This document shows, piece by piece, positions 1 through 29,185 of a stretch of 29,185 nucleotides of DNA. The stretch is taken from IMG/VR virus record IMGVR_UViG_3300028840_002020, positions 1-29,185 of that record; one strand, given 5' to 3'. Under the pieces are notes generated by a model. It was given only the letters and a program-made list of their open reading frames with translations. It was not told the origin of the DNA and did not search any database. The translations under genes and the position numbers were made by a program. The stretch's first letter is position 1. Each line of letters opens with the position of its first letter. The DNA comes from a virus.

Positions 1-2
1 GG

Positions 3-851
3 TTCGGGACAGGGGTCAACGACGGGGGCGCCCTCGAAGATCCGACGGTCGCGTCGAAGTTGCTCCCGCTGATCAAACAAAGCCGCGGCAAGATCGCGAA
101 GGTGATCGCGCTTGCGGGTCGGCTCAAGCGAGAGGCGGCGAACGAGCAGAGGAAGGCGCCGCGCTTCGGCGCTGGCGAGCCCGTCGACGTTACGCTCGGC
201 GACGACCTCTCCGATCTCATGCCGGTCGAATACACGAACCGCGCGGTCGAGGGTCCGCTATGGCTCGCGCGCTACGTCGACCGCGCGCTCCTCACGCGCA
301 AGCGTCGCGACGAAGAGCCGAGCAAGACCGGGCCGGTTGTCATGTGTGTTGACTGCTCGGGCTCCATGAGCGGCGATCGGTACGCGTGGGCGATGGCGAC
401 GACGCTCGCTTATTTGCAGATCGCGCGCGAGCAACGGCGCACCTTCGCGGTCGTGTTCTTCGCGTCCAGTGTGATCCGCGTCGTGCGCTTCCCCGGCTCC
501 GACAAGGTCGACCCCTCCGCGGTCGTCGATCTGCTCTCGTTCGTTCGCCCCGGTGGAGGGACGGCGTTCGCCGAGCCGCTCGACGCGGCGTACAAGATCA
601 TTCGCGAGGAGCCCGACTACAACAAAGCCGACGTGATCATGATCACCGACGGGGGATGCTACTTGACCGACGAGTGGCTCGACAACTGGAACGCGACCCG
701 CAAGCGCGACGGCGTGGGGGTCTTCTCGATCCTGATCGGGATCGGCGTAGAGGGGAGCACGAACGAGAGGTTCAGCGACGAGACCGTGAGCCTCGACGAC
801 GAGATAAGCAAGGGCGACGCCGACGCGATCCCGCTCTTCGGGAGGGTTTAG
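3..851 (+). CDS. VWA-domain protein (ViaA/CoxE-like), 5' end missing
   Basis: The frame is open from base 3, so the gene starts upstream of the window; a TTG at 60 is only an internal in-frame codon. The visible 282 residues hold a von Willebrand A fold: the MIDAS signature DCSGSMS, a later GGGTAF threonine loop and an ITDGG aspartate. These three elements together bind a divalent metal. The stretch before the VWA (basic helices, then GDDLSDLMPVEYTN) resembles the linker found in ViaA/CoxE-type proteins, which work with MoxR-family AAA+ ATPases. A MoxR partner would be expected upstream but is outside the window. The stop lies 4 bases before the Top6A-like gene, so the two are probably co-transcribed. 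The VWA call is firm; the ViaA-like assignment and any partner are inference. Confidence 0.85.
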   Translation, partial: FGTGVNDGGALEDPTVASKLLPLIKQSRGKIAKVIALAGRLKREAANEQRKAPRFGAGEPVDVTLGDDLSDLMPVEYTNRAVEGPLWLARYVDRALLTRKRRDEEPSKTGPVVMCVDCSGSMSGDRYAWAMATTLAYLQIAREQRRTFAVVFFASSVIRVVRFPGSDKVDPSAVVDLLSFVRPGGGTAFAEPLDAAYKIIREEPDYNKADVIMITDGGCYLTDEWLDNWNATRKRDGVGVFSILIGIGVEGSTNERFSDETVSLDDEISKGDADAIPLFGRV

Positions 852-855
852 AAAA

Positions 856-1740
856 ATGAAAAAACAGTTCGACGACATCAACCTTCGCGGCGACTCGTTG
901 GAGAGGATCGAGACGATCAATCTGATACTTGAAAACTACGCGCGACAGGGATTCGACCTCACTCTTCGCCAGCTTTATTACCAGCTTGTTTCGAGAGACA
1001 TTATCCCGAACAATTTGAAGTCGTATAACCGACTCGGCGACGTCGTGAACAAGGGGCGCCTCGTCGGTCTGATCGATTGGGATATGATCGTCGACCGGGG
1101 GCGCTCGACCAATTGGGGCGCGCACTGGGAGAGCCCCGCGGAGATCGTGAACGCCGCGGCGAATCAGTTCAGGATCGACAAGTGGGAGGATCAGCCCTGG
1201 CACGTCGAGGTATTCGTCGAGAAGCAAGCGCTCGAAGGCGTGCTGATCCCTACGTGCGAGCGGCTCGATGTGCGCTTCACGGCAAACAAGGGATACTCTT
1301 CGCAATCATTCATGTACCGGAAGGGCGTCGCGTTGCGCGAGAAGATAGACGAGGGGAAAGAGATCGCGATCCTCTACCTCGGGGATCATGATCCGAGTGG
1401 GCTCGACATGGATCGCGACGTGTTGGAGAGGCTCGCCGCGTTTGCCCGCGTCGAGGTTGACGACCTCACGTTCGAGCGGCTCGCCTTGACACGCGAACAG
1501 ATCAGGCAGTACACACCGCCGCCGAACCCGGCGAAGATTACGGACTCGCGCGCTGGTCGCTACATAGCGAAACACGGGCGCGTTTCATGGGAGCTTGACG
1601 CCTTGGAACCGCGCGTTCTCGCGAAGCTGGTCTCGGACGCGGTTCTCAAGTTCAGGGACGAAGACCGATGGGACGCGGCGGTCAAGCGCGAGCGCAAAAT
1701 GCGCGACGACCTCAAGGCGTTCGCGAGGGACTACCGATGA
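856..1740 (+). CDS. Topo mini-A-like protein (Spo11/Top6A family, no B subunit)
   Basis: This 294-residue protein has the two-domain plan of the type IIB topoisomerase A subunit. The N-terminal winged-helix (5Y-CAP) part carries TLRQLYYQL with a Tyr41-Tyr42 pair at the place of the catalytic tyrosine in Top6A and Spo11. The C-terminal part is a TOPRIM domain with EK at 122-123 and LGDHDPSGLD (Asp177, Asp179), matching the Top6A DxDPxG motif. It is shorter than archaeal Top6A, and no Top6B (GHKL ATPase) gene lies in the window. This fits the Topo mini-A class described in mobile elements. It should cleave DNA through a 5'-phosphotyrosyl link; whether it is a topoisomerase or a break-maker is unknown. 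ATG at 856 follows the VWA stop closely. The next gene starts inside its stop codon. Confidence 0.8.
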   Translation: MKKQFDDINLRGDSLERIETINLILENYARQGFDLTLRQLYYQLVSRDIIPNNLKSYNRLGDVVNKGRLVGLIDWDMIVDRGRSTNWGAHWESPAEIVNAAANQFRIDKWEDQPWHVEVFVEKQALEGVLIPTCERLDVRFTANKGYSSQSFMYRKGVALREKIDEGKEIAILYLGDHDPSGLDMDRDVLERLAAFARVEVDDLTFERLALTREQIRQYTPPPNPAKITDSRAGRYIAKHGRVSWELDALEPRVLAKLVSDAVLKFRDEDRWDAAVKRERKMRDDLKAFARDYR

Positions 1741-1886
1741 GCGGCGACCAGATCCGCGGCTGGCTTCTCCTCGCGCTCTTCCTGCGCGCGTATCCGTGGG
1801 GATTTTTCGAGGCGTTCGAGGCGTTGCTATTGACGGGGCTCCGTACTTTCGCCGCCCTCACAATTGCCACCTTCCCAAGAAAGTAG
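1737..1886 (+). CDS. small hydrophobic protein, probable single membrane segment
   Basis: This 49-residue ORF starts at an ATG overlapping the TGA of the Top6A-like gene (ATGA), the usual translational coupling in this window. Most of the protein is hydrophobic and aromatic (GWLLLALFLRAYPWGFF, then EALLLTGL), which suggests one or two short membrane helices. I do not recognise the family. Size and coupling suggest an accessory to the upstream gene, but no function can be read from the sequence. It could also be a chance ORF, though the overlapping start argues against that. Confidence 0.5.
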   Translation: MSGDQIRGWLLLALFLRAYPWGFFEAFEALLLTGLRTFAALTIATFPRK

Positions 1887-1897
1887 TTGGTAAATTC

Positions 1898-1926
1898 TTG
1901 CCAAGTGGTGAGCGGATCGCTAGGTT
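1898..1926 (+). promoter_or_regulatory. weak sigma70-like promoter candidate
   Basis: This lies in the 71-base gap before the Cas4-like gene. TTGCCA (1898-1903) and TAGGTT (1921-1926) are separated by exactly 17 bases, each matching 4 of 6 consensus positions. The gap is visibly richer in A/T than the flanking genes. A short CAAGAA/TTCTTG dyad also falls here. Matches this weak occur by chance, so this is only a candidate. Confidence 0.25.
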
Positions 1927-1957
1927 TGATCTCACTGGCAATCGTTCGGGGGAACGC

Positions 1958-3199
1958 ATGAAGAGAGAGAGAGTTATCACAGACACCTCGCGCGCGCGCT
2001 TCCTAGCGTGTCCGCGGCGCTACGACTTCGAGGTCGTGCGAATGCAAGAGCGCGAGAAACCCGGCTTCTCACGCTCGCGAGAGTTCGACGATTCCGCGCG
2101 CGAAATGCTCGCCGCGTTCGAGCTACTCAGGGGATGGGGGATCGAGTATCGCGAGGCGGCGATCGGCGCTTGCGGGTCGGAGTTGCTTCGGCTCGCTGGC
2201 GAAGACGAGAGGCGACGCGAGGCGATCGAGTCGGCGCTCGCGGTCGTGTTGCGCTACGCTCGAAAGCATGAAGACGATCTCCGAGGCGTTGCCACCGACG
2301 GCGACCTTCCGATCGTGGCGCATCCGGTTTCGACCCCGCTCCTCGTTCCGTGCCGCTCTTGTGGCGGGCTCGGTTGCGAATCGTGTTCCCAGTTGCGCGA
2401 GGCGGGATGGCGCCGCGCGACCCCGTGGCAATATCGAACGGTTCTCGATTCCGCGGTTTGGATCAATGGCGAGCCCTGGCTCGTCGTGAGGCGCTTCACG
2501 GGCGGCTCGGACGTCGCCGAGATTCGGGACGGTCTAGGGTATCGCTTCGACGACCTCGGGCAATTGTGGGCATTCTCGAAGCTCATAGACGCAACCCCGC
2601 GGGGGATTCTCTACGATGTGATCAGGCGCTCCGCTCCGAGCGAGCCCAAAACGATCAAGTGTCGCAAGTGCAATGGGAGCGGGACGATGGACCCGGCGAC
2701 GGGCGAAGTGTGTCCCGCGTGTGACGGGACCGGCGTCGGCGGTATCTCGAAAGCCGCGTGTGATACGGATCTCTCGACATGGTGGGAAGTCGCTCGCCGG
2801 TATCCTCACCTCGACACGGACGCGCTAAAAGACGAACACGCGGAGCAATTACAGCGAATCAGATCTCGCGGCGACTCATTCTCGTTTCGCGTTGCCCGCG
2901 CAGTCGACCCCGAAGAGATCGTCGAGTGGCGGCGCGAGGCTTACGAAGTGGCGAAAGAGATCGAGCGGTGCGAGAGATCGGGATCATGGCGGCGGAATCA
3001 CCTAGCGTGCAAGGCACCGGGGCGCCGCTGTCCGTTCCGATCGATCTGCGCGAAGCACGACGTCACGCTCTCCGATCGCCTCTCCTTTGCCACAACAGAA
3101 AACCCCGCCGCTCTCGACGCGTGGCGCCCGAGGATCGGCGTCGAGATCGGGCACAACATGATCGAAAAATTAATCTATGAACACGGAGAACCACGATGA
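1958..3199 (+). CDS. Cas4/RecB-fold (PD-(D/E)XK) protein with DnaJ-type zinc fingers
   Basis: The frame is open from 1595, but ATG 1958 with GGGGGAA just upstream is the likely start (413 aa). The N-terminus has FLACPRRYDFE (Cys18), the RecB/Cas4 opening motif. The C-terminus has Cys351, Cys358 and Cys364 in a CPFRSIC context, which with Cys18 resembles the iron-sulfur staple of Cas4/AddB nucleases. QLWAFSKL near 202-209 matches the downstream QxxxY motif. Two zinc-binding inserts follow DnaJ spacing: Cys132/135/140/143 and Cys235/238/252/255 (CxxCxGxG type). The expected D-x-K centre after LDSAVW (164-169) reads LVVRRFTG, so the catalytic Asp and Lys appear replaced. It may be a DNA-binding or end-sensing relative rather than an active nuclease. 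It sits directly upstream of the exonuclease-RecT pair. Confidence 0.7.
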   Translation: MKRERVITDTSRARFLACPRRYDFEVVRMQEREKPGFSRSREFDDSAREMLAAFELLRGWGIEYREAAIGACGSELLRLAGEDERRREAIESALAVVLRYARKHEDDLRGVATDGDLPIVAHPVSTPLLVPCRSCGGLGCESCSQLREAGWRRATPWQYRTVLDSAVWINGEPWLVVRRFTGGSDVAEIRDGLGYRFDDLGQLWAFSKLIDATPRGILYDVIRRSAPSEPKTIKCRKCNGSGTMDPATGEVCPACDGTGVGGISKAACDTDLSTWWEVARRYPHLDTDALKDEHAEQLQRIRSRGDSFSFRVARAVDPEEIVEWRREAYEVAKEIERCERSGSWRRNHLACKAPGRRCPFRSICAKHDVTLSDRLSFATTENPAALDAWRPRIGVEIGHNMIEKLIYEHGEPR

Positions 3200-3615
3200 C
3201 CGATAAGGCTTATTTGCCTAACGAATACTTCGCCGTTTTCTTGAAGAACGGGCTCCCGGCTTTCTACCGCTTGGAGTTGATCAAGATTTGCGGGAAGTAC
3301 GCCAGCGCCGACGGCGAGATCTTCTCACCCCATCGAAGCCCCCAAGGGATTTACCTCACGTTCGACGGGGAGCGGGTGCCGACCCGTAGCGACAGCTTCG
3401 GATGGTTCGGCGATTTCAACCTCGGGGGGGATCGGGCCGAACTCAGGGATCACGAGGGCCCCCTCGGAGATCCGAAACAACTCTACACCGACAAGGGCGA
3501 CGCGCTCCGCGCGTTCGTCGCGTGGTGCGAACAGGCAAAGGGAAAGATCGACGGCATGATCGCGAAGGTCTCGCCGCTAATCGAAGAGGAGCACAGCGAT
3601 GATAACGACGCGTGA
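3196..3615 (+). CDS. unknown protein between the Cas4-like and exonuclease genes
   Basis: This 139-residue soluble protein starts at an ATGA overlap with the Cas4-like gene and runs 17 bases into the exonuclease gene. I do not recognise it. The N-terminus is mixed aromatic and hydrophobic (NEYFAVFLKNGLPAFYRLELIK), the middle is rich in Gly and Asp, and the C-terminus is a helix ending in an acidic tail (IEEEHSDDNDA). No membrane segment, Cys pair or nucleotide-binding loop is visible. Tight coupling on both sides suggests a role in the recombination operon, by position only. Confidence 0.75.
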   Translation: MTDKAYLPNEYFAVFLKNGLPAFYRLELIKICGKYASADGEIFSPHRSPQGIYLTFDGERVPTRSDSFGWFGDFNLGGDRAELRDHEGPLGDPKQLYTDKGDALRAFVAWCEQAKGKIDGMIAKVSPLIEEEHSDDNDA

Positions 3616-4570
3616 GGAATGGCTCGAAGCTCGACGGAGCGGGATCGGCGGTAGCGAGTCGCCCGTCATTTTCAACGGTAGGCTTTACGGCACGACGATC
3701 ACGGATCTCTATCTTGAGAAGCGGAGGGTCGTCGAGGCTCCCGATATCTCGCATGTTCCCGACGTTCAGAGGGGGAACGCTCTCGAAGGGATCGTCGCGC
3801 AACTCTACGCCAGCGAATACGGGGTCGAGGTCGACGCCCCGATCGACGACATCGATCGGTGGAACCGTTTCTTCATTCGCAACTCCGAGCTTCCGTTCAT
3901 GTTCGCGAACGTCGACTTCGCGGTCGGCGACGTGCGAAAGGTGATCGGGGAGATCAAGTGTCCGCGCGTCCGCGGTTTCATGAAGGTCAAGAACGAGGGG
4001 CTTCACGATCACTATCTGATCCAGGGGCTTCACAATATGGCGGTCACTGGCGCGGAGAGGTGCGTCTTCGTGATCTTCTCGGCGGAGCTGTGGAAGATGC
4101 ACGTCGAGGTCGTAGAGCGCGACGAGCAAGTGATCGCGAAGATAGTCGCGGCTAACCGTGATTTTTGGGAGTGTGTCCAGAACGGAGAGCCGCCCGTCGA
4201 GCCCGCTCCCGGCGAGCGTGCGCCGATGGCGAAGAGCGACGCGCTTCCCTCCGTCGACGGAGAGGAAGTCGCGAGAGTTGACTCCGCCGATTTCGCCGCG
4301 GCGGTATCTCAGTACCTCGAAGCGGGAGACATTCTCGAAGACGTGAAGACCTTGCAATCCGAGGCAAAGGATCAGATCGTGTCTCTCATGGGCAACGCTT
4401 CGATTGCGGAAGGTGGCGGCGCCCGCGTGTATTACAAAGAGCAAGCGGGGCGCAAGACGTTCGACAAGAAAGCGCTCAAGGCTTCCCACCCCGATATCGA
4501 TCTGAGCAAGTTCGAGAAAGAGGGAAAGCCGTTCCGCGCGTTCAGAATCTACCGGACCAACAGCGAATAA
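3599..4570 (+). CDS. YqaJ-family viral exonuclease (lambda exonuclease type)
   Basis: The 323-residue product degrades the 5' strand of double-stranded DNA ends to expose 3' single strands for the annealing protein. The family motifs are complete: RRSGIGGSE at 12-20, NALEG with Glu63, NVDF with Asp106, GEIK with Glu118 and Lys120 (the D...ExK catalytic set), and QGLHNMAVTG with Gln142. After about residue 210 there is an extra helical C-terminal region ending in a basic segment; a bare YqaJ domain is near 200 residues. The ATG overlaps the preceding gene by 17 bases. The RecT gene follows after 33 bases with its own GGAGG, the standard exonuclease/annealase pairing of phages. Confidence 0.93.
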   Translation: MITTREEWLEARRSGIGGSESPVIFNGRLYGTTITDLYLEKRRVVEAPDISHVPDVQRGNALEGIVAQLYASEYGVEVDAPIDDIDRWNRFFIRNSELPFMFANVDFAVGDVRKVIGEIKCPRVRGFMKVKNEGLHDHYLIQGLHNMAVTGAERCVFVIFSAELWKMHVEVVERDEQVIAKIVAANRDFWECVQNGEPPVEPAPGERAPMAKSDALPSVDGEEVARVDSADFAAAVSQYLEAGDILEDVKTLQSEAKDQIVSLMGNASIAEGGGARVYYKEQAGRKTFDKKALKASHPDIDLSKFEKEGKPFRAFRIYRTNSE

Positions 4571-4603
4571 AGAAACCAATCCCCACAACGGAGGAAAAAT
4601 AAA

Positions 4604-5572
4604 ATGGCAAAGAACACGGGCAAGAACAACGAGAACAAGCAACAGGATCTAGCGCCAACGGGCAACGACCAGGGGTCCCCGTCGCAAGCGCTCGCGCCGC
4701 CTAGCAAGCTCGCGACGTTGCGCGACGGTTTCGCGCGAAAGCGGAGCCAGATCTCCGCGGCGCTCCCGAAGATGATCGACCCGAACCGCTTCATGCGGAT
4801 CGTAATGTCGACGCTCAAGGCGGATTCAAAACTGCTCGATTGCACCACCGAGTCGATCTTTCGCGCGGTGCTGGCGTCCGCTCAAGTCGGTCTCGAACCC
4901 GACCCCGTGCTCGGTCACGCGTACCTGATCCCGTTCTGGAACTCGCGGGCGCGTTCGCTCGAAGCGTCGTTCCTGATCGGATACAAAGGGCTCATCGAAC
5001 TCGCGCGTCGCTCGGGACAGGTGATATCGATCAGCGCTCAAGTCGTCTACTCTGGCGACGTGTTCGAGTTCGAGTATGGGCTCGACGAGGATCGGTTCAT
5101 TCACAAGCCCGCCCTCGGTATCGAGGACAGGGGGGAGCCGATCGCGGTATGGGCGAAAGCCGCACTCAAGGACGGCGGGCGCGCGTTCGAGGTAATGAGC
5201 GTTTCCGACGTCAACAAGATCCGCGACATGGGGAACGCGAAGAACTCGAAGGGCGATATCGTCGGACCGTGGCGCGACCACTGGGATGAGATGGCGAGGA
5301 AGACCGCGGTTCGCAAGCTCGCGAAGTATCTCCCGCTCTCCTCGGAGTTCCAACGCGCCGCGGCTCTCGACGAGGCGATCGAACTCGGACACGCTACCGA
5401 GTCGTTGTTCCCCGAGATCGACGGCGAAGTGATCGACGGAGAGGCGGAGCCGACCGGCACCGCTTCCAAACTGGACAACTTGCGGAGCCGCGCCGACAAG
5501 GTCAAGGAAGGCTCTCAGGCTACCGAGGGCGGCGAGGGAGCCGAGGACAAGGGAAACCCCGAAGATAAGTAG
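4604..5572 (+). CDS. recT: RecT-family single-strand annealing protein
   Basis: The 322-residue product anneals complementary single strands made by the adjacent exonuclease. The RecT core is clear: LPKMIDPNRFMRIVMSTL, then LLDCTTESIFRAVLASAQVG, LEPDPVLGHAYLIPF, the conserved FLIGYKGLIELARRSG, and late in the domain GPWRDHWDEMARKTAVRK followed by RKLAKYLPLS. The first about 35 residues are a polar, low-complexity leader (many Asn, Gln, Lys). The last about 60 are acidic and Gly-rich, probably disordered, as in other RecT tails that contact SSB or the nuclease. GGAGG sits 12 bases before the ATG. Length is slightly above the usual 260-300 because of both tails. Confidence 0.95.
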   Translation: MAKNTGKNNENKQQDLAPTGNDQGSPSQALAPPSKLATLRDGFARKRSQISAALPKMIDPNRFMRIVMSTLKADSKLLDCTTESIFRAVLASAQVGLEPDPVLGHAYLIPFWNSRARSLEASFLIGYKGLIELARRSGQVISISAQVVYSGDVFEFEYGLDEDRFIHKPALGIEDRGEPIAVWAKAALKDGGRAFEVMSVSDVNKIRDMGNAKNSKGDIVGPWRDHWDEMARKTAVRKLAKYLPLSSEFQRAAALDEAIELGHATESLFPEIDGEVIDGEAEPTGTASKLDNLRSRADKVKEGSQATEGGEGAEDKGNPEDK

Positions 5573-5588
5573 AACGGCGACGAGAGAG

Positions 5589-5622
5589 GCTCTCAGGCGC
5601 GCTCACGGGCATGTCTGAGGGC
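5589..5622 (+). other. hairpin in the recT-initiator gap
   Basis: GCTCTCAG (5589-5596) pairs with CTGAGGGC (5615-5622) with one G-T pair, giving an 8-bp stem over an 18-base loop. The same GGCTCTCAGGC string also occurs 78 bases upstream at 5510-5520, inside the end of recT. There is no T-run, so this is not a classical terminator. It could be an mRNA structure before the initiator gene or a protein site. Confidence 0.3.
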
Positions 5623-5642
5623 TTCCCTCCGCGGGGTGACCC

Positions 5643-6716
5643 ATGAAGACGAATTCCACTGGTAGAATTTACAGGCCGGTCGAGTGCTTTCTGTGGAGAG
5701 ATCCGCGGTTTGCTTCTCTCTCGGTAGATTCAAAAATCTTGTGGCTCTACTTGTTGACCTCGCCGCACTCGCTCCCGATCCCCGGCTGGATCACGGCGAC
5801 CCGTATCGACATTGTGCTCGACCTTGGATGGTGGAGCGAGGACGATCCCGACGCTCTCCCCGACGCTCTCTCTCGTTTCGTGGCGGCGTTCGAACCCATT
5901 GTCGAAATGGGATGGGCCCGAGAGGATCGATCGGCGCGTGTCGTCATGTTGCCGAAAGCGGTTCGGCGCCGACTTCCGATCTCAAGCAAGAACGTGATCG
6001 GCTGGTTCAACTCTATTCGCGAGATCCCGAAAACGGATCTTATGTCTGTTTGGGCGGTCGAGGCGCTCCGCATTTTGCGTCAAGAGTTTGGGTCTAACGA
6101 TCCCCGCGTTGCCACTTTCAAGTCAAAGTTTGCGGAGGCGCTACGAGTCGAAGAGGGCCCCGAGAACAATGTTCCGAACAATGATGGCAACAATGATCGG
6201 ACAATGAACCCAACATTGCACGAACAAGGGAAAGGGAAAGGGAAAGGGAAAGATCGGTGCGTGCGCCCGCGACATACAAGCGATGATCGATCAACGTCTT
6301 CGTTGTTGGGCGAAGAACGTGTTCAGGAATTTGGGGATCGCGAGAAAGGAACAAGCGCAATTGCCACTTCCCTTTTGAGTGAAGGGGAGAGGGAGATCCT
6401 CGCTTTGCTCGAACGACAGTTTGGTGATCGCCTAGCAGACATGAAGACCAAGGCGATCGCCGACCTAGTGAGAGACCTCAACGATCCGGTTGCCTATCCC
6501 GGCGTCAATCCTCTTGAGCAGATCTCGAAGGCGGGATCATGGGAGAGGGGACAGCGCCAGAAAAAAACCGCGGCGGGACTTGGACGCTTTCTTCGAGGGT
6601 GGCTCGGGCGTGCGAGCGGAGGGGCGCGACAGGATCAAAAGACAAATACAAAAAGCGGAGGCGATCCGAATTACAAGTCGCCGTCGCTTCGACCACTATC
6701 GGAGAATCAAGATTGA
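5643..6716 (+). CDS. putative phage replication initiator / helicase loader
   Basis: The 357-residue product starts with RIYRPVECFLWRDPRFASLS and continues SKILWLYLLTSP. This resembles the winged-helix start of phage replisome organizers and DnaD-like initiators. The middle (about 172-200) is a low-complexity Asn-rich linker encoded by phased CAATG repeats and a GGGAAA tract. The C-terminal half has LLSEGEREILALLERQFG and then a basic Gly/Arg/Lys-rich tail. The gene ends inside the start of the DnaB gene (TTGA overlap), the order seen in phages where the initiator recruits the helicase. Binding sites placed inside the initiator gene, as in lambda O, would make the gene its own origin. The family call rests on the N-terminal pattern and context and is moderate. 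Confidence 0.65.
   Translation: MKTNSTGRIYRPVECFLWRDPRFASLSVDSKILWLYLLTSPHSLPIPGWITATRIDIVLDLGWWSEDDPDALPDALSRFVAAFEPIVEMGWAREDRSARVVMLPKAVRRRLPISSKNVIGWFNSIREIPKTDLMSVWAVEALRILRQEFGSNDPRVATFKSKFAEALRVEEGPENNVPNNDGNNDRTMNPTLHEQGKGKGKGKDRCVRPRHTSDDRSTSSLLGEERVQEFGDREKGTSAIATSLLSEGEREILALLERQFGDRLADMKTKAIADLVRDLNDPVAYPGVNPLEQISKAGSWERGQRQKKTAAGLGRFLRGWLGRASGGARQDQKTNTKSGGDPNYKSPSLRPLSENQD
6166..6218. repeat. phased CAATG repeats, iteron-like (cluster A)
   Basis: CAATG occurs at 6167, 6179, 6191 and 6202, spaced 12, 12 and 11 bases, followed by an inverted copy CATTG at 6214-6218. Units read ACAATGTTCCGA, ACAATGATGGCA and ACAATGATCGG. They lie in the linker part of the initiator gene, where they encode an Asn-rich run. 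Nearly the same units with the same spacing recur in non-coding DNA at 22784-22835, so the DNA word rather than the peptide seems to be conserved. An origin with initiator-binding iterons is the leading reading. Confidence 0.65.
6226..6253 (+). repeat. homopurine GGGAAA tandem repeat
   Basis: Four GGGAAA units (6228-6251) form an uninterrupted 28-base purine run, 7 bases after the CAATG cluster. In the protein this is a short Gly-Lys repeat. Mirror-symmetric purine tracts can unwind or form triplex DNA, so it could serve as the melting element beside the iterons. Simple slippage of a linker is the alternative. Confidence 0.7.
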
Positions 6717-8092
6717 GCGACGAACCTCGTAAGCCACCTTTCGACATGGACGCCGAGCGCGCGATCCTTGGCTCGGTGTTACTCAACAACGACGCGCTCG
6801 CGCTGGTCCGTCACTGGATAACCGAGCGCGACTTCTACGTGGTTGCACACTCGACGATCTTTTCGGGCATGTTGGAATTGCAAGAGGACGGCGTCGGGAT
6901 TGACACTGTGACCCTCGGGAGCCTACTTACTCGCAAAGGTGAACTCGCTCGCGTCGGCGGTCCGATGGTCTTCGACGGTCTCCTCGATAGCGTTGCGACA
7001 GTCGCAAACGTGGAACACTACGCTCGGATCGTTGCGGAGAAATCCGCGGTGCGTCGTGTGATACATGCGGCGCAAGGCATAGTCGCCGACGGGTTCGCTG
7101 ATACCTGGGACGCCGAAGACTACCTGATCGAATCACAGAGCGCGATCTCGAAAGCGGCGTCGGCGTTTGCCGAGCGCGGCGACACTGTGAAGGAACTCGG
7201 CGACGGCATTGTTGAAACCGCACGAAGAGCAATCGAGGGGCGCGATCCCACTACGCTGATCAAGACGGGTATCTCGGCGATAGATCAATCCGTGGGCGGT
7301 CTTTGGCCCAAAGAGTTGACGGTCATCGGTGGGCGCCCCGGCATGGGGAAGAGTGCGTTCGCGCTGAACCTCGCTATCAATGCGGATCTTGCGGGTCGCC
7401 GGTCGTTGATCTTCACGCTCGAAGACGGGATCGAAAATTTTCAGCAACGGGCGCTCGCCATTCGCTCGCGCGCAACCATGAACCGAATCAGGCGGCGCGC
7501 TGTTCAAGATCCCGAGAAGCTCTTGAGCGCCGCGGAGCGTTTGCGTGAGGTGAAGATCGGGCTCAACGAAACACCGGGGCTTTCCGCTCCCGAGATCTAT
7601 TCGAAGGCGGTCGCCTATCGTGCGAAGCACGGGTCGCTCGATCTTCTGATAATCGATCACTTGCGGAGAATGAGAGGGCGCGGTCAAAGCCGTTACGACA
7701 GGGTTTCTGATTCGGTGCAACGGTGCGCGGACATGGCGAAGGATCTCGGCATCCCGGTCGTGCTCCTCGCACAGTTGAACCGCAAGCTCGAAGAGAGAGA
7801 GGACAAGCGCCCGCGCGCCTCGGACTTGCGGGAGTCGGGAACAATCGAAGAGGACGCTCGCGCGATTTGGTTCCTGTATCGACCGTGGGTTTACGACCGA
7901 GATGCCGACGAGCACGAAGCCGAGTTGATCGTGTCGAAGAGCAATCACGGATCTATCGGCACGATCAAATTGTGGTGCTCCATGAGCGAGATGCGCTTCT
8001 TACCTTGGGCCGGGATTGGAACGACACCCTCCGATCCCTTTGAGGGTGAAACGCGGGACATGTTTCCCGGCAGCAACGGAGATGACTATTGA
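6713..8092 (+). CDS. dnaB: replicative DNA helicase, DnaB family
   Basis: The start is TTG 6713, overlapping the TGA of the initiator gene (TTGA), with GGAGA 7 bases upstream; the longer open frame from 6539 lies entirely inside the initiator gene. The 459-residue product has the DnaB N-terminal helical domain (DMDAERAILGSVLL) and linker, then the RecA-like ATPase: GGRPGMGKSA (Walker A, 206-215), LLIIDHLRRM (Walker B, Asp315), and VVLLAQLNRKLEEREDKRPRASDLRESG with the sensor and arginine-finger region. It unwinds the phage fork as a hexamer on the 5'-3' strand. Walker B usually reads IDYLQL; the His316-Leu-Arg variant is mildly unusual. The next gene starts within its stop codon. Confidence 0.96.
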   Translation: MSDEPRKPPFDMDAERAILGSVLLNNDALALVRHWITERDFYVVAHSTIFSGMLELQEDGVGIDTVTLGSLLTRKGELARVGGPMVFDGLLDSVATVANVEHYARIVAEKSAVRRVIHAAQGIVADGFADTWDAEDYLIESQSAISKAASAFAERGDTVKELGDGIVETARRAIEGRDPTTLIKTGISAIDQSVGGLWPKELTVIGGRPGMGKSAFALNLAINADLAGRRSLIFTLEDGIENFQQRALAIRSRATMNRIRRRAVQDPEKLLSAAERLREVKIGLNETPGLSAPEIYSKAVAYRAKHGSLDLLIIDHLRRMRGRGQSRYDRVSDSVQRCADMAKDLGIPVVLLAQLNRKLEEREDKRPRASDLRESGTIEEDARAIWFLYRPWVYDRDADEHEAELIVSKSNHGSIGTIKLWCSMSEMRFLPWAGIGTTPSDPFEGETRDMFPGSNGDDY

Positions 8093-9273
8093 CCGACGTC
8101 AACAATGACTCAAACGCAACGGTGCTGGTTTGTCAGTGCCGATCGCTTTCCTTCGAGGTTGTTAAGGCCCGCAAGAACTCGATCGATCTCAAGTGCGCCA
8201 AGTGCGGGCTTCCCGCGTCGGTCAAGGCGGCGGGCGTCAACTCGACACCCGTCGAGCAGAGGATCGCGGAGCGCGCGTCGCGGAGCGGCGTCGTTACGTG
8301 CGGAGTGCCGAGCCCTAAGAAAAAGAAACCGAAGGAAGGCGACCAGGGGGGAGCCTCGGGATCGCTGTCCGAGCGAGGCATGAAGACGTTTCGATTTCTT
8401 GTCACCGCGGAACAAGCGGAGACCGTCCATCGCGCGCTCGAAGCGATCCGGCTTCTCAATTTGCGCGACGAGAAATTCCGCGCCCAAACATATCAGGCTC
8501 ACGCGATCGAATACCTCGCGGCGGATTTCCTCGGAGGTGTTCCCCCGCTGATCTTGGATCTCATGGCGGCGGCGGAGGAGCGGATCGACGAAGAGATCCA
8601 GGCGGCGGAAGAGAGGGGCGAGCCGCTGAGTGCGTGGAAGGTTCGCCGAATGAGAGCGGCGAGTCGTGACGAGTTGGCGGAGGAAGTAACAAAGCGGTTC
8701 GACGGAGCCGTGGAAGAGGACGAACCCGCCGACCCGCAAGAACCCGAGGATGAGCCCGACGAACTCGACGTCGTTCCCTTACGGGTCGGAGGGGGAGAGC
8801 AACGGGACGGCGGATCGGTATCTGCAAAAGAGGTCGATCTCTCAGGCGATGGCGAGGAAGTGATCGAGGTTGGGGAAGACTCGGGGGATTACTACGACAG
8901 CGACGAGGACGCGCTCGAATCCTCGGACAACGACGACGGGGGGAGACTGTACGCGGCGGTAACCGCGGCGTTCAGATCGGCGGCTGGCGGCTTTCTCGTG
9001 AGCGTGGGAGAGACCGGGCTCGAAAAGGCCCGCTCTCATTGGGACGCCTCGGGGGGATATCTCCTTTCGATTATCGGAGACCCCGACACGGCGACCGAAG
9101 ACGGAGAGGTTCCTCGCGTCTACGTTTGGATGGAGGGCGACGAGGAGATCGAACTCTCCGAGGAATACGCGAAACTGGTTCCCGGTGGCGAGCTTGGGGT
9201 TATCGAATTGGTAGACGTCCCCCATCCCGATTGGGACGCGCCAATGGTGGCGGATACAAGGGAGGTGCTATGA
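8089..9273 (+). CDS. unknown protein with N-terminal zinc ribbon and acidic C-terminus
   Basis: A TTG start overlaps the DnaB stop (TTGA). The 394-residue product opens with a four-Cys ribbon, CQC then about 20 residues then CAKCG, followed by a Lys-rich patch (KKKKPK). Around 100-200 it is helical (FRFLVTAEQAETVHRALEAIRLLNL, then LMAAAEERIDEEIQAAEERG). From about 215 to 290 it is strongly acidic, and it ends in a small beta-rich domain with repeated VYVWMEGDEEIELS-type strands. I do not recognise the family. The zinc ribbon and coupling to DnaB suggest a replication or transcription role, by context only. The motif TTRCGGGTCG occurs twice here in opposite orientations (8730, 8779), 40 bases apart. 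Confidence 0.8.
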   Translation: MTDVNNDSNATVLVCQCRSLSFEVVKARKNSIDLKCAKCGLPASVKAAGVNSTPVEQRIAERASRSGVVTCGVPSPKKKKPKEGDQGGASGSLSERGMKTFRFLVTAEQAETVHRALEAIRLLNLRDEKFRAQTYQAHAIEYLAADFLGGVPPLILDLMAAAEERIDEEIQAAEERGEPLSAWKVRRMRAASRDELAEEVTKRFDGAVEEDEPADPQEPEDEPDELDVVPLRVGGGEQRDGGSVSAKEVDLSGDGEEVIEVGEDSGDYYDSDEDALESSDNDDGGRLYAAVTAAFRSAAGGFLVSVGETGLEKARSHWDASGGYLLSIIGDPDTATEDGEVPRVYVWMEGDEEIELSEEYAKLVPGGELGVIELVDVPHPDWDAPMVADTREVL

Positions 9274-9641
9274 GCACGGACACGGACAGGAAAAAAGGGA
9301 GAGCCTTGCCGGACGTTTCGGAAGAGATCCTCAAGGCTATCGAGGAAGAGATCGCGACGCTCAACAAGTGGGAAGAGGCGGCGCCGGATGTGCCGTCAAA
9401 GATAGCTTGCGTCGAGGCGCGCGCCCGTCTCAAGGCTTACGTCGCGGCGCTGATCGTCGAGGCAGATATCAAGGTCGTGTCGGCGGTGCGCTCAATGGTC
9501 GCGATGGACTCGGCTCGCGCTCGCGCTGGCGCGGGGATCGGAAAACTTCTCGGCGGCATGGCGCCGACCCGCAAGGACAACGATCAACCGGCGAAGGCGA
9601 GCGAAGGGGAGAGCGAGATCGGTGAAGGTCCGCAAGACTGA
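9270..9641 (+). CDS. unknown helical protein
   Basis: The 123-residue product starts at an ATGA overlap. It is almost entirely predicted helix: a Glu-rich stretch (EEILKAIEEEIATLNKWEEAAP) followed by an Ala/Arg-rich helix with heptad-like spacing, then a polar tail. No catalytic motif, Cys pair or membrane segment is visible. It is the last gene of the replication block before the lysis genes. Confidence 0.75.
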   Translation: MSTDTDRKKGRALPDVSEEILKAIEEEIATLNKWEEAAPDVPSKIACVEARARLKAYVAALIVEADIKVVSAVRSMVAMDSARARAGAGIGKLLGGMAPTRKDNDQPAKASEGESEIGEGPQD

Positions 9642-9673
9642 TCGAGCGATTCGGACGTGGTAGAATCGGTCGC

Positions 9674-9682
9674 GGAGGTGAT
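9674..9682 (+). promoter_or_regulatory. full-length Shine-Dalgarno fixing the amidase start
   Basis: GGAGGTGAT is fully complementary to the 3' end of 16S rRNA and lies 4 bases before ATG 9687. It chooses this start over the in-frame GTG at 9657. It is the strongest ribosome site I noticed, which fits a gene needing high translation. Confidence 0.75.
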
Positions 9683-9686
9683 AGCT

Positions 9687-10541
9687 ATGATCGGAAAACA
9701 AGTCTCTTTCACGGGGAAGCCCTTCGACTCGAACAACGCGTTCGCGTTGCGCGGCAACCTCTACGACATCGGAACAAGGGTCATTCGTTGGACTGATCCG
9801 ACAGGCTTCAACGGCTACGAAAAAAAACGCGCGGTTGTCGAGGTAGAGAACCGCAAGACCGGGAGGGTGACCCGCAAGGTGATCAAGGGGGCGCGCTACT
9901 CAAAGCGAGCCGTGGTCGGCGACGGGCTCAACAAGATCTCGCAGTTCTTCATTCACCATACGGGGGGCCCTCTCGCCGAGCGTGCCTTCGAGACCCTCCA
10001 CAACAATCGAAAGCTCTCGGTTCCCTTCATTCTCTCCGACGTTGGCGTTACCTATCAGACCCTCGACGCGATTGAAAAGGCGTGGCAAGCTGGCAAGCAC
10101 AACCCGATCTCGGTTGGCGTCGAGTGTTGTCTTTACCCGTCCGCGGATCGTAATCCCGACTACTACAGTGAGGCTCGTTGCAAGCGGCTAGGGATGGCGC
10201 CTCACGAGGTCATGGAGGATCGAATTCACGGTCGCAAGTGGGAGGTGTTCAAGTTCACCGACGCACAAGTCGAGGCGCTCGCGCGCCTCGCGGCGGGGAT
10301 GTGGCTCGCGCTCAAGCTCGAAGGTGACACCAAGATTCCAGACGAACCGCCGCGGTTCTTCCGTGACGAGTCGGGCGAGATTCCTCGCACCGTGATCGCG
10401 AACCCGCTCAAGTGGACCGGGATGATCGGTCACCTTCAAGCGACGCGCCGCAAGGTCGATCCCGCGGGCTTCCCGTGGGAAGAGTTCGAGGCGCGCGTTG
10501 CGGAAATCTTCTACTCGTTCCGCGCGAAGGTTCGGGGATAG
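9687..10541 (+). CDS. N-acetylmuramoyl-L-alanine amidase (amidase_2/T7-lysozyme-like endolysin)
   Basis: The 284-residue product should cut the bond between muramic acid and the stem peptide of peptidoglycan. FFIHHTGG (His90/91) gives the first zinc ligand. VTYQTLDA fits the substrate-groove segment after it, NPISVGVECC the central strand, and GHLQATRRKVDPAGFPW the second ligand His249 with Lys256 and Asp258, the classical GHxxxxxxKxDP ending. About 75 residues precede the catalytic domain; they carry basic residues and no obvious cell-wall-binding repeat. No signal peptide is visible, so release would need a holin. The lytic transglycosylase gene follows after 9 bases. Confidence 0.9.
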   Translation: MIGKQVSFTGKPFDSNNAFALRGNLYDIGTRVIRWTDPTGFNGYEKKRAVVEVENRKTGRVTRKVIKGARYSKRAVVGDGLNKISQFFIHHTGGPLAERAFETLHNNRKLSVPFILSDVGVTYQTLDAIEKAWQAGKHNPISVGVECCLYPSADRNPDYYSEARCKRLGMAPHEVMEDRIHGRKWEVFKFTDAQVEALARLAAGMWLALKLEGDTKIPDEPPRFFRDESGEIPRTVIANPLKWTGMIGHLQATRRKVDPAGFPWEEFEARVAEIFYSFRAKVRG

Positions 10542-10550
10542 GGGGCGACA

Positions 10551-11465
10551 ATGTTGAGGCGCTTACCTTTTCTTTTCCTGATTCTGATCCTCGCCACGTT
10601 CGCGATCGGAAGTGCGATGTCGCGCGCGGTCGAGGAACAATCCATTCGAGGCGCGGAGTTGCGCGCGGCGCTAGAGCCGACGACCGAGTTCGTGGAGCCG
10701 CTAGACGTCGACCCGTTGCCGGTGACCGAGTTCGATCCGATCGGCGCGCTCAAGGCTCACGGTCGATATTTCCCAAGCGACGATCAACTCAAGACGATCG
10801 GGCGCCTTGCCGACGGGATCTACAAGGTGCGAACCGTCAAAGGGTCCGTCCCGATGTGGTATTGCGGCGAACCATACGAGGGCGACGCCGCTCGGGAACT
10901 CTCGATGACTATCGCGTGGCATGTGGTTCGCTCCGCGTGGGAAGCCAGCGACGATCGCTTCGAGCTTTCCCCGTGGCTTTGGGCCGGGCTCATATCGACC
11001 GAGAGCGGTTTCGATCTCTGTACGCTTGGACTGAACCCGAGGCGCGCGGCGTATCGGCTCGGCGTGCTCAAGCCGCGCAAGCGCACGATCTCGCATACCC
11101 GAGAGGAAGTGATCCGCGCTATCAATGATCCGAAGCTGTCCTCGCTCTTCCCTCGATTCGATCTAGGCATGGGGCAAACCCTCGACTCGCACTATCGCGC
11201 ATACCTGCGCTTCGAGAACAAAGAGGGGAAGAGCGAAGATCTGATCGAATGGTCGGGGTTCTACTGGCAAGCAACCTACCTTCACGGTCTAGCGGTGAGG
11301 CACCAAACAAAACGCCCGTGGGCGTTCTGGCCCGGTTACCGCGCGGCGTGGAAGGACGCGAAGGTTACTCGTTACGCGCGCGCCTTGGGCGCGACGCCCG
11401 AGGAAGTAGGAACCCCCATAGACGCCCCGCAACGAGCGAGGCAACGGAGGAAGAGCCGTGACTAA
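10551..11465 (+). CDS. secreted lytic transglycosylase-like protein (SLT fold)
   Basis: The 304-residue product begins with RR and a hydrophobic stretch LPFLFLILILATFAIGSAM, a signal peptide or membrane anchor. The SLT signature is AGLISTESGFD with the catalytic Glu151 followed by Ser152; DLGMGQTLDSHYRAYL gives the later GxxQ-type strand. An unusually long stretch (about residues 40-130) lies between the signal and the catalytic Glu. It should cleave the MurNAc-GlcNAc glycan backbone from the periplasmic side, complementing the upstream amidase. The C-terminus is Arg-rich. The next gene overlaps the stop by 8 bases. Confidence 0.75.
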   Translation: MLRRLPFLFLILILATFAIGSAMSRAVEEQSIRGAELRAALEPTTEFVEPLDVDPLPVTEFDPIGALKAHGRYFPSDDQLKTIGRLADGIYKVRTVKGSVPMWYCGEPYEGDAARELSMTIAWHVVRSAWEASDDRFELSPWLWAGLISTESGFDLCTLGLNPRRAAYRLGVLKPRKRTISHTREEVIRAINDPKLSSLFPRFDLGMGQTLDSHYRAYLRFENKEGKSEDLIEWSGFYWQATYLHGLAVRHQTKRPWAFWPGYRAAWKDAKVTRYARALGATPEEVGTPIDAPQRARQRRKSRD

Positions 11466-11835
11466 CTGGTATGAAAGAGATCCTCTCACGGTCGGCGTGT
11501 ACCTCACGGCGGCGCGGGGCTCGCGTGGCGGTGCGAAGCTGGTCGACACGTTCGCGCTAGACGGTCGCGTCAAGGCGCGGCATAGGTGGGATGACGTCAA
11601 GGACGCAGTCAAGCGCGAGGTCGAGCAACGCGGCTACAAGCTCCGCACTGTGAGCGCGGTTCACGACGCGACCGACATTCACGTCGCCGCCTACGTCAAC
11701 GATCGTGGGCAAGGTCTCAAGGCGATCATGTCCCGCGCGAAGCCGGTTCGCCGGGACGGTCCACAAGGGGGCCCGCTCGGGCGTAACGTTGGGAAGCGGA
11801 CGGCGAAGACGATCAACAGGAACCGCAAGGGATGA
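11458..11835 (+). CDS. unknown basic protein
   Basis: A GTG start overlaps the transglycosylase end by 8 bases; the 125-residue product is basic. It has strand-helix alternation (PLTVGVYLTAARGSRGG, WDDVKDAVKREVEQRGYKLRTVS) and a Lys/Arg-rich C-terminal 35 residues (RAKPVRRDGPQGG...RNRKG), which suggests nucleic-acid contact. No family recognised. Confidence 0.75.
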   Translation: MTNWYERDPLTVGVYLTAARGSRGGAKLVDTFALDGRVKARHRWDDVKDAVKREVEQRGYKLRTVSAVHDATDIHVAAYVNDRGQGLKAIMSRAKPVRRDGPQGGPLGRNVGKRTAKTINRNRKG

Positions 11836-12236
11836 GCGAGAAGTGGCGAGCCATGATCGGGGATCGGTCCGGTCCCTATCTGTTCGAACGCGGCGACGAG
11901 CCGGGGACCATCTACCCCGGCGCCGCCCCGTTCCCCGACTTGAGTCTCGTCGCTTCAATGACTACGCCGATCGAGAAGCTCGAATATCAGACGATGGAAG
12001 TCGAGGCGAGCGGCGACTTCTCGGAGCGCCGAGAATCGTTCTACGTGGGGCGCCTCGTTGCGATATTGGAGAACGGGACCGAGGTCGAGTTCGGTCGTGA
12101 AGTGTTGGCGAAGTCTGCTATCAAGCAAGGCGTCGAGGTTGTCGCGTGCGAAGCGTGCGGGAGAAAGATCCCGTCGGGCGAGGCGGTGATTCTCGACGGA
12201 GTGGCTTATCACTCCCATTGTGTAGAGGGGGATTAG
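11832..12236 (+). CDS. unknown protein with C-terminal CxxC...HxxC knuckle
   Basis: ATGA overlap start. The last 30 residues read CEACGRKIPSGEAVI followed by YHSHC, a CxxC-x16-HxxC zinc knuckle similar to half a LIM-type finger. The first 100 residues are mixed alpha/beta without a recognisable motif. Function unknown; the knuckle suggests protein or nucleic-acid binding. Confidence 0.75.
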   Translation: MSEKWRAMIGDRSGPYLFERGDEPGTIYPGAAPFPDLSLVASMTTPIEKLEYQTMEVEASGDFSERRESFYVGRLVAILENGTEVEFGREVLAKSAIKQGVEVVACEACGRKIPSGEAVILDGVAYHSHCVEGD

Positions 12237-12596
12237 ATGACGAGGGGAAAGGGCAAGGCGGTAGTCGAGGATTCTTACACGCGGGCGTTTGTCGGCGACG
12301 GCGATATCAGTCCGAGCCATAGGGTGATCGTTACGGTGACCAAAGGCGGGCGCGAAGTGGTAACCCTCCAAGCTCACAACGGCGCCGGTCTCGTTGTCGG
12401 CTCGTGCGCTGGTCGGTGGGAGCCGGGGCTCATGTGTCGCGGTATCCCTAGCGAGTCGAGGGTTGCATATCTCCGCGACAAGTTCGGACCCCTCAAGGGG
12501 TTGAAGGCGACCGACTTCCGAATCCTCGATCGCCTGTATCGAGAGATTGTCGAGGACATGGAGAGCGCCGAATGGAGGGTTCGGGATGAGCACTAA
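12237..12596 (+). CDS. unknown protein
   Basis: The 119-residue product starts directly after the preceding stop. It has two beta-rich stretches (HRVIVTVTKGGREVVTLQAH, GLVVGSCAGRW) and a helical C-terminus (LDRLYREIVEDMES). No catalytic or metal-binding motif is visible. It overlaps the next gene by 11 bases. Confidence 0.7.
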   Translation: MTRGKGKAVVEDSYTRAFVGDGDISPSHRVIVTVTKGGREVVTLQAHNGAGLVVGSCAGRWEPGLMCRGIPSESRVAYLRDKFGPLKGLKATDFRILDRLYREIVEDMESAEWRVRDEH

Positions 12597-12918
12597 GACC
12601 GAGATCATAGCCGACATTCAAGCAGTCGCCGACGCGAGCGGAGCGGACGCGATTCGGTCCTCCCTCGGGACGCCTGGGAGCTATGTCGAGATCGCGGGGT
12701 CCGAGAGAAAGACGGGCGCCGGTTGGGAGCCCGAGCCGAAGGTTTGGTCGGTAGTAGTCGAGGGGCTCGCGAATTGGCTCGACAATGCGGGGGTCGGCGA
12801 CGTGGGAGCGATCAAGTCGAAGCTGAATGAGTTGATCGGCGAATACGATCAGCTTCGCGACGACTACAACAACGGCGTCGTTCCTACGACGGCGCAAGAG
12901 GTCGACCCGTTGCCATGA
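12586..12918 (+). CDS. unknown acidic protein
   Basis: ATG 12586 with GGAGGG 8 bases upstream is preferred over an in-frame ATG at 12547; 110 residues. It is acidic and mostly helical (TEIIADIQAVADASGADAIRSSL, then AIKSKLNELIGEYDQLRDDYNN). No recognised domain. The gene overlaps the HNH-like gene by 4 bases. Confidence 0.75.
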   Translation: MSTKTEIIADIQAVADASGADAIRSSLGTPGSYVEIAGSERKTGAGWEPEPKVWSVVVEGLANWLDNAGVGDVGAIKSKLNELIGEYDQLRDDYNNGVVPTTAQEVDPLP

Positions 12919-13232
12919 GCAGACGAACCCCATATCGATCGCGGGAGTTCCTCTCGTTTGCGAAGGCGCTCGGCGGCGCGTGTTGCGTTTGTCACTACGT
13001 CGACAACGAGCAGACACCCGCGGCGGAGTTGCACCACTACGGACCGAAGGGGATGGGGCAAAAGTCGAGCGACCTTTTGGTCGCGAGAGTCTGTCACCGA
13101 CACCACGAGAAGATCCAGGGGAAGCGGCGGATCGGTTTTGAGAGGGCGGGGGAGATCAACATTCTCGAAGCACTCGAAGCGGACAACGTCGCGTTACTCG
13201 CGGCATATGTCGCGAGCCTCGAAGGGAAGTAG
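12915..13232 (+). CDS. small HNH-like zinc protein (DUF968-like)
   Basis: The 105-residue product has CCVC (Cys23, Cys26), then AELHHYGPKGMGQKSSD (His40-His41, Asp53) and VCHRHHEKIQG (Cys60, His64). The HH-x-GxGMGxKxxD block followed by CxxHH is the pattern of phage DUF968/HNHc proteins, placed in the His-Me finger nuclease group and often beside recombination genes. A zinc is likely held by the Cys pairs. It could nick or bind branched DNA; activity is not proven by the sequence. It is translationally coupled to the gene before. Confidence 0.7.
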   Translation: MSRRTPYRSREFLSFAKALGGACCVCHYVDNEQTPAAELHHYGPKGMGQKSSDLLVARVCHRHHEKIQGKRRIGFERAGEINILEALEADNVALLAAYVASLEGK

Positions 13233-13234
13233 CG

Positions 13235-13555
13235 ATGAGCGAGAGCGCGGGGAACATAGAGAAGCTGTCACGCGAGGAGTTGATCGACTACATCTTGCGG
13301 CGCTTCCCGAAAGAGATCGACCAGTGCGCCCGCGAAGAGATCGCGGTGTTCGTGTTGGATAGGCTCGACGGTTCCGACCTCGACGCGACGATCGAATGGT
13401 TGCTCGCGTGGGCGGACAAGCGCGCCCGCTACGTGATCGACTTTCTAGCCGAGCCGCTTCGCGAGATCGCGACGGTGACGCCCGATATAGAGAGCGCGCG
13501 ATTCGTGGCGCGGCAAGCGTTGAAGAGAGTCGGGATGTCGGAGGGGACGTCATGA
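13235..13555 (+). CDS. unknown helical protein
   Basis: A 106-residue, mostly helical acidic protein (LSREELIDYILRRFPKEID, DATIEWLLAWADKRARYVID). No Cys, no membrane segment, no known motif. It starts 2 bases after the HNH-like gene and overlaps the next by 4. Confidence 0.7.
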   Translation: MSESAGNIEKLSREELIDYILRRFPKEIDQCAREEIAVFVLDRLDGSDLDATIEWLLAWADKRARYVIDFLAEPLREIATVTPDIESARFVARQALKRVGMSEGTS

Positions 13556-14040
13556 TCATTGTGGCGAAGTTCGTCGAGGACGAAGGCGGTCGGGCGGTGA
13601 ATGTTACGCTATCGGAGCATGGCGATCAGGTGCCGCCCCCTCTCTCGGACACGCCCGCGGATCTCCTCTTGTGGTCGATCCTCAACCCCGGCTCGAAGGT
13701 TGTCGAGATTCTAGCGCCCTCCGTCGGCGACGTGTTCGTCGACGCGATCGCGTTGCTCGTCGCGTTGCCCGAGCGACCCGTAAGCGCATTCATCGAAGAG
13801 TTCGGGCCCAAGTTCGAAAGCATGTGGGGGGACATAGAAAACCAAATCCCGCCGACCAGCGACGGCGACACATGGATCGCGACCGAGGGGGGATGGTCTC
13901 TTCTCGTTCACGCGATTCGCATAAACGGTTTGAGCGGAGAGCGACTTGTCAACGCTCTCGGCGGAGCAATGGATCGCGCCTTCCGCGTTTCGATGCTCTC
14001 CCGAGAGTCGGCGGCGAGACTATCCGGCGAAACCCTGTAG
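13552..14040 (+). CDS. unknown protein
   Basis: ATG 13552 overlaps the preceding TGA; 162 residues. It has strand-forming ends (MIIVAKFVEDEG) and hydrophobic stretches typical of a soluble alpha/beta protein (VVEILAPSVGDVFVDAIALLVALP). No recognised family. It is the last gene before a 98-base gap and may end an operon. Confidence 0.7.
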   Translation: MIIVAKFVEDEGGRAVNVTLSEHGDQVPPPLSDTPADLLLWSILNPGSKVVEILAPSVGDVFVDAIALLVALPERPVSAFIEEFGPKFESMWGDIENQIPPTSDGDTWIATEGGWSLLVHAIRINGLSGERLVNALGGAMDRAFRVSMLSRESAARLSGETL

Positions 14041-14049
14041 AGGCTACTA

Positions 14050-14067
14050 GGGCGCCCCGTGGCGCCC
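14050..14067 (+). terminator. GC hairpin after the 13.5-14.0 kb gene
   Basis: GGGCGCC (14050-14056) and GGCGCCC (14061-14067) form a perfect 7-bp stem with a CCGT tetraloop, 10 bases after a stop codon in one of the longer gaps. No T-run follows, so if it stops transcription it does so weakly or with Rho. The rest of the gap to 14138 shows nothing else I can name. Confidence 0.4.
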
Positions 14068-14138
14068 CCGAAGAAAGGGCAAGGGGGAACACAACACAAG
14101 ACCGACAACGGGCGCACAGCGCCGCGTGAGGTGTCCCC

Positions 14139-14819
14139 ATGAGCGATCAGGTATGGAAGGAAAGGTTCGACGAGCTTTGTCACGTTCTGAAACAGACGAT
14201 CCCCGGCTTCGAGATCCGTTACAAGGCGGACTCGTTTCCGTGGAAGGATCTCCCCGACAAGATCGCGCGGATCGATCTGTTTTGGGACGAAGACGCGGCG
14301 ACCACGGTCGGATCTACGATCTGGTTTCCGCGTCGCGAGTATGTAGAGAAGAGCCCGCGCGCCGCGTTCTACACGCTGGCGCACGAAGCGGTTCACGCGT
14401 TCGACTTTGCGAAGGCGAAGGTCGGGTTCGGGATCGGCTACTTGTCGCCGCAAGTTTTCGCCCTCGTGTTCATCGTTGCGGCGATCATTGTTGGCGCTTG
14501 CGGGTCGCTGTTCTGGATTCTCCCCGCGGTGCTGGCGTTGGTAGCGGTTGCCCCGCTCCCCTCCCCGTGGAGGGCGGACGCGGAAGCGCGCGCATATGCG
14601 ATGGGGTTCGCGATCGATCACTGGACCGGGCGAGAGGAGGAGGACCGGCGCGGCTACGTGATCGGCGCTATGACCTCGTTCCTGTATTGGAAAATGGTAT
14701 GGGGGCGGCATCGAGCCGCTCGTCGGATCGATCGGTACGTTTCGCGGATAGCGGGCGACAGGATTTTGTCGGTGTCTCCCGCCTATCGACTCGTCAAGGA
14801 AATCGTAACGACGGAGTAA
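14139..14819 (+). CDS. membrane-anchored HExxH zinc metallopeptidase-like protein
   Basis: The 226-residue product has LAHEAVHAFDF with His82, Glu83 and His86, a zincin HExxH motif. This is followed by a hydrophobic hairpin (about 103-140: VFALVFIVAAIIVGACG, then FWILPAVLALVAV) and then ADAEARAYAM, whose Glu149 is well placed as third zinc ligand. The membrane hairpin thus sits between the zinc motif and the third ligand. The C-terminal half is basic. I cannot assign a named family. Anti-host protease, lysis or cell-envelope roles are all possible. ATG 14139 opens a new block after a 98-base gap with a GC hairpin. Confidence 0.65.
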   Translation: MSDQVWKERFDELCHVLKQTIPGFEIRYKADSFPWKDLPDKIARIDLFWDEDAATTVGSTIWFPRREYVEKSPRAAFYTLAHEAVHAFDFAKAKVGFGIGYLSPQVFALVFIVAAIIVGACGSLFWILPAVLALVAVAPLPSPWRADAEARAYAMGFAIDHWTGREEEDRRGYVIGAMTSFLYWKMVWGRHRAARRIDRYVSRIAGDRILSVSPAYRLVKEIVTTE

Positions 14820-14831
14820 GGAGCAATCCAC

Positions 14832-15056
14832 ATGCGGAAAAAGAAGTTCATCGCGTGGTCTAAGCGACTGCGCGAGACGAAGATCCGTGCGATCACCGAA
14901 GCGCTCGAAGCGAGCGATGGGTTTGTCCCCGAGGCGGCGGACTTGCTCGACGTGGCGCCGCGCACGTTGCGAAGGTGGCTCCACGATCTCGGGCTCGGTC
15001 ACCTCTCGCTTTATCGCAGCGGCGGAGAGCCCTCGAAGAGAGCGGGCAAACCATGA
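14832..15056 (+). CDS. small Fis-type helix-turn-helix protein
   Basis: The 74-residue basic protein has AITEALEASDGFVPEAADLLDVAPRTLRRWL split over about 20-50. This is the Fis/NtrC C-terminal HTH pattern, with the AAxxLxVxxRTLxRWL recognition helix followed by LGL. It probably binds DNA as a dimer and may regulate this block. Its start is 12 bases after the peptidase gene and its stop overlaps the RuvC-like start. Confidence 0.75.
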   Translation: MRKKKFIAWSKRLRETKIRAITEALEASDGFVPEAADLLDVAPRTLRRWLHDLGLGHLSLYRSGGEPSKRAGKP

Positions 15057-15634
15057 GCGGGAAAGCCGTTGTCATAGCGGTCGACCCCGGCGCCAAGTCG
15101 GGATATGCGATCCTAACGGTAGAGCCATCGCCGCGGCTTCTTTACTTCGGGGTGGTCAAGGCGAAAGAGACCAGCGTGAGCCGCGTTCTCGGCGACGTGA
15201 TCGCGACGTTGGTTCGGGAACATCCCGACGTTACGCGGATCGAGCGGGGCGTGATCGAGGATCAGTTTCTCGGGTTCGCGAAGCCGAAGGTCGTCAACGG
15301 TCGACCCGTAAAGACCAACACCGCGATCCCGCAGTCGATGAAAAAGGTCGCGCGCGTTGCGGGTCGCTGGCAAGAGGCGTTCATGTCTCACGATATCCCT
15401 TACGTCGAAGGCGACGACGACGTTCACCCGCAATCGTGGCAATCGAGAGAACTCGGAACGGGATCGAAGAAAGGGCGCGACGCGCTCAAGAAACAATGCG
15501 CCGAAAAGGTGAAGGGGGTCTTCGGTCTCAAGTCGATACCGCAAGACGCCGCCGACGCCGTCTTGATTGGTCGGTATCGTGCGATCGAGTTGGCGACAAA
15601 GATCAGACAAGGGGTTTCGATCGGTGGAGTCTGA
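15053..15634 (+). CDS. RuvC-like Holliday junction resolvase
   Basis: ATG 15053 overlaps the HTH stop (ATGA); 193 residues. The RNase H-fold acidic residues are in place: VIAVDPGAKSGYAIL (Asp11), GVIEDQFLG (Glu69) and QDAADAVLIGRYRA (Asp165, Asp168). This is the RuvC-type arrangement used by many phages to cut four-way and branched DNA before packaging. It would finish intermediates made by the exonuclease/RecT pair. Length matches RuvC (about 170-195). Confidence 0.88.
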   Translation: MSGKAVVIAVDPGAKSGYAILTVEPSPRLLYFGVVKAKETSVSRVLGDVIATLVREHPDVTRIERGVIEDQFLGFAKPKVVNGRPVKTNTAIPQSMKKVARVAGRWQEAFMSHDIPYVEGDDDVHPQSWQSRELGTGSKKGRDALKKQCAEKVKGVFGLKSIPQDAADAVLIGRYRAIELATKIRQGVSIGGV

Positions 15635-16100
15635 AAAGAAACAACCGACGGGGATCGAGGAATGGATGATCCGCGAGGGGGAGATCGCAATCGAGCGCGA
15701 TACCGATCTCTCGGAGGCTAGGTCGATCCAAGATCGCTACGCCTTCGAGGATCTCCGCCGAATGGAGGAAGGCGCGATCACCTCGCGAACAGTGAAGCTC
15801 ACGGTCGGAGGTGTCGACGTATACGCTCACGTCGGCTATGTGGAGGGGCGCGCGGTCCATGTCCGCGTCGACGGGTTCCGCGAAGACGACAACCGGCAAC
15901 GCGCGCCGCTTGAACTCTTGTGCGAGGTGTTGAGCGACGAGCTTCGACGCGGGCTCCTCGACCTCGACGCTATCCTCGCGACGTGGCGCGGGACGCGGTT
16001 CCCTCCCGAGGGACCATGTCCTCAACTCCAAGGTGCGAACGCACACTCGCCGCTCGACGCGATCGGGTGGTATTTCTCGGGGGTGAAACGTGGCTCATAA
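15624..16100 (+). CDS. TSCPD-domain-like protein (ribonucleotide reductase C-terminus relative)
   Basis: GTG 15624, 11 bases inside the resolvase gene with AAGGGG upstream, is the likely start (158 aa). Residues 55-150 follow the TSCPD pattern: a beta-rich start (VKLTVGGVDVYAHVGYVEGRA), a helix ELLCEVLSDELRRGLLDLDAIL, W-RGTRFP, and near the end SPLDAIGWYF where the family has SCPDAI. The signature cysteine is therefore missing; the nearest Cys is at 132. TSCPD domains occur at the C-terminus of class II ribonucleotide reductases and as small free-standing phage proteins. The role here is unclear; no reductase gene is in the window. Confidence 0.55.
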   Translation: MESEKKQPTGIEEWMIREGEIAIERDTDLSEARSIQDRYAFEDLRRMEEGAITSRTVKLTVGGVDVYAHVGYVEGRAVHVRVDGFREDDNRQRAPLELLCEVLSDELRRGLLDLDAILATWRGTRFPPEGPCPQLQGANAHSPLDAIGWYFSGVKRGS

Positions 16101-16875
16101 AATCGAGTGGACAGACAAGACGGCAAACCCCTTTACCGGGTGCGTTCATGGTTGCCCCTACTGTTACGCGAGGAAGTTCTCGAAGCGGCTCGCGGGCAAA
16201 GCGGGAACGGTCTATCACCGACTCGCGGAGAGCGGCGTCGATCCGTTCACTCCCGCTATTCACTTGGACGCGCTCCGCGCCCTCGACGACGAGTTGAGCC
16301 GCTCCCGAAGGTCGAGAAAGATCTTCCTCGGTAGCATGGCGGATTTAGGTTGTCGCTCTCACTGGAAGATCACCGACTGCGATGTCGGCGTTGCGTCGGT
16401 ATCTTCAAGCGTGACGCCCGCGCTGGTACATAGCAGGGTAAAGAAGCTGATCTCTTCCCACCCCTATCACACGTTCCAGATCTTGACGAAGAACCCCGAG
16501 GGGCTCGCGGGCTCATGGCCCCGCAACGCGTGGATCGGCGTTAGCGTAGAGTCGACGAGGGCGGCGTCGCTCCGCGTTCCCGCTCTTCTCGCGCACGTTT
16601 CGAGCGGTTGTCTTTGGGTTTCCGTCGAGCCGCTTCTCGACGAGGACTTCGATCCGTCGGCGCTGGTCGTTGCGGGTCGCGTCCCCGGTTGGATCGTGAT
16701 AGGTGCCGAGACCGGGCGGCGGTCTCCTCGCTCCGCGTCGGAAGCTCTCGCGCTCACCGAGGCGGCGCGGCGGATCTTGGTGTTCGCAAACGAGCAAGGC
16801 ATCCCGGTATTCGTCAAGCGCAACATGCGCGAGCTTGATCTCGGGGAGCATTGGCCGCGGAGGTTCCCGCGATGA
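16090..16875 (+). CDS. DUF5131 phage protein (Gp37/Gp68 family), radical-SAM-like
   Basis: GTG 16090 with GGGGGTGA upstream; 261 residues. IEWTDKTANPFTGCVHGCPYCYARKF has Cys18, Cys22 and Cys25 in the CX3CX2C spacing that binds the 4Fe-4S cluster of radical SAM enzymes. FLGSMADL, FQILTKNPEGL, WIGVSVES, VSVEPLL and WIVIGAETG are the conserved strands of DUF5131, the Gp37/Gp68 family common in phages of GC-rich hosts. Its substrate is unknown; modification of nucleic acid or a small molecule is possible. The gene overlaps neighbours at both ends. Confidence 0.88.
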   Translation: MAHKIEWTDKTANPFTGCVHGCPYCYARKFSKRLAGKAGTVYHRLAESGVDPFTPAIHLDALRALDDELSRSRRSRKIFLGSMADLGCRSHWKITDCDVGVASVSSSVTPALVHSRVKKLISSHPYHTFQILTKNPEGLAGSWPRNAWIGVSVESTRAASLRVPALLAHVSSGCLWVSVEPLLDEDFDPSALVVAGRVPGWIVIGAETGRRSPRSASEALALTEAARRILVFANEQGIPVFVKRNMRELDLGEHWPRRFPR

Positions 16876-17099
16876 GCCGAGAGGAACAGATACTCGAAGA
16901 GATCGAGCGTATCGAGCAGAACATGAAGGCGGGTTGCGAGCTAGGTCGCGCGATGGGCGACCCGCTCTTCGTTGCGCTGTGCGCTACGGACGCGGGCGAT
17001 ATCGCGCGGCTAGAAACGCTTCGCGGGGAATTGAATCTGATCCGCGTGAGACGGCTCAACGACGAGGAATGGTGCGACCATTGGGCGCTCAACCTGTGA
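16872..17099 (+). CDS. small helical protein
   Basis: ATG 16872 overlaps the preceding TGA; 75 residues. It is an acidic helix (REEQILEEIERIEQNMKAG) followed by a second helix (ARLETLRGELNLIRVRRLNDEE), likely a short coiled-coil hairpin. Function unknown. Confidence 0.65.
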   Translation: MSREEQILEEIERIEQNMKAGCELGRAMGDPLFVALCATDAGDIARLETLRGELNLIRVRRLNDEEWCDHWALNL

Positions 17100-17106
17100 G
17101 GTAAAG

Positions 17107-17847
17107 ATGTCTGATAGAAATTGGTTCGAGATAGTCGGCGAGGGGGTTTCTAGCGTAGAGGCTTATCGTGTAGGCGGGGCGCCCGAGCCCATCGACGTTG
17201 ACGCTATCGCTCAAGCAACGGGCGCGTGGCGTCGTTCGAAAAAGTGGGAGACCGGATGGGGGAATTTTTCCGAGAAGCTCATGTTGGTCGTTACCGAGAT
17301 CGGCGAGGCAAGCGAGGCGGCGGAGGCGGCTCGCAAGTGCTGGCGCGGTTTCATCGAGGGGAGGCGGAGCGACACGAGGGTTCTCGTTCAACTCTTTCAT
17401 GCGGCGGTGAACAACTACGTCGAGGAATGGGTCGACGTCATGGTTCGCTTGTTCGATCTGATCCAAGCGTGCGATCTGGCCCCCCCGTTGCGCTGGCGTG
17501 AATCGTTGCGCGCGCTCTTCAAACCCTTCGCTTTCGAAGGCTCGGAGGCGCCGCTTGATATGGCTATCTCGGGCGGTTTTCTTACATTTCAAAACGAGGC
17601 GATCCGATCGTTGACCGCCGCGATGGAAGTCTTCCGCGACGTCAAGCTCGGTAGCACGCCCGAGAACGGCGTCGCTCCATTCGTAGGACAGGGCGATTCG
17701 ATCGAGATCTTGGCGGGACACCTGTTCGACGTGCTCGACGTATGCGCGCAAGCGATCGCGGCGCTCGGGGAATACTGGCCCACCATTTACGCCGAGAAAA
17801 TGGAGCACAACGAGAAGCGACCAACAAAGCACGGGAGGCAACGATGA
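17107..17847 (+). CDS. MazG-like all-alpha NTP pyrophosphohydrolase
   Basis: The 246-residue product has the EExxE...ExxD style metal site: KLMLVVTEIGEASEA (Glu64, Glu67) and YVEEWVDVMVRLFDL (Glu106/107, Asp110). The tail KMEHNEKRPTKHGRQR carries the NxxRPxxHG ending of phage MazG-like enzymes. The large helical insert between the ExxD helix and that tail makes it longer than a minimal MazG (about 100 residues). It should convert (d)NTPs to monophosphates, perhaps protecting phage DNA synthesis or lowering alarmone-type signals. GAGGT lies just before the ATG, and the next gene overlaps by 4 bases. Confidence 0.82.
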   Translation: MSDRNWFEIVGEGVSSVEAYRVGGAPEPIDVDAIAQATGAWRRSKKWETGWGNFSEKLMLVVTEIGEASEAAEAARKCWRGFIEGRRSDTRVLVQLFHAAVNNYVEEWVDVMVRLFDLIQACDLAPPLRWRESLRALFKPFAFEGSEAPLDMAISGGFLTFQNEAIRSLTAAMEVFRDVKLGSTPENGVAPFVGQGDSIEILAGHLFDVLDVCAQAIAALGEYWPTIYAEKMEHNEKRPTKHGRQR

Positions 17848-18032
17848 GCCTTGAAGTCGACGACATGATCGATCACTTGGGAGAGCTACTCGACGAGCCC
17901 GATTGCCCGCTCACGATCCTCGAACAAGAGTTCGTCGCGGACATGGTCGACAATGTCTCCGAGTTTTGGTTCCCAACCGAAAAACAAGAGGCGTGGATTC
18001 GCGCCCTATACGAGAAGCATGTCGAAGGTTGA
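17844..18032 (+). CDS. small acidic protein
   Basis: ATG 17844 with GGGAGG upstream overlaps the MazG-like stop; 62 residues. It is acidic and helical (DDMIDHLGELLDEPD, LEQEFVADMVDNVSEFW), without known motifs. Coupling to the pyrophosphohydrolase gene is the only clue. Confidence 0.65.
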   Translation: MSLEVDDMIDHLGELLDEPDCPLTILEQEFVADMVDNVSEFWFPTEKQEAWIRALYEKHVEG

Positions 18033-18645
18033 TCCGAAAGAGGTTCGCGAGGAGCGCGCCCTCAACGGCGTTGAGGCGTGGACGATTGTCAAAGGGGTTC
18101 CCCTATGCCTCGTTGACGCTCCGCCCGCTGGCGTGCCGTTCTTGGTGACCTCCGAGGGTGTCAAGTTCGCGGTCGCCGTTGTCGGAGAGGATCGCGCGGT
18201 CAACCTCTTGGCGCTGGCGTGTCCTCACGGATCGCACGGCTCACATCCGAAGGTGCGCGATCGGTTCGCCGAGTTGCGTCGCAAGGTGGCGGAGCGGGGG
18301 CTCGGCGACTTCATTCGCTTCAACGAGAGCGCCGCGGCGGACTGTCCTCTTTGCGGCGGCGCCGAGTGGTTCCCGGTCGACAGCGGTCAAGCGCGGGGGG
18401 TCGTGATCCTCGCTTCCTCGTTCGGGGTATTTCGCGGCGTGCGAATCCCAACCGAGGGAGAGGGTCACGACGCGTTGACCAGCGTCGATGGCTTGGTTAT
18501 GATCAGATCGCTTCTCGCTGGCGCCGCTCCTGCTACGGGCAACGCGCGCGAAGCCCTTGACGCCTCGGCCCTCCCCGTTCCCCCGAGAGAAGCCGAGGCG
18601 TCGTTTTTTTGTTCGTCTAGGAACAACGACAAAGGACAAGGTTAA
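18019..18645 (+). CDS. unknown protein with CxxC pair; 3' end overlaps an sRNA-like unit
   Basis: ATG 18019 lies 14 bases inside the preceding gene; 208 residues to the TAA just before the next ATG. The N-terminal half is beta-rich (GVEAWTIVKGVPLCLVDAP, VKFAVAVVGEDRAVNLL), followed by CPHGSHGSHPKVRDRFAELRRKV and CPLCGGAEW, which may hold a metal. The last about 55 codons run through a promoter-like sequence and a perfect terminator hairpin, giving an Ala/Pro-rich tail that looks unconstrained. Either the gene carries a regulatory RNA in its 3' end or the true protein is shorter in related phages. No family recognised. Confidence 0.65.
   Translation: MSKVDPKEVREERALNGVEAWTIVKGVPLCLVDAPPAGVPFLVTSEGVKFAVAVVGEDRAVNLLALACPHGSHGSHPKVRDRFAELRRKVAERGLGDFIRFNESAAADCPLCGGAEWFPVDSGQARGVVILASSFGVFRGVRIPTEGEGHDALTSVDGLVMIRSLLAGAAPATGNAREALDASALPVPPREAEASFFCSSRNNDKGQG
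18475..18503 (+). promoter_or_regulatory. strong sigma70-like promoter inside a coding region
   Basis: TTGACC (18475-18480) and TATGAT (18498-18503) each match consensus at 5 of 6 positions with an ideal 17-base spacer. Predicted transcription starts near 18510. It lies within the 18019-18645 gene and is the best -35/-10 pair I found in the window. A perfect terminator follows about 100 bases later on the same strand. Confidence 0.5.
18510..18610 (+). ncRNA. candidate small RNA of about 100 nt
   Basis: A transcript from the promoter at 18475-18503 to the T-run at 18604-18610 would be about 100 nt and end in an 11-bp hairpin. This is the arrangement of a classical intrinsic-terminated bacterial sRNA encoded in the 3' end of an mRNA. 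The start is inferred from the -10 position. No family is recognised. The alternative is that the terminator simply ends the upstream operon and the promoter match is chance. Confidence 0.4.
18559..18610 (+). terminator. intrinsic terminator, 11-bp stem and T7
   Basis: GACGCCTCGGC (18559-18569) and GCCGAGGCGTC (18592-18602) are perfectly complementary across a 22-base loop, followed by G and seven T (18604-18610), the only T7 I see in the window. It is a textbook Rho-independent terminator, yet lies 35 bases before the stop of the 18019-18645 gene. Confidence 0.8.
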
Positions 18646-18646
18646 G

Positions 18647-18997
18647 ATGAGCAACGAGACAAACACGCGAATCGAGATCCCCGTTTACTGTCCGCAAGAG
18701 CGCCGCGAGGTCGCGGTGATCGAGTTGCCCCCGACGGTCAAGAGGGGCGACCGTGTCGCGATCGACGGCGGCGTTATCTGGCGCGGCTACGTCCCCAACG
18801 AGGAGCGCTACAAGCTCAAGGGTCCGCCGAACGACGGCGATCTCTTGGTGTGTCCGCATTGTCGCGGCAACCTCGCGCTTCGCGGCGCCGTCGTGATAAC
18901 GAAGCCGCGCACCGAGGGAGGGAAGCGAGAGCGGACGGAACTCCCCGCGGACACCGTCGCGATCGTCGTTGCCGGGACCGGCGTGATCGTCGAGTAG
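18647..18997 (+). CDS. unknown protein with CxxC
   Basis: ATG 18647 is 1 base after the preceding TAA with AAGGACAAGG upstream; 116 residues. It is beta-rich (EVAVIELPPTVKRGDRVAIDGG) with LVCPHCRGNLAL, a likely half zinc ribbon together with the N-terminal Cys, and a valine-rich end (TVAIVVAGTGVIVE). Because a terminator lies just upstream, its expression may depend on read-through. Function unknown. Confidence 0.7.
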   Translation: MSNETNTRIEIPVYCPQERREVAVIELPPTVKRGDRVAIDGGVIWRGYVPNEERYKLKGPPNDGDLLVCPHCRGNLALRGAVVITKPRTEGGKRERTELPADTVAIVVAGTGVIVE

Positions 18998-19005
18998 GGC
19001 GCGCC

Positions 19006-19731
19006 GTGACTACGTGGGGAACGACTCTCGGGGATTGCTCCGAGCTACTAGAAGCAATGGACTCCGCGACGATCGACGCGGTGATCTGCGATCCACCTTA
19101 CGGGACGGCGTCGGAAAGCAAGCGTCAAAAGCGGGGGTCTTCGACGGTGGCGTTCGATTACGGATGGGATCAGGATCTCCCGCTCGCGTGGATCTCGGAG
19201 GCGGCGCGCGTAATGAAACCCGGCGCGTCACTCGTCGCGTTCACCGACACAAAGCGAGTTACCGACTTGTGGCGCGCCATTGCGGACGCTGGCGTTCGTC
19301 CGTTGCAAGTGGCTTACTGGATCAAGTCGAACCCGACGCCTAACCCGCGAAAGAATTTCACGAGCGCGGTCGAGGCAATGATCTTCGCGCGCAAGCGCGG
19401 GAAGGTGATCCATTGGGGCGGCGGCGGAGCGACCCCCAATCTCTTCGAGTGTCCGTCGATAGGCGCCGAGAGCACGGGACACCCCGCGGAAAAGCCGCTC
19501 AAGGTCATGCAATGGATCGTTCGCCTCGTCGCTCCCGTCGGGGGGGTTGTTCTTGATCCGTTCATGGGTTCAGGTTCGACAGGGGTCGCGGCGCTCCGTC
19601 TCGGTCGTTCGTTTGTGGGGCATGAGATCGACCCCGAGTTCTACGCTATTGCAAAGCGAAGGCTCCAAGCAGAGGACGGCTCCGAGCCGCTTATAGAGCG
19701 GGCTAGAGCCTCTCAGGGTGAATTGCTATGA
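19006..19731 (+). CDS. beta-class DNA methyltransferase (N6-adenine or N4-cytosine)
   Basis: GTG 19006 is the likely start (241 aa); the open frame continues upstream through the preceding gene but reads as Arg-rich shadow. ICDPPYG (29-32 DPPY) is motif IV, and VLDPFMGSGSTGVAALRLG (184-200) is motif I with the SAM-binding FxGxG, followed by FVGHEID. Motif IV before motif I defines the beta class. A short target-recognition region (about 85-160) makes it compact. HPAEKPLKVMQWIVR is the conserved motif X-like segment. No restriction partner is adjacent, so it is probably an orphan methylase protecting or marking phage DNA. The recognition site cannot be read from sequence. Confidence 0.92.
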   Translation: MTTWGTTLGDCSELLEAMDSATIDAVICDPPYGTASESKRQKRGSSTVAFDYGWDQDLPLAWISEAARVMKPGASLVAFTDTKRVTDLWRAIADAGVRPLQVAYWIKSNPTPNPRKNFTSAVEAMIFARKRGKVIHWGGGGATPNLFECPSIGAESTGHPAEKPLKVMQWIVRLVAPVGGVVLDPFMGSGSTGVAALRLGRSFVGHEIDPEFYAIAKRRLQAEDGSEPLIERARASQGELL

Positions 19732-20144
19732 AGGAATTATTCGACAAGCTCGTCGCCTCTTGGCGCGGTGCGCCTTGGTGGAAAAAGATCCTGATAGGGA
19801 TCGCGATCGTGTTCGTCGCGATCGGTGTCGTTGCAACGGCGGTGTTCTTCCTCGGGCGCAGATCCGACCCGCAAGAGCACGACCCCGCCGTCGACCTCGC
19901 GGTCGGGCGCGGCGACCTCGTCGACGACATGCTCGACGCAAACGAGGCGAGGGATCGGGAACTCGCGGCGGAGGGCGACAGGCTCCGAGAGGAGCGAGAA
20001 GAGATCGAGGACAGGATCGACAACGCGGGAGAGGGTCGAAATGAATTTCATGAAGAGCTTGATCGTGCCGCTGATCGTGGTGACATTGACGGCATTCTCG
20101 CCGCGCGTGATCGGCGACGAGGACACGGGAGCGCCGACGACTAG
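19728..20144 (+). CDS. N-terminally anchored coiled-coil protein, i-spanin-like
   Basis: ATGA overlap with the methylase gene; 138 residues. After a short amphipathic start (MKELFDKLVASWRGAPWWKK) comes one membrane segment (about 20-43, ILIGIAIVFVAIGVVATAVFFLG) and then a long charged coiled coil (DLVDDMLDANEARDRELAAEGD, REEREEIEDRID). N-in topology with a periplasmic coiled coil is the i-spanin (Rz) design. The following gene begins inside it with a secretion signal, echoing the overlapping Rz/Rz1 arrangement. Spanins have little sequence conservation, so the call rests on architecture. Confidence 0.55.
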   Translation: MKELFDKLVASWRGAPWWKKILIGIAIVFVAIGVVATAVFFLGRRSDPQEHDPAVDLAVGRGDLVDDMLDANEARDRELAAEGDRLREEREEIEDRIDNAGEGRNEFHEELDRAADRGDIDGILAARDRRRGHGSADD

Positions 20145-20523
20145 GCGGGAGCTTCCCGAAGGGCGAACGGTAGAGGTCGACGGCGAGCAGTTGCGCGCCT
20201 TCACGCCGAAGGAACTCGCCGAGCTTGTCAAGCTCGAAGACGATTATCTTTGGTTCTTCGACAACTGGAAACTCGCGATCGCCGCGAAGTCAAAAGCACT
20301 CGCCGAAGTTGAGAACCGGGAGTCGAGGCTCTCGATCTGCAAAGAGTCTCTTGACCTAGCCGTGAAGGATCGCGATCTCTTACGGGTCGCATGGACCGAC
20401 GAGAGGCGCCTTCGACTCGAAGCTCGGAACGCCGCCGCGGTGCGCGAGTGGATTCCGTGGGCGCTGGTAGTTGTGGAGTCGATCGCGTTCGGCGTCGTTG
20501 GTGTGTACGCCGCTGCTAAGTAG
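20041..20523 (+). CDS. secreted protein with C-terminal membrane segment, spanin-partner candidate
   Basis: ATG 20041 with GAGAGGG upstream lies 104 bases inside the preceding gene in another frame; 160 residues. It has a signal sequence (MNFMKSLIVPLIVVTLTAFS) ending in an Ala-Phe-Ser region without a lipobox cysteine, a helical charged middle (EYRELV-like, with FFDNWKLAIAAKSKALAEVENRES), and a C-terminal membrane helix (WIPWALVVVESIAFGVVGVYAAAK). Signal plus C-terminal anchor resembles a unimolecular spanin lacking the lipid-attachment Cys. With the overlapping upstream gene it may form a two-component envelope-disruption pair; a holin or other membrane protein is possible. Confidence 0.5.
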   Translation: MNFMKSLIVPLIVVTLTAFSPRVIGDEDTGAPTTRRELPEGRTVEVDGEQLRAFTPKELAELVKLEDDYLWFFDNWKLAIAAKSKALAEVENRESRLSICKESLDLAVKDRDLLRVAWTDERRLRLEARNAAAVREWIPWALVVVESIAFGVVGVYAAAK

Positions 20524-20528
20524 TAACC

Positions 20529-20544
20529 GCGCGGGTTTCCGCGC
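20529..20544 (+). terminator. short GC hairpin after the spanin-like pair
   Basis: GCGCGG (20529-20534) pairs with CCGCGC (20539-20544) over a GTTT loop, 6 bases after a stop codon. Only two T follow, so termination would be weak. It may instead act as an RNA stabiliser. Confidence 0.35.
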
Positions 20545-20567
20545 TTCAACAATCGAGAGGTAAAGAG

Positions 20568-21068
20568 ATGTTCAGGGAGAAATTTGTTAGCAGGGTAACG
20601 AAGATCAGCCTCAAGCGCGACGACGACTCGGGGAACATCGTCTCGGAGATAGTCCTCAAGGGGTCGATCACCGACTCGCAACTCGTCGACCTCGGGTCCG
20701 ACGTGCTCGCGATGGTCGAGGCGCGGAACGCTGGCGATCACCACGTCTTGCCGTTCAAGAACGCGGAACTCGATCAGGATTATTCGGATCAGGTTCTCAC
20801 CGCGTTCGCTGGCGCCGTGTCCGATCCCGAGGCGCGCGTTCGTTTCGAGGTCAAGGGGGTAACGGTCAACAAGCTCAAGCTCCTCAAGAGTGAGGAGCAA
20901 CCGACGCGCCCCGACCTCGTGTTCAACATGAAGTTGCCCGCGATCAGATCCGACGATCTGATCTGGATCATCGGACAACTCGGTCACGAATTCGCGCTCA
21001 AGATCGGGCCCGCTCAAAGAGAGTTGCCCCTCGGTGACGAGGGCGACGAGGGCGACGGCGAAGGGTAG
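20568..21068 (+). CDS. unknown protein
   Basis: The 166-residue product has GAGAGGTAAAGAG before its ATG. It is beta-rich at the start (FVSRVTKISLKRDDDSGNIVSEIVLKG), with helices QLVDLGSDVLAMVEARN and DQVLTAFAGAVSD, a lone strand block VRFEVKGVTVNKLKLLKSEE, and an acidic tail of Glu/Asp/Gly. No cysteine pair and no membrane helix. Family not recognised. It stands alone between a GC hairpin and a 137-base gap. Confidence 0.75.
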   Translation: MFREKFVSRVTKISLKRDDDSGNIVSEIVLKGSITDSQLVDLGSDVLAMVEARNAGDHHVLPFKNAELDQDYSDQVLTAFAGAVSDPEARVRFEVKGVTVNKLKLLKSEEQPTRPDLVFNMKLPAIRSDDLIWIIGQLGHEFALKIGPAQRELPLGDEGDEGDGEG

Positions 21069-21143
21069 CACTTCGACGCCTGAAAAACGATCGCGCGAAT
21101 ATATTCTAAAACGCTGCGACCCGCGCCGTTACTGGACTTCCGC

Positions 21144-21172
21144 TTGACTCGCGTGATCGATGATCGTAAGAT
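21144..21172 (+). promoter_or_regulatory. sigma70-like promoter in a 137-base gap
   Basis: TTGACT (21144-21149, 5 of 6) and TAAGAT (21167-21172, 4 of 6) are 17 bases apart in the longest non-coding gap of the window, which is also visibly A/T-richer than its surroundings. It points at the small gene starting at 21206 and probably drives the downstream block. Upstream in the same gap lies a perfect GAATATATTC palindrome (21097-21106). Confidence 0.6.
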
Positions 21173-21191
21173 CGATCTATTGATTCAATAG
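21169..21191. promoter_or_regulatory. operator-like dyads over the -10 and start region
   Basis: AGATCGATCT (21169-21178) is a perfect palindrome overlapping the -10, and CTATTG-ATT-CAATAG (21177-21191) is a perfect inverted repeat over the predicted start. GATCGAT also occurs at 21157. Two stacked dyads on a promoter suggest control by a dimeric repressor; the regulator is not identified. Confidence 0.45.
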
Positions 21192-21205
21192 GGGGAACGA
21201 GGCAC

Positions 21206-21421
21206 ATGAACTCAATCCGATCGTTGCGAACCGAGTGGCAATTTTCCGTTTGTGTCCCCTCTGATTATCGACAGGATTTCACCGCGTACATAGGCACCGA
21301 CGAGATCGCAGTCCGAGGGCTCGGGCAAACTCCCGAGCCGGTGGCGAGCGTCGAGCCGGTGGCGGAGTTGACGCCCGTCGCCGTGTCCCCGAGGAGACAA
21401 GCCGGATGGCCGAACCTGTAA
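21206..21421 (+). CDS. unknown small protein, first gene after the promoter
   Basis: The 71-residue product has GGGGGAACGAGG upstream of ATG 21206. It is a short soluble protein with a Pro/Val/Glu repeat in the second half (EPVASVEPVAELTPVAV), probably disordered. No family recognised. Its position right after the promoter-operator makes it a leader gene of the block. It overlaps the next gene by 16 bases. Confidence 0.6.
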   Translation: MNSIRSLRTEWQFSVCVPSDYRQDFTAYIGTDEIAVRGLGQTPEPVASVEPVAELTPVAVSPRRQAGWPNL

Positions 21422-21966
21422 ACGGAAACGGTAGGTCGAAACGGGTCGCGCTGGTTACCGCTATCCTTGGCGGTGTCGCGACATTGGTCACCGCGATCGC
21501 TGGTCTCGTTGCGGCGCTCGACGCGGGAGAGCACGCCGAGAGCGCACACAAGGAAGTCAAGGTAACCGACGAGGCGAACGCGAAGCGCGACGATCTCGCG
21601 TTTCAGATCATGCGCGACCGAATTGAGTATCTCGCACAGCAAACGACGGCGACGCGCGCCGACGTGAGCGATCTCCGCTCCGCTCTTCGGGACTATGCCG
21701 ACGCGCTCGCCGCCGCGGAGAGGCGTCAAGCGGAAGCGGAAGCTAGGCGGGCGGTCCGTGCGGGTCGCCCCTCTCCTCGGGTGGCGGCTACACCGGCCCG
21801 GTCCATCGCCGAAGACCTCTTGATCGAAACCATAACCGAACCGGGCGGCGAGGCGTGGGAAGGGGATCAAGATCCCGCTCCCGAGCCGCTCGAAGATCCC
21901 GTCGAGGCGGGAGGTGTAGAGCTACCGCCCGATCTCGCGGGGCTCATGGAGCAACGGGTTCAATGA
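21406..21966 (+). CDS. membrane-anchored coiled-coil protein
   Basis: The 186-residue product has one N-terminal membrane segment (about 14-38, VALVTAILGGVATLVTAIAGLVAAL), then an Ala/Arg/Glu-rich coiled coil (about 60-125: RDDLAFQIMRDRIEYLAQQ, RSALRDYADALAAAERRQAEAEAR), then an acidic Pro-rich tail. N-in, helix-out topology is like an i-spanin or a phage membrane-associated helper. No enzyme motif. It overlaps both neighbours. Confidence 0.65.
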   Translation: MAEPVNGNGRSKRVALVTAILGGVATLVTAIAGLVAALDAGEHAESAHKEVKVTDEANAKRDDLAFQIMRDRIEYLAQQTTATRADVSDLRSALRDYADALAAAERRQAEAEARRAVRAGRPSPRVAATPARSIAEDLLIETITEPGGEAWEGDQDPAPEPLEDPVEAGGVELPPDLAGLMEQRVQ

Positions 21967-22157
21967 ACGACACGAACATGAACAACAGGCCGCGCAAATT
22001 GTTCAGCGAAGGCGAGCGCGTCGCCGTCGCGGTGATAGGCAAGGGCGCCAACGTCCGCAAGGTTCGCGCGATATCATGGAACGAGACCGCGGGGCGTTGG
22101 GAATACGACGTCGGGATGTTGTGCCCGTTGCCCGCCTCGCAACTCGGGAGACTGTAG
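21963..22157 (+). CDS. small beta-barrel-like protein
   Basis: ATGA overlap start; 64 residues. RVAVAVIGKGANVRKVRAIS then GRWEYDVGMLCPLPASQL suggests an SH3-like or OB-like five-strand fold of the size of Tudor/KOW-type small domains. No more specific assignment. Confidence 0.6.
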   Translation: MNDTNMNNRPRKLFSEGERVAVAVIGKGANVRKVRAISWNETAGRWEYDVGMLCPLPASQLGRL

Positions 22158-22158
22158 G

Positions 22159-22605
22159 ATGGAACTCAAGAGCGCGAGCGAGTGGAAGAAATACGTCGAC
22201 GCCAACAAGGGCGACGAATACGGGGAGGCGGTCTTGAAGTTCGCCGAGCGTTGGGCGAACGGGATCGAGAAGCGCATGAAGGGAGGGGAGACCCTCAAGG
22301 CGTGCGCGCGGTCCGTGTCGAAGGAAGCCAACAAGGGGATCGGGATCACTGGGTTCATGTACGGGCTCGGGGTGCTCATTCTCTCGAAGGTTTGGAAGTG
22401 GGGCGACGAGTTGAAGGCGTGGCATAACGAGCGGTACGGCAAGCCCGCGAAGGGCGGCGTCGCGAACCCCGCGGTCATGACCGTTGACACGAACAAGGAT
22501 CTCGCGAAGTCGGAACGGTTCGACGAAGAGCCCGATCTCATGTGGTCGGAGTTCGTCCCCGCGGCGTCGTTCTCGATAGCTGAGATCAGAAAGGCGGCGG
22601 TGTAG
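22159..22605 (+). CDS. unknown protein with amphipathic/hydrophobic centre
   Basis: The 148-residue product is basic and helical at the start (ELKSASEWKKYVDANKGDEYGEAVLKFAERWANGIEKRM), has a Gly-rich hydrophobic stretch (GIGITGFMYGLGVLILSKVWKWG) that could be a membrane or core helix, and an acidic end. I do not recognise it. It starts 1 base after the preceding stop. Confidence 0.7.
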   Translation: MELKSASEWKKYVDANKGDEYGEAVLKFAERWANGIEKRMKGGETLKACARSVSKEANKGIGITGFMYGLGVLILSKVWKWGDELKAWHNERYGKPAKGGVANPAVMTVDTNKDLAKSERFDEEPDLMWSEFVPAASFSIAEIRKAAV

Positions 22606-22606
22606 C

Positions 22607-22783
22607 ATGGCAGGAGGAGGCGGAGATTCGATCACGGCGGGAACCTTTCGCAAGTTCGACGGGCGCGCCTCGAAGGTGATCCAGGGAACGAGTGCTTGGA
22701 TTCTCGGTTTGCTCGGCGGGGGTTGGGTTCTCTTGAGCACCGACAAGGACGATCCCGATTTCAGGGCGGACCGCGTAGGATAA
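22607..22783 (+). CDS. small Gly-rich membrane protein
   Basis: The 58-residue ORF starts at ATG 22607 one base after the preceding stop. MAGGGGDS is followed by a basic stretch and one hydrophobic segment (AWILGLLGGGWVLLS), then an acidic end (TDKDDPDFRADRVG). The pattern suggests a single-span membrane protein. Its stop abuts the second CAATG repeat cluster. Confidence 0.6.
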   Translation: MAGGGGDSITAGTFRKFDGRASKVIQGTSAWILGLLGGGWVLLSTDKDDPDFRADRVG

Positions 22784-22835
22784 CAATGTTCCGATCAATG
22801 ATCGGATCAATGATAGGAACAATGTTCGAGCAATG
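22784..22835. repeat. phased CAATG repeats, iteron-like (cluster B)
   Basis: CAATG occurs at 22784, 22796, 22808, 22820 and 22831, spaced 12, 12, 12 and 11 bases. The first unit ACAATGTTCCGA matches cluster A at 6166 exactly. CCGATC (22791-22796) and GATCGG (22800-22805) form a near-palindrome. The run fills the gap before ATG 22833, whose start codon is inside the last repeat. Operator, second origin element or partition-type site are all possible. Confidence 0.7.
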
Positions 22836-23234
22836 AGCAACCTTTCGAAAAAGCTGAATAGACTCGCCGCTGTCAACGCGGAGGTTCGCGAGCGCGATCA
22901 GAATCGCGTGGGCTTTCTCGAAGACGGGATCGCGAGAATAGAGGAAGCGATTCGCAGGTTCGCCGAAGACGCGCCGCGGGCCCTCCCGCTCCCCGAGGGT
23001 GTCAACCCGTCATGGGATGAGCGAGGTGTTCCGTGGTGCGCGCAGACGTGCGAGTTCATAACGCGCGACGGGAAATGTACGCGCCCCGGCTACCCGGTCG
23101 ACCTCGGGGAACTCTGCGAGCCCGCGGTCGTAGTTCTCGCGGCGGAGTTCGCGAAGGCTCGCGCGGCGACACCGATTCGAATCCGCGTGAAGGCGAAGGC
23201 GACCGACGCGAAGACGGAGGGCGGCGATGAGTAG
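22833..23234 (+). CDS. unknown protein with four-cysteine cluster
   Basis: ATG 22833 lies in the last CAATG repeat; there is no good Shine-Dalgarno, because the repeats occupy that place. The 133-residue product has a helical start (KKLNRLAAVNAEVRERDQNR, RIEEAIRRFAEDAP) and WCAQTC, GKCTRPG and ELCEP, a CxxxC...C...C cluster that could hold zinc or iron-sulfur. The overlap with the repeats makes it a candidate for control by the repeat-binding protein. No family recognised. Confidence 0.65.
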   Translation: MSNLSKKLNRLAAVNAEVRERDQNRVGFLEDGIARIEEAIRRFAEDAPRALPLPEGVNPSWDERGVPWCAQTCEFITRDGKCTRPGYPVDLGELCEPAVVVLAAEFAKARAATPIRIRVKAKATDAKTEGGDE

Positions 23235-23490
23235 CGGCTCCGAATTTCGTTGTCGTTGCGGGTCGCTGGTCACGCCATCGGTGCGACGGGTCAAGGCGAA
23301 GGTTCTCCGCCCCGGCGACAAGGAACTCGCGACGGTCGTCTACTTCGACGCGAAGTGTCCAGGGTGCAAGCGACGGTTCGACGCGGCGGGCGTCGGCGAC
23401 GAGGACGCGGAAGCGGACTTTCGCCGCATGATCGCGAGCGAGCCTCGCGCGATCCGACCCGTAAGGGCGAGAGGGGGACGCAAGCGATGA
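23227..23490 (+). CDS. small zinc-ribbon protein
   Basis: The 87-residue basic protein has FRCRCGSLV near the start and FDAKCPGCKRRF, a CxC...CxxC ribbon of the nucleic-acid-binding type, and a basic end (RARGGRKR). ATG 23227 overlaps the gene before by 8 bases. It may bind DNA or RNA, or the phage polymerase. Confidence 0.7.
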   Translation: MSSGSEFRCRCGSLVTPSVRRVKAKVLRPGDKELATVVYFDAKCPGCKRRFDAAGVGDEDAEADFRRMIASEPRAIRPVRARGGRKR

Positions 23491-23795
23491 CCAAAGAGGA
23501 GCGCGCAAGGTGGAACAATGGGTTCGCGTTCATGCTGGCGTTCTGTTCGCTCGGCATTGTCGCGATCGCCTACTTCGCGATCGGCGGGATACCGGGCGCC
23601 GTGTTTGGCGGTGCCTACTGGTCGATCGGTGCGTTCATTTCGATGCTTGCCGTGGTCGGGTCGAAGCGCTCGGGGATCAACCTGCGCGAGCGTTACAACC
23701 CCGCGGGGCTCGCGAGTGTCGTCGCTCTTTGGCCTATCGCGGTTTTGATCTTGGTGGTCGGTTCGTTCTTCGACGGTGCGGAGGGTGAACGGTGA
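23487..23795 (+). CDS. three-span membrane protein
   Basis: ATG 23487 overlaps the preceding TGA; 102 residues. Hydrophobic segments: about 12-32 (FAFMLAFCSLGIVAIAYFAIG), 38-58 (VFGGAYWSIGAFISMLAVVG) and 74-94 (ASVVALWPIAVLILVVGSFF). The loop between the last two is basic. Three spans and about 100 residues resemble class I holins, but the sequence gives no specific support; a generic phage membrane protein is equally likely. Confidence 0.65.
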   Translation: MTKEERARWNNGFAFMLAFCSLGIVAIAYFAIGGIPGAVFGGAYWSIGAFISMLAVVGSKRSGINLRERYNPAGLASVVALWPIAVLILVVGSFFDGAEGER

Positions 23796-24046
23796 AGACG
23801 CACGAACTCAAGATCGCGCCCGAGTTCTTCGACGCCGTCGTTCGAGGCGACAAGACGTTCGAGGTGAGGCGAGACGATCGCGGGTTCAAGGTCGGCGATT
23901 TGTTGCACCTTCAAGAGCACGACCCCGATACGCACAAATGGACGGGGCGCGCGTGTATCCGTCGCGTGAGCTACATTCTCCCCGGTGGCGCCTATGGGAT
24001 CGACAAAGCGTTCGTTGTGCTGGCGCTCGCGGAGGTGTACCGATGA
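23792..24046 (+). CDS. DUF3850 protein (ASCH/PUA-like fold)
   Basis: GTG start overlaps the preceding stop; 84 residues. HELKIAPEFFDAVVRGDKTFEVRRDDRGFKVGDLLHLQEHD and VSYILPGGAYGIDKAFVVLAL match the DUF3850 pattern (HxLKxxPxxFxxVxxGxKTFExRxxDRxFxVGD) in full length. The fold is ASCH-like, usually an RNA- or nucleotide-binding module; function is unknown. This is a confident family call. Confidence 0.88.
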   Translation: MKTHELKIAPEFFDAVVRGDKTFEVRRDDRGFKVGDLLHLQEHDPDTHKWTGRACIRRVSYILPGGAYGIDKAFVVLALAEVYR

Positions 24047-24546
24047 GCGCAACGGTAACCCCGCTCCCCTGGCTACAGAACGACGCGCTCTTCCGGTCGG
24101 AGTGCGCGGAGGGTCACGCGTGGGAGCGGTGGATCGCTCAACTGTTCGCGCTTCACGGTCTCGACGTGGAGCTACCCGAGCAAGAGATCCGCGAGGACGT
24201 CGCCGATCGTGGTCGCTTCCGTGGCTCGAAGGATCTGGTCGTTGCGGGTCGAGTGATCGAGGTGAAGACCCGCAAGATGGCGCTTGCCAGCGCGTTCGAT
24301 CCGTTGTTCGTTTCCTCGGTCGACAAGTGGGCGGCGATCAATCCGAAGCCGTTCGCGATGGTGATAGTGTTCCGCGAGGACGTCCAGATCCGCGCGATCC
24401 CCGGCGCGCTGATATCGCGCTCGAAGATCGTCGACGTCCCCGACCGCGTGCGCGGCGAGAGTTGCCCGTCGCACGCCATCCCGAAAAGGGAACTCCGCAC
24501 GCTCGATCGTTTAATCCGAGCGTTGCGAACAGGTAAAGAAAGGTGA
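24043..24546 (+). CDS. PD-(D/E)XK nuclease-like protein
   Basis: ATGA overlap; 167 residues. A helix with acidic residues (ECAEGHAWERWIAQLFALHG) precedes GSKDLVVAGRVIEVKTRKM, in which Asp64, Glu73 and Lys75 give the D...ExK catalytic centre. The size and a helix-beta-beta core fit a small restriction-like fold nuclease. It may process phage or host DNA. The named subfamily is not clear to me. Confidence 0.65.
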   Translation: MSATVTPLPWLQNDALFRSECAEGHAWERWIAQLFALHGLDVELPEQEIREDVADRGRFRGSKDLVVAGRVIEVKTRKMALASAFDPLFVSSVDKWAAINPKPFAMVIVFREDVQIRAIPGALISRSKIVDVPDRVRGESCPSHAIPKRELRTLDRLIRALRTGKER

Positions 24547-24550
24547 AGCC

Positions 24551-24937
24551 ATGAAGACGAAGATTTCATTCCGAGGTCACTCCGACGATGTTGTCGTGGT
24601 CACTCGCACGGTGGACGGCGTCGAGCAACAAGACGAGGTGAGCGCCTACTCGAACGGCGAGATCAACGCGGAGGTTACGATCGTCGGTCCCGCGGAGAAG
24701 TGCCCGACGTGCGGCACGGTGGGCCCGGTGAAGCCGATCGCGAAAGTGATCGCGCTCTACCGTAACCCCGGCGTTTGGACGTTCGCGGTCGCGCAGGTCG
24801 AAGAGGACTCGAAGATCCCGTTCGAGGCGAAGCTCGTCTCGGTGCCGTCGAGCTACACGATGGATCTCTCGTTCGAGTTCGACGGTCCCCTCGGGGTCGA
24901 GGCTGGCGACGAGACCTTGTTCGAGGTGGAGTCATGA
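24551..24937 (+). CDS. unknown beta-rich protein with CxxC
   Basis: The 128-residue product is strand-rich (VVVVTRTVDGVEQQDEVSAY, AKVIALYRNPGVWTFAVAQV) with one CPTCG. Acidic C-terminus. No family recognised. It starts 4 bases after the nuclease gene and overlaps the next gene by 4. Confidence 0.7.
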   Translation: MKTKISFRGHSDDVVVVTRTVDGVEQQDEVSAYSNGEINAEVTIVGPAEKCPTCGTVGPVKPIAKVIALYRNPGVWTFAVAQVEEDSKIPFEAKLVSVPSSYTMDLSFEFDGPLGVEAGDETLFEVES

Positions 24938-25374
24938 GAGCCGCCGAGTTCTTGAAGGCGTTCAAGTTCTCGGTGGAGATCGGGGGGCGCTCGGTCGGCG
25001 TCGCGAGGATCTCCGACGTCGAGGTCATGTTCGGCCCTCACGGTCGAACCTACACGAAGCCGGTCACGATCGAGGCGGCGCCGAAGGCGGGAACGGAGGG
25101 GCTCGCCGGTGCGCTCTCCGCGCAACCGAAGAGCCGCCCGACGGTCAAGCTCGTCGAGTTGACGCGAGAGGGTCAGGCGGGACGCGTGATCGTTCTGGAT
25201 CGGTGCAAGGTGTCGAGGGTCCGCACGGCTCCGCACGACGCAATGGAGGATCGGGTCGTGCTCGACTCCGTGACGCTTCACCCGAGGCGCGTTCGGTATC
25301 ACCGGACATCGCTCGCGGTGATTCCGCGCCCCGTGAACAAGGTCGAGCCCTGGCCCGAGGGGGGTGAGTCATGA
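24934..25374 (+). CDS. unknown beta-rich protein, distant tail-tube-like pattern
   Basis: ATG 24934 overlaps the preceding TGA; 146 residues. FKFSVEIGGRSVGVARISDVEVMFGP at the start and KVSRVRTAPHDAMEDRVVLDSVTLHPRRVRY near the end loosely follow the pattern of phage tail-tube (gp19-type) proteins, whose length is similar. No other tail gene is nearby, so this is weak and the protein may be unrelated. It is basic overall and has no Cys pair. Confidence 0.65.
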   Translation: MRAAEFLKAFKFSVEIGGRSVGVARISDVEVMFGPHGRTYTKPVTIEAAPKAGTEGLAGALSAQPKSRPTVKLVELTREGQAGRVIVLDRCKVSRVRTAPHDAMEDRVVLDSVTLHPRRVRYHRTSLAVIPRPVNKVEPWPEGGES

Positions 25375-26990
25375 CGATTGATCGCCCGCTCGTCTATCTC
25401 GGATGTCCGTACAGCGATCCCGATCCCGCGGTGCGCGAGGCGCGCTTCCGCTCGGTGAATAGGGTCGCGGTCAATCTCATGCGGACCGGCGCGATCGTGT
25501 TCTCGCCGATCTCGCACTGTCACCCGCTCGCCGCGGCGCATGGTCTCCCGACCGACTTCGAGTTCTGGCGCGAGTTCGATCGCGCTTATCTCGCGTGCTC
25601 CTCTGAAATGGTAGTGTTGCGCGAGGCGGGATGGCGTGACTCGAAGGGGCTCATGGCCGAGCTTGCGATCGCCGACGAGTTCGATCTCCCGGTGCGCTAT
25701 GTCGATCCGATCGAACCGAGCGACGACGAGGTCGAGCCCGAGGAGAGCGACGAGGTGATCGCGCGCTTACGGGTCGCCCTCGACGAACTCGCGAAGCGGA
25801 ACGCGGAGATCGGCGAGGAGCTTTCGATCATCGCGGAGCGGCGGAGGGAAGCGGCTCGCGCGGTCGAGAAGTATCGCGACGAGGTCATGGATCTGAACGC
25901 GTTGCTCACCGAGAAGAACCTAATCATCGAGAACTCGGTTCCGCGGGACTTGTGGCGGCGGACCGCGGCGGAGGTGGACTTGCTCCGCGAGGTGTGCGCG
26001 ATCCCTCAAGGCGGGGTCGTTCGGAAGCGCGACGACGGTGAGATCGTATGGTCGACGGCGGACGCGAACGGGTTCTCCGACGGTGTCGTTCTCGGGCCCA
26101 CGGAAGCACAGAAAAGGATCGATCGGCTTTACGCGGAGAACAACGCGCTCCGCGACAGGGTCGACAGGCTCTCTTCCGAACTCGACGCGATGCGCTACGC
26201 CGACCCCGAGGGAAGCGGGGACAGCGTCGAGCGGCTCCGCGTACAGCTTGCCGGTTGTCTCGTTGCGGCGGAGGGGAACGCGACAGGGAAGAACGACGCC
26301 GAGCCCGGTTCATACGGTTACTCGGAGTCGTTCCGCGCGGTGCGCGAGTTGCGCGGCAACTACGATCGCGCGAAGGCGGAACTCGACGAGGCGCGCGCGC
26401 TCTTCGCCGACTACACCGACGCCCCGCTCGCGGACATGGTTCGAGATCTACTCGAAGAGAACGGCGAGCTTCACGACTCGCCCGACGAGCGGCTCGCCCC
26501 ATCCTCGAAGGCGAAACCCCCAACCGAAGCCGACGAAGAGCGCGACGCGCTCGAAACGACATTGAAGATGGCGACGGCGTCGCTAAACCCCGACGCGTTC
26601 GACGCGTTCGAGTATCTCGTCGATCTGCTTTCGCGCGAGCGAAACCTCGGGTTCAGTGGAGGGAAGGGAACGCCCGCGAATCTCTTCCGCGGTCTCCGCG
26701 CGATAGATGCGGAGCGGCGCCGCCAAGTCTTCGAGGAAGGGCGGACAGCGGAGCACGACGACGGACACACACACGCCGAGCTTGCGATCGCCGCGGCGGA
26801 GCTACTAACCGACGGAACCGACGCAAAGGTCGATCACCCCGAGGGGTTCGATCGGTGGGGGTTGGTAGAGAAGCACGGTTTCAAGGCGACGGGGGGGGCC
26901 CTCGGTCGAATGCGCGCGCTCGCGATCGCTGGCGCGCTCGTTGCGGCGGAGATCGATCGCGTGGACAGGGAGCGGAGGATCAGCACATGA
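25371..26990 (+). CDS. DUF1937 domain - coiled coil - C-terminal EHDD-type phage domain fusion
   Basis: The 539-residue product has three parts. Residues 1-115 match DUF1937 (YLGCPYSDPDPAVREARF, VFSPISHCHPLAAAHGLP, FWREFDRAYL, MVVLREAGWRDSKGLMAE), a nucleoside deoxyribosyltransferase-like fold. Residues about 125-410 are long coiled coils with Arg/Glu heptads, broken by Gly-rich linkers. Residues about 445-535 carry AERRRQVFEEGRTAEHDDGHTHAELAIAAAELL and end with ALAIAGALVAAEIDRVDR, a domain common in phage accessory proteins (ERxRQ...EHDDxH...ELAxAA). DUF1937 proteins are usually free-standing. It starts inside the preceding stop codon and its stop overlaps the next gene. Confidence 0.8.
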   Translation: MTIDRPLVYLGCPYSDPDPAVREARFRSVNRVAVNLMRTGAIVFSPISHCHPLAAAHGLPTDFEFWREFDRAYLACSSEMVVLREAGWRDSKGLMAELAIADEFDLPVRYVDPIEPSDDEVEPEESDEVIARLRVALDELAKRNAEIGEELSIIAERRREAARAVEKYRDEVMDLNALLTEKNLIIENSVPRDLWRRTAAEVDLLREVCAIPQGGVVRKRDDGEIVWSTADANGFSDGVVLGPTEAQKRIDRLYAENNALRDRVDRLSSELDAMRYADPEGSGDSVERLRVQLAGCLVAAEGNATGKNDAEPGSYGYSESFRAVRELRGNYDRAKAELDEARALFADYTDAPLADMVRDLLEENGELHDSPDERLAPSSKAKPPTEADEERDALETTLKMATASLNPDAFDAFEYLVDLLSRERNLGFSGGKGTPANLFRGLRAIDAERRRQVFEEGRTAEHDDGHTHAELAIAAAELLTDGTDAKVDHPEGFDRWGLVEKHGFKATGGALGRMRALAIAGALVAAEIDRVDRERRIST

Positions 26991-27253
26991 GAAAGCTCCT
27001 CGGATTCCTCGCGGTCTCTTTCGGCTTAGTCCCCGGCGTGGTCCAGAACAGGATCACGGGCGTTCGGTCCGCATTGATCAGAGTGAACCCGTTCCTCTTG
27101 CTCTTCGTCGACATGCAACGCGAAGCGCCCGAGCGAGACTTCCTCATGTTCTGGCCCACGTTCCCGATCTTCTATCGGCGCCTCGTTACGACGGGGGGAA
27201 GGTGGGCGGCGCTCAAGGCGATGTCGAGGATTGAGAAAGGGGGCGTCGCATGA
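26987..27253 (+). CDS. unknown small hydrophobic/basic protein
   Basis: ATGA overlap start; 88 residues. The N-terminus MRKLLGFLAVSFGLVPGV could be a signal or membrane helix, with further hydrophobic stretches (NPFLLLFVDM, FLMFWPTFPIFYRRL). Basic end. No family recognised. Confidence 0.65.
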   Translation: MRKLLGFLAVSFGLVPGVVQNRITGVRSALIRVNPFLLLFVDMQREAPERDFLMFWPTFPIFYRRLVTTGGRWAALKAMSRIEKGGVA

Positions 27254-27633
27254 GGGGTTTCATTCGAGAGATCTTTGCGGACGCCGCCTATCTTGGGAAG
27301 GTGTTCCTTGTGTTCGCGGTTGTCGCGCTCGCGCTCGCCGGTGTTCTCTTCGCTGGCGACACGCTGATCGACGTCAAGTACAGGGAGCCCCAACGCGAGG
27401 CGGTCCACAACGAGATCCGCGCGTTCCTTCGAAGCTACTACGGGGAGCCCGGTTATTACGAGGGGGCGAAGCTCGACGCCTACGTCGTCGCATGGATTCG
27501 CGTCTATTGCGGGTCGGAGTTCTGTTCGGAGGATTCGTTGATCCGTTACGGGTCGGAGGCGGAGTCGAGCGTTTACTTTCTCGCGAGGTTCTACCAGTGG
27601 CGCGCGGAGCGGGAAGGGGGAGCGGAGCGATGA
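27250..27633 (+). CDS. membrane-anchored protein
   Basis: ATGA overlap start; 127 residues. One N-terminal membrane segment (about 13-36, AYLGKVFLVFAVVALALAGVLFAG), then a soluble Tyr-rich part with helices (EAVHNEIRAFLRSYYGEPGYY) and two Cys (YCGSEFC) that could form a disulfide. N-in topology is likely. No function assigned. Confidence 0.65.
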   Translation: MRGFIREIFADAAYLGKVFLVFAVVALALAGVLFAGDTLIDVKYREPQREAVHNEIRAFLRSYYGEPGYYEGAKLDAYVVAWIRVYCGSEFCSEDSLIRYGSEAESSVYFLARFYQWRAEREGGAER

Positions 27634-27842
27634 CCGATATCCAACACTGGATCGGGCCCGACGAATCCGACCTCGACCCCGACGCCTTCGCGCCGGTGCT
27701 TCTCGTGCCGGTCCCCGGTGCGCGTTGGCCGTTCGGACCTCCCGAGGTTCACGAGGAATGTTGTCTCTTGCACTCGGGCGGGCTCTGTTGCGATTGCAAG
27801 GCGAGCGACGCGAGCGATCACGAGTGGGGGGTGAAGGCATGA
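27630..27842 (+). CDS. small Cys-rich protein
   Basis: ATG 27630 overlaps the preceding stop; 70 residues. The C-terminal third has ECCLLHSGGLCCDCKASDASDHEW, five Cys and two His suited to zinc. The front half is Pro-rich (VLLVPVPGARWPFGPP). Function unknown. Confidence 0.65.
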   Translation: MTDIQHWIGPDESDLDPDAFAPVLLVPVPGARWPFGPPEVHEECCLLHSGGLCCDCKASDASDHEWGVKA

Positions 27843-28054
27843 AGGCGCGCCCCTGTTTTAATTGCGGAGAGGCTCCGATCACCTCGAAGGGCGATCGCAC
27901 ATACCGCGTGAGGGTCGAGCACATGACGCCGACTTGCCCGTATGCGTTCACCGCCTATCACCACTCGGAGGATCTCGCGATCGCGAAGTGGAACGAATGG
28001 ATCGCGGAAAAGGAAAACGCTCGGATCGCCGAGGGAGCACGGAGGGCGGGATGA
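27839..28054 (+). CDS. Lar-like restriction-alleviation family protein (putative)
   Basis: ATG 27839 overlaps the preceding stop; 71 residues. RPCFNCGEAP near the start, a second Cys region (PTCPY), and a later AIAKWNEW follow the Lar-family layout PCPFCG...C...AxxxWNxR, although the second Cys pair is incomplete. Lar proteins relieve type I restriction in lambdoid phages; many homologues are only known as small zinc-ribbon proteins. Call is by pattern. Confidence 0.55.
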   Translation: MKARPCFNCGEAPITSKGDRTYRVRVEHMTPTCPYAFTAYHHSEDLAIAKWNEWIAEKENARIAEGARRAG

Positions 28055-28368
28055 ACGAAGACTCGAAGTTTGGCGTTCTCTTGTTCGCGCTCGTCGCGTC
28101 GCTCCTCGTCGCGTTCGGTGCGATCGCCGCAAACATTCTAACGGAGTCGCCGACACCGATCCCGATCGCGGCTCCCCCGTGTCAATGTGACTGCGCTTGT
28201 CCCCCGTGCGAGCCGTCGAGCTACAGCTTCGAGGCGCACGGAGGCGGCGCGATGGTCCAGATCGGAAGCGACCAGTGGGATCGGTGGTTCGAGGATTGGT
28301 TACAGCGGAGCCGCGGAGAGTGCGTCGAGTTCGAGGGCGCGCTTCACTGTTCAGGGGGCAAGCCATGA
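28051..28368 (+). CDS. membrane-anchored protein with CQCDCACPPC cluster
   Basis: ATG 28051 with GGAGGGCGGG directly upstream overlaps the Lar-like stop; 105 residues. One N-terminal membrane segment (about 7-29, FGVLLFALVASLLVAFGAIAANI), a Pro linker, then six Cys in thirteen residues (PCQCDCACPPCEP), then an aromatic soluble part with two more Cys (RGECVEFEGALHC). On the outer side of the membrane these could form disulfides; a metal cluster is the alternative. No family recognised. Confidence 0.65.
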   Translation: MNEDSKFGVLLFALVASLLVAFGAIAANILTESPTPIPIAAPPCQCDCACPPCEPSSYSFEAHGGGAMVQIGSDQWDRWFEDWLQRSRGECVEFEGALHCSGGKP

Positions 28369-28601
28369 GCCGCCCGCTTCGATTTACGGTCGTCGTTCTC
28401 GCGCTGGCGTTCCTTGTGGTCGTGTTCGTGGTCGCGTGGAATGAGATCGCCGACTCGGAGATGGTGGTGACGCGCTCCTTTTGGGGTCACATGGTCTTCG
28501 CGATAGGCGCGACCCTCACCGCCGCGGCGATCGTTTGGGCAGCGGTCGCCGCCCTGGTCGCCGCGATCCAGTGGGCGATCAACGGAGGGGGCAAGCGATG
28601 A
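28365..28601 (+). CDS. two-span membrane protein
   Basis: ATGA overlap start; 78 residues with two hydrophobic segments (about 7-25, FTVVVLALAFLVVVFVVAW, and 42-70, GHMVFAIGATLTAAAIVWAAVAALVAAIQW) and a basic end (GGGKR). The size and two spans resemble class II holins, but nothing specific supports it, and it is far from the amidase gene. Confidence 0.65.
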   Translation: MSRPLRFTVVVLALAFLVVVFVVAWNEIADSEMVVTRSFWGHMVFAIGATLTAAAIVWAAVAALVAAIQWAINGGGKR

Positions 28602-28783
28602 CCAAGCCGACCCGTAAGAGCTTCAACCCGTGCCTCGCCTGTCCGAAGGCTACCAGGGATCGCGAGTGCGAGCGTTGCCAGTTGACCCGATATCGCGAGG
28701 CGCTTGCAACACTGGCCCGCTCTCCGATAGGATCGGAAGCATTCGAGAGCGCACTCAAGATCGCGCGAAAGGTGAAACCATGA
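28598..28783 (+). CDS. small zinc-finger-like protein
   Basis: ATG 28598 overlaps the preceding stop; 61 residues. NPCLACPKATRDRECERCQ gives a CxxC...CxxC finger, followed by a helix (TRYREALATLARSPIGSEAFESALKIARK). It is basic. Probably binds nucleic acid. It contains one reverse copy of the dispersed TTRCGGGTCG motif (28608). Confidence 0.65.
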   Translation: MTKPTRKSFNPCLACPKATRDRECERCQLTRYREALATLARSPIGSEAFESALKIARKVKP

Positions 28784-29185
28784 CACACGAAGAGAAAAAC
28801 GCGAACGTCACGATCTCCCCCGCGGAGATCACCGCGGGCCCCGAGTTCAAGATCACGATCTCGGCGGCGCATTTCGACAAGGGGCTCCGCCCCTCGGTTC
28901 AGCGGATCGAGGAGCCGCTCGGGATCACGATGAACGATCGCCGGACCGCCGTGATCGACGCTCTCCTCGCTTGGTACGCCGAGCAGGAAGAGAAAGGCGT
29001 CCCGACGGTCCCGGTGTACGTTACGGGTCGCCCTGGAACGTGGGTTTCCGCCGCGGGGATCGCGACCAACGCGAAGACCCCGACGGCGCCCCCAAGCCCG
29101 CCCGAGCCCGAGGAGACCAGCGACACCGCCCCCGATACCCCTAAGAACGTCGAGGACGCCCCACAACCCCCGGTAGACGATCCCC
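28780..29185 (+). CDS. unknown protein with Pro/Glu-rich tail, 3' end missing
   Basis: ATG 28780 overlaps the preceding TGA; the frame is open to the window end, so at least 135 residues. The front half is strand-helix (ANVTISPAEITAGPEFKITIS, DRRTAVIDALLAWYAEQEEK). From about 95 it turns into a Pro/Thr/Glu/Asp-rich tail (PPSPPEPEETSDTAPD), probably disordered. Function not recognised. Confidence 0.65.
   Translation, partial: MTHEEKNANVTISPAEITAGPEFKITISAAHFDKGLRPSVQRIEEPLGITMNDRRTAVIDALLAWYAEQEEKGVPTVPVYVTGRPGTWVSAAGIATNAKTPTAPPSPPEPEETSDTAPDTPKNVEDAPQPPVDDP

Follow-up and report, generated by a model that had tools for sequence, protein, structure and literature searches.

A dispersed non-palindromic word in one phage lineage resembles the DNA-uptake words of competent bacteria

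HIP1 of cyanobacteria is a highly iterated, short, palindromic word. Words that mark self DNA for uptake are described in PMC12616744 from two bacterial families only, and the frequencies of one of them, Hin-USS, are reported to plateau at about 750 per Mb (PMC6776037). Stoperators, the repressor sites described in PMC6550527 and PMC9283540, are mostly oriented with transcription, lie in promoters and short intergenic spaces, and give no repression when reversed. The word TTRCGGGTCG, which we followed through one phage, is not its own reverse complement. In the window, by which we mean the whole 29,185-nt stretch analysed, an exact count found 22 copies between positions 112 and 29030 (14 on the plus and 8 on the minus strand), reproducing exactly the figure of the earlier note; its rough estimate that chance would supply fewer than one copy also held, with 100 dinucleotide-preserving shuffles of the window giving a mean of 0.20 and a maximum of 2. 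The copies, in window positions, are:

Copy 1: 112..121, plus strand, TTGCGGGTCG, sense in gene 3-851
Copy 2: 694..703, minus strand, TTGCGGGTCG, antisense in gene 3-851
Copy 3: 2170..2179, plus strand, TTGCGGGTCG, sense in gene 1958-3199
Copy 4: 7389..7398, plus strand, TTGCGGGTCG, sense in the DnaB-like helicase gene
Copy 5: 8730..8739, minus strand, TTGCGGGTCG, antisense in gene 8089-9273
Copy 6: 8779..8788, plus strand, TTACGGGTCG, sense in gene 8089-9273
Copy 7: 9565..9574, minus strand, TTGCGGGTCG, antisense in gene 9270-9641
Copy 8: 13774..13783, minus strand, TTACGGGTCG, antisense in gene 13552-14040
Copy 9: 14498..14507, plus strand, TTGCGGGTCG, sense in gene 14139-14819
Copy 10: 15302..15311, minus strand, TTACGGGTCG, antisense in RuvC-like gene 15053-15634
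Copy 11: 15357..15366, plus strand, TTGCGGGTCG, sense in RuvC-like gene 15053-15634
Copy 12: 16670..16679, plus strand, TTGCGGGTCG, sense in the DUF5131 gene
Copy 13: 19865..19874, minus strand, TTGCGGGTCG, antisense in gene 19728-20144
Copy 14: 20380..20389, plus strand, TTACGGGTCG, sense in gene 20191-20523
Copy 15: 23256..23265, plus strand, TTGCGGGTCG, outside called genes, inside the longer ORF 23227-23490
Copy 16: 23455..23464, minus strand, TTACGGGTCG, antisense in gene 23281-23490
Copy 17: 24242..24251, plus strand, TTGCGGGTCG, sense in gene 24043-24546
Copy 18: 25767..25776, plus strand, TTACGGGTCG, sense in gene 25371-26990
Copy 19: 27507..27516, plus strand, TTGCGGGTCG, sense in gene 27250-27633
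Copy 20: 27546..27555, plus strand, TTACGGGTCG, sense in gene 27250-27633
Copy 21: 28608..28617, minus strand, TTACGGGTCG, outside called genes
Copy 22: 29021..29030, plus strand, TTACGGGTCG, sense in gene 28780-29184

With other contigs of the same phage (GC about 61%) added to the window, 61 copies were counted in 92.3 kb against 1.35 expected, a density of 660 per Mb with a mean interval of ~1.5 kb, orientations split 34/27, and a 45-fold enrichment over third-order Markov expectation. This non-redundant set of 92,324 b stops 2,079 b short of the end of G386, where 3 further copies lie, and includes 4,185 b from G006 that are not a blind test because G006 was located via the word. A contig picked up via protein similarity alone extended the sequence by 12.0 kb and contributed 10 copies, where 7.9 had been predicted.

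The 61 copies yield a consensus of G (47/61), C or T (52/61), not A (60/61), C or G (58/61), TTRCGGGTCG, and C or G (52/61): an asymmetric 15-bp form, GYBSTTRCGGGTCGS, whose flanks are graded, some flank positions passing our flank-signal threshold. The earlier note had placed the extended word near CTTRCGGGTCGS; the word itself stands, and the true motif proves longer and softer. In its flanked form the word occurs at 379 per Mb. One-letter variants sum to 34 against 25.8 expected, little above chance, and the standouts among them are ATACGGGTCG (7 vs 0.27), TAACGGGTCG (4 vs 0.27) and TTGCGGGTCT (3 vs 0.19). TTRCGGGTCG has the attributes expected of an uptake word, namely a length of 9-12 nt, a non-palindromic sequence, strong enrichment and presence on both strands. 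A mobile repeat as the source of the copies was rejected, because beyond a few bases they share no flank.

Gene calls came from our own simple script, not a standard caller. Within such genes lie 20 of the 22 window copies, spread over all three codon frames and in both sense and antisense orientation, confirming what had been noted of the codon frames; the uncommon leucine codon TTA appears at 8779, 20380 and 25767, as had also been stated. In the larger set, 46 of 51 copies fall in called genes and 5 outside; the former comprise 26 sense and 20 antisense copies (p 0.46). No regular spacing was seen, the spacing CV of 0.88 lying within the 95% range for uniform placement (0.75-1.27). Synonymous shuffles within genes (200 runs) gave a mean of 2.8 and a maximum of 8, and junction-preserving ones (60 runs) a mean of 1.8 and a maximum of 6, against 46 observed in genes; the codon-preserving shuffle that the earlier note had proposed does not, therefore, reproduce the count. 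The word occupies 46 of 55 codable tetrapeptide positions (84%), compared with 24 of 1,470 (1.6%) for a shuffled-word control. Among the short peptides that it encodes are LAGR and VAGR. An amino-acid comparison at 38 sites, in genes with a G361 homologue and with residues treated as independent, gave p 0.005 overall and 0.002 against gene means.

A collinear sister phage has homologues for 69 of the 100 called genes, and carries TTRCGGGTCG once in 113.8 kb, with 0 of 31 codable in-gene positions occupied. Relatives that lose the word while keeping the proteins had been named beforehand as an outcome that would refute selection on DNA, and the sister is such a relative; what it refutes, however, is something else. 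Since it keeps the proteins without the word, it refutes, together with the two codon-preserving nulls, a protein-driven origin, and it likewise refutes a signal common to the phage family; a lineage-specific DNA signal is unaffected. These results support a pressure that acts on DNA, so that the earlier proposal of selection at that level stands as selection or drive. The tetranucleotide signatures of the two phages correlate at r = 0.21, as expected if the sister's host differs. Little if anything in the recovered sequence corresponds to the sister's region from ~51 to 75 kb, so the phage is incomplete.

In everything searched, the dispersed word was confined to one phage lineage. Three relatives examined whole showed no comparable dispersed word of their own; in the relative G385 a palindrome, GGTCGCGCGACC, occurs at 6 positions (12 when counted over two strands). 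Three pair-pattern scans of viral_contigs, of limited sensitivity, turned up no other phage lineage in which the word is dispersed. The first returned 27 stretches, 21 counted as whole records and 6 as short contigs counted whole, and a later one 22 new stretches, with the word counted within the retrieved stretches only.

An uptake-type word, a candidate missing from the earlier note, fits these numbers best. We tentatively prefer, at a little short of an even chance, to read TTRCGGGTCG as a DNA-uptake-type self signal of a naturally competent host, which has built up in one of the host's phages, probably a temperate one. A surface receptor of the host's uptake machine would prefer DNA with GYBSTTRCGGGTCGS; a fragment that acquired the word by mutation would more often enter the cell and recombine with a resident prophage copy; and the word would then spread, whatever the position, strand or frame, up to the point where the encoded proteins tolerate few further copies. 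What is observed is an exact non-palindromic word that is randomly spread, balanced between the strands, close to filling the available coding capacity, and present in one lineage but nearly absent from the sister, along with a tyrosine recombinase gene carried by a phage contig (L227:7264-7881; Pfam Phage_integrase, E 1.4e-24); the host itself, its natural competence, a receptor and lysogeny are inferred.

Phage HP1 served as a yardstick for uptake words and P1 for Chi. HP1 has 17 USS, or 525 per Mb, 28-fold over third-order Markov expectation; they use 15 of 22 codable positions (shuffled-word control 11/335), and flank positions pass the threshold, with only 17 copies. Density alone fails to separate the two kinds of word, Chi reaching 527 per Mb in P1, nor does one-mismatch behaviour tell them apart, the observed-to-expected ratio being 1.32 for our word, 0.86 for HP1 USS and 1.03 for P1 Chi. 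The measures that do separate them are use of codable positions, Markov enrichment and flank signal, and in its saturation, enrichment and soft flanks our word is closer to the uptake words of HP1 than to Chi in P1.

Several points count against an uptake word: none of ~1,560 sampled genomes comes near the phage's density; a competent host should have several phages, yet the limited-sensitivity scans found no second word-bearing lineage; and the word is not among the dialects given in PMC12616744. With uptake specificity described for just two families, the prior is also low. The genomes came from five taxonomic draws and one mixed set (49, 289, 369, 329, 247 and 296 genomes; 1,579 rows, 17 drawn twice, leaving 1,562 distinct), covering Alpha- and Gammaproteobacteria, Myxococcota, Acidobacteriota and Actinomycetota by the titles of the centre loci. 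We counted the bare word in the first two samples and the flanked word in the later four. The highest bare-word density was in an Acidobacteria MAG, G027, with 76 copies in 3.4 Mb (~22 per Mb; reversed control 19) and 1 copy of the flanked word; a few genomes of the 49-genome sample had more bare word than reversed control, yet stayed far below the phage. Flanked-word density peaked at about 2.2 per Mb, against the 379 of the phage. A close-pair scan of genome_contigs returned at least 118 stretches, and among the matches listed the most copy-rich were local arrays. Tetranucleotide signature pointed to no host, the best correlation being only 0.60, to an 8-kb Pseudorhizobium stretch, and a search of L227, L228 and the window for a tRNA remnant found nothing at a family's gathering score. 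Among the matches listed in a literature search on the word's strings, none was about such a signal, judged by title. With no comparably enriched genome in the sample, a phage-encoded binding protein and a Chi-like signal each keep some probability.

The first of these, which we consider rather unlikely but far from negligible, would make the word the site of a phage protein acting genome-wide and without direction (nucleoid-like, partition, packaging-selection or genome-silencing). Each added site would help, and sites and protein specificity would have been built up after the split from the sister. Confinement to one lineage suits this, an asymmetric 15-bp motif whose flanks are graded has the look of a protein-binding site, and 31 of the 100 called genes, among them a DNA methyltransferase, lack a homologue in the sister's gene calls. 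The phage also encodes a 74-residue Fis-family helix-turn-helix protein (window 14832-15056; HTH_8, E 7e-07, above cut-off), but the word-poor sister shares it at 59% identity, with the RTLRRWL stretch of the helix-turn-helix identical. No other sequence-specific DNA-binding candidate emerged among 51 of the 52 called window genes, scanned with Pfam or PHROGs (G017's 48 genes lie outside that scan), and near-saturation (46/55) goes beyond the requirement of a few dozen functional sites. Were the word nonetheless phage-encoded, the signal would be genome-wide, orientation-free and strong enough to fill most open coding capacity; the literature listings searched held no comparable phage signal.

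We regard as improbable a Chi-like signal, one that belongs to a host nuclease of the AddAB/RecBCD type and that the phage has collected for the protection and recombination of linear DNA ends. Genes for a RecE-like exonuclease and for RecT are present in the phage, and P1 holds 50 Chi sites (31 plus, 19 minus) in 94.8 kb, so host words other than uptake words can also be dense in a large phage. However, ten nearly fixed positions with flanks make our word longer than the Chi octamer tested, and to our knowledge other Chi words are likewise short. Chi in P1, our sole yardstick here, uses 44 of 116 codable positions (38%; control 97/3,126) against 84%, is enriched 7-fold against 45-fold, and has no flank signal above threshold, a profile of modest enrichment that the word does not match. 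Nor did the genome sample yield an enriched host.

Stoperators or operators, through which a temperate-phage repressor would silence the prophage from many asymmetric sites in the manner of cluster A mycobacteriophages, are a very improbable explanation: an asymmetric site, tens of copies genome-wide and the tyrosine recombinase gene agree with it, but sense and antisense copies are near balance and only 5 of 51 lie outside called genes. Of the earlier interpretation, then, DNA-level selection is retained, silencing by oriented sites is disfavoured by copy orientation and location, and its Chi-like, nucleoid, packaging and segregation candidates keep some probability. That chance, repeated peptides or codon usage generates the word has a practically negligible probability, its one favourable point being that peptides such as LAGR and VAGR are encoded, against both synonymous-shuffle nulls and a sister whose homologous proteins leave every codable position empty.

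Returning to the uptake reading, TTRCGGGTCG matches none of the dialects given in PMC12616744 (DUS with a CTG inner core, AAGTGCGGT and ACAAGCGGT): CTG is on neither strand, and GCGG occurs in the R=G form only. It is possible, if doubtful, that GYBSTTRCGGGTCGS is a third, independently evolved self-specific uptake word from outside the Neisseriaceae and Pasteurellaceae, first seen in a phage. The word has a purine-degenerate position 3 and uses most codable positions. Should the word serve uptake, self-recognition of DNA during transformation would have evolved a third time, beside the two families in PMC12616744, and phage genomes could be used to sense such systems in bacteria not yet cultured. 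Uptake word and phage-encoded signal each make a sharp prediction: the word should be dense in the chromosome of the host, or be bound by a phage protein.

Set beside known systems, the word shares high iteration and shortness with HIP1 and differs in not being palindromic. Chi of E. coli in P1 is likewise a dense word in a phage of ~95 kb, but an octamer with weaker enrichment, lower codable use and no flank signal. The stoperators of cluster A mycobacteriophages are similarly asymmetric, number tens per genome and have a motif that varies among related phages, as PMC6550527 and PMC9283540 describe them, whereas their transcription-bound orientation and promoter or short intergenic placement have no parallel here. 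Neisseriaceae DUS, in the account of PMC12616744, are also short (9-12 nt) and highly enriched in the genomes that use them, though built on the CTG inner core absent here. Closest are the Hin-USS and Apl-USS of Pasteurellaceae phages such as HP1, described in PMC6776037: a non-palindromic core of 9-10 bp with soft flanks, hundreds of copies per Mb on both strands, genic, with most codable positions used, and present in some of the phages but not in others. The present word differs in sequence, sits in a GC-rich phage and is known from phage sequence alone. By analogy, the pattern appears to resemble that in phages of bacteria that use self-DNA uptake words, with a word that is itself different.

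TTRCGGGTCG (R = A or G) occurs 22 times in the window, 14 on the plus strand and 8 on the minus strand, whereas 100 dinucleotide-preserving shuffles contained 0.20 copies on average. Its two forms top the ranking of over-represented 9- and 10-mers. The earlier note had reported the same counts, and the excess is stronger than its reader could see: the non-redundant phage sequence on which our pooled word statistics are based (92,324 b) holds 61 copies, where 1.35 were expected. The window, a viral record 29,185 b long, encodes a RecE-like/YqaJ exonuclease, RecT and a DnaB helicase, as well as an amidase, a RuvC-like resolvase, DUF5131 and a DNA methyltransferase.

Scanning for close word pairs retrieved two further contigs, IMGVR_UViG_3300017971_000371 (G017, 49,082 b; 14+15 copies) and 3300017963_000402 (G006, 43,147 b; 14+14 copies), each with 0 copies of the reversed control word. 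They overlap over 7.65 kb at 99.9% and share word positions at a constant offset, and therefore represent one phage arm assembled twice. L036, a stretch picked up via RecT, bridges this arm and the window: it agrees with G017 over its first 462 bases (99.1%) and with the window from window position 578 on (99.99%). Near the VWA gene the contigs conflict (window 1-611, L036 1-593, G017 1-533): G017 opens with window 611-520 reversed, while L036 runs from G017-like sequence into window 578 onward, which either strain variation or an assembly fork would explain. Recovery of 3300028840_003491 (G386, 16,333 b) was independent of the word, the query of the portal search being the sister phage's protein; over 4.2 kb this contig is 99.95% identical to the end of G006. 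It carries 6+7 copies, 3 of them in the part overlapping G006, and its 12,043 bases of new sequence hold 10, against 7.9 predicted from the 51 copies that the window and G017 carry in 78,175 b.

The word is not a palindrome, and its flanks are constrained. Reading in order 5' of the core, the 61 copies have G in 47, C or T in 52, a base other than A in 60, and C or G in 58; the base directly 3' is C or G in 52. At position 3, A (32 copies) and G (29 copies) are the only bases seen, with no C or T form. One-letter variants, when pooled, are near chance (34 versus 25.8 expected), those in excess being ATACGGGTCG, TAACGGGTCG and TTGCGGGTCT. By gene calls from our own script (96% coding), 46 of the 51 copies in the window and G017 lie inside genes and 5 outside, and the gene-borne copies (26 sense, 20 antisense) use all three frames. 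The distances between copies are as random placement would give (CV 0.88; uniform range 0.75-1.27), and orientation along a single genome direction is balanced at 34 versus 27 (p 0.44).

Several other elements were observed. Two related iteron-like arrays, with a unit around AACAATG/ATCAATGAT, lie at window 6162-6206, within the gene immediately before the DnaB helicase, and at 22779-22824, immediately before gene 22833; a repeat search with a minimum length of 14 did not report them. The position of the first array recalls lambda O, whose gene contains an internal origin, and the arrays are a candidate replication origin. AGGTAAAG is over-represented in both the phage and its sister G361 (window 17099, 20558 and 24531, also G017); of its 23 copies, 16 precede a called same-strand start codon by 0-25 b, much as an unusual ribosome binding site would. 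A DUF3850 protein with an ASCH-like match is encoded at window 23792-24046 on the plus strand (E 4.8e-29 and 7.3e-06).

Synonymous shuffling within genes yielded a mean of 2.8 copies (maximum 8; 200 runs), or 1.8 when codon junctions were also kept (maximum 6; 60 runs), far short of the 46 observed and in agreement with the selection on DNA that the earlier note proposed. The word fills 46 of the 55 tetrapeptide positions whose residues permit it, versus 24 of 1,470 for 60 shuffled control words and 0 of 31 in G361. Such positions are themselves more numerous in the phage (55 per 25,056 residues) than in the sister (31 per 34,393). A pressure on DNA, specific to the phage lineage, is well supported.

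Two assemblies of the phage itself set aside, a tail sheath search returned 25 other phage records (19 below 50 kb), one of which has the word, as a single copy. This record is G361, the nearest relative (65% identity in that search; 113,769 b), which is collinear with the phage, has ends that appear contiguous, and shares homologues of 69 of 100 called phage genes (E up to 1e-5). At 38 word sites, 64 of 152 residues (42%) are identical to G361, versus 10,065 of 18,832 (53%) elsewhere in genes with a homologue (p 0.005; p 0.002 against gene means), so the word either settled where constraint was weaker or altered residues. At some sites the peptide is conserved and only codons differ, as at LAGR (CTC GCC GGG CGC in G361, CTT GCG GGT CGG in the phage). 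Tetranucleotide signatures of the two correlate at only r 0.21, which suggests different hosts. G361 also has an amidoligase (PF12224) beside a gamma-glutamyl cyclotransferase (PF06094) at 70.8-72.7 kb (L191 10818-12696), and a more distant relative, G385 (L194-L198), has a repeated palindrome of its own, GTCGCGCGAC, at 8 places, 6 in called genes; 6 of the 8 read GGTCGCGCGACC.

No host with phage-like word density was found among 1,562 distinct genomes sampled. Bare-word counts cover 49 genomes to which chance hits had led and 289 of the class to which an alphaproteobacterial MAG belongs. Counts of the flanked word cover 369 genomes of the same class as an Alloalcanivorax, together with 329, 247 and 296 genomes sharing a phylum with a Polyangia, an Acidobacteria and an Acidimicrobiales MAG, respectively. 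For the bare word, the densest genome, one of the 49, had 76 copies in 3.4 Mb; for the flanked word the maximum was 11 copies in 4.9 Mb (about 2.2 per Mb), whereas the phage reaches 379 per Mb. These counts argue against a trait shared across the sampled groups and are compatible with one of a single family missed by the draw. Three close-pair scans of viral_contigs found no second phage lineage with the dispersed word. A type I Thoeris inhibitor, Tad4, matches at window 22159-22605 on the plus strand (PF25186, E 4.5e-29; phrog_9822), a hint that hosts may carry Thoeris. In the window and G017, GGCC, CCGG, GATG and GTAC are strongly avoided and GATC and CATG are in excess, as is GGGCCC despite the avoidance of GGCC; these biases may mirror host restriction pressure.

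Our best single reading, held tentatively, is a putative uptake-type word of the phage's host. A genome-wide site for a phage-encoded binding protein ranks second and seems rather unlikely. Searching 51 of 52 called window genes (Pfam or PHROGs; the 48 G017 genes lay outside the search) found one small Fis-family protein, which favours this second reading, but the gain is cancelled by its conservation in the word-poor sister, where the RTLRRWL stretch of the helix-turn-helix is identical; this makes the protein a less likely reader of the word.

Window 14832-15056, plus strand: small Fis-family helix-turn-helix protein (HTH_8), E 7e-07, common to the sister.
Window 19057-19731, plus strand: DNA N6/N4 methyltransferase (PF01555), no homologue among G361 called genes.
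L227 (another stretch of the phage) 7264-7881: Phage_integrase gene, Pfam E 1.4e-24.

The integrase has a homologue in the sister (67.6% over 176 codons; Pfam E 6.9e-20 for the latter) and would mark a temperate life with putative lysogeny.

As yardsticks we used stoperators, Chi in P1 and the uptake signal sequence in HP1. The cited passages of PMC6550527 and PMC9283540 describe stoperators as mostly aligned with transcription, inactive once reversed, and reported from promoters and short intergenic spaces; the phage word differs, with 26 sense and 20 antisense copies and 46 of 51 in genes. A Chi-like signal ranks third and is improbable: Chi in P1 (NC_005856; 50 copies) reaches 527 per Mb, but is 7-fold over expectation, has no flank signal above threshold and occupies 44 of 116 codable positions, versus 660 per Mb, 45-fold, a flank signal and 46 of 55 for the phage word. 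On the same measures the uptake signal sequence in Haemophilus phage HP1 (NC_001697; 17 copies) gives 525 per Mb, 28-fold, some flank signal and 15 of 22. The phage word matches none of the uptake dialects named in the cited part of PMC12616744. According to the cited passages of PMC6776037, nearly all Pasteurellaceae phages studied have gathered their host's uptake word, with Hin-USS reaching a plateau of about 750 per Mb, and the word is scarce in one phage cluster thought to have been acquired more recently and in likely lytic phages of >150 kb. A word-rich phage with a near-wordless sister matches the uneven carriage described there.

Follow-up and report, generated by a model that had tools for sequence, protein, structure and literature searches.

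What is the function of a perfect inverted repeat and a run of thymines that lie inside the 3′ end of a protein-coding frame, one base before the next gene can start? The locus that raises this question belongs to a viral record of 29 185 bases from an uncultured source, analysed at its full length and called here the window. An earlier sequence-only reading offered two answers: a small RNA of about 100 nt produced within the gene, or a leaky operon end that controls the methylase gene downstream. The evidence for each is presented below, together with that for three other explanations and for a combination of the two.

Genomic setting of the locus

The record has a G + C content of about 62 per cent, and no tRNA genes were found in any part of it. 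The likely genes are mostly on the + strand, and their products include topoisomerase-like, RecE-like and RecT-like proteins, a DnaB-like helicase, an endolysin, a DUF5131 protein and a DNA methylase. The DUF5131 protein (16090–16875; PF07505, E = 2.7e-28) is encoded in a phage gene cluster. The phage is also represented by another contig (L005), which spans the first 10 kb only and is 100 per cent identical in nearly all the genes that it covers. The features of the locus are as follows.

18019–18645, + strand: gene A, 208 amino acids, no Pfam or PHROG family at E ≤ 0.001; the frame spans the hairpin and the T tract
18475–18503, + strand: promoter-like site TTGACC-17-TATGAT, 10/12 match, predicted start at about 18510
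18510–18610, + strand: hypothetical small RNA of 101 nt, deduced from the promoter match and the terminator
18559–18602, + strand: hairpin of intrinsic-terminator type, perfect 11-bp stem and 22-nt loop
18604–18610, + strand: T7 tract (terminator U tract), expected 3′ end; the only + strand run of at least six T in the window
18647–18997, + strand: gene B, 116 amino acids, with a CPHC motif; one base separates its start from the gene A stop
19006–19731, + strand: N6/N4 DNA methylase (PF01555, E = 3e-34), downstream of the terminator

Gene A ends at 18645 and gene B starts at 18647, which leaves no space for a promoter between them. Transcription of gene B and of the methylase gene would therefore depend on readthrough or on the promoter-like site within gene A. 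The Shine–Dalgarno-like sequence of gene B, AAAGGACAAGG, sits within the final codons of gene A. The domain matches of gene B are limited to weak zinc-ribbon hits. The earlier reading of an operon end before the methylase gene needs one correction: gene B comes first after the hairpin and the methylase second.

At the sensitivities of the searches, no relatives of genes A and B were found in IMG/VR contigs (by a scan that reaches close relatives only), GTDB genomes or phage records, nor any of gene A in plasmids. Searches with genes A and B, the methylase, the pyrophosphatase-like protein encoded upstream and the region 19728–20144 yielded no syntenic relative.

A perfect hairpin and T tract within gene A

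The structural elements of the locus were confirmed base by base. The arms GACGCCTCGGC (18559–18569) and GCCGAGGCGTC (18592–18602) form Watson–Crick pairs at all 11 positions, the T7 tract is at 18604–18610 and both, like the promoter match, are on the + strand within the 18019–18645 frame. Two details absent from the sequence-only reading are the 22-nt length of the loop, inside which 3 + 2 additional pairs are possible, and a single G (18603) between the stem and the T7 tract. A search of both strands also bore out the claim that this element is the only one of its kind in the window: no other perfect stem of at least 8 bp is followed by at least six T in eight bases. The hairpin is one-directional, the T tract being absent on the opposite strand. 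A second perfect 11-bp inverted repeat is present at 240–287, inside a VWA-domain frame, with a 26-nt loop and without a T tract.

Folding of 18555–18612 yields −26.7 kcal/mol (z = −5.8), and the estimates of stem stability are about −25 to −27 kcal/mol. A d'Aubenton-type score, to be taken as approximate, comes to −4 or +35 according to whether the tail includes the G. No copies of the hairpin were found in other viral contigs.

Two randomizations were used to estimate the rarity of this structure. In 2000 dinucleotide-preserving shuffles of the whole window, a stem of at least 11 bp with a T tract is expected 0.0015 times per window. In the second, the gene A peptide was kept fixed and synonymous codons were resampled according to the phage's own usage. 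This bears directly on the idea that the hairpin has no regulatory role and is a by-product of the peptide LDASA...EAEAS and of codon choice. The recodings retain on average eight of the 11 stem pairs, and all 11 in 1 per cent of cases, as such a by-product would require; however, hairpin and T7 occur jointly in just 1.9e-4 of them and require the rare codons TTT and GCC, and we regard this explanation as distinctly unlikely. Rarity in both shuffles and synonymous recodings indicates that the combination of hairpin and T7 is unlikely to be accidental.

The same elements could also constitute a transcriptional slippage signal, the loss of one U giving an in-frame gene A–gene B protein of about 325 amino acids. 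The deletion of one T does open a frame from gene A directly into gene B, and a precedent exists in the Roseiflexus IS630 element, where a stem-loop directly upstream of the slippery run drives slippage at a T5C5 motif (PMC5009743). The two cases are alike in that a hairpin immediately precedes a homopolymer run and that a change of frame leads to a longer product. They differ in the slippery motif, which is T7 here instead of T5C5, and in the downstream frame, since gene B is equipped with a start and a ribosome-binding site of its own. Moreover, chance alone would probably leave a 12-codon linker free of stops in one of the two other frames, and a fused relative was not found. We consider slippage very improbable.

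The promoter-like site and a possible small RNA

The 10/12 match with a 17-base spacer noted earlier is indeed present, with boxes at 18475–18480 (TTGACC) and 18498–18503 (TATGAT), the use of sigma-70-type promoters being assumed. Its significance is another matter: 0.36 such matches are expected per shuffled window, or about one per three windows, and the gene A peptide alone produces a match at the same place in 6.2 per cent of the recodings. The match is ordinary and may well be due to chance. Another site, TTGACT-17-TAAGAT (9/12), lies between genes, at 21144–21205, immediately before the frame that starts at 21206, and is better placed than the one in gene A.

The association of promoter and terminator is less common than the promoter itself. 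A 10/12 promoter and a stem with T tract occur within 200 nt of each other in 0.0005 of the shuffled windows. The background of 10/12 sites in phages is 0.10 per kb per strand, so that finding one in the 200 nt that precede any given terminator is an event of about 2 per cent. We also compared the locus with the other fetched loci, a partly redundant set of about 260 kb. The stem-plus-T search of this set identified 18 further elements, some of them in duplicate contigs, or about one per 15 kb. Two distinct terminators among them also have a 10/12 promoter-like site at most 200 nt upstream, and the pairing is therefore not unique to the window. A similar layout is seen in Stenotrophomonas phage Suzuki (locus L013, 17440–17610), where a promoter-like site with a 10/12 match ends at 17463, about 110 nt before a 12-bp stem with T6, located between convergent gene blocks.

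These data are relevant to the proposal of a discrete RNA of about 101 nt, transcribed from a promoter inside gene A and ending at the terminator. It would be a 3′-derived RNA of type I with other transcripts as targets, perhaps acting through the C-rich loop. The order and spacing of promoter match and terminator are as expected for such a unit, and the low frequencies of their co-occurrence given above are in its favour. Small RNAs of this type whose promoters lie within coding sequence have been described, for example MicL, DapZ and MicX (PMC7821165), and phages encode small RNAs (PMC12197685). However, the promoter match is within chance expectation and, as the two comparison phage cases suggest, terminators may often have a promoter-like site close by. 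In its 5′ half (18510–18556), the putative RNA folds no better than shuffled sequences (z = −0.6). There is no Rfam match at the gathering threshold, the best scores being 12–17 bits against cut-offs of 50–95; the sub-threshold matches to sX13, CcsR1, tfoR and 23S-methyl were rejected as generic hairpin-plus-terminator similarities far under the cut-off. Target prediction, suggested earlier as a check, gave no support: shuffled loops pair equally well with the phage ribosome-binding sites (mean duplex energy −16.1 for the loop versus −16.3 for shuffled loops), and a role of the loop as an anti-Shine–Dalgarno sequence was discarded. On balance, we consider the small RNA doubtful. If real, it would be an addition to the few phage RNAs made inside a protein gene.

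The promoter at 18475 could instead serve gene B and the methylase, the hairpin being a leader attenuator that some factor of the phage or of its host would relieve. The succession of promoter match, terminator and gene B start, 137 nt past the predicted transcription start, is compatible with such an arrangement. Against it, no antiterminator fold is apparent: about 23 kcal/mol is lost when the stem pairs are forbidden (from −44.3 to −20.8), and the fold of the nascent RNA preceding the 3′ arm is less stable than that of shuffled sequences (z = +0.96). No leader peptide was recognized, and the promoter match is weak evidence, all of which makes attenuation quite improbable.

A probable intrinsic terminator across the 3′ end of gene A

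We propose, with a probability of roughly three in five, that the element is an intrinsic (Rho-independent) terminator at the 3′ end of gene A, leaky or relieved by translation, which divides upstream from downstream expression. Of the two answers offered by the earlier reading, the operon end is the better supported; the RNA of about 100 nt is the weaker, its promoter match being at chance level. The terminator is supported by the rarity of an 11/11 stem with T7, the z-score of −5.8, the uniqueness of the element in the window and its single direction, as well as by the lack of intergenic promoter room between genes A and B and by the occurrence of similar stem-plus-T elements in other phage sequences. 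It is weakened by the 22-nt loop and the G before the T tract, which are not ideal, and by the comparison loci, where a long same-strand frame spans few of the elements and most strong terminators are not spanned.

The in-frame coding potential of gene A stays positive as far as about 18550 and then weakens, as expected where a terminator overlaps a gene end. The tail has a low coding score (0.08 per codon). It was not taken as proven non-coding, since several other genes end at similar or lower scores.

Ribosomes translating across a stem can suppress intrinsic termination. Hairpin and T7 would form a terminator that overlaps gene A over its final 29 codons and at which polymerases coming from the upstream genes would stop in part, at about 18610. 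Readthrough would result either from leakiness or from a ribosome on gene A covering the stem on its way to the stop codon (18643–18645), and the polymerases that read through would continue into gene B and then into the methylase gene. The outcome would be a step-down in expression from the upstream to the downstream genes, possibly dependent on translation. What the analysis shows is the sequence itself, the stem and T tract, their rarity and the arrangement of the genes; termination, leakiness and relief by translation are inferred.

A combination, in which the in-frame terminator both ends a small RNA of about 101 nt and, through the translation of gene A, sets the amount of polymerase reaching the methylase genes, appears very unlikely.

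Directly after the T tract and before the gene B ribosome-binding site, there is a dyad, TTGTTC-GTCTAG-GAACAA (18609–18626), extendable as GTCG...CGAC (18600–18630). An operator is one possible function of this dyad, a small second hairpin another.

For the present, the finding is largely an ordinary one: a single good terminator. If the proposed terminator is confirmed, it would show how a phage with almost no gene spacing grades expression within a cluster, the levels being set by a terminator placed within coding sequence.

Comparison with known systems

The possible small RNA resembles MicL, DapZ and MicX in having a promoter-like site in coding sequence and a terminator at the gene end, and differs from them in a promoter match that is at chance level (PMC7821165). 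Escherichia coli has small RNAs internal to open reading frames, FtsO and mglC int, with which the locus shares a possible short transcript within coding sequence; here the end is a predicted intrinsic terminator (PMC7815308). The present case also differs from both groups in being known from sequence alone.

The closest parallel for the preferred reading is provided by known intrinsic terminators. The element departs from them in its 22-nt loop, in the G before the T tract and in a frame that runs 35 nt beyond the tract; it has in common with them a position at the end of a same-strand gene and a U tract preceded directly by a perfect, GC-rich stem.

Follow-up and report, generated by a model that had tools for sequence, protein, structure and literature searches.

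The closest described parallel to the locus reported here is the Bacillus phage SPP1, whose initiator G38P binds both oriL, located within gene 38, and oriR, an intergenic site about 12-13 kb away; G38P on oriR has been proposed to stall replication forks, triggering concatemer synthesis by an exonuclease, an annealing protein and a resolvase (PMC6316719, PMC3485210). Iterons are bound by dimers of lambda-type O proteins (PMC7466680); in the lambdoid phages (lambda and the Stx phages) they lie midway along the initiator gene and are flanked on one side by an unwinding tract (PMC7466680, PMC4488673). These lambda papers describe no distant second array (PMC7466680, PMC4488673). Plasmid-borne ectopic copies of the lambda origin arrest phage replication (PMC4488673), which means that additional initiator arrays are capable of strong effects. 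Our literature search found no phage besides SPP1 with a distant second initiator array. A further point of comparison is provided by the phrog_25711 / phrog_1701 initiators of enterobacterial and Burkholderiales prophages, which carry near-palindromic linker iterons at 12-bp pitch, followed by short tandem repeats.

We analysed a 29,185-nucleotide viral stretch (IMG/VR record IMGVR_UViG_3300028840_002020, hereafter the window), in which CAATG repeats occur in two clusters, A and B, 16.6 kb apart. The sequence covers a fragment of the genome and has no end repeats; no tRNA genes were found in the window, and our observations rest on this one phage fragment. The features around the first cluster are as follows.

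5643 to 6716, plus strand: O-type replication initiator gene, with a predicted winged-helix N-terminal domain
6167 to 6218, plus strand: cluster A, four CAATG units (steps of 12, 12 and 11) with an inverted CATTG at 6214-6218; lies within the initiator gene and is proposed to hold the origin iterons
6226 to 6252, plus strand: (GGGAAA)4 purine repeat, immediately following cluster A; candidate unwinding element, matching in position the (CAGGAA)n of relatives
6539 to 8092, plus strand: DnaB-like replicative helicase gene, overlapping the end of the initiator gene; true start probably later than 6539

The initiator matches phrog_25711 (E 6e-7) and is 31-33% identical to two phage proteins annotated as DNA replication protein O or primosomal protein, and its N-terminal domain, homologous to that of the phrog_25711 / phrog_1701 initiators, is 27-37% identical to the domain in 25 of 26 bacterial-genome loci. 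It matched no Pfam family up to E 0.05, the replication protein O models included. The N-terminal domain was modelled with a pLDDT of 90 in a winged-helix arrangement, and the best structural neighbours of the model were the plasmid replication initiator domains 5kbj, 4pql, 4pt7 and 4pta (Z 8.6 to 7.9); yet sequence identity to these is 11-15%, a Z of 8.6 is not decisive, and we claim no membership of that group. With Foldseek alone, the domain had no significant match. The initiator gene also contains a perfect 12-bp duplication, CCCGACGCTCTC, at 5847-5870; its unit is other than CAATG, and it lies near the site of an upstream iteron array in relatives.

The CAATG units of cluster A start at 6167, 6179, 6191 and 6202, and the array (6167-6206) corresponds to about nt 525-565 of the initiator gene, in the linker. 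Profile searches yielded 79 further viral and 26 bacterial-genome initiator loci, making 106 with the window, most of them read only 10 kb to each side. The initiator genes of these relatives tend to have, around nt 430-530, tandem repeats spaced at 12 bp, whose units differ from CAATG and are near-palindromic too (GAAGSCTTC, CTTWGSCWAAG and GAATGATTC), and in most of the more diverse relatives the linker iterons are followed by (CAGGAA)n. Because the iterons and purine repeats of relatives occupy the same place in the initiator gene, cluster A is very probably the origin of replication of this phage. Of 100 related genes, 66% had a linker whose 12-bp periodicity exceeded synonymous-codon shuffles, as did the initiator gene of the window (p 0.015); two control regions exceeded their shuffles in 2-3% of genes and a third in 39%, and since the genes are moreover related to one another, we take the periodicity as supportive rather than decisive evidence for an origin. 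The arrangement resembles that of lambdoid origins, from which it differs in the 12-bp pitch (versus 19-bp iterons), in (GGGAAA)4 taking the place of an AT-rich tract, and in an initiator lacking a Pfam match.

The second cluster lies far downstream, among the following features.

22784 to 22835, plus strand: cluster B, five CAATG units, between the gene at 22607-22783 and the gene at 22833, and over the latter's start codon
22782 to 22826, no strand assigned: imperfect palindrome of 45 bp, centre 22804, 19/22 pairs, the strongest palindrome in the window
22786 to 22834, plus strand: open 16-codon ORF, a putative leader, reading MFRSMIGSMIGTMFEQ and then a stop that overlaps ATG22833 (ATGA)
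22833 to 23234, plus strand: gene for a 133-aa protein with a predicted N-terminal helix and four cysteines, its start codon in the last CAATG unit

An earlier note on this sequence had reported five CAATG units at steps of 12, 12, 12 and 11, a description that our counts bear out: the units start at 22784, 22796, 22808, 22820 and 22831, CAATG-N7-CAATG occurs 5 times in the window against an expectation of 0.01, and three or more consecutive units arose in 0/400 third-order Markov simulations of the window. The shorter last step is indeed common to both clusters, being 11 in each. The first units, which had been called identical, are nearly so, agreeing at 11/12 bases (CAATGTTCCGAA / CAATGTTCCGAT). 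A weight matrix built from cluster A alone, scanned on both strands, scored cluster B at 41.7 bits over three units and ranked it in the window directly behind A itself, whereas simulated maxima averaged 10.9 bits and reached 25 at the highest. Chance, or a neutral duplication without function, could be argued from the presence of the array in one phage only and from the lack of a relative with a distant second array (most loci having been read 10 kb to each side); against these stand the simulations, in which three units never arose and the best score remained far below that of cluster B, and the abrupt end of the similarity at the edges of the repeat. We therefore regard this explanation as very improbable. 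The arrays themselves match at 30/35 bases and their 60-base flanks at 19/60 and 18/60, about the chance level, so that what A and B share is the repeat and not a larger duplication. An isolated consensus unit, CAATGATCCGAA, lies at 11123-11134 inside the gene 10551-11465 and has the top single-unit score in the window.

The array fills a gap of 49 bp that follows the stop codon TAA 22781-22783, and it makes up most of the 80 bp of lowest GC content in the window (0.38, versus a mean of 0.617). Individual units show dyad symmetry, GAWCAATGWTC, about the central A, with 17/27 flank pairs complementary (p 3e-5 to 4e-4), and those of cluster B together make up the 45-bp palindrome; a dimeric initiator would predict such symmetry. 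The 6-bp purine repeat is present only at cluster A and absent beside cluster B, which argues against a full origin at cluster B and for a binding site or a barrier.

The earlier note had also held that protein sequence cannot be the common cause of the two clusters. This view agrees with our comparison, since the initiator frame through cluster A (NNVPNNDGNND) is unused in cluster B and the flanks are unmatched; on the sequence evidence, the common cause of arrays A and B is to be placed at the DNA level. The accompanying description of cluster B as non-coding is unproven, as an open ORF crosses the array: the ATGs of its first four units share one frame, opening the ORF from ATG22786 to TGA22834. 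Cluster A carries an analogous out-of-frame ORF, MFRTMMATMIGQ and a stop, and the 11-bp final step yields CAATGA in both clusters. Cluster B could act at the level of RNA or translation, either through a leader ORF coupled to gene 22833 by the overlapping ATGA or through an mRNA hairpin, with its likeness to cluster A being secondary. However, the Shine-Dalgarno pairing before ATG22786 is weak (-4.0), the alternative frame of cluster A lies within the initiator gene, and the RNA of cluster B folded no better than shuffles (z -0.97), whereas DNA parameters gave z -3.0. A structured RNA leader was dropped as a candidate on account of this missing fold excess and the absence of an Rfam match for the cluster B RNA. 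Altogether, we hold an explanation at the RNA or translation level to be quite improbable.

Sequence searches with gene 22833 found no relatives, and the structure model of its product is poor (pLDDT 59.5). As previously noted, its start codon falls in the last unit of the array (ATG 22833 inside CAATG 22831) and it lacks a clear Shine-Dalgarno sequence, the pairing being weak at -3.8 kcal/mol, where most genes here have -6 to -12. We found nothing resembling a promoter at the array, so transcription of gene 22833 probably comes from upstream. The gene at 22159-22605, upstream of cluster B, matches Tad4 (Pfam PF25186, E 4.5e-29), which inhibits type I Thoeris defence.

The position of the array over the start codon and weak ribosome site would suit a pure operator, at which the initiator, after replication has begun, only represses gene 22833, and perhaps downstream genes, with no role in replication. 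A parallel exists in the relatives, where repeats of the phage's own iteron type occur at the start codon of the initiator gene: median tandem scores were 27 at the 5' end of the initiator gene, 28 in the linker and 21 outside. Nevertheless, these 5' arrays are coding and exceeded synonymous shuffles in only 12% of genes, and the lack of a promoter-like site at cluster B also speaks against an operator. We consider the purely regulatory explanation unlikely, while giving it more weight than any of the other alternatives. In four enterobacterial loci (L158, L173, L156 and L196), repeats resembling the locus's own origin iterons span the initiator's start codon and recur near nt 240; codon-shuffle support is weak for the former position and stronger for the latter, and autoregulation is possible there.

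A different DNA-binding protein of phage or host, such as the Fis-type HTH protein (HTH_8) encoded at 14832-15056, might instead bind both arrays as a regulator, partition protein or nucleoprotein organiser. Tandem palindromic sites also fit partition or repressor proteins, and the window does encode this small protein of the HTH_8 family. However, nothing links the HTH protein to CAATG, and cluster A occupies the place held by iterons in relatives of the initiator and precedes a purine repeat of the kind seen in those relatives. Binding by such a protein appears improbable to us. The initiator is the best candidate for binding both arrays, as its relatives keep palindromic iterons of 12-bp pitch at the place of cluster A. 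From these comparisons we infer that it binds cluster A and, given the identity of the units, cluster B as well.

How common a second array might be was examined across the same loci. With each phage's own linker array as the query, a further array was present inside the initiator gene in 51/106 loci, and an array outside the initiator gene was present in the window only (z 13; most loci read 10 kb to each side). A whole-genome pattern search of twelve genomes or records found, among the matches listed, pairs separated by about 250 bp, with both members inside the initiator gene. These results suggest that a distant intergenic second array is unusual for the phrog_25711-type initiator family, the members of which differ from the window in their units (GAAGSCTTC or CTTWGSCWAAG types) and in keeping extra arrays within the initiator gene. 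Two copies of the same initiator gene, about 57 kb apart and both with extended iteron arrays (L243 and L244), lie on a single contig that is filed as a MAG of a Thermoplasmata archaeon; the contig may come from a bacterial prophage and be wrongly assigned, or the duplication may stem from assembly.

Viral contigs were scanned for the array as well. A pattern of three CAATG spaced 12 bp apart occurred in at least 120 stretches of viral contigs, nearly all of them coding repeats and unrelated. A stricter unit pattern gave, among IMG/VR contigs, only one credible match, in a near-identical contig of the same phage (L008), which was also the only match to the helicase query; it is 99.99% identical to the window over 578-9962 and ends at window position 9962. 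Positions 1-559 of this contig do not match window 1-577, indicating a variant or a junction at the left end. The palindromic unit pattern returned three loci, all unrelated, and a nucleotide search of phage genomes gave no match. In two unrelated phages, GAACAATGTTCAGAACAATGTTC lies inside a longer inverted repeat (L290:2343-2365 and L291:404-426).

The comparison with SPP1 draws on further genes of the window.

3599 to 4570, plus strand: YqaJ/RecE-like exonuclease gene
4604 to 5572, plus strand: RecT single-strand annealing protein gene
15053 to 15634, plus strand: Holliday junction resolvase gene, RuvC-like (phrog_1770)

In both phages one array lies within the initiator gene and a similar one is intergenic and more than 10 kb away (PMC6316719, PMC3485210), and both encode an exonuclease, an annealing recombinase, a resolvase and a DnaB helicase. 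SPP1 has an AT-rich island at the second site (PMC6316719, PMC3485210), and cluster B is AT-rich too, though most of its low-GC stretch is the array itself. The likeness described here is one of arrangement, and there are differences: the repeat is another one, cluster B has no purine repeat and extends over a start codon, and the gap, 16.6 kb in the window, is measured on a fragment. Furthermore, SPP1 has a separate helicase loader, gp39, whereas none was identified between the initiator and the helicase of the window.

We lean, by a modest measure, towards cluster B being a further array to which the O-type initiator of this phage binds, similar to oriR and also controlling gene 22833. At low initiator levels, the origin at cluster A, equipped with its purine repeat, would fire; as the initiator accumulates, cluster B would be filled too. 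Once filled, it could impede forks or serve for their late restart, as proposed for SPP1 oriR, and might favour a switch to recombination-dependent concatemer synthesis by the exonuclease, RecT and the resolvase. Filling of cluster B would also lower the expression of gene 22833, whose start codon and weak ribosome site the array covers. The stalling or restarting of forks at cluster B, suggested by analogy, and the repression of gene 22833 are both speculative. The looping together of the two arrays, which the earlier note had put forward next to a block of gene 22833, would be a further conceivable effect.

A bolder proposal, which we think rather unlikely, is that the initiator acts as a dosage-dependent regulator, its iterons at the start of an early gene, about 17 kb away and beside the Tad4 gene, serving both to shut that gene after replication has started and to mark a fork barrier. 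If true, this would link replication mode with early gene expression in a single element. More broadly, the comparisons suggest a recognition rule for origins of the phrog_25711-type initiator family, namely near-palindromic linker repeats at 12-bp pitch, usually followed by 6-bp purine repeats, and a case with a different initiator could show whether two-site control of the theta-to-sigma transition arose more than once.
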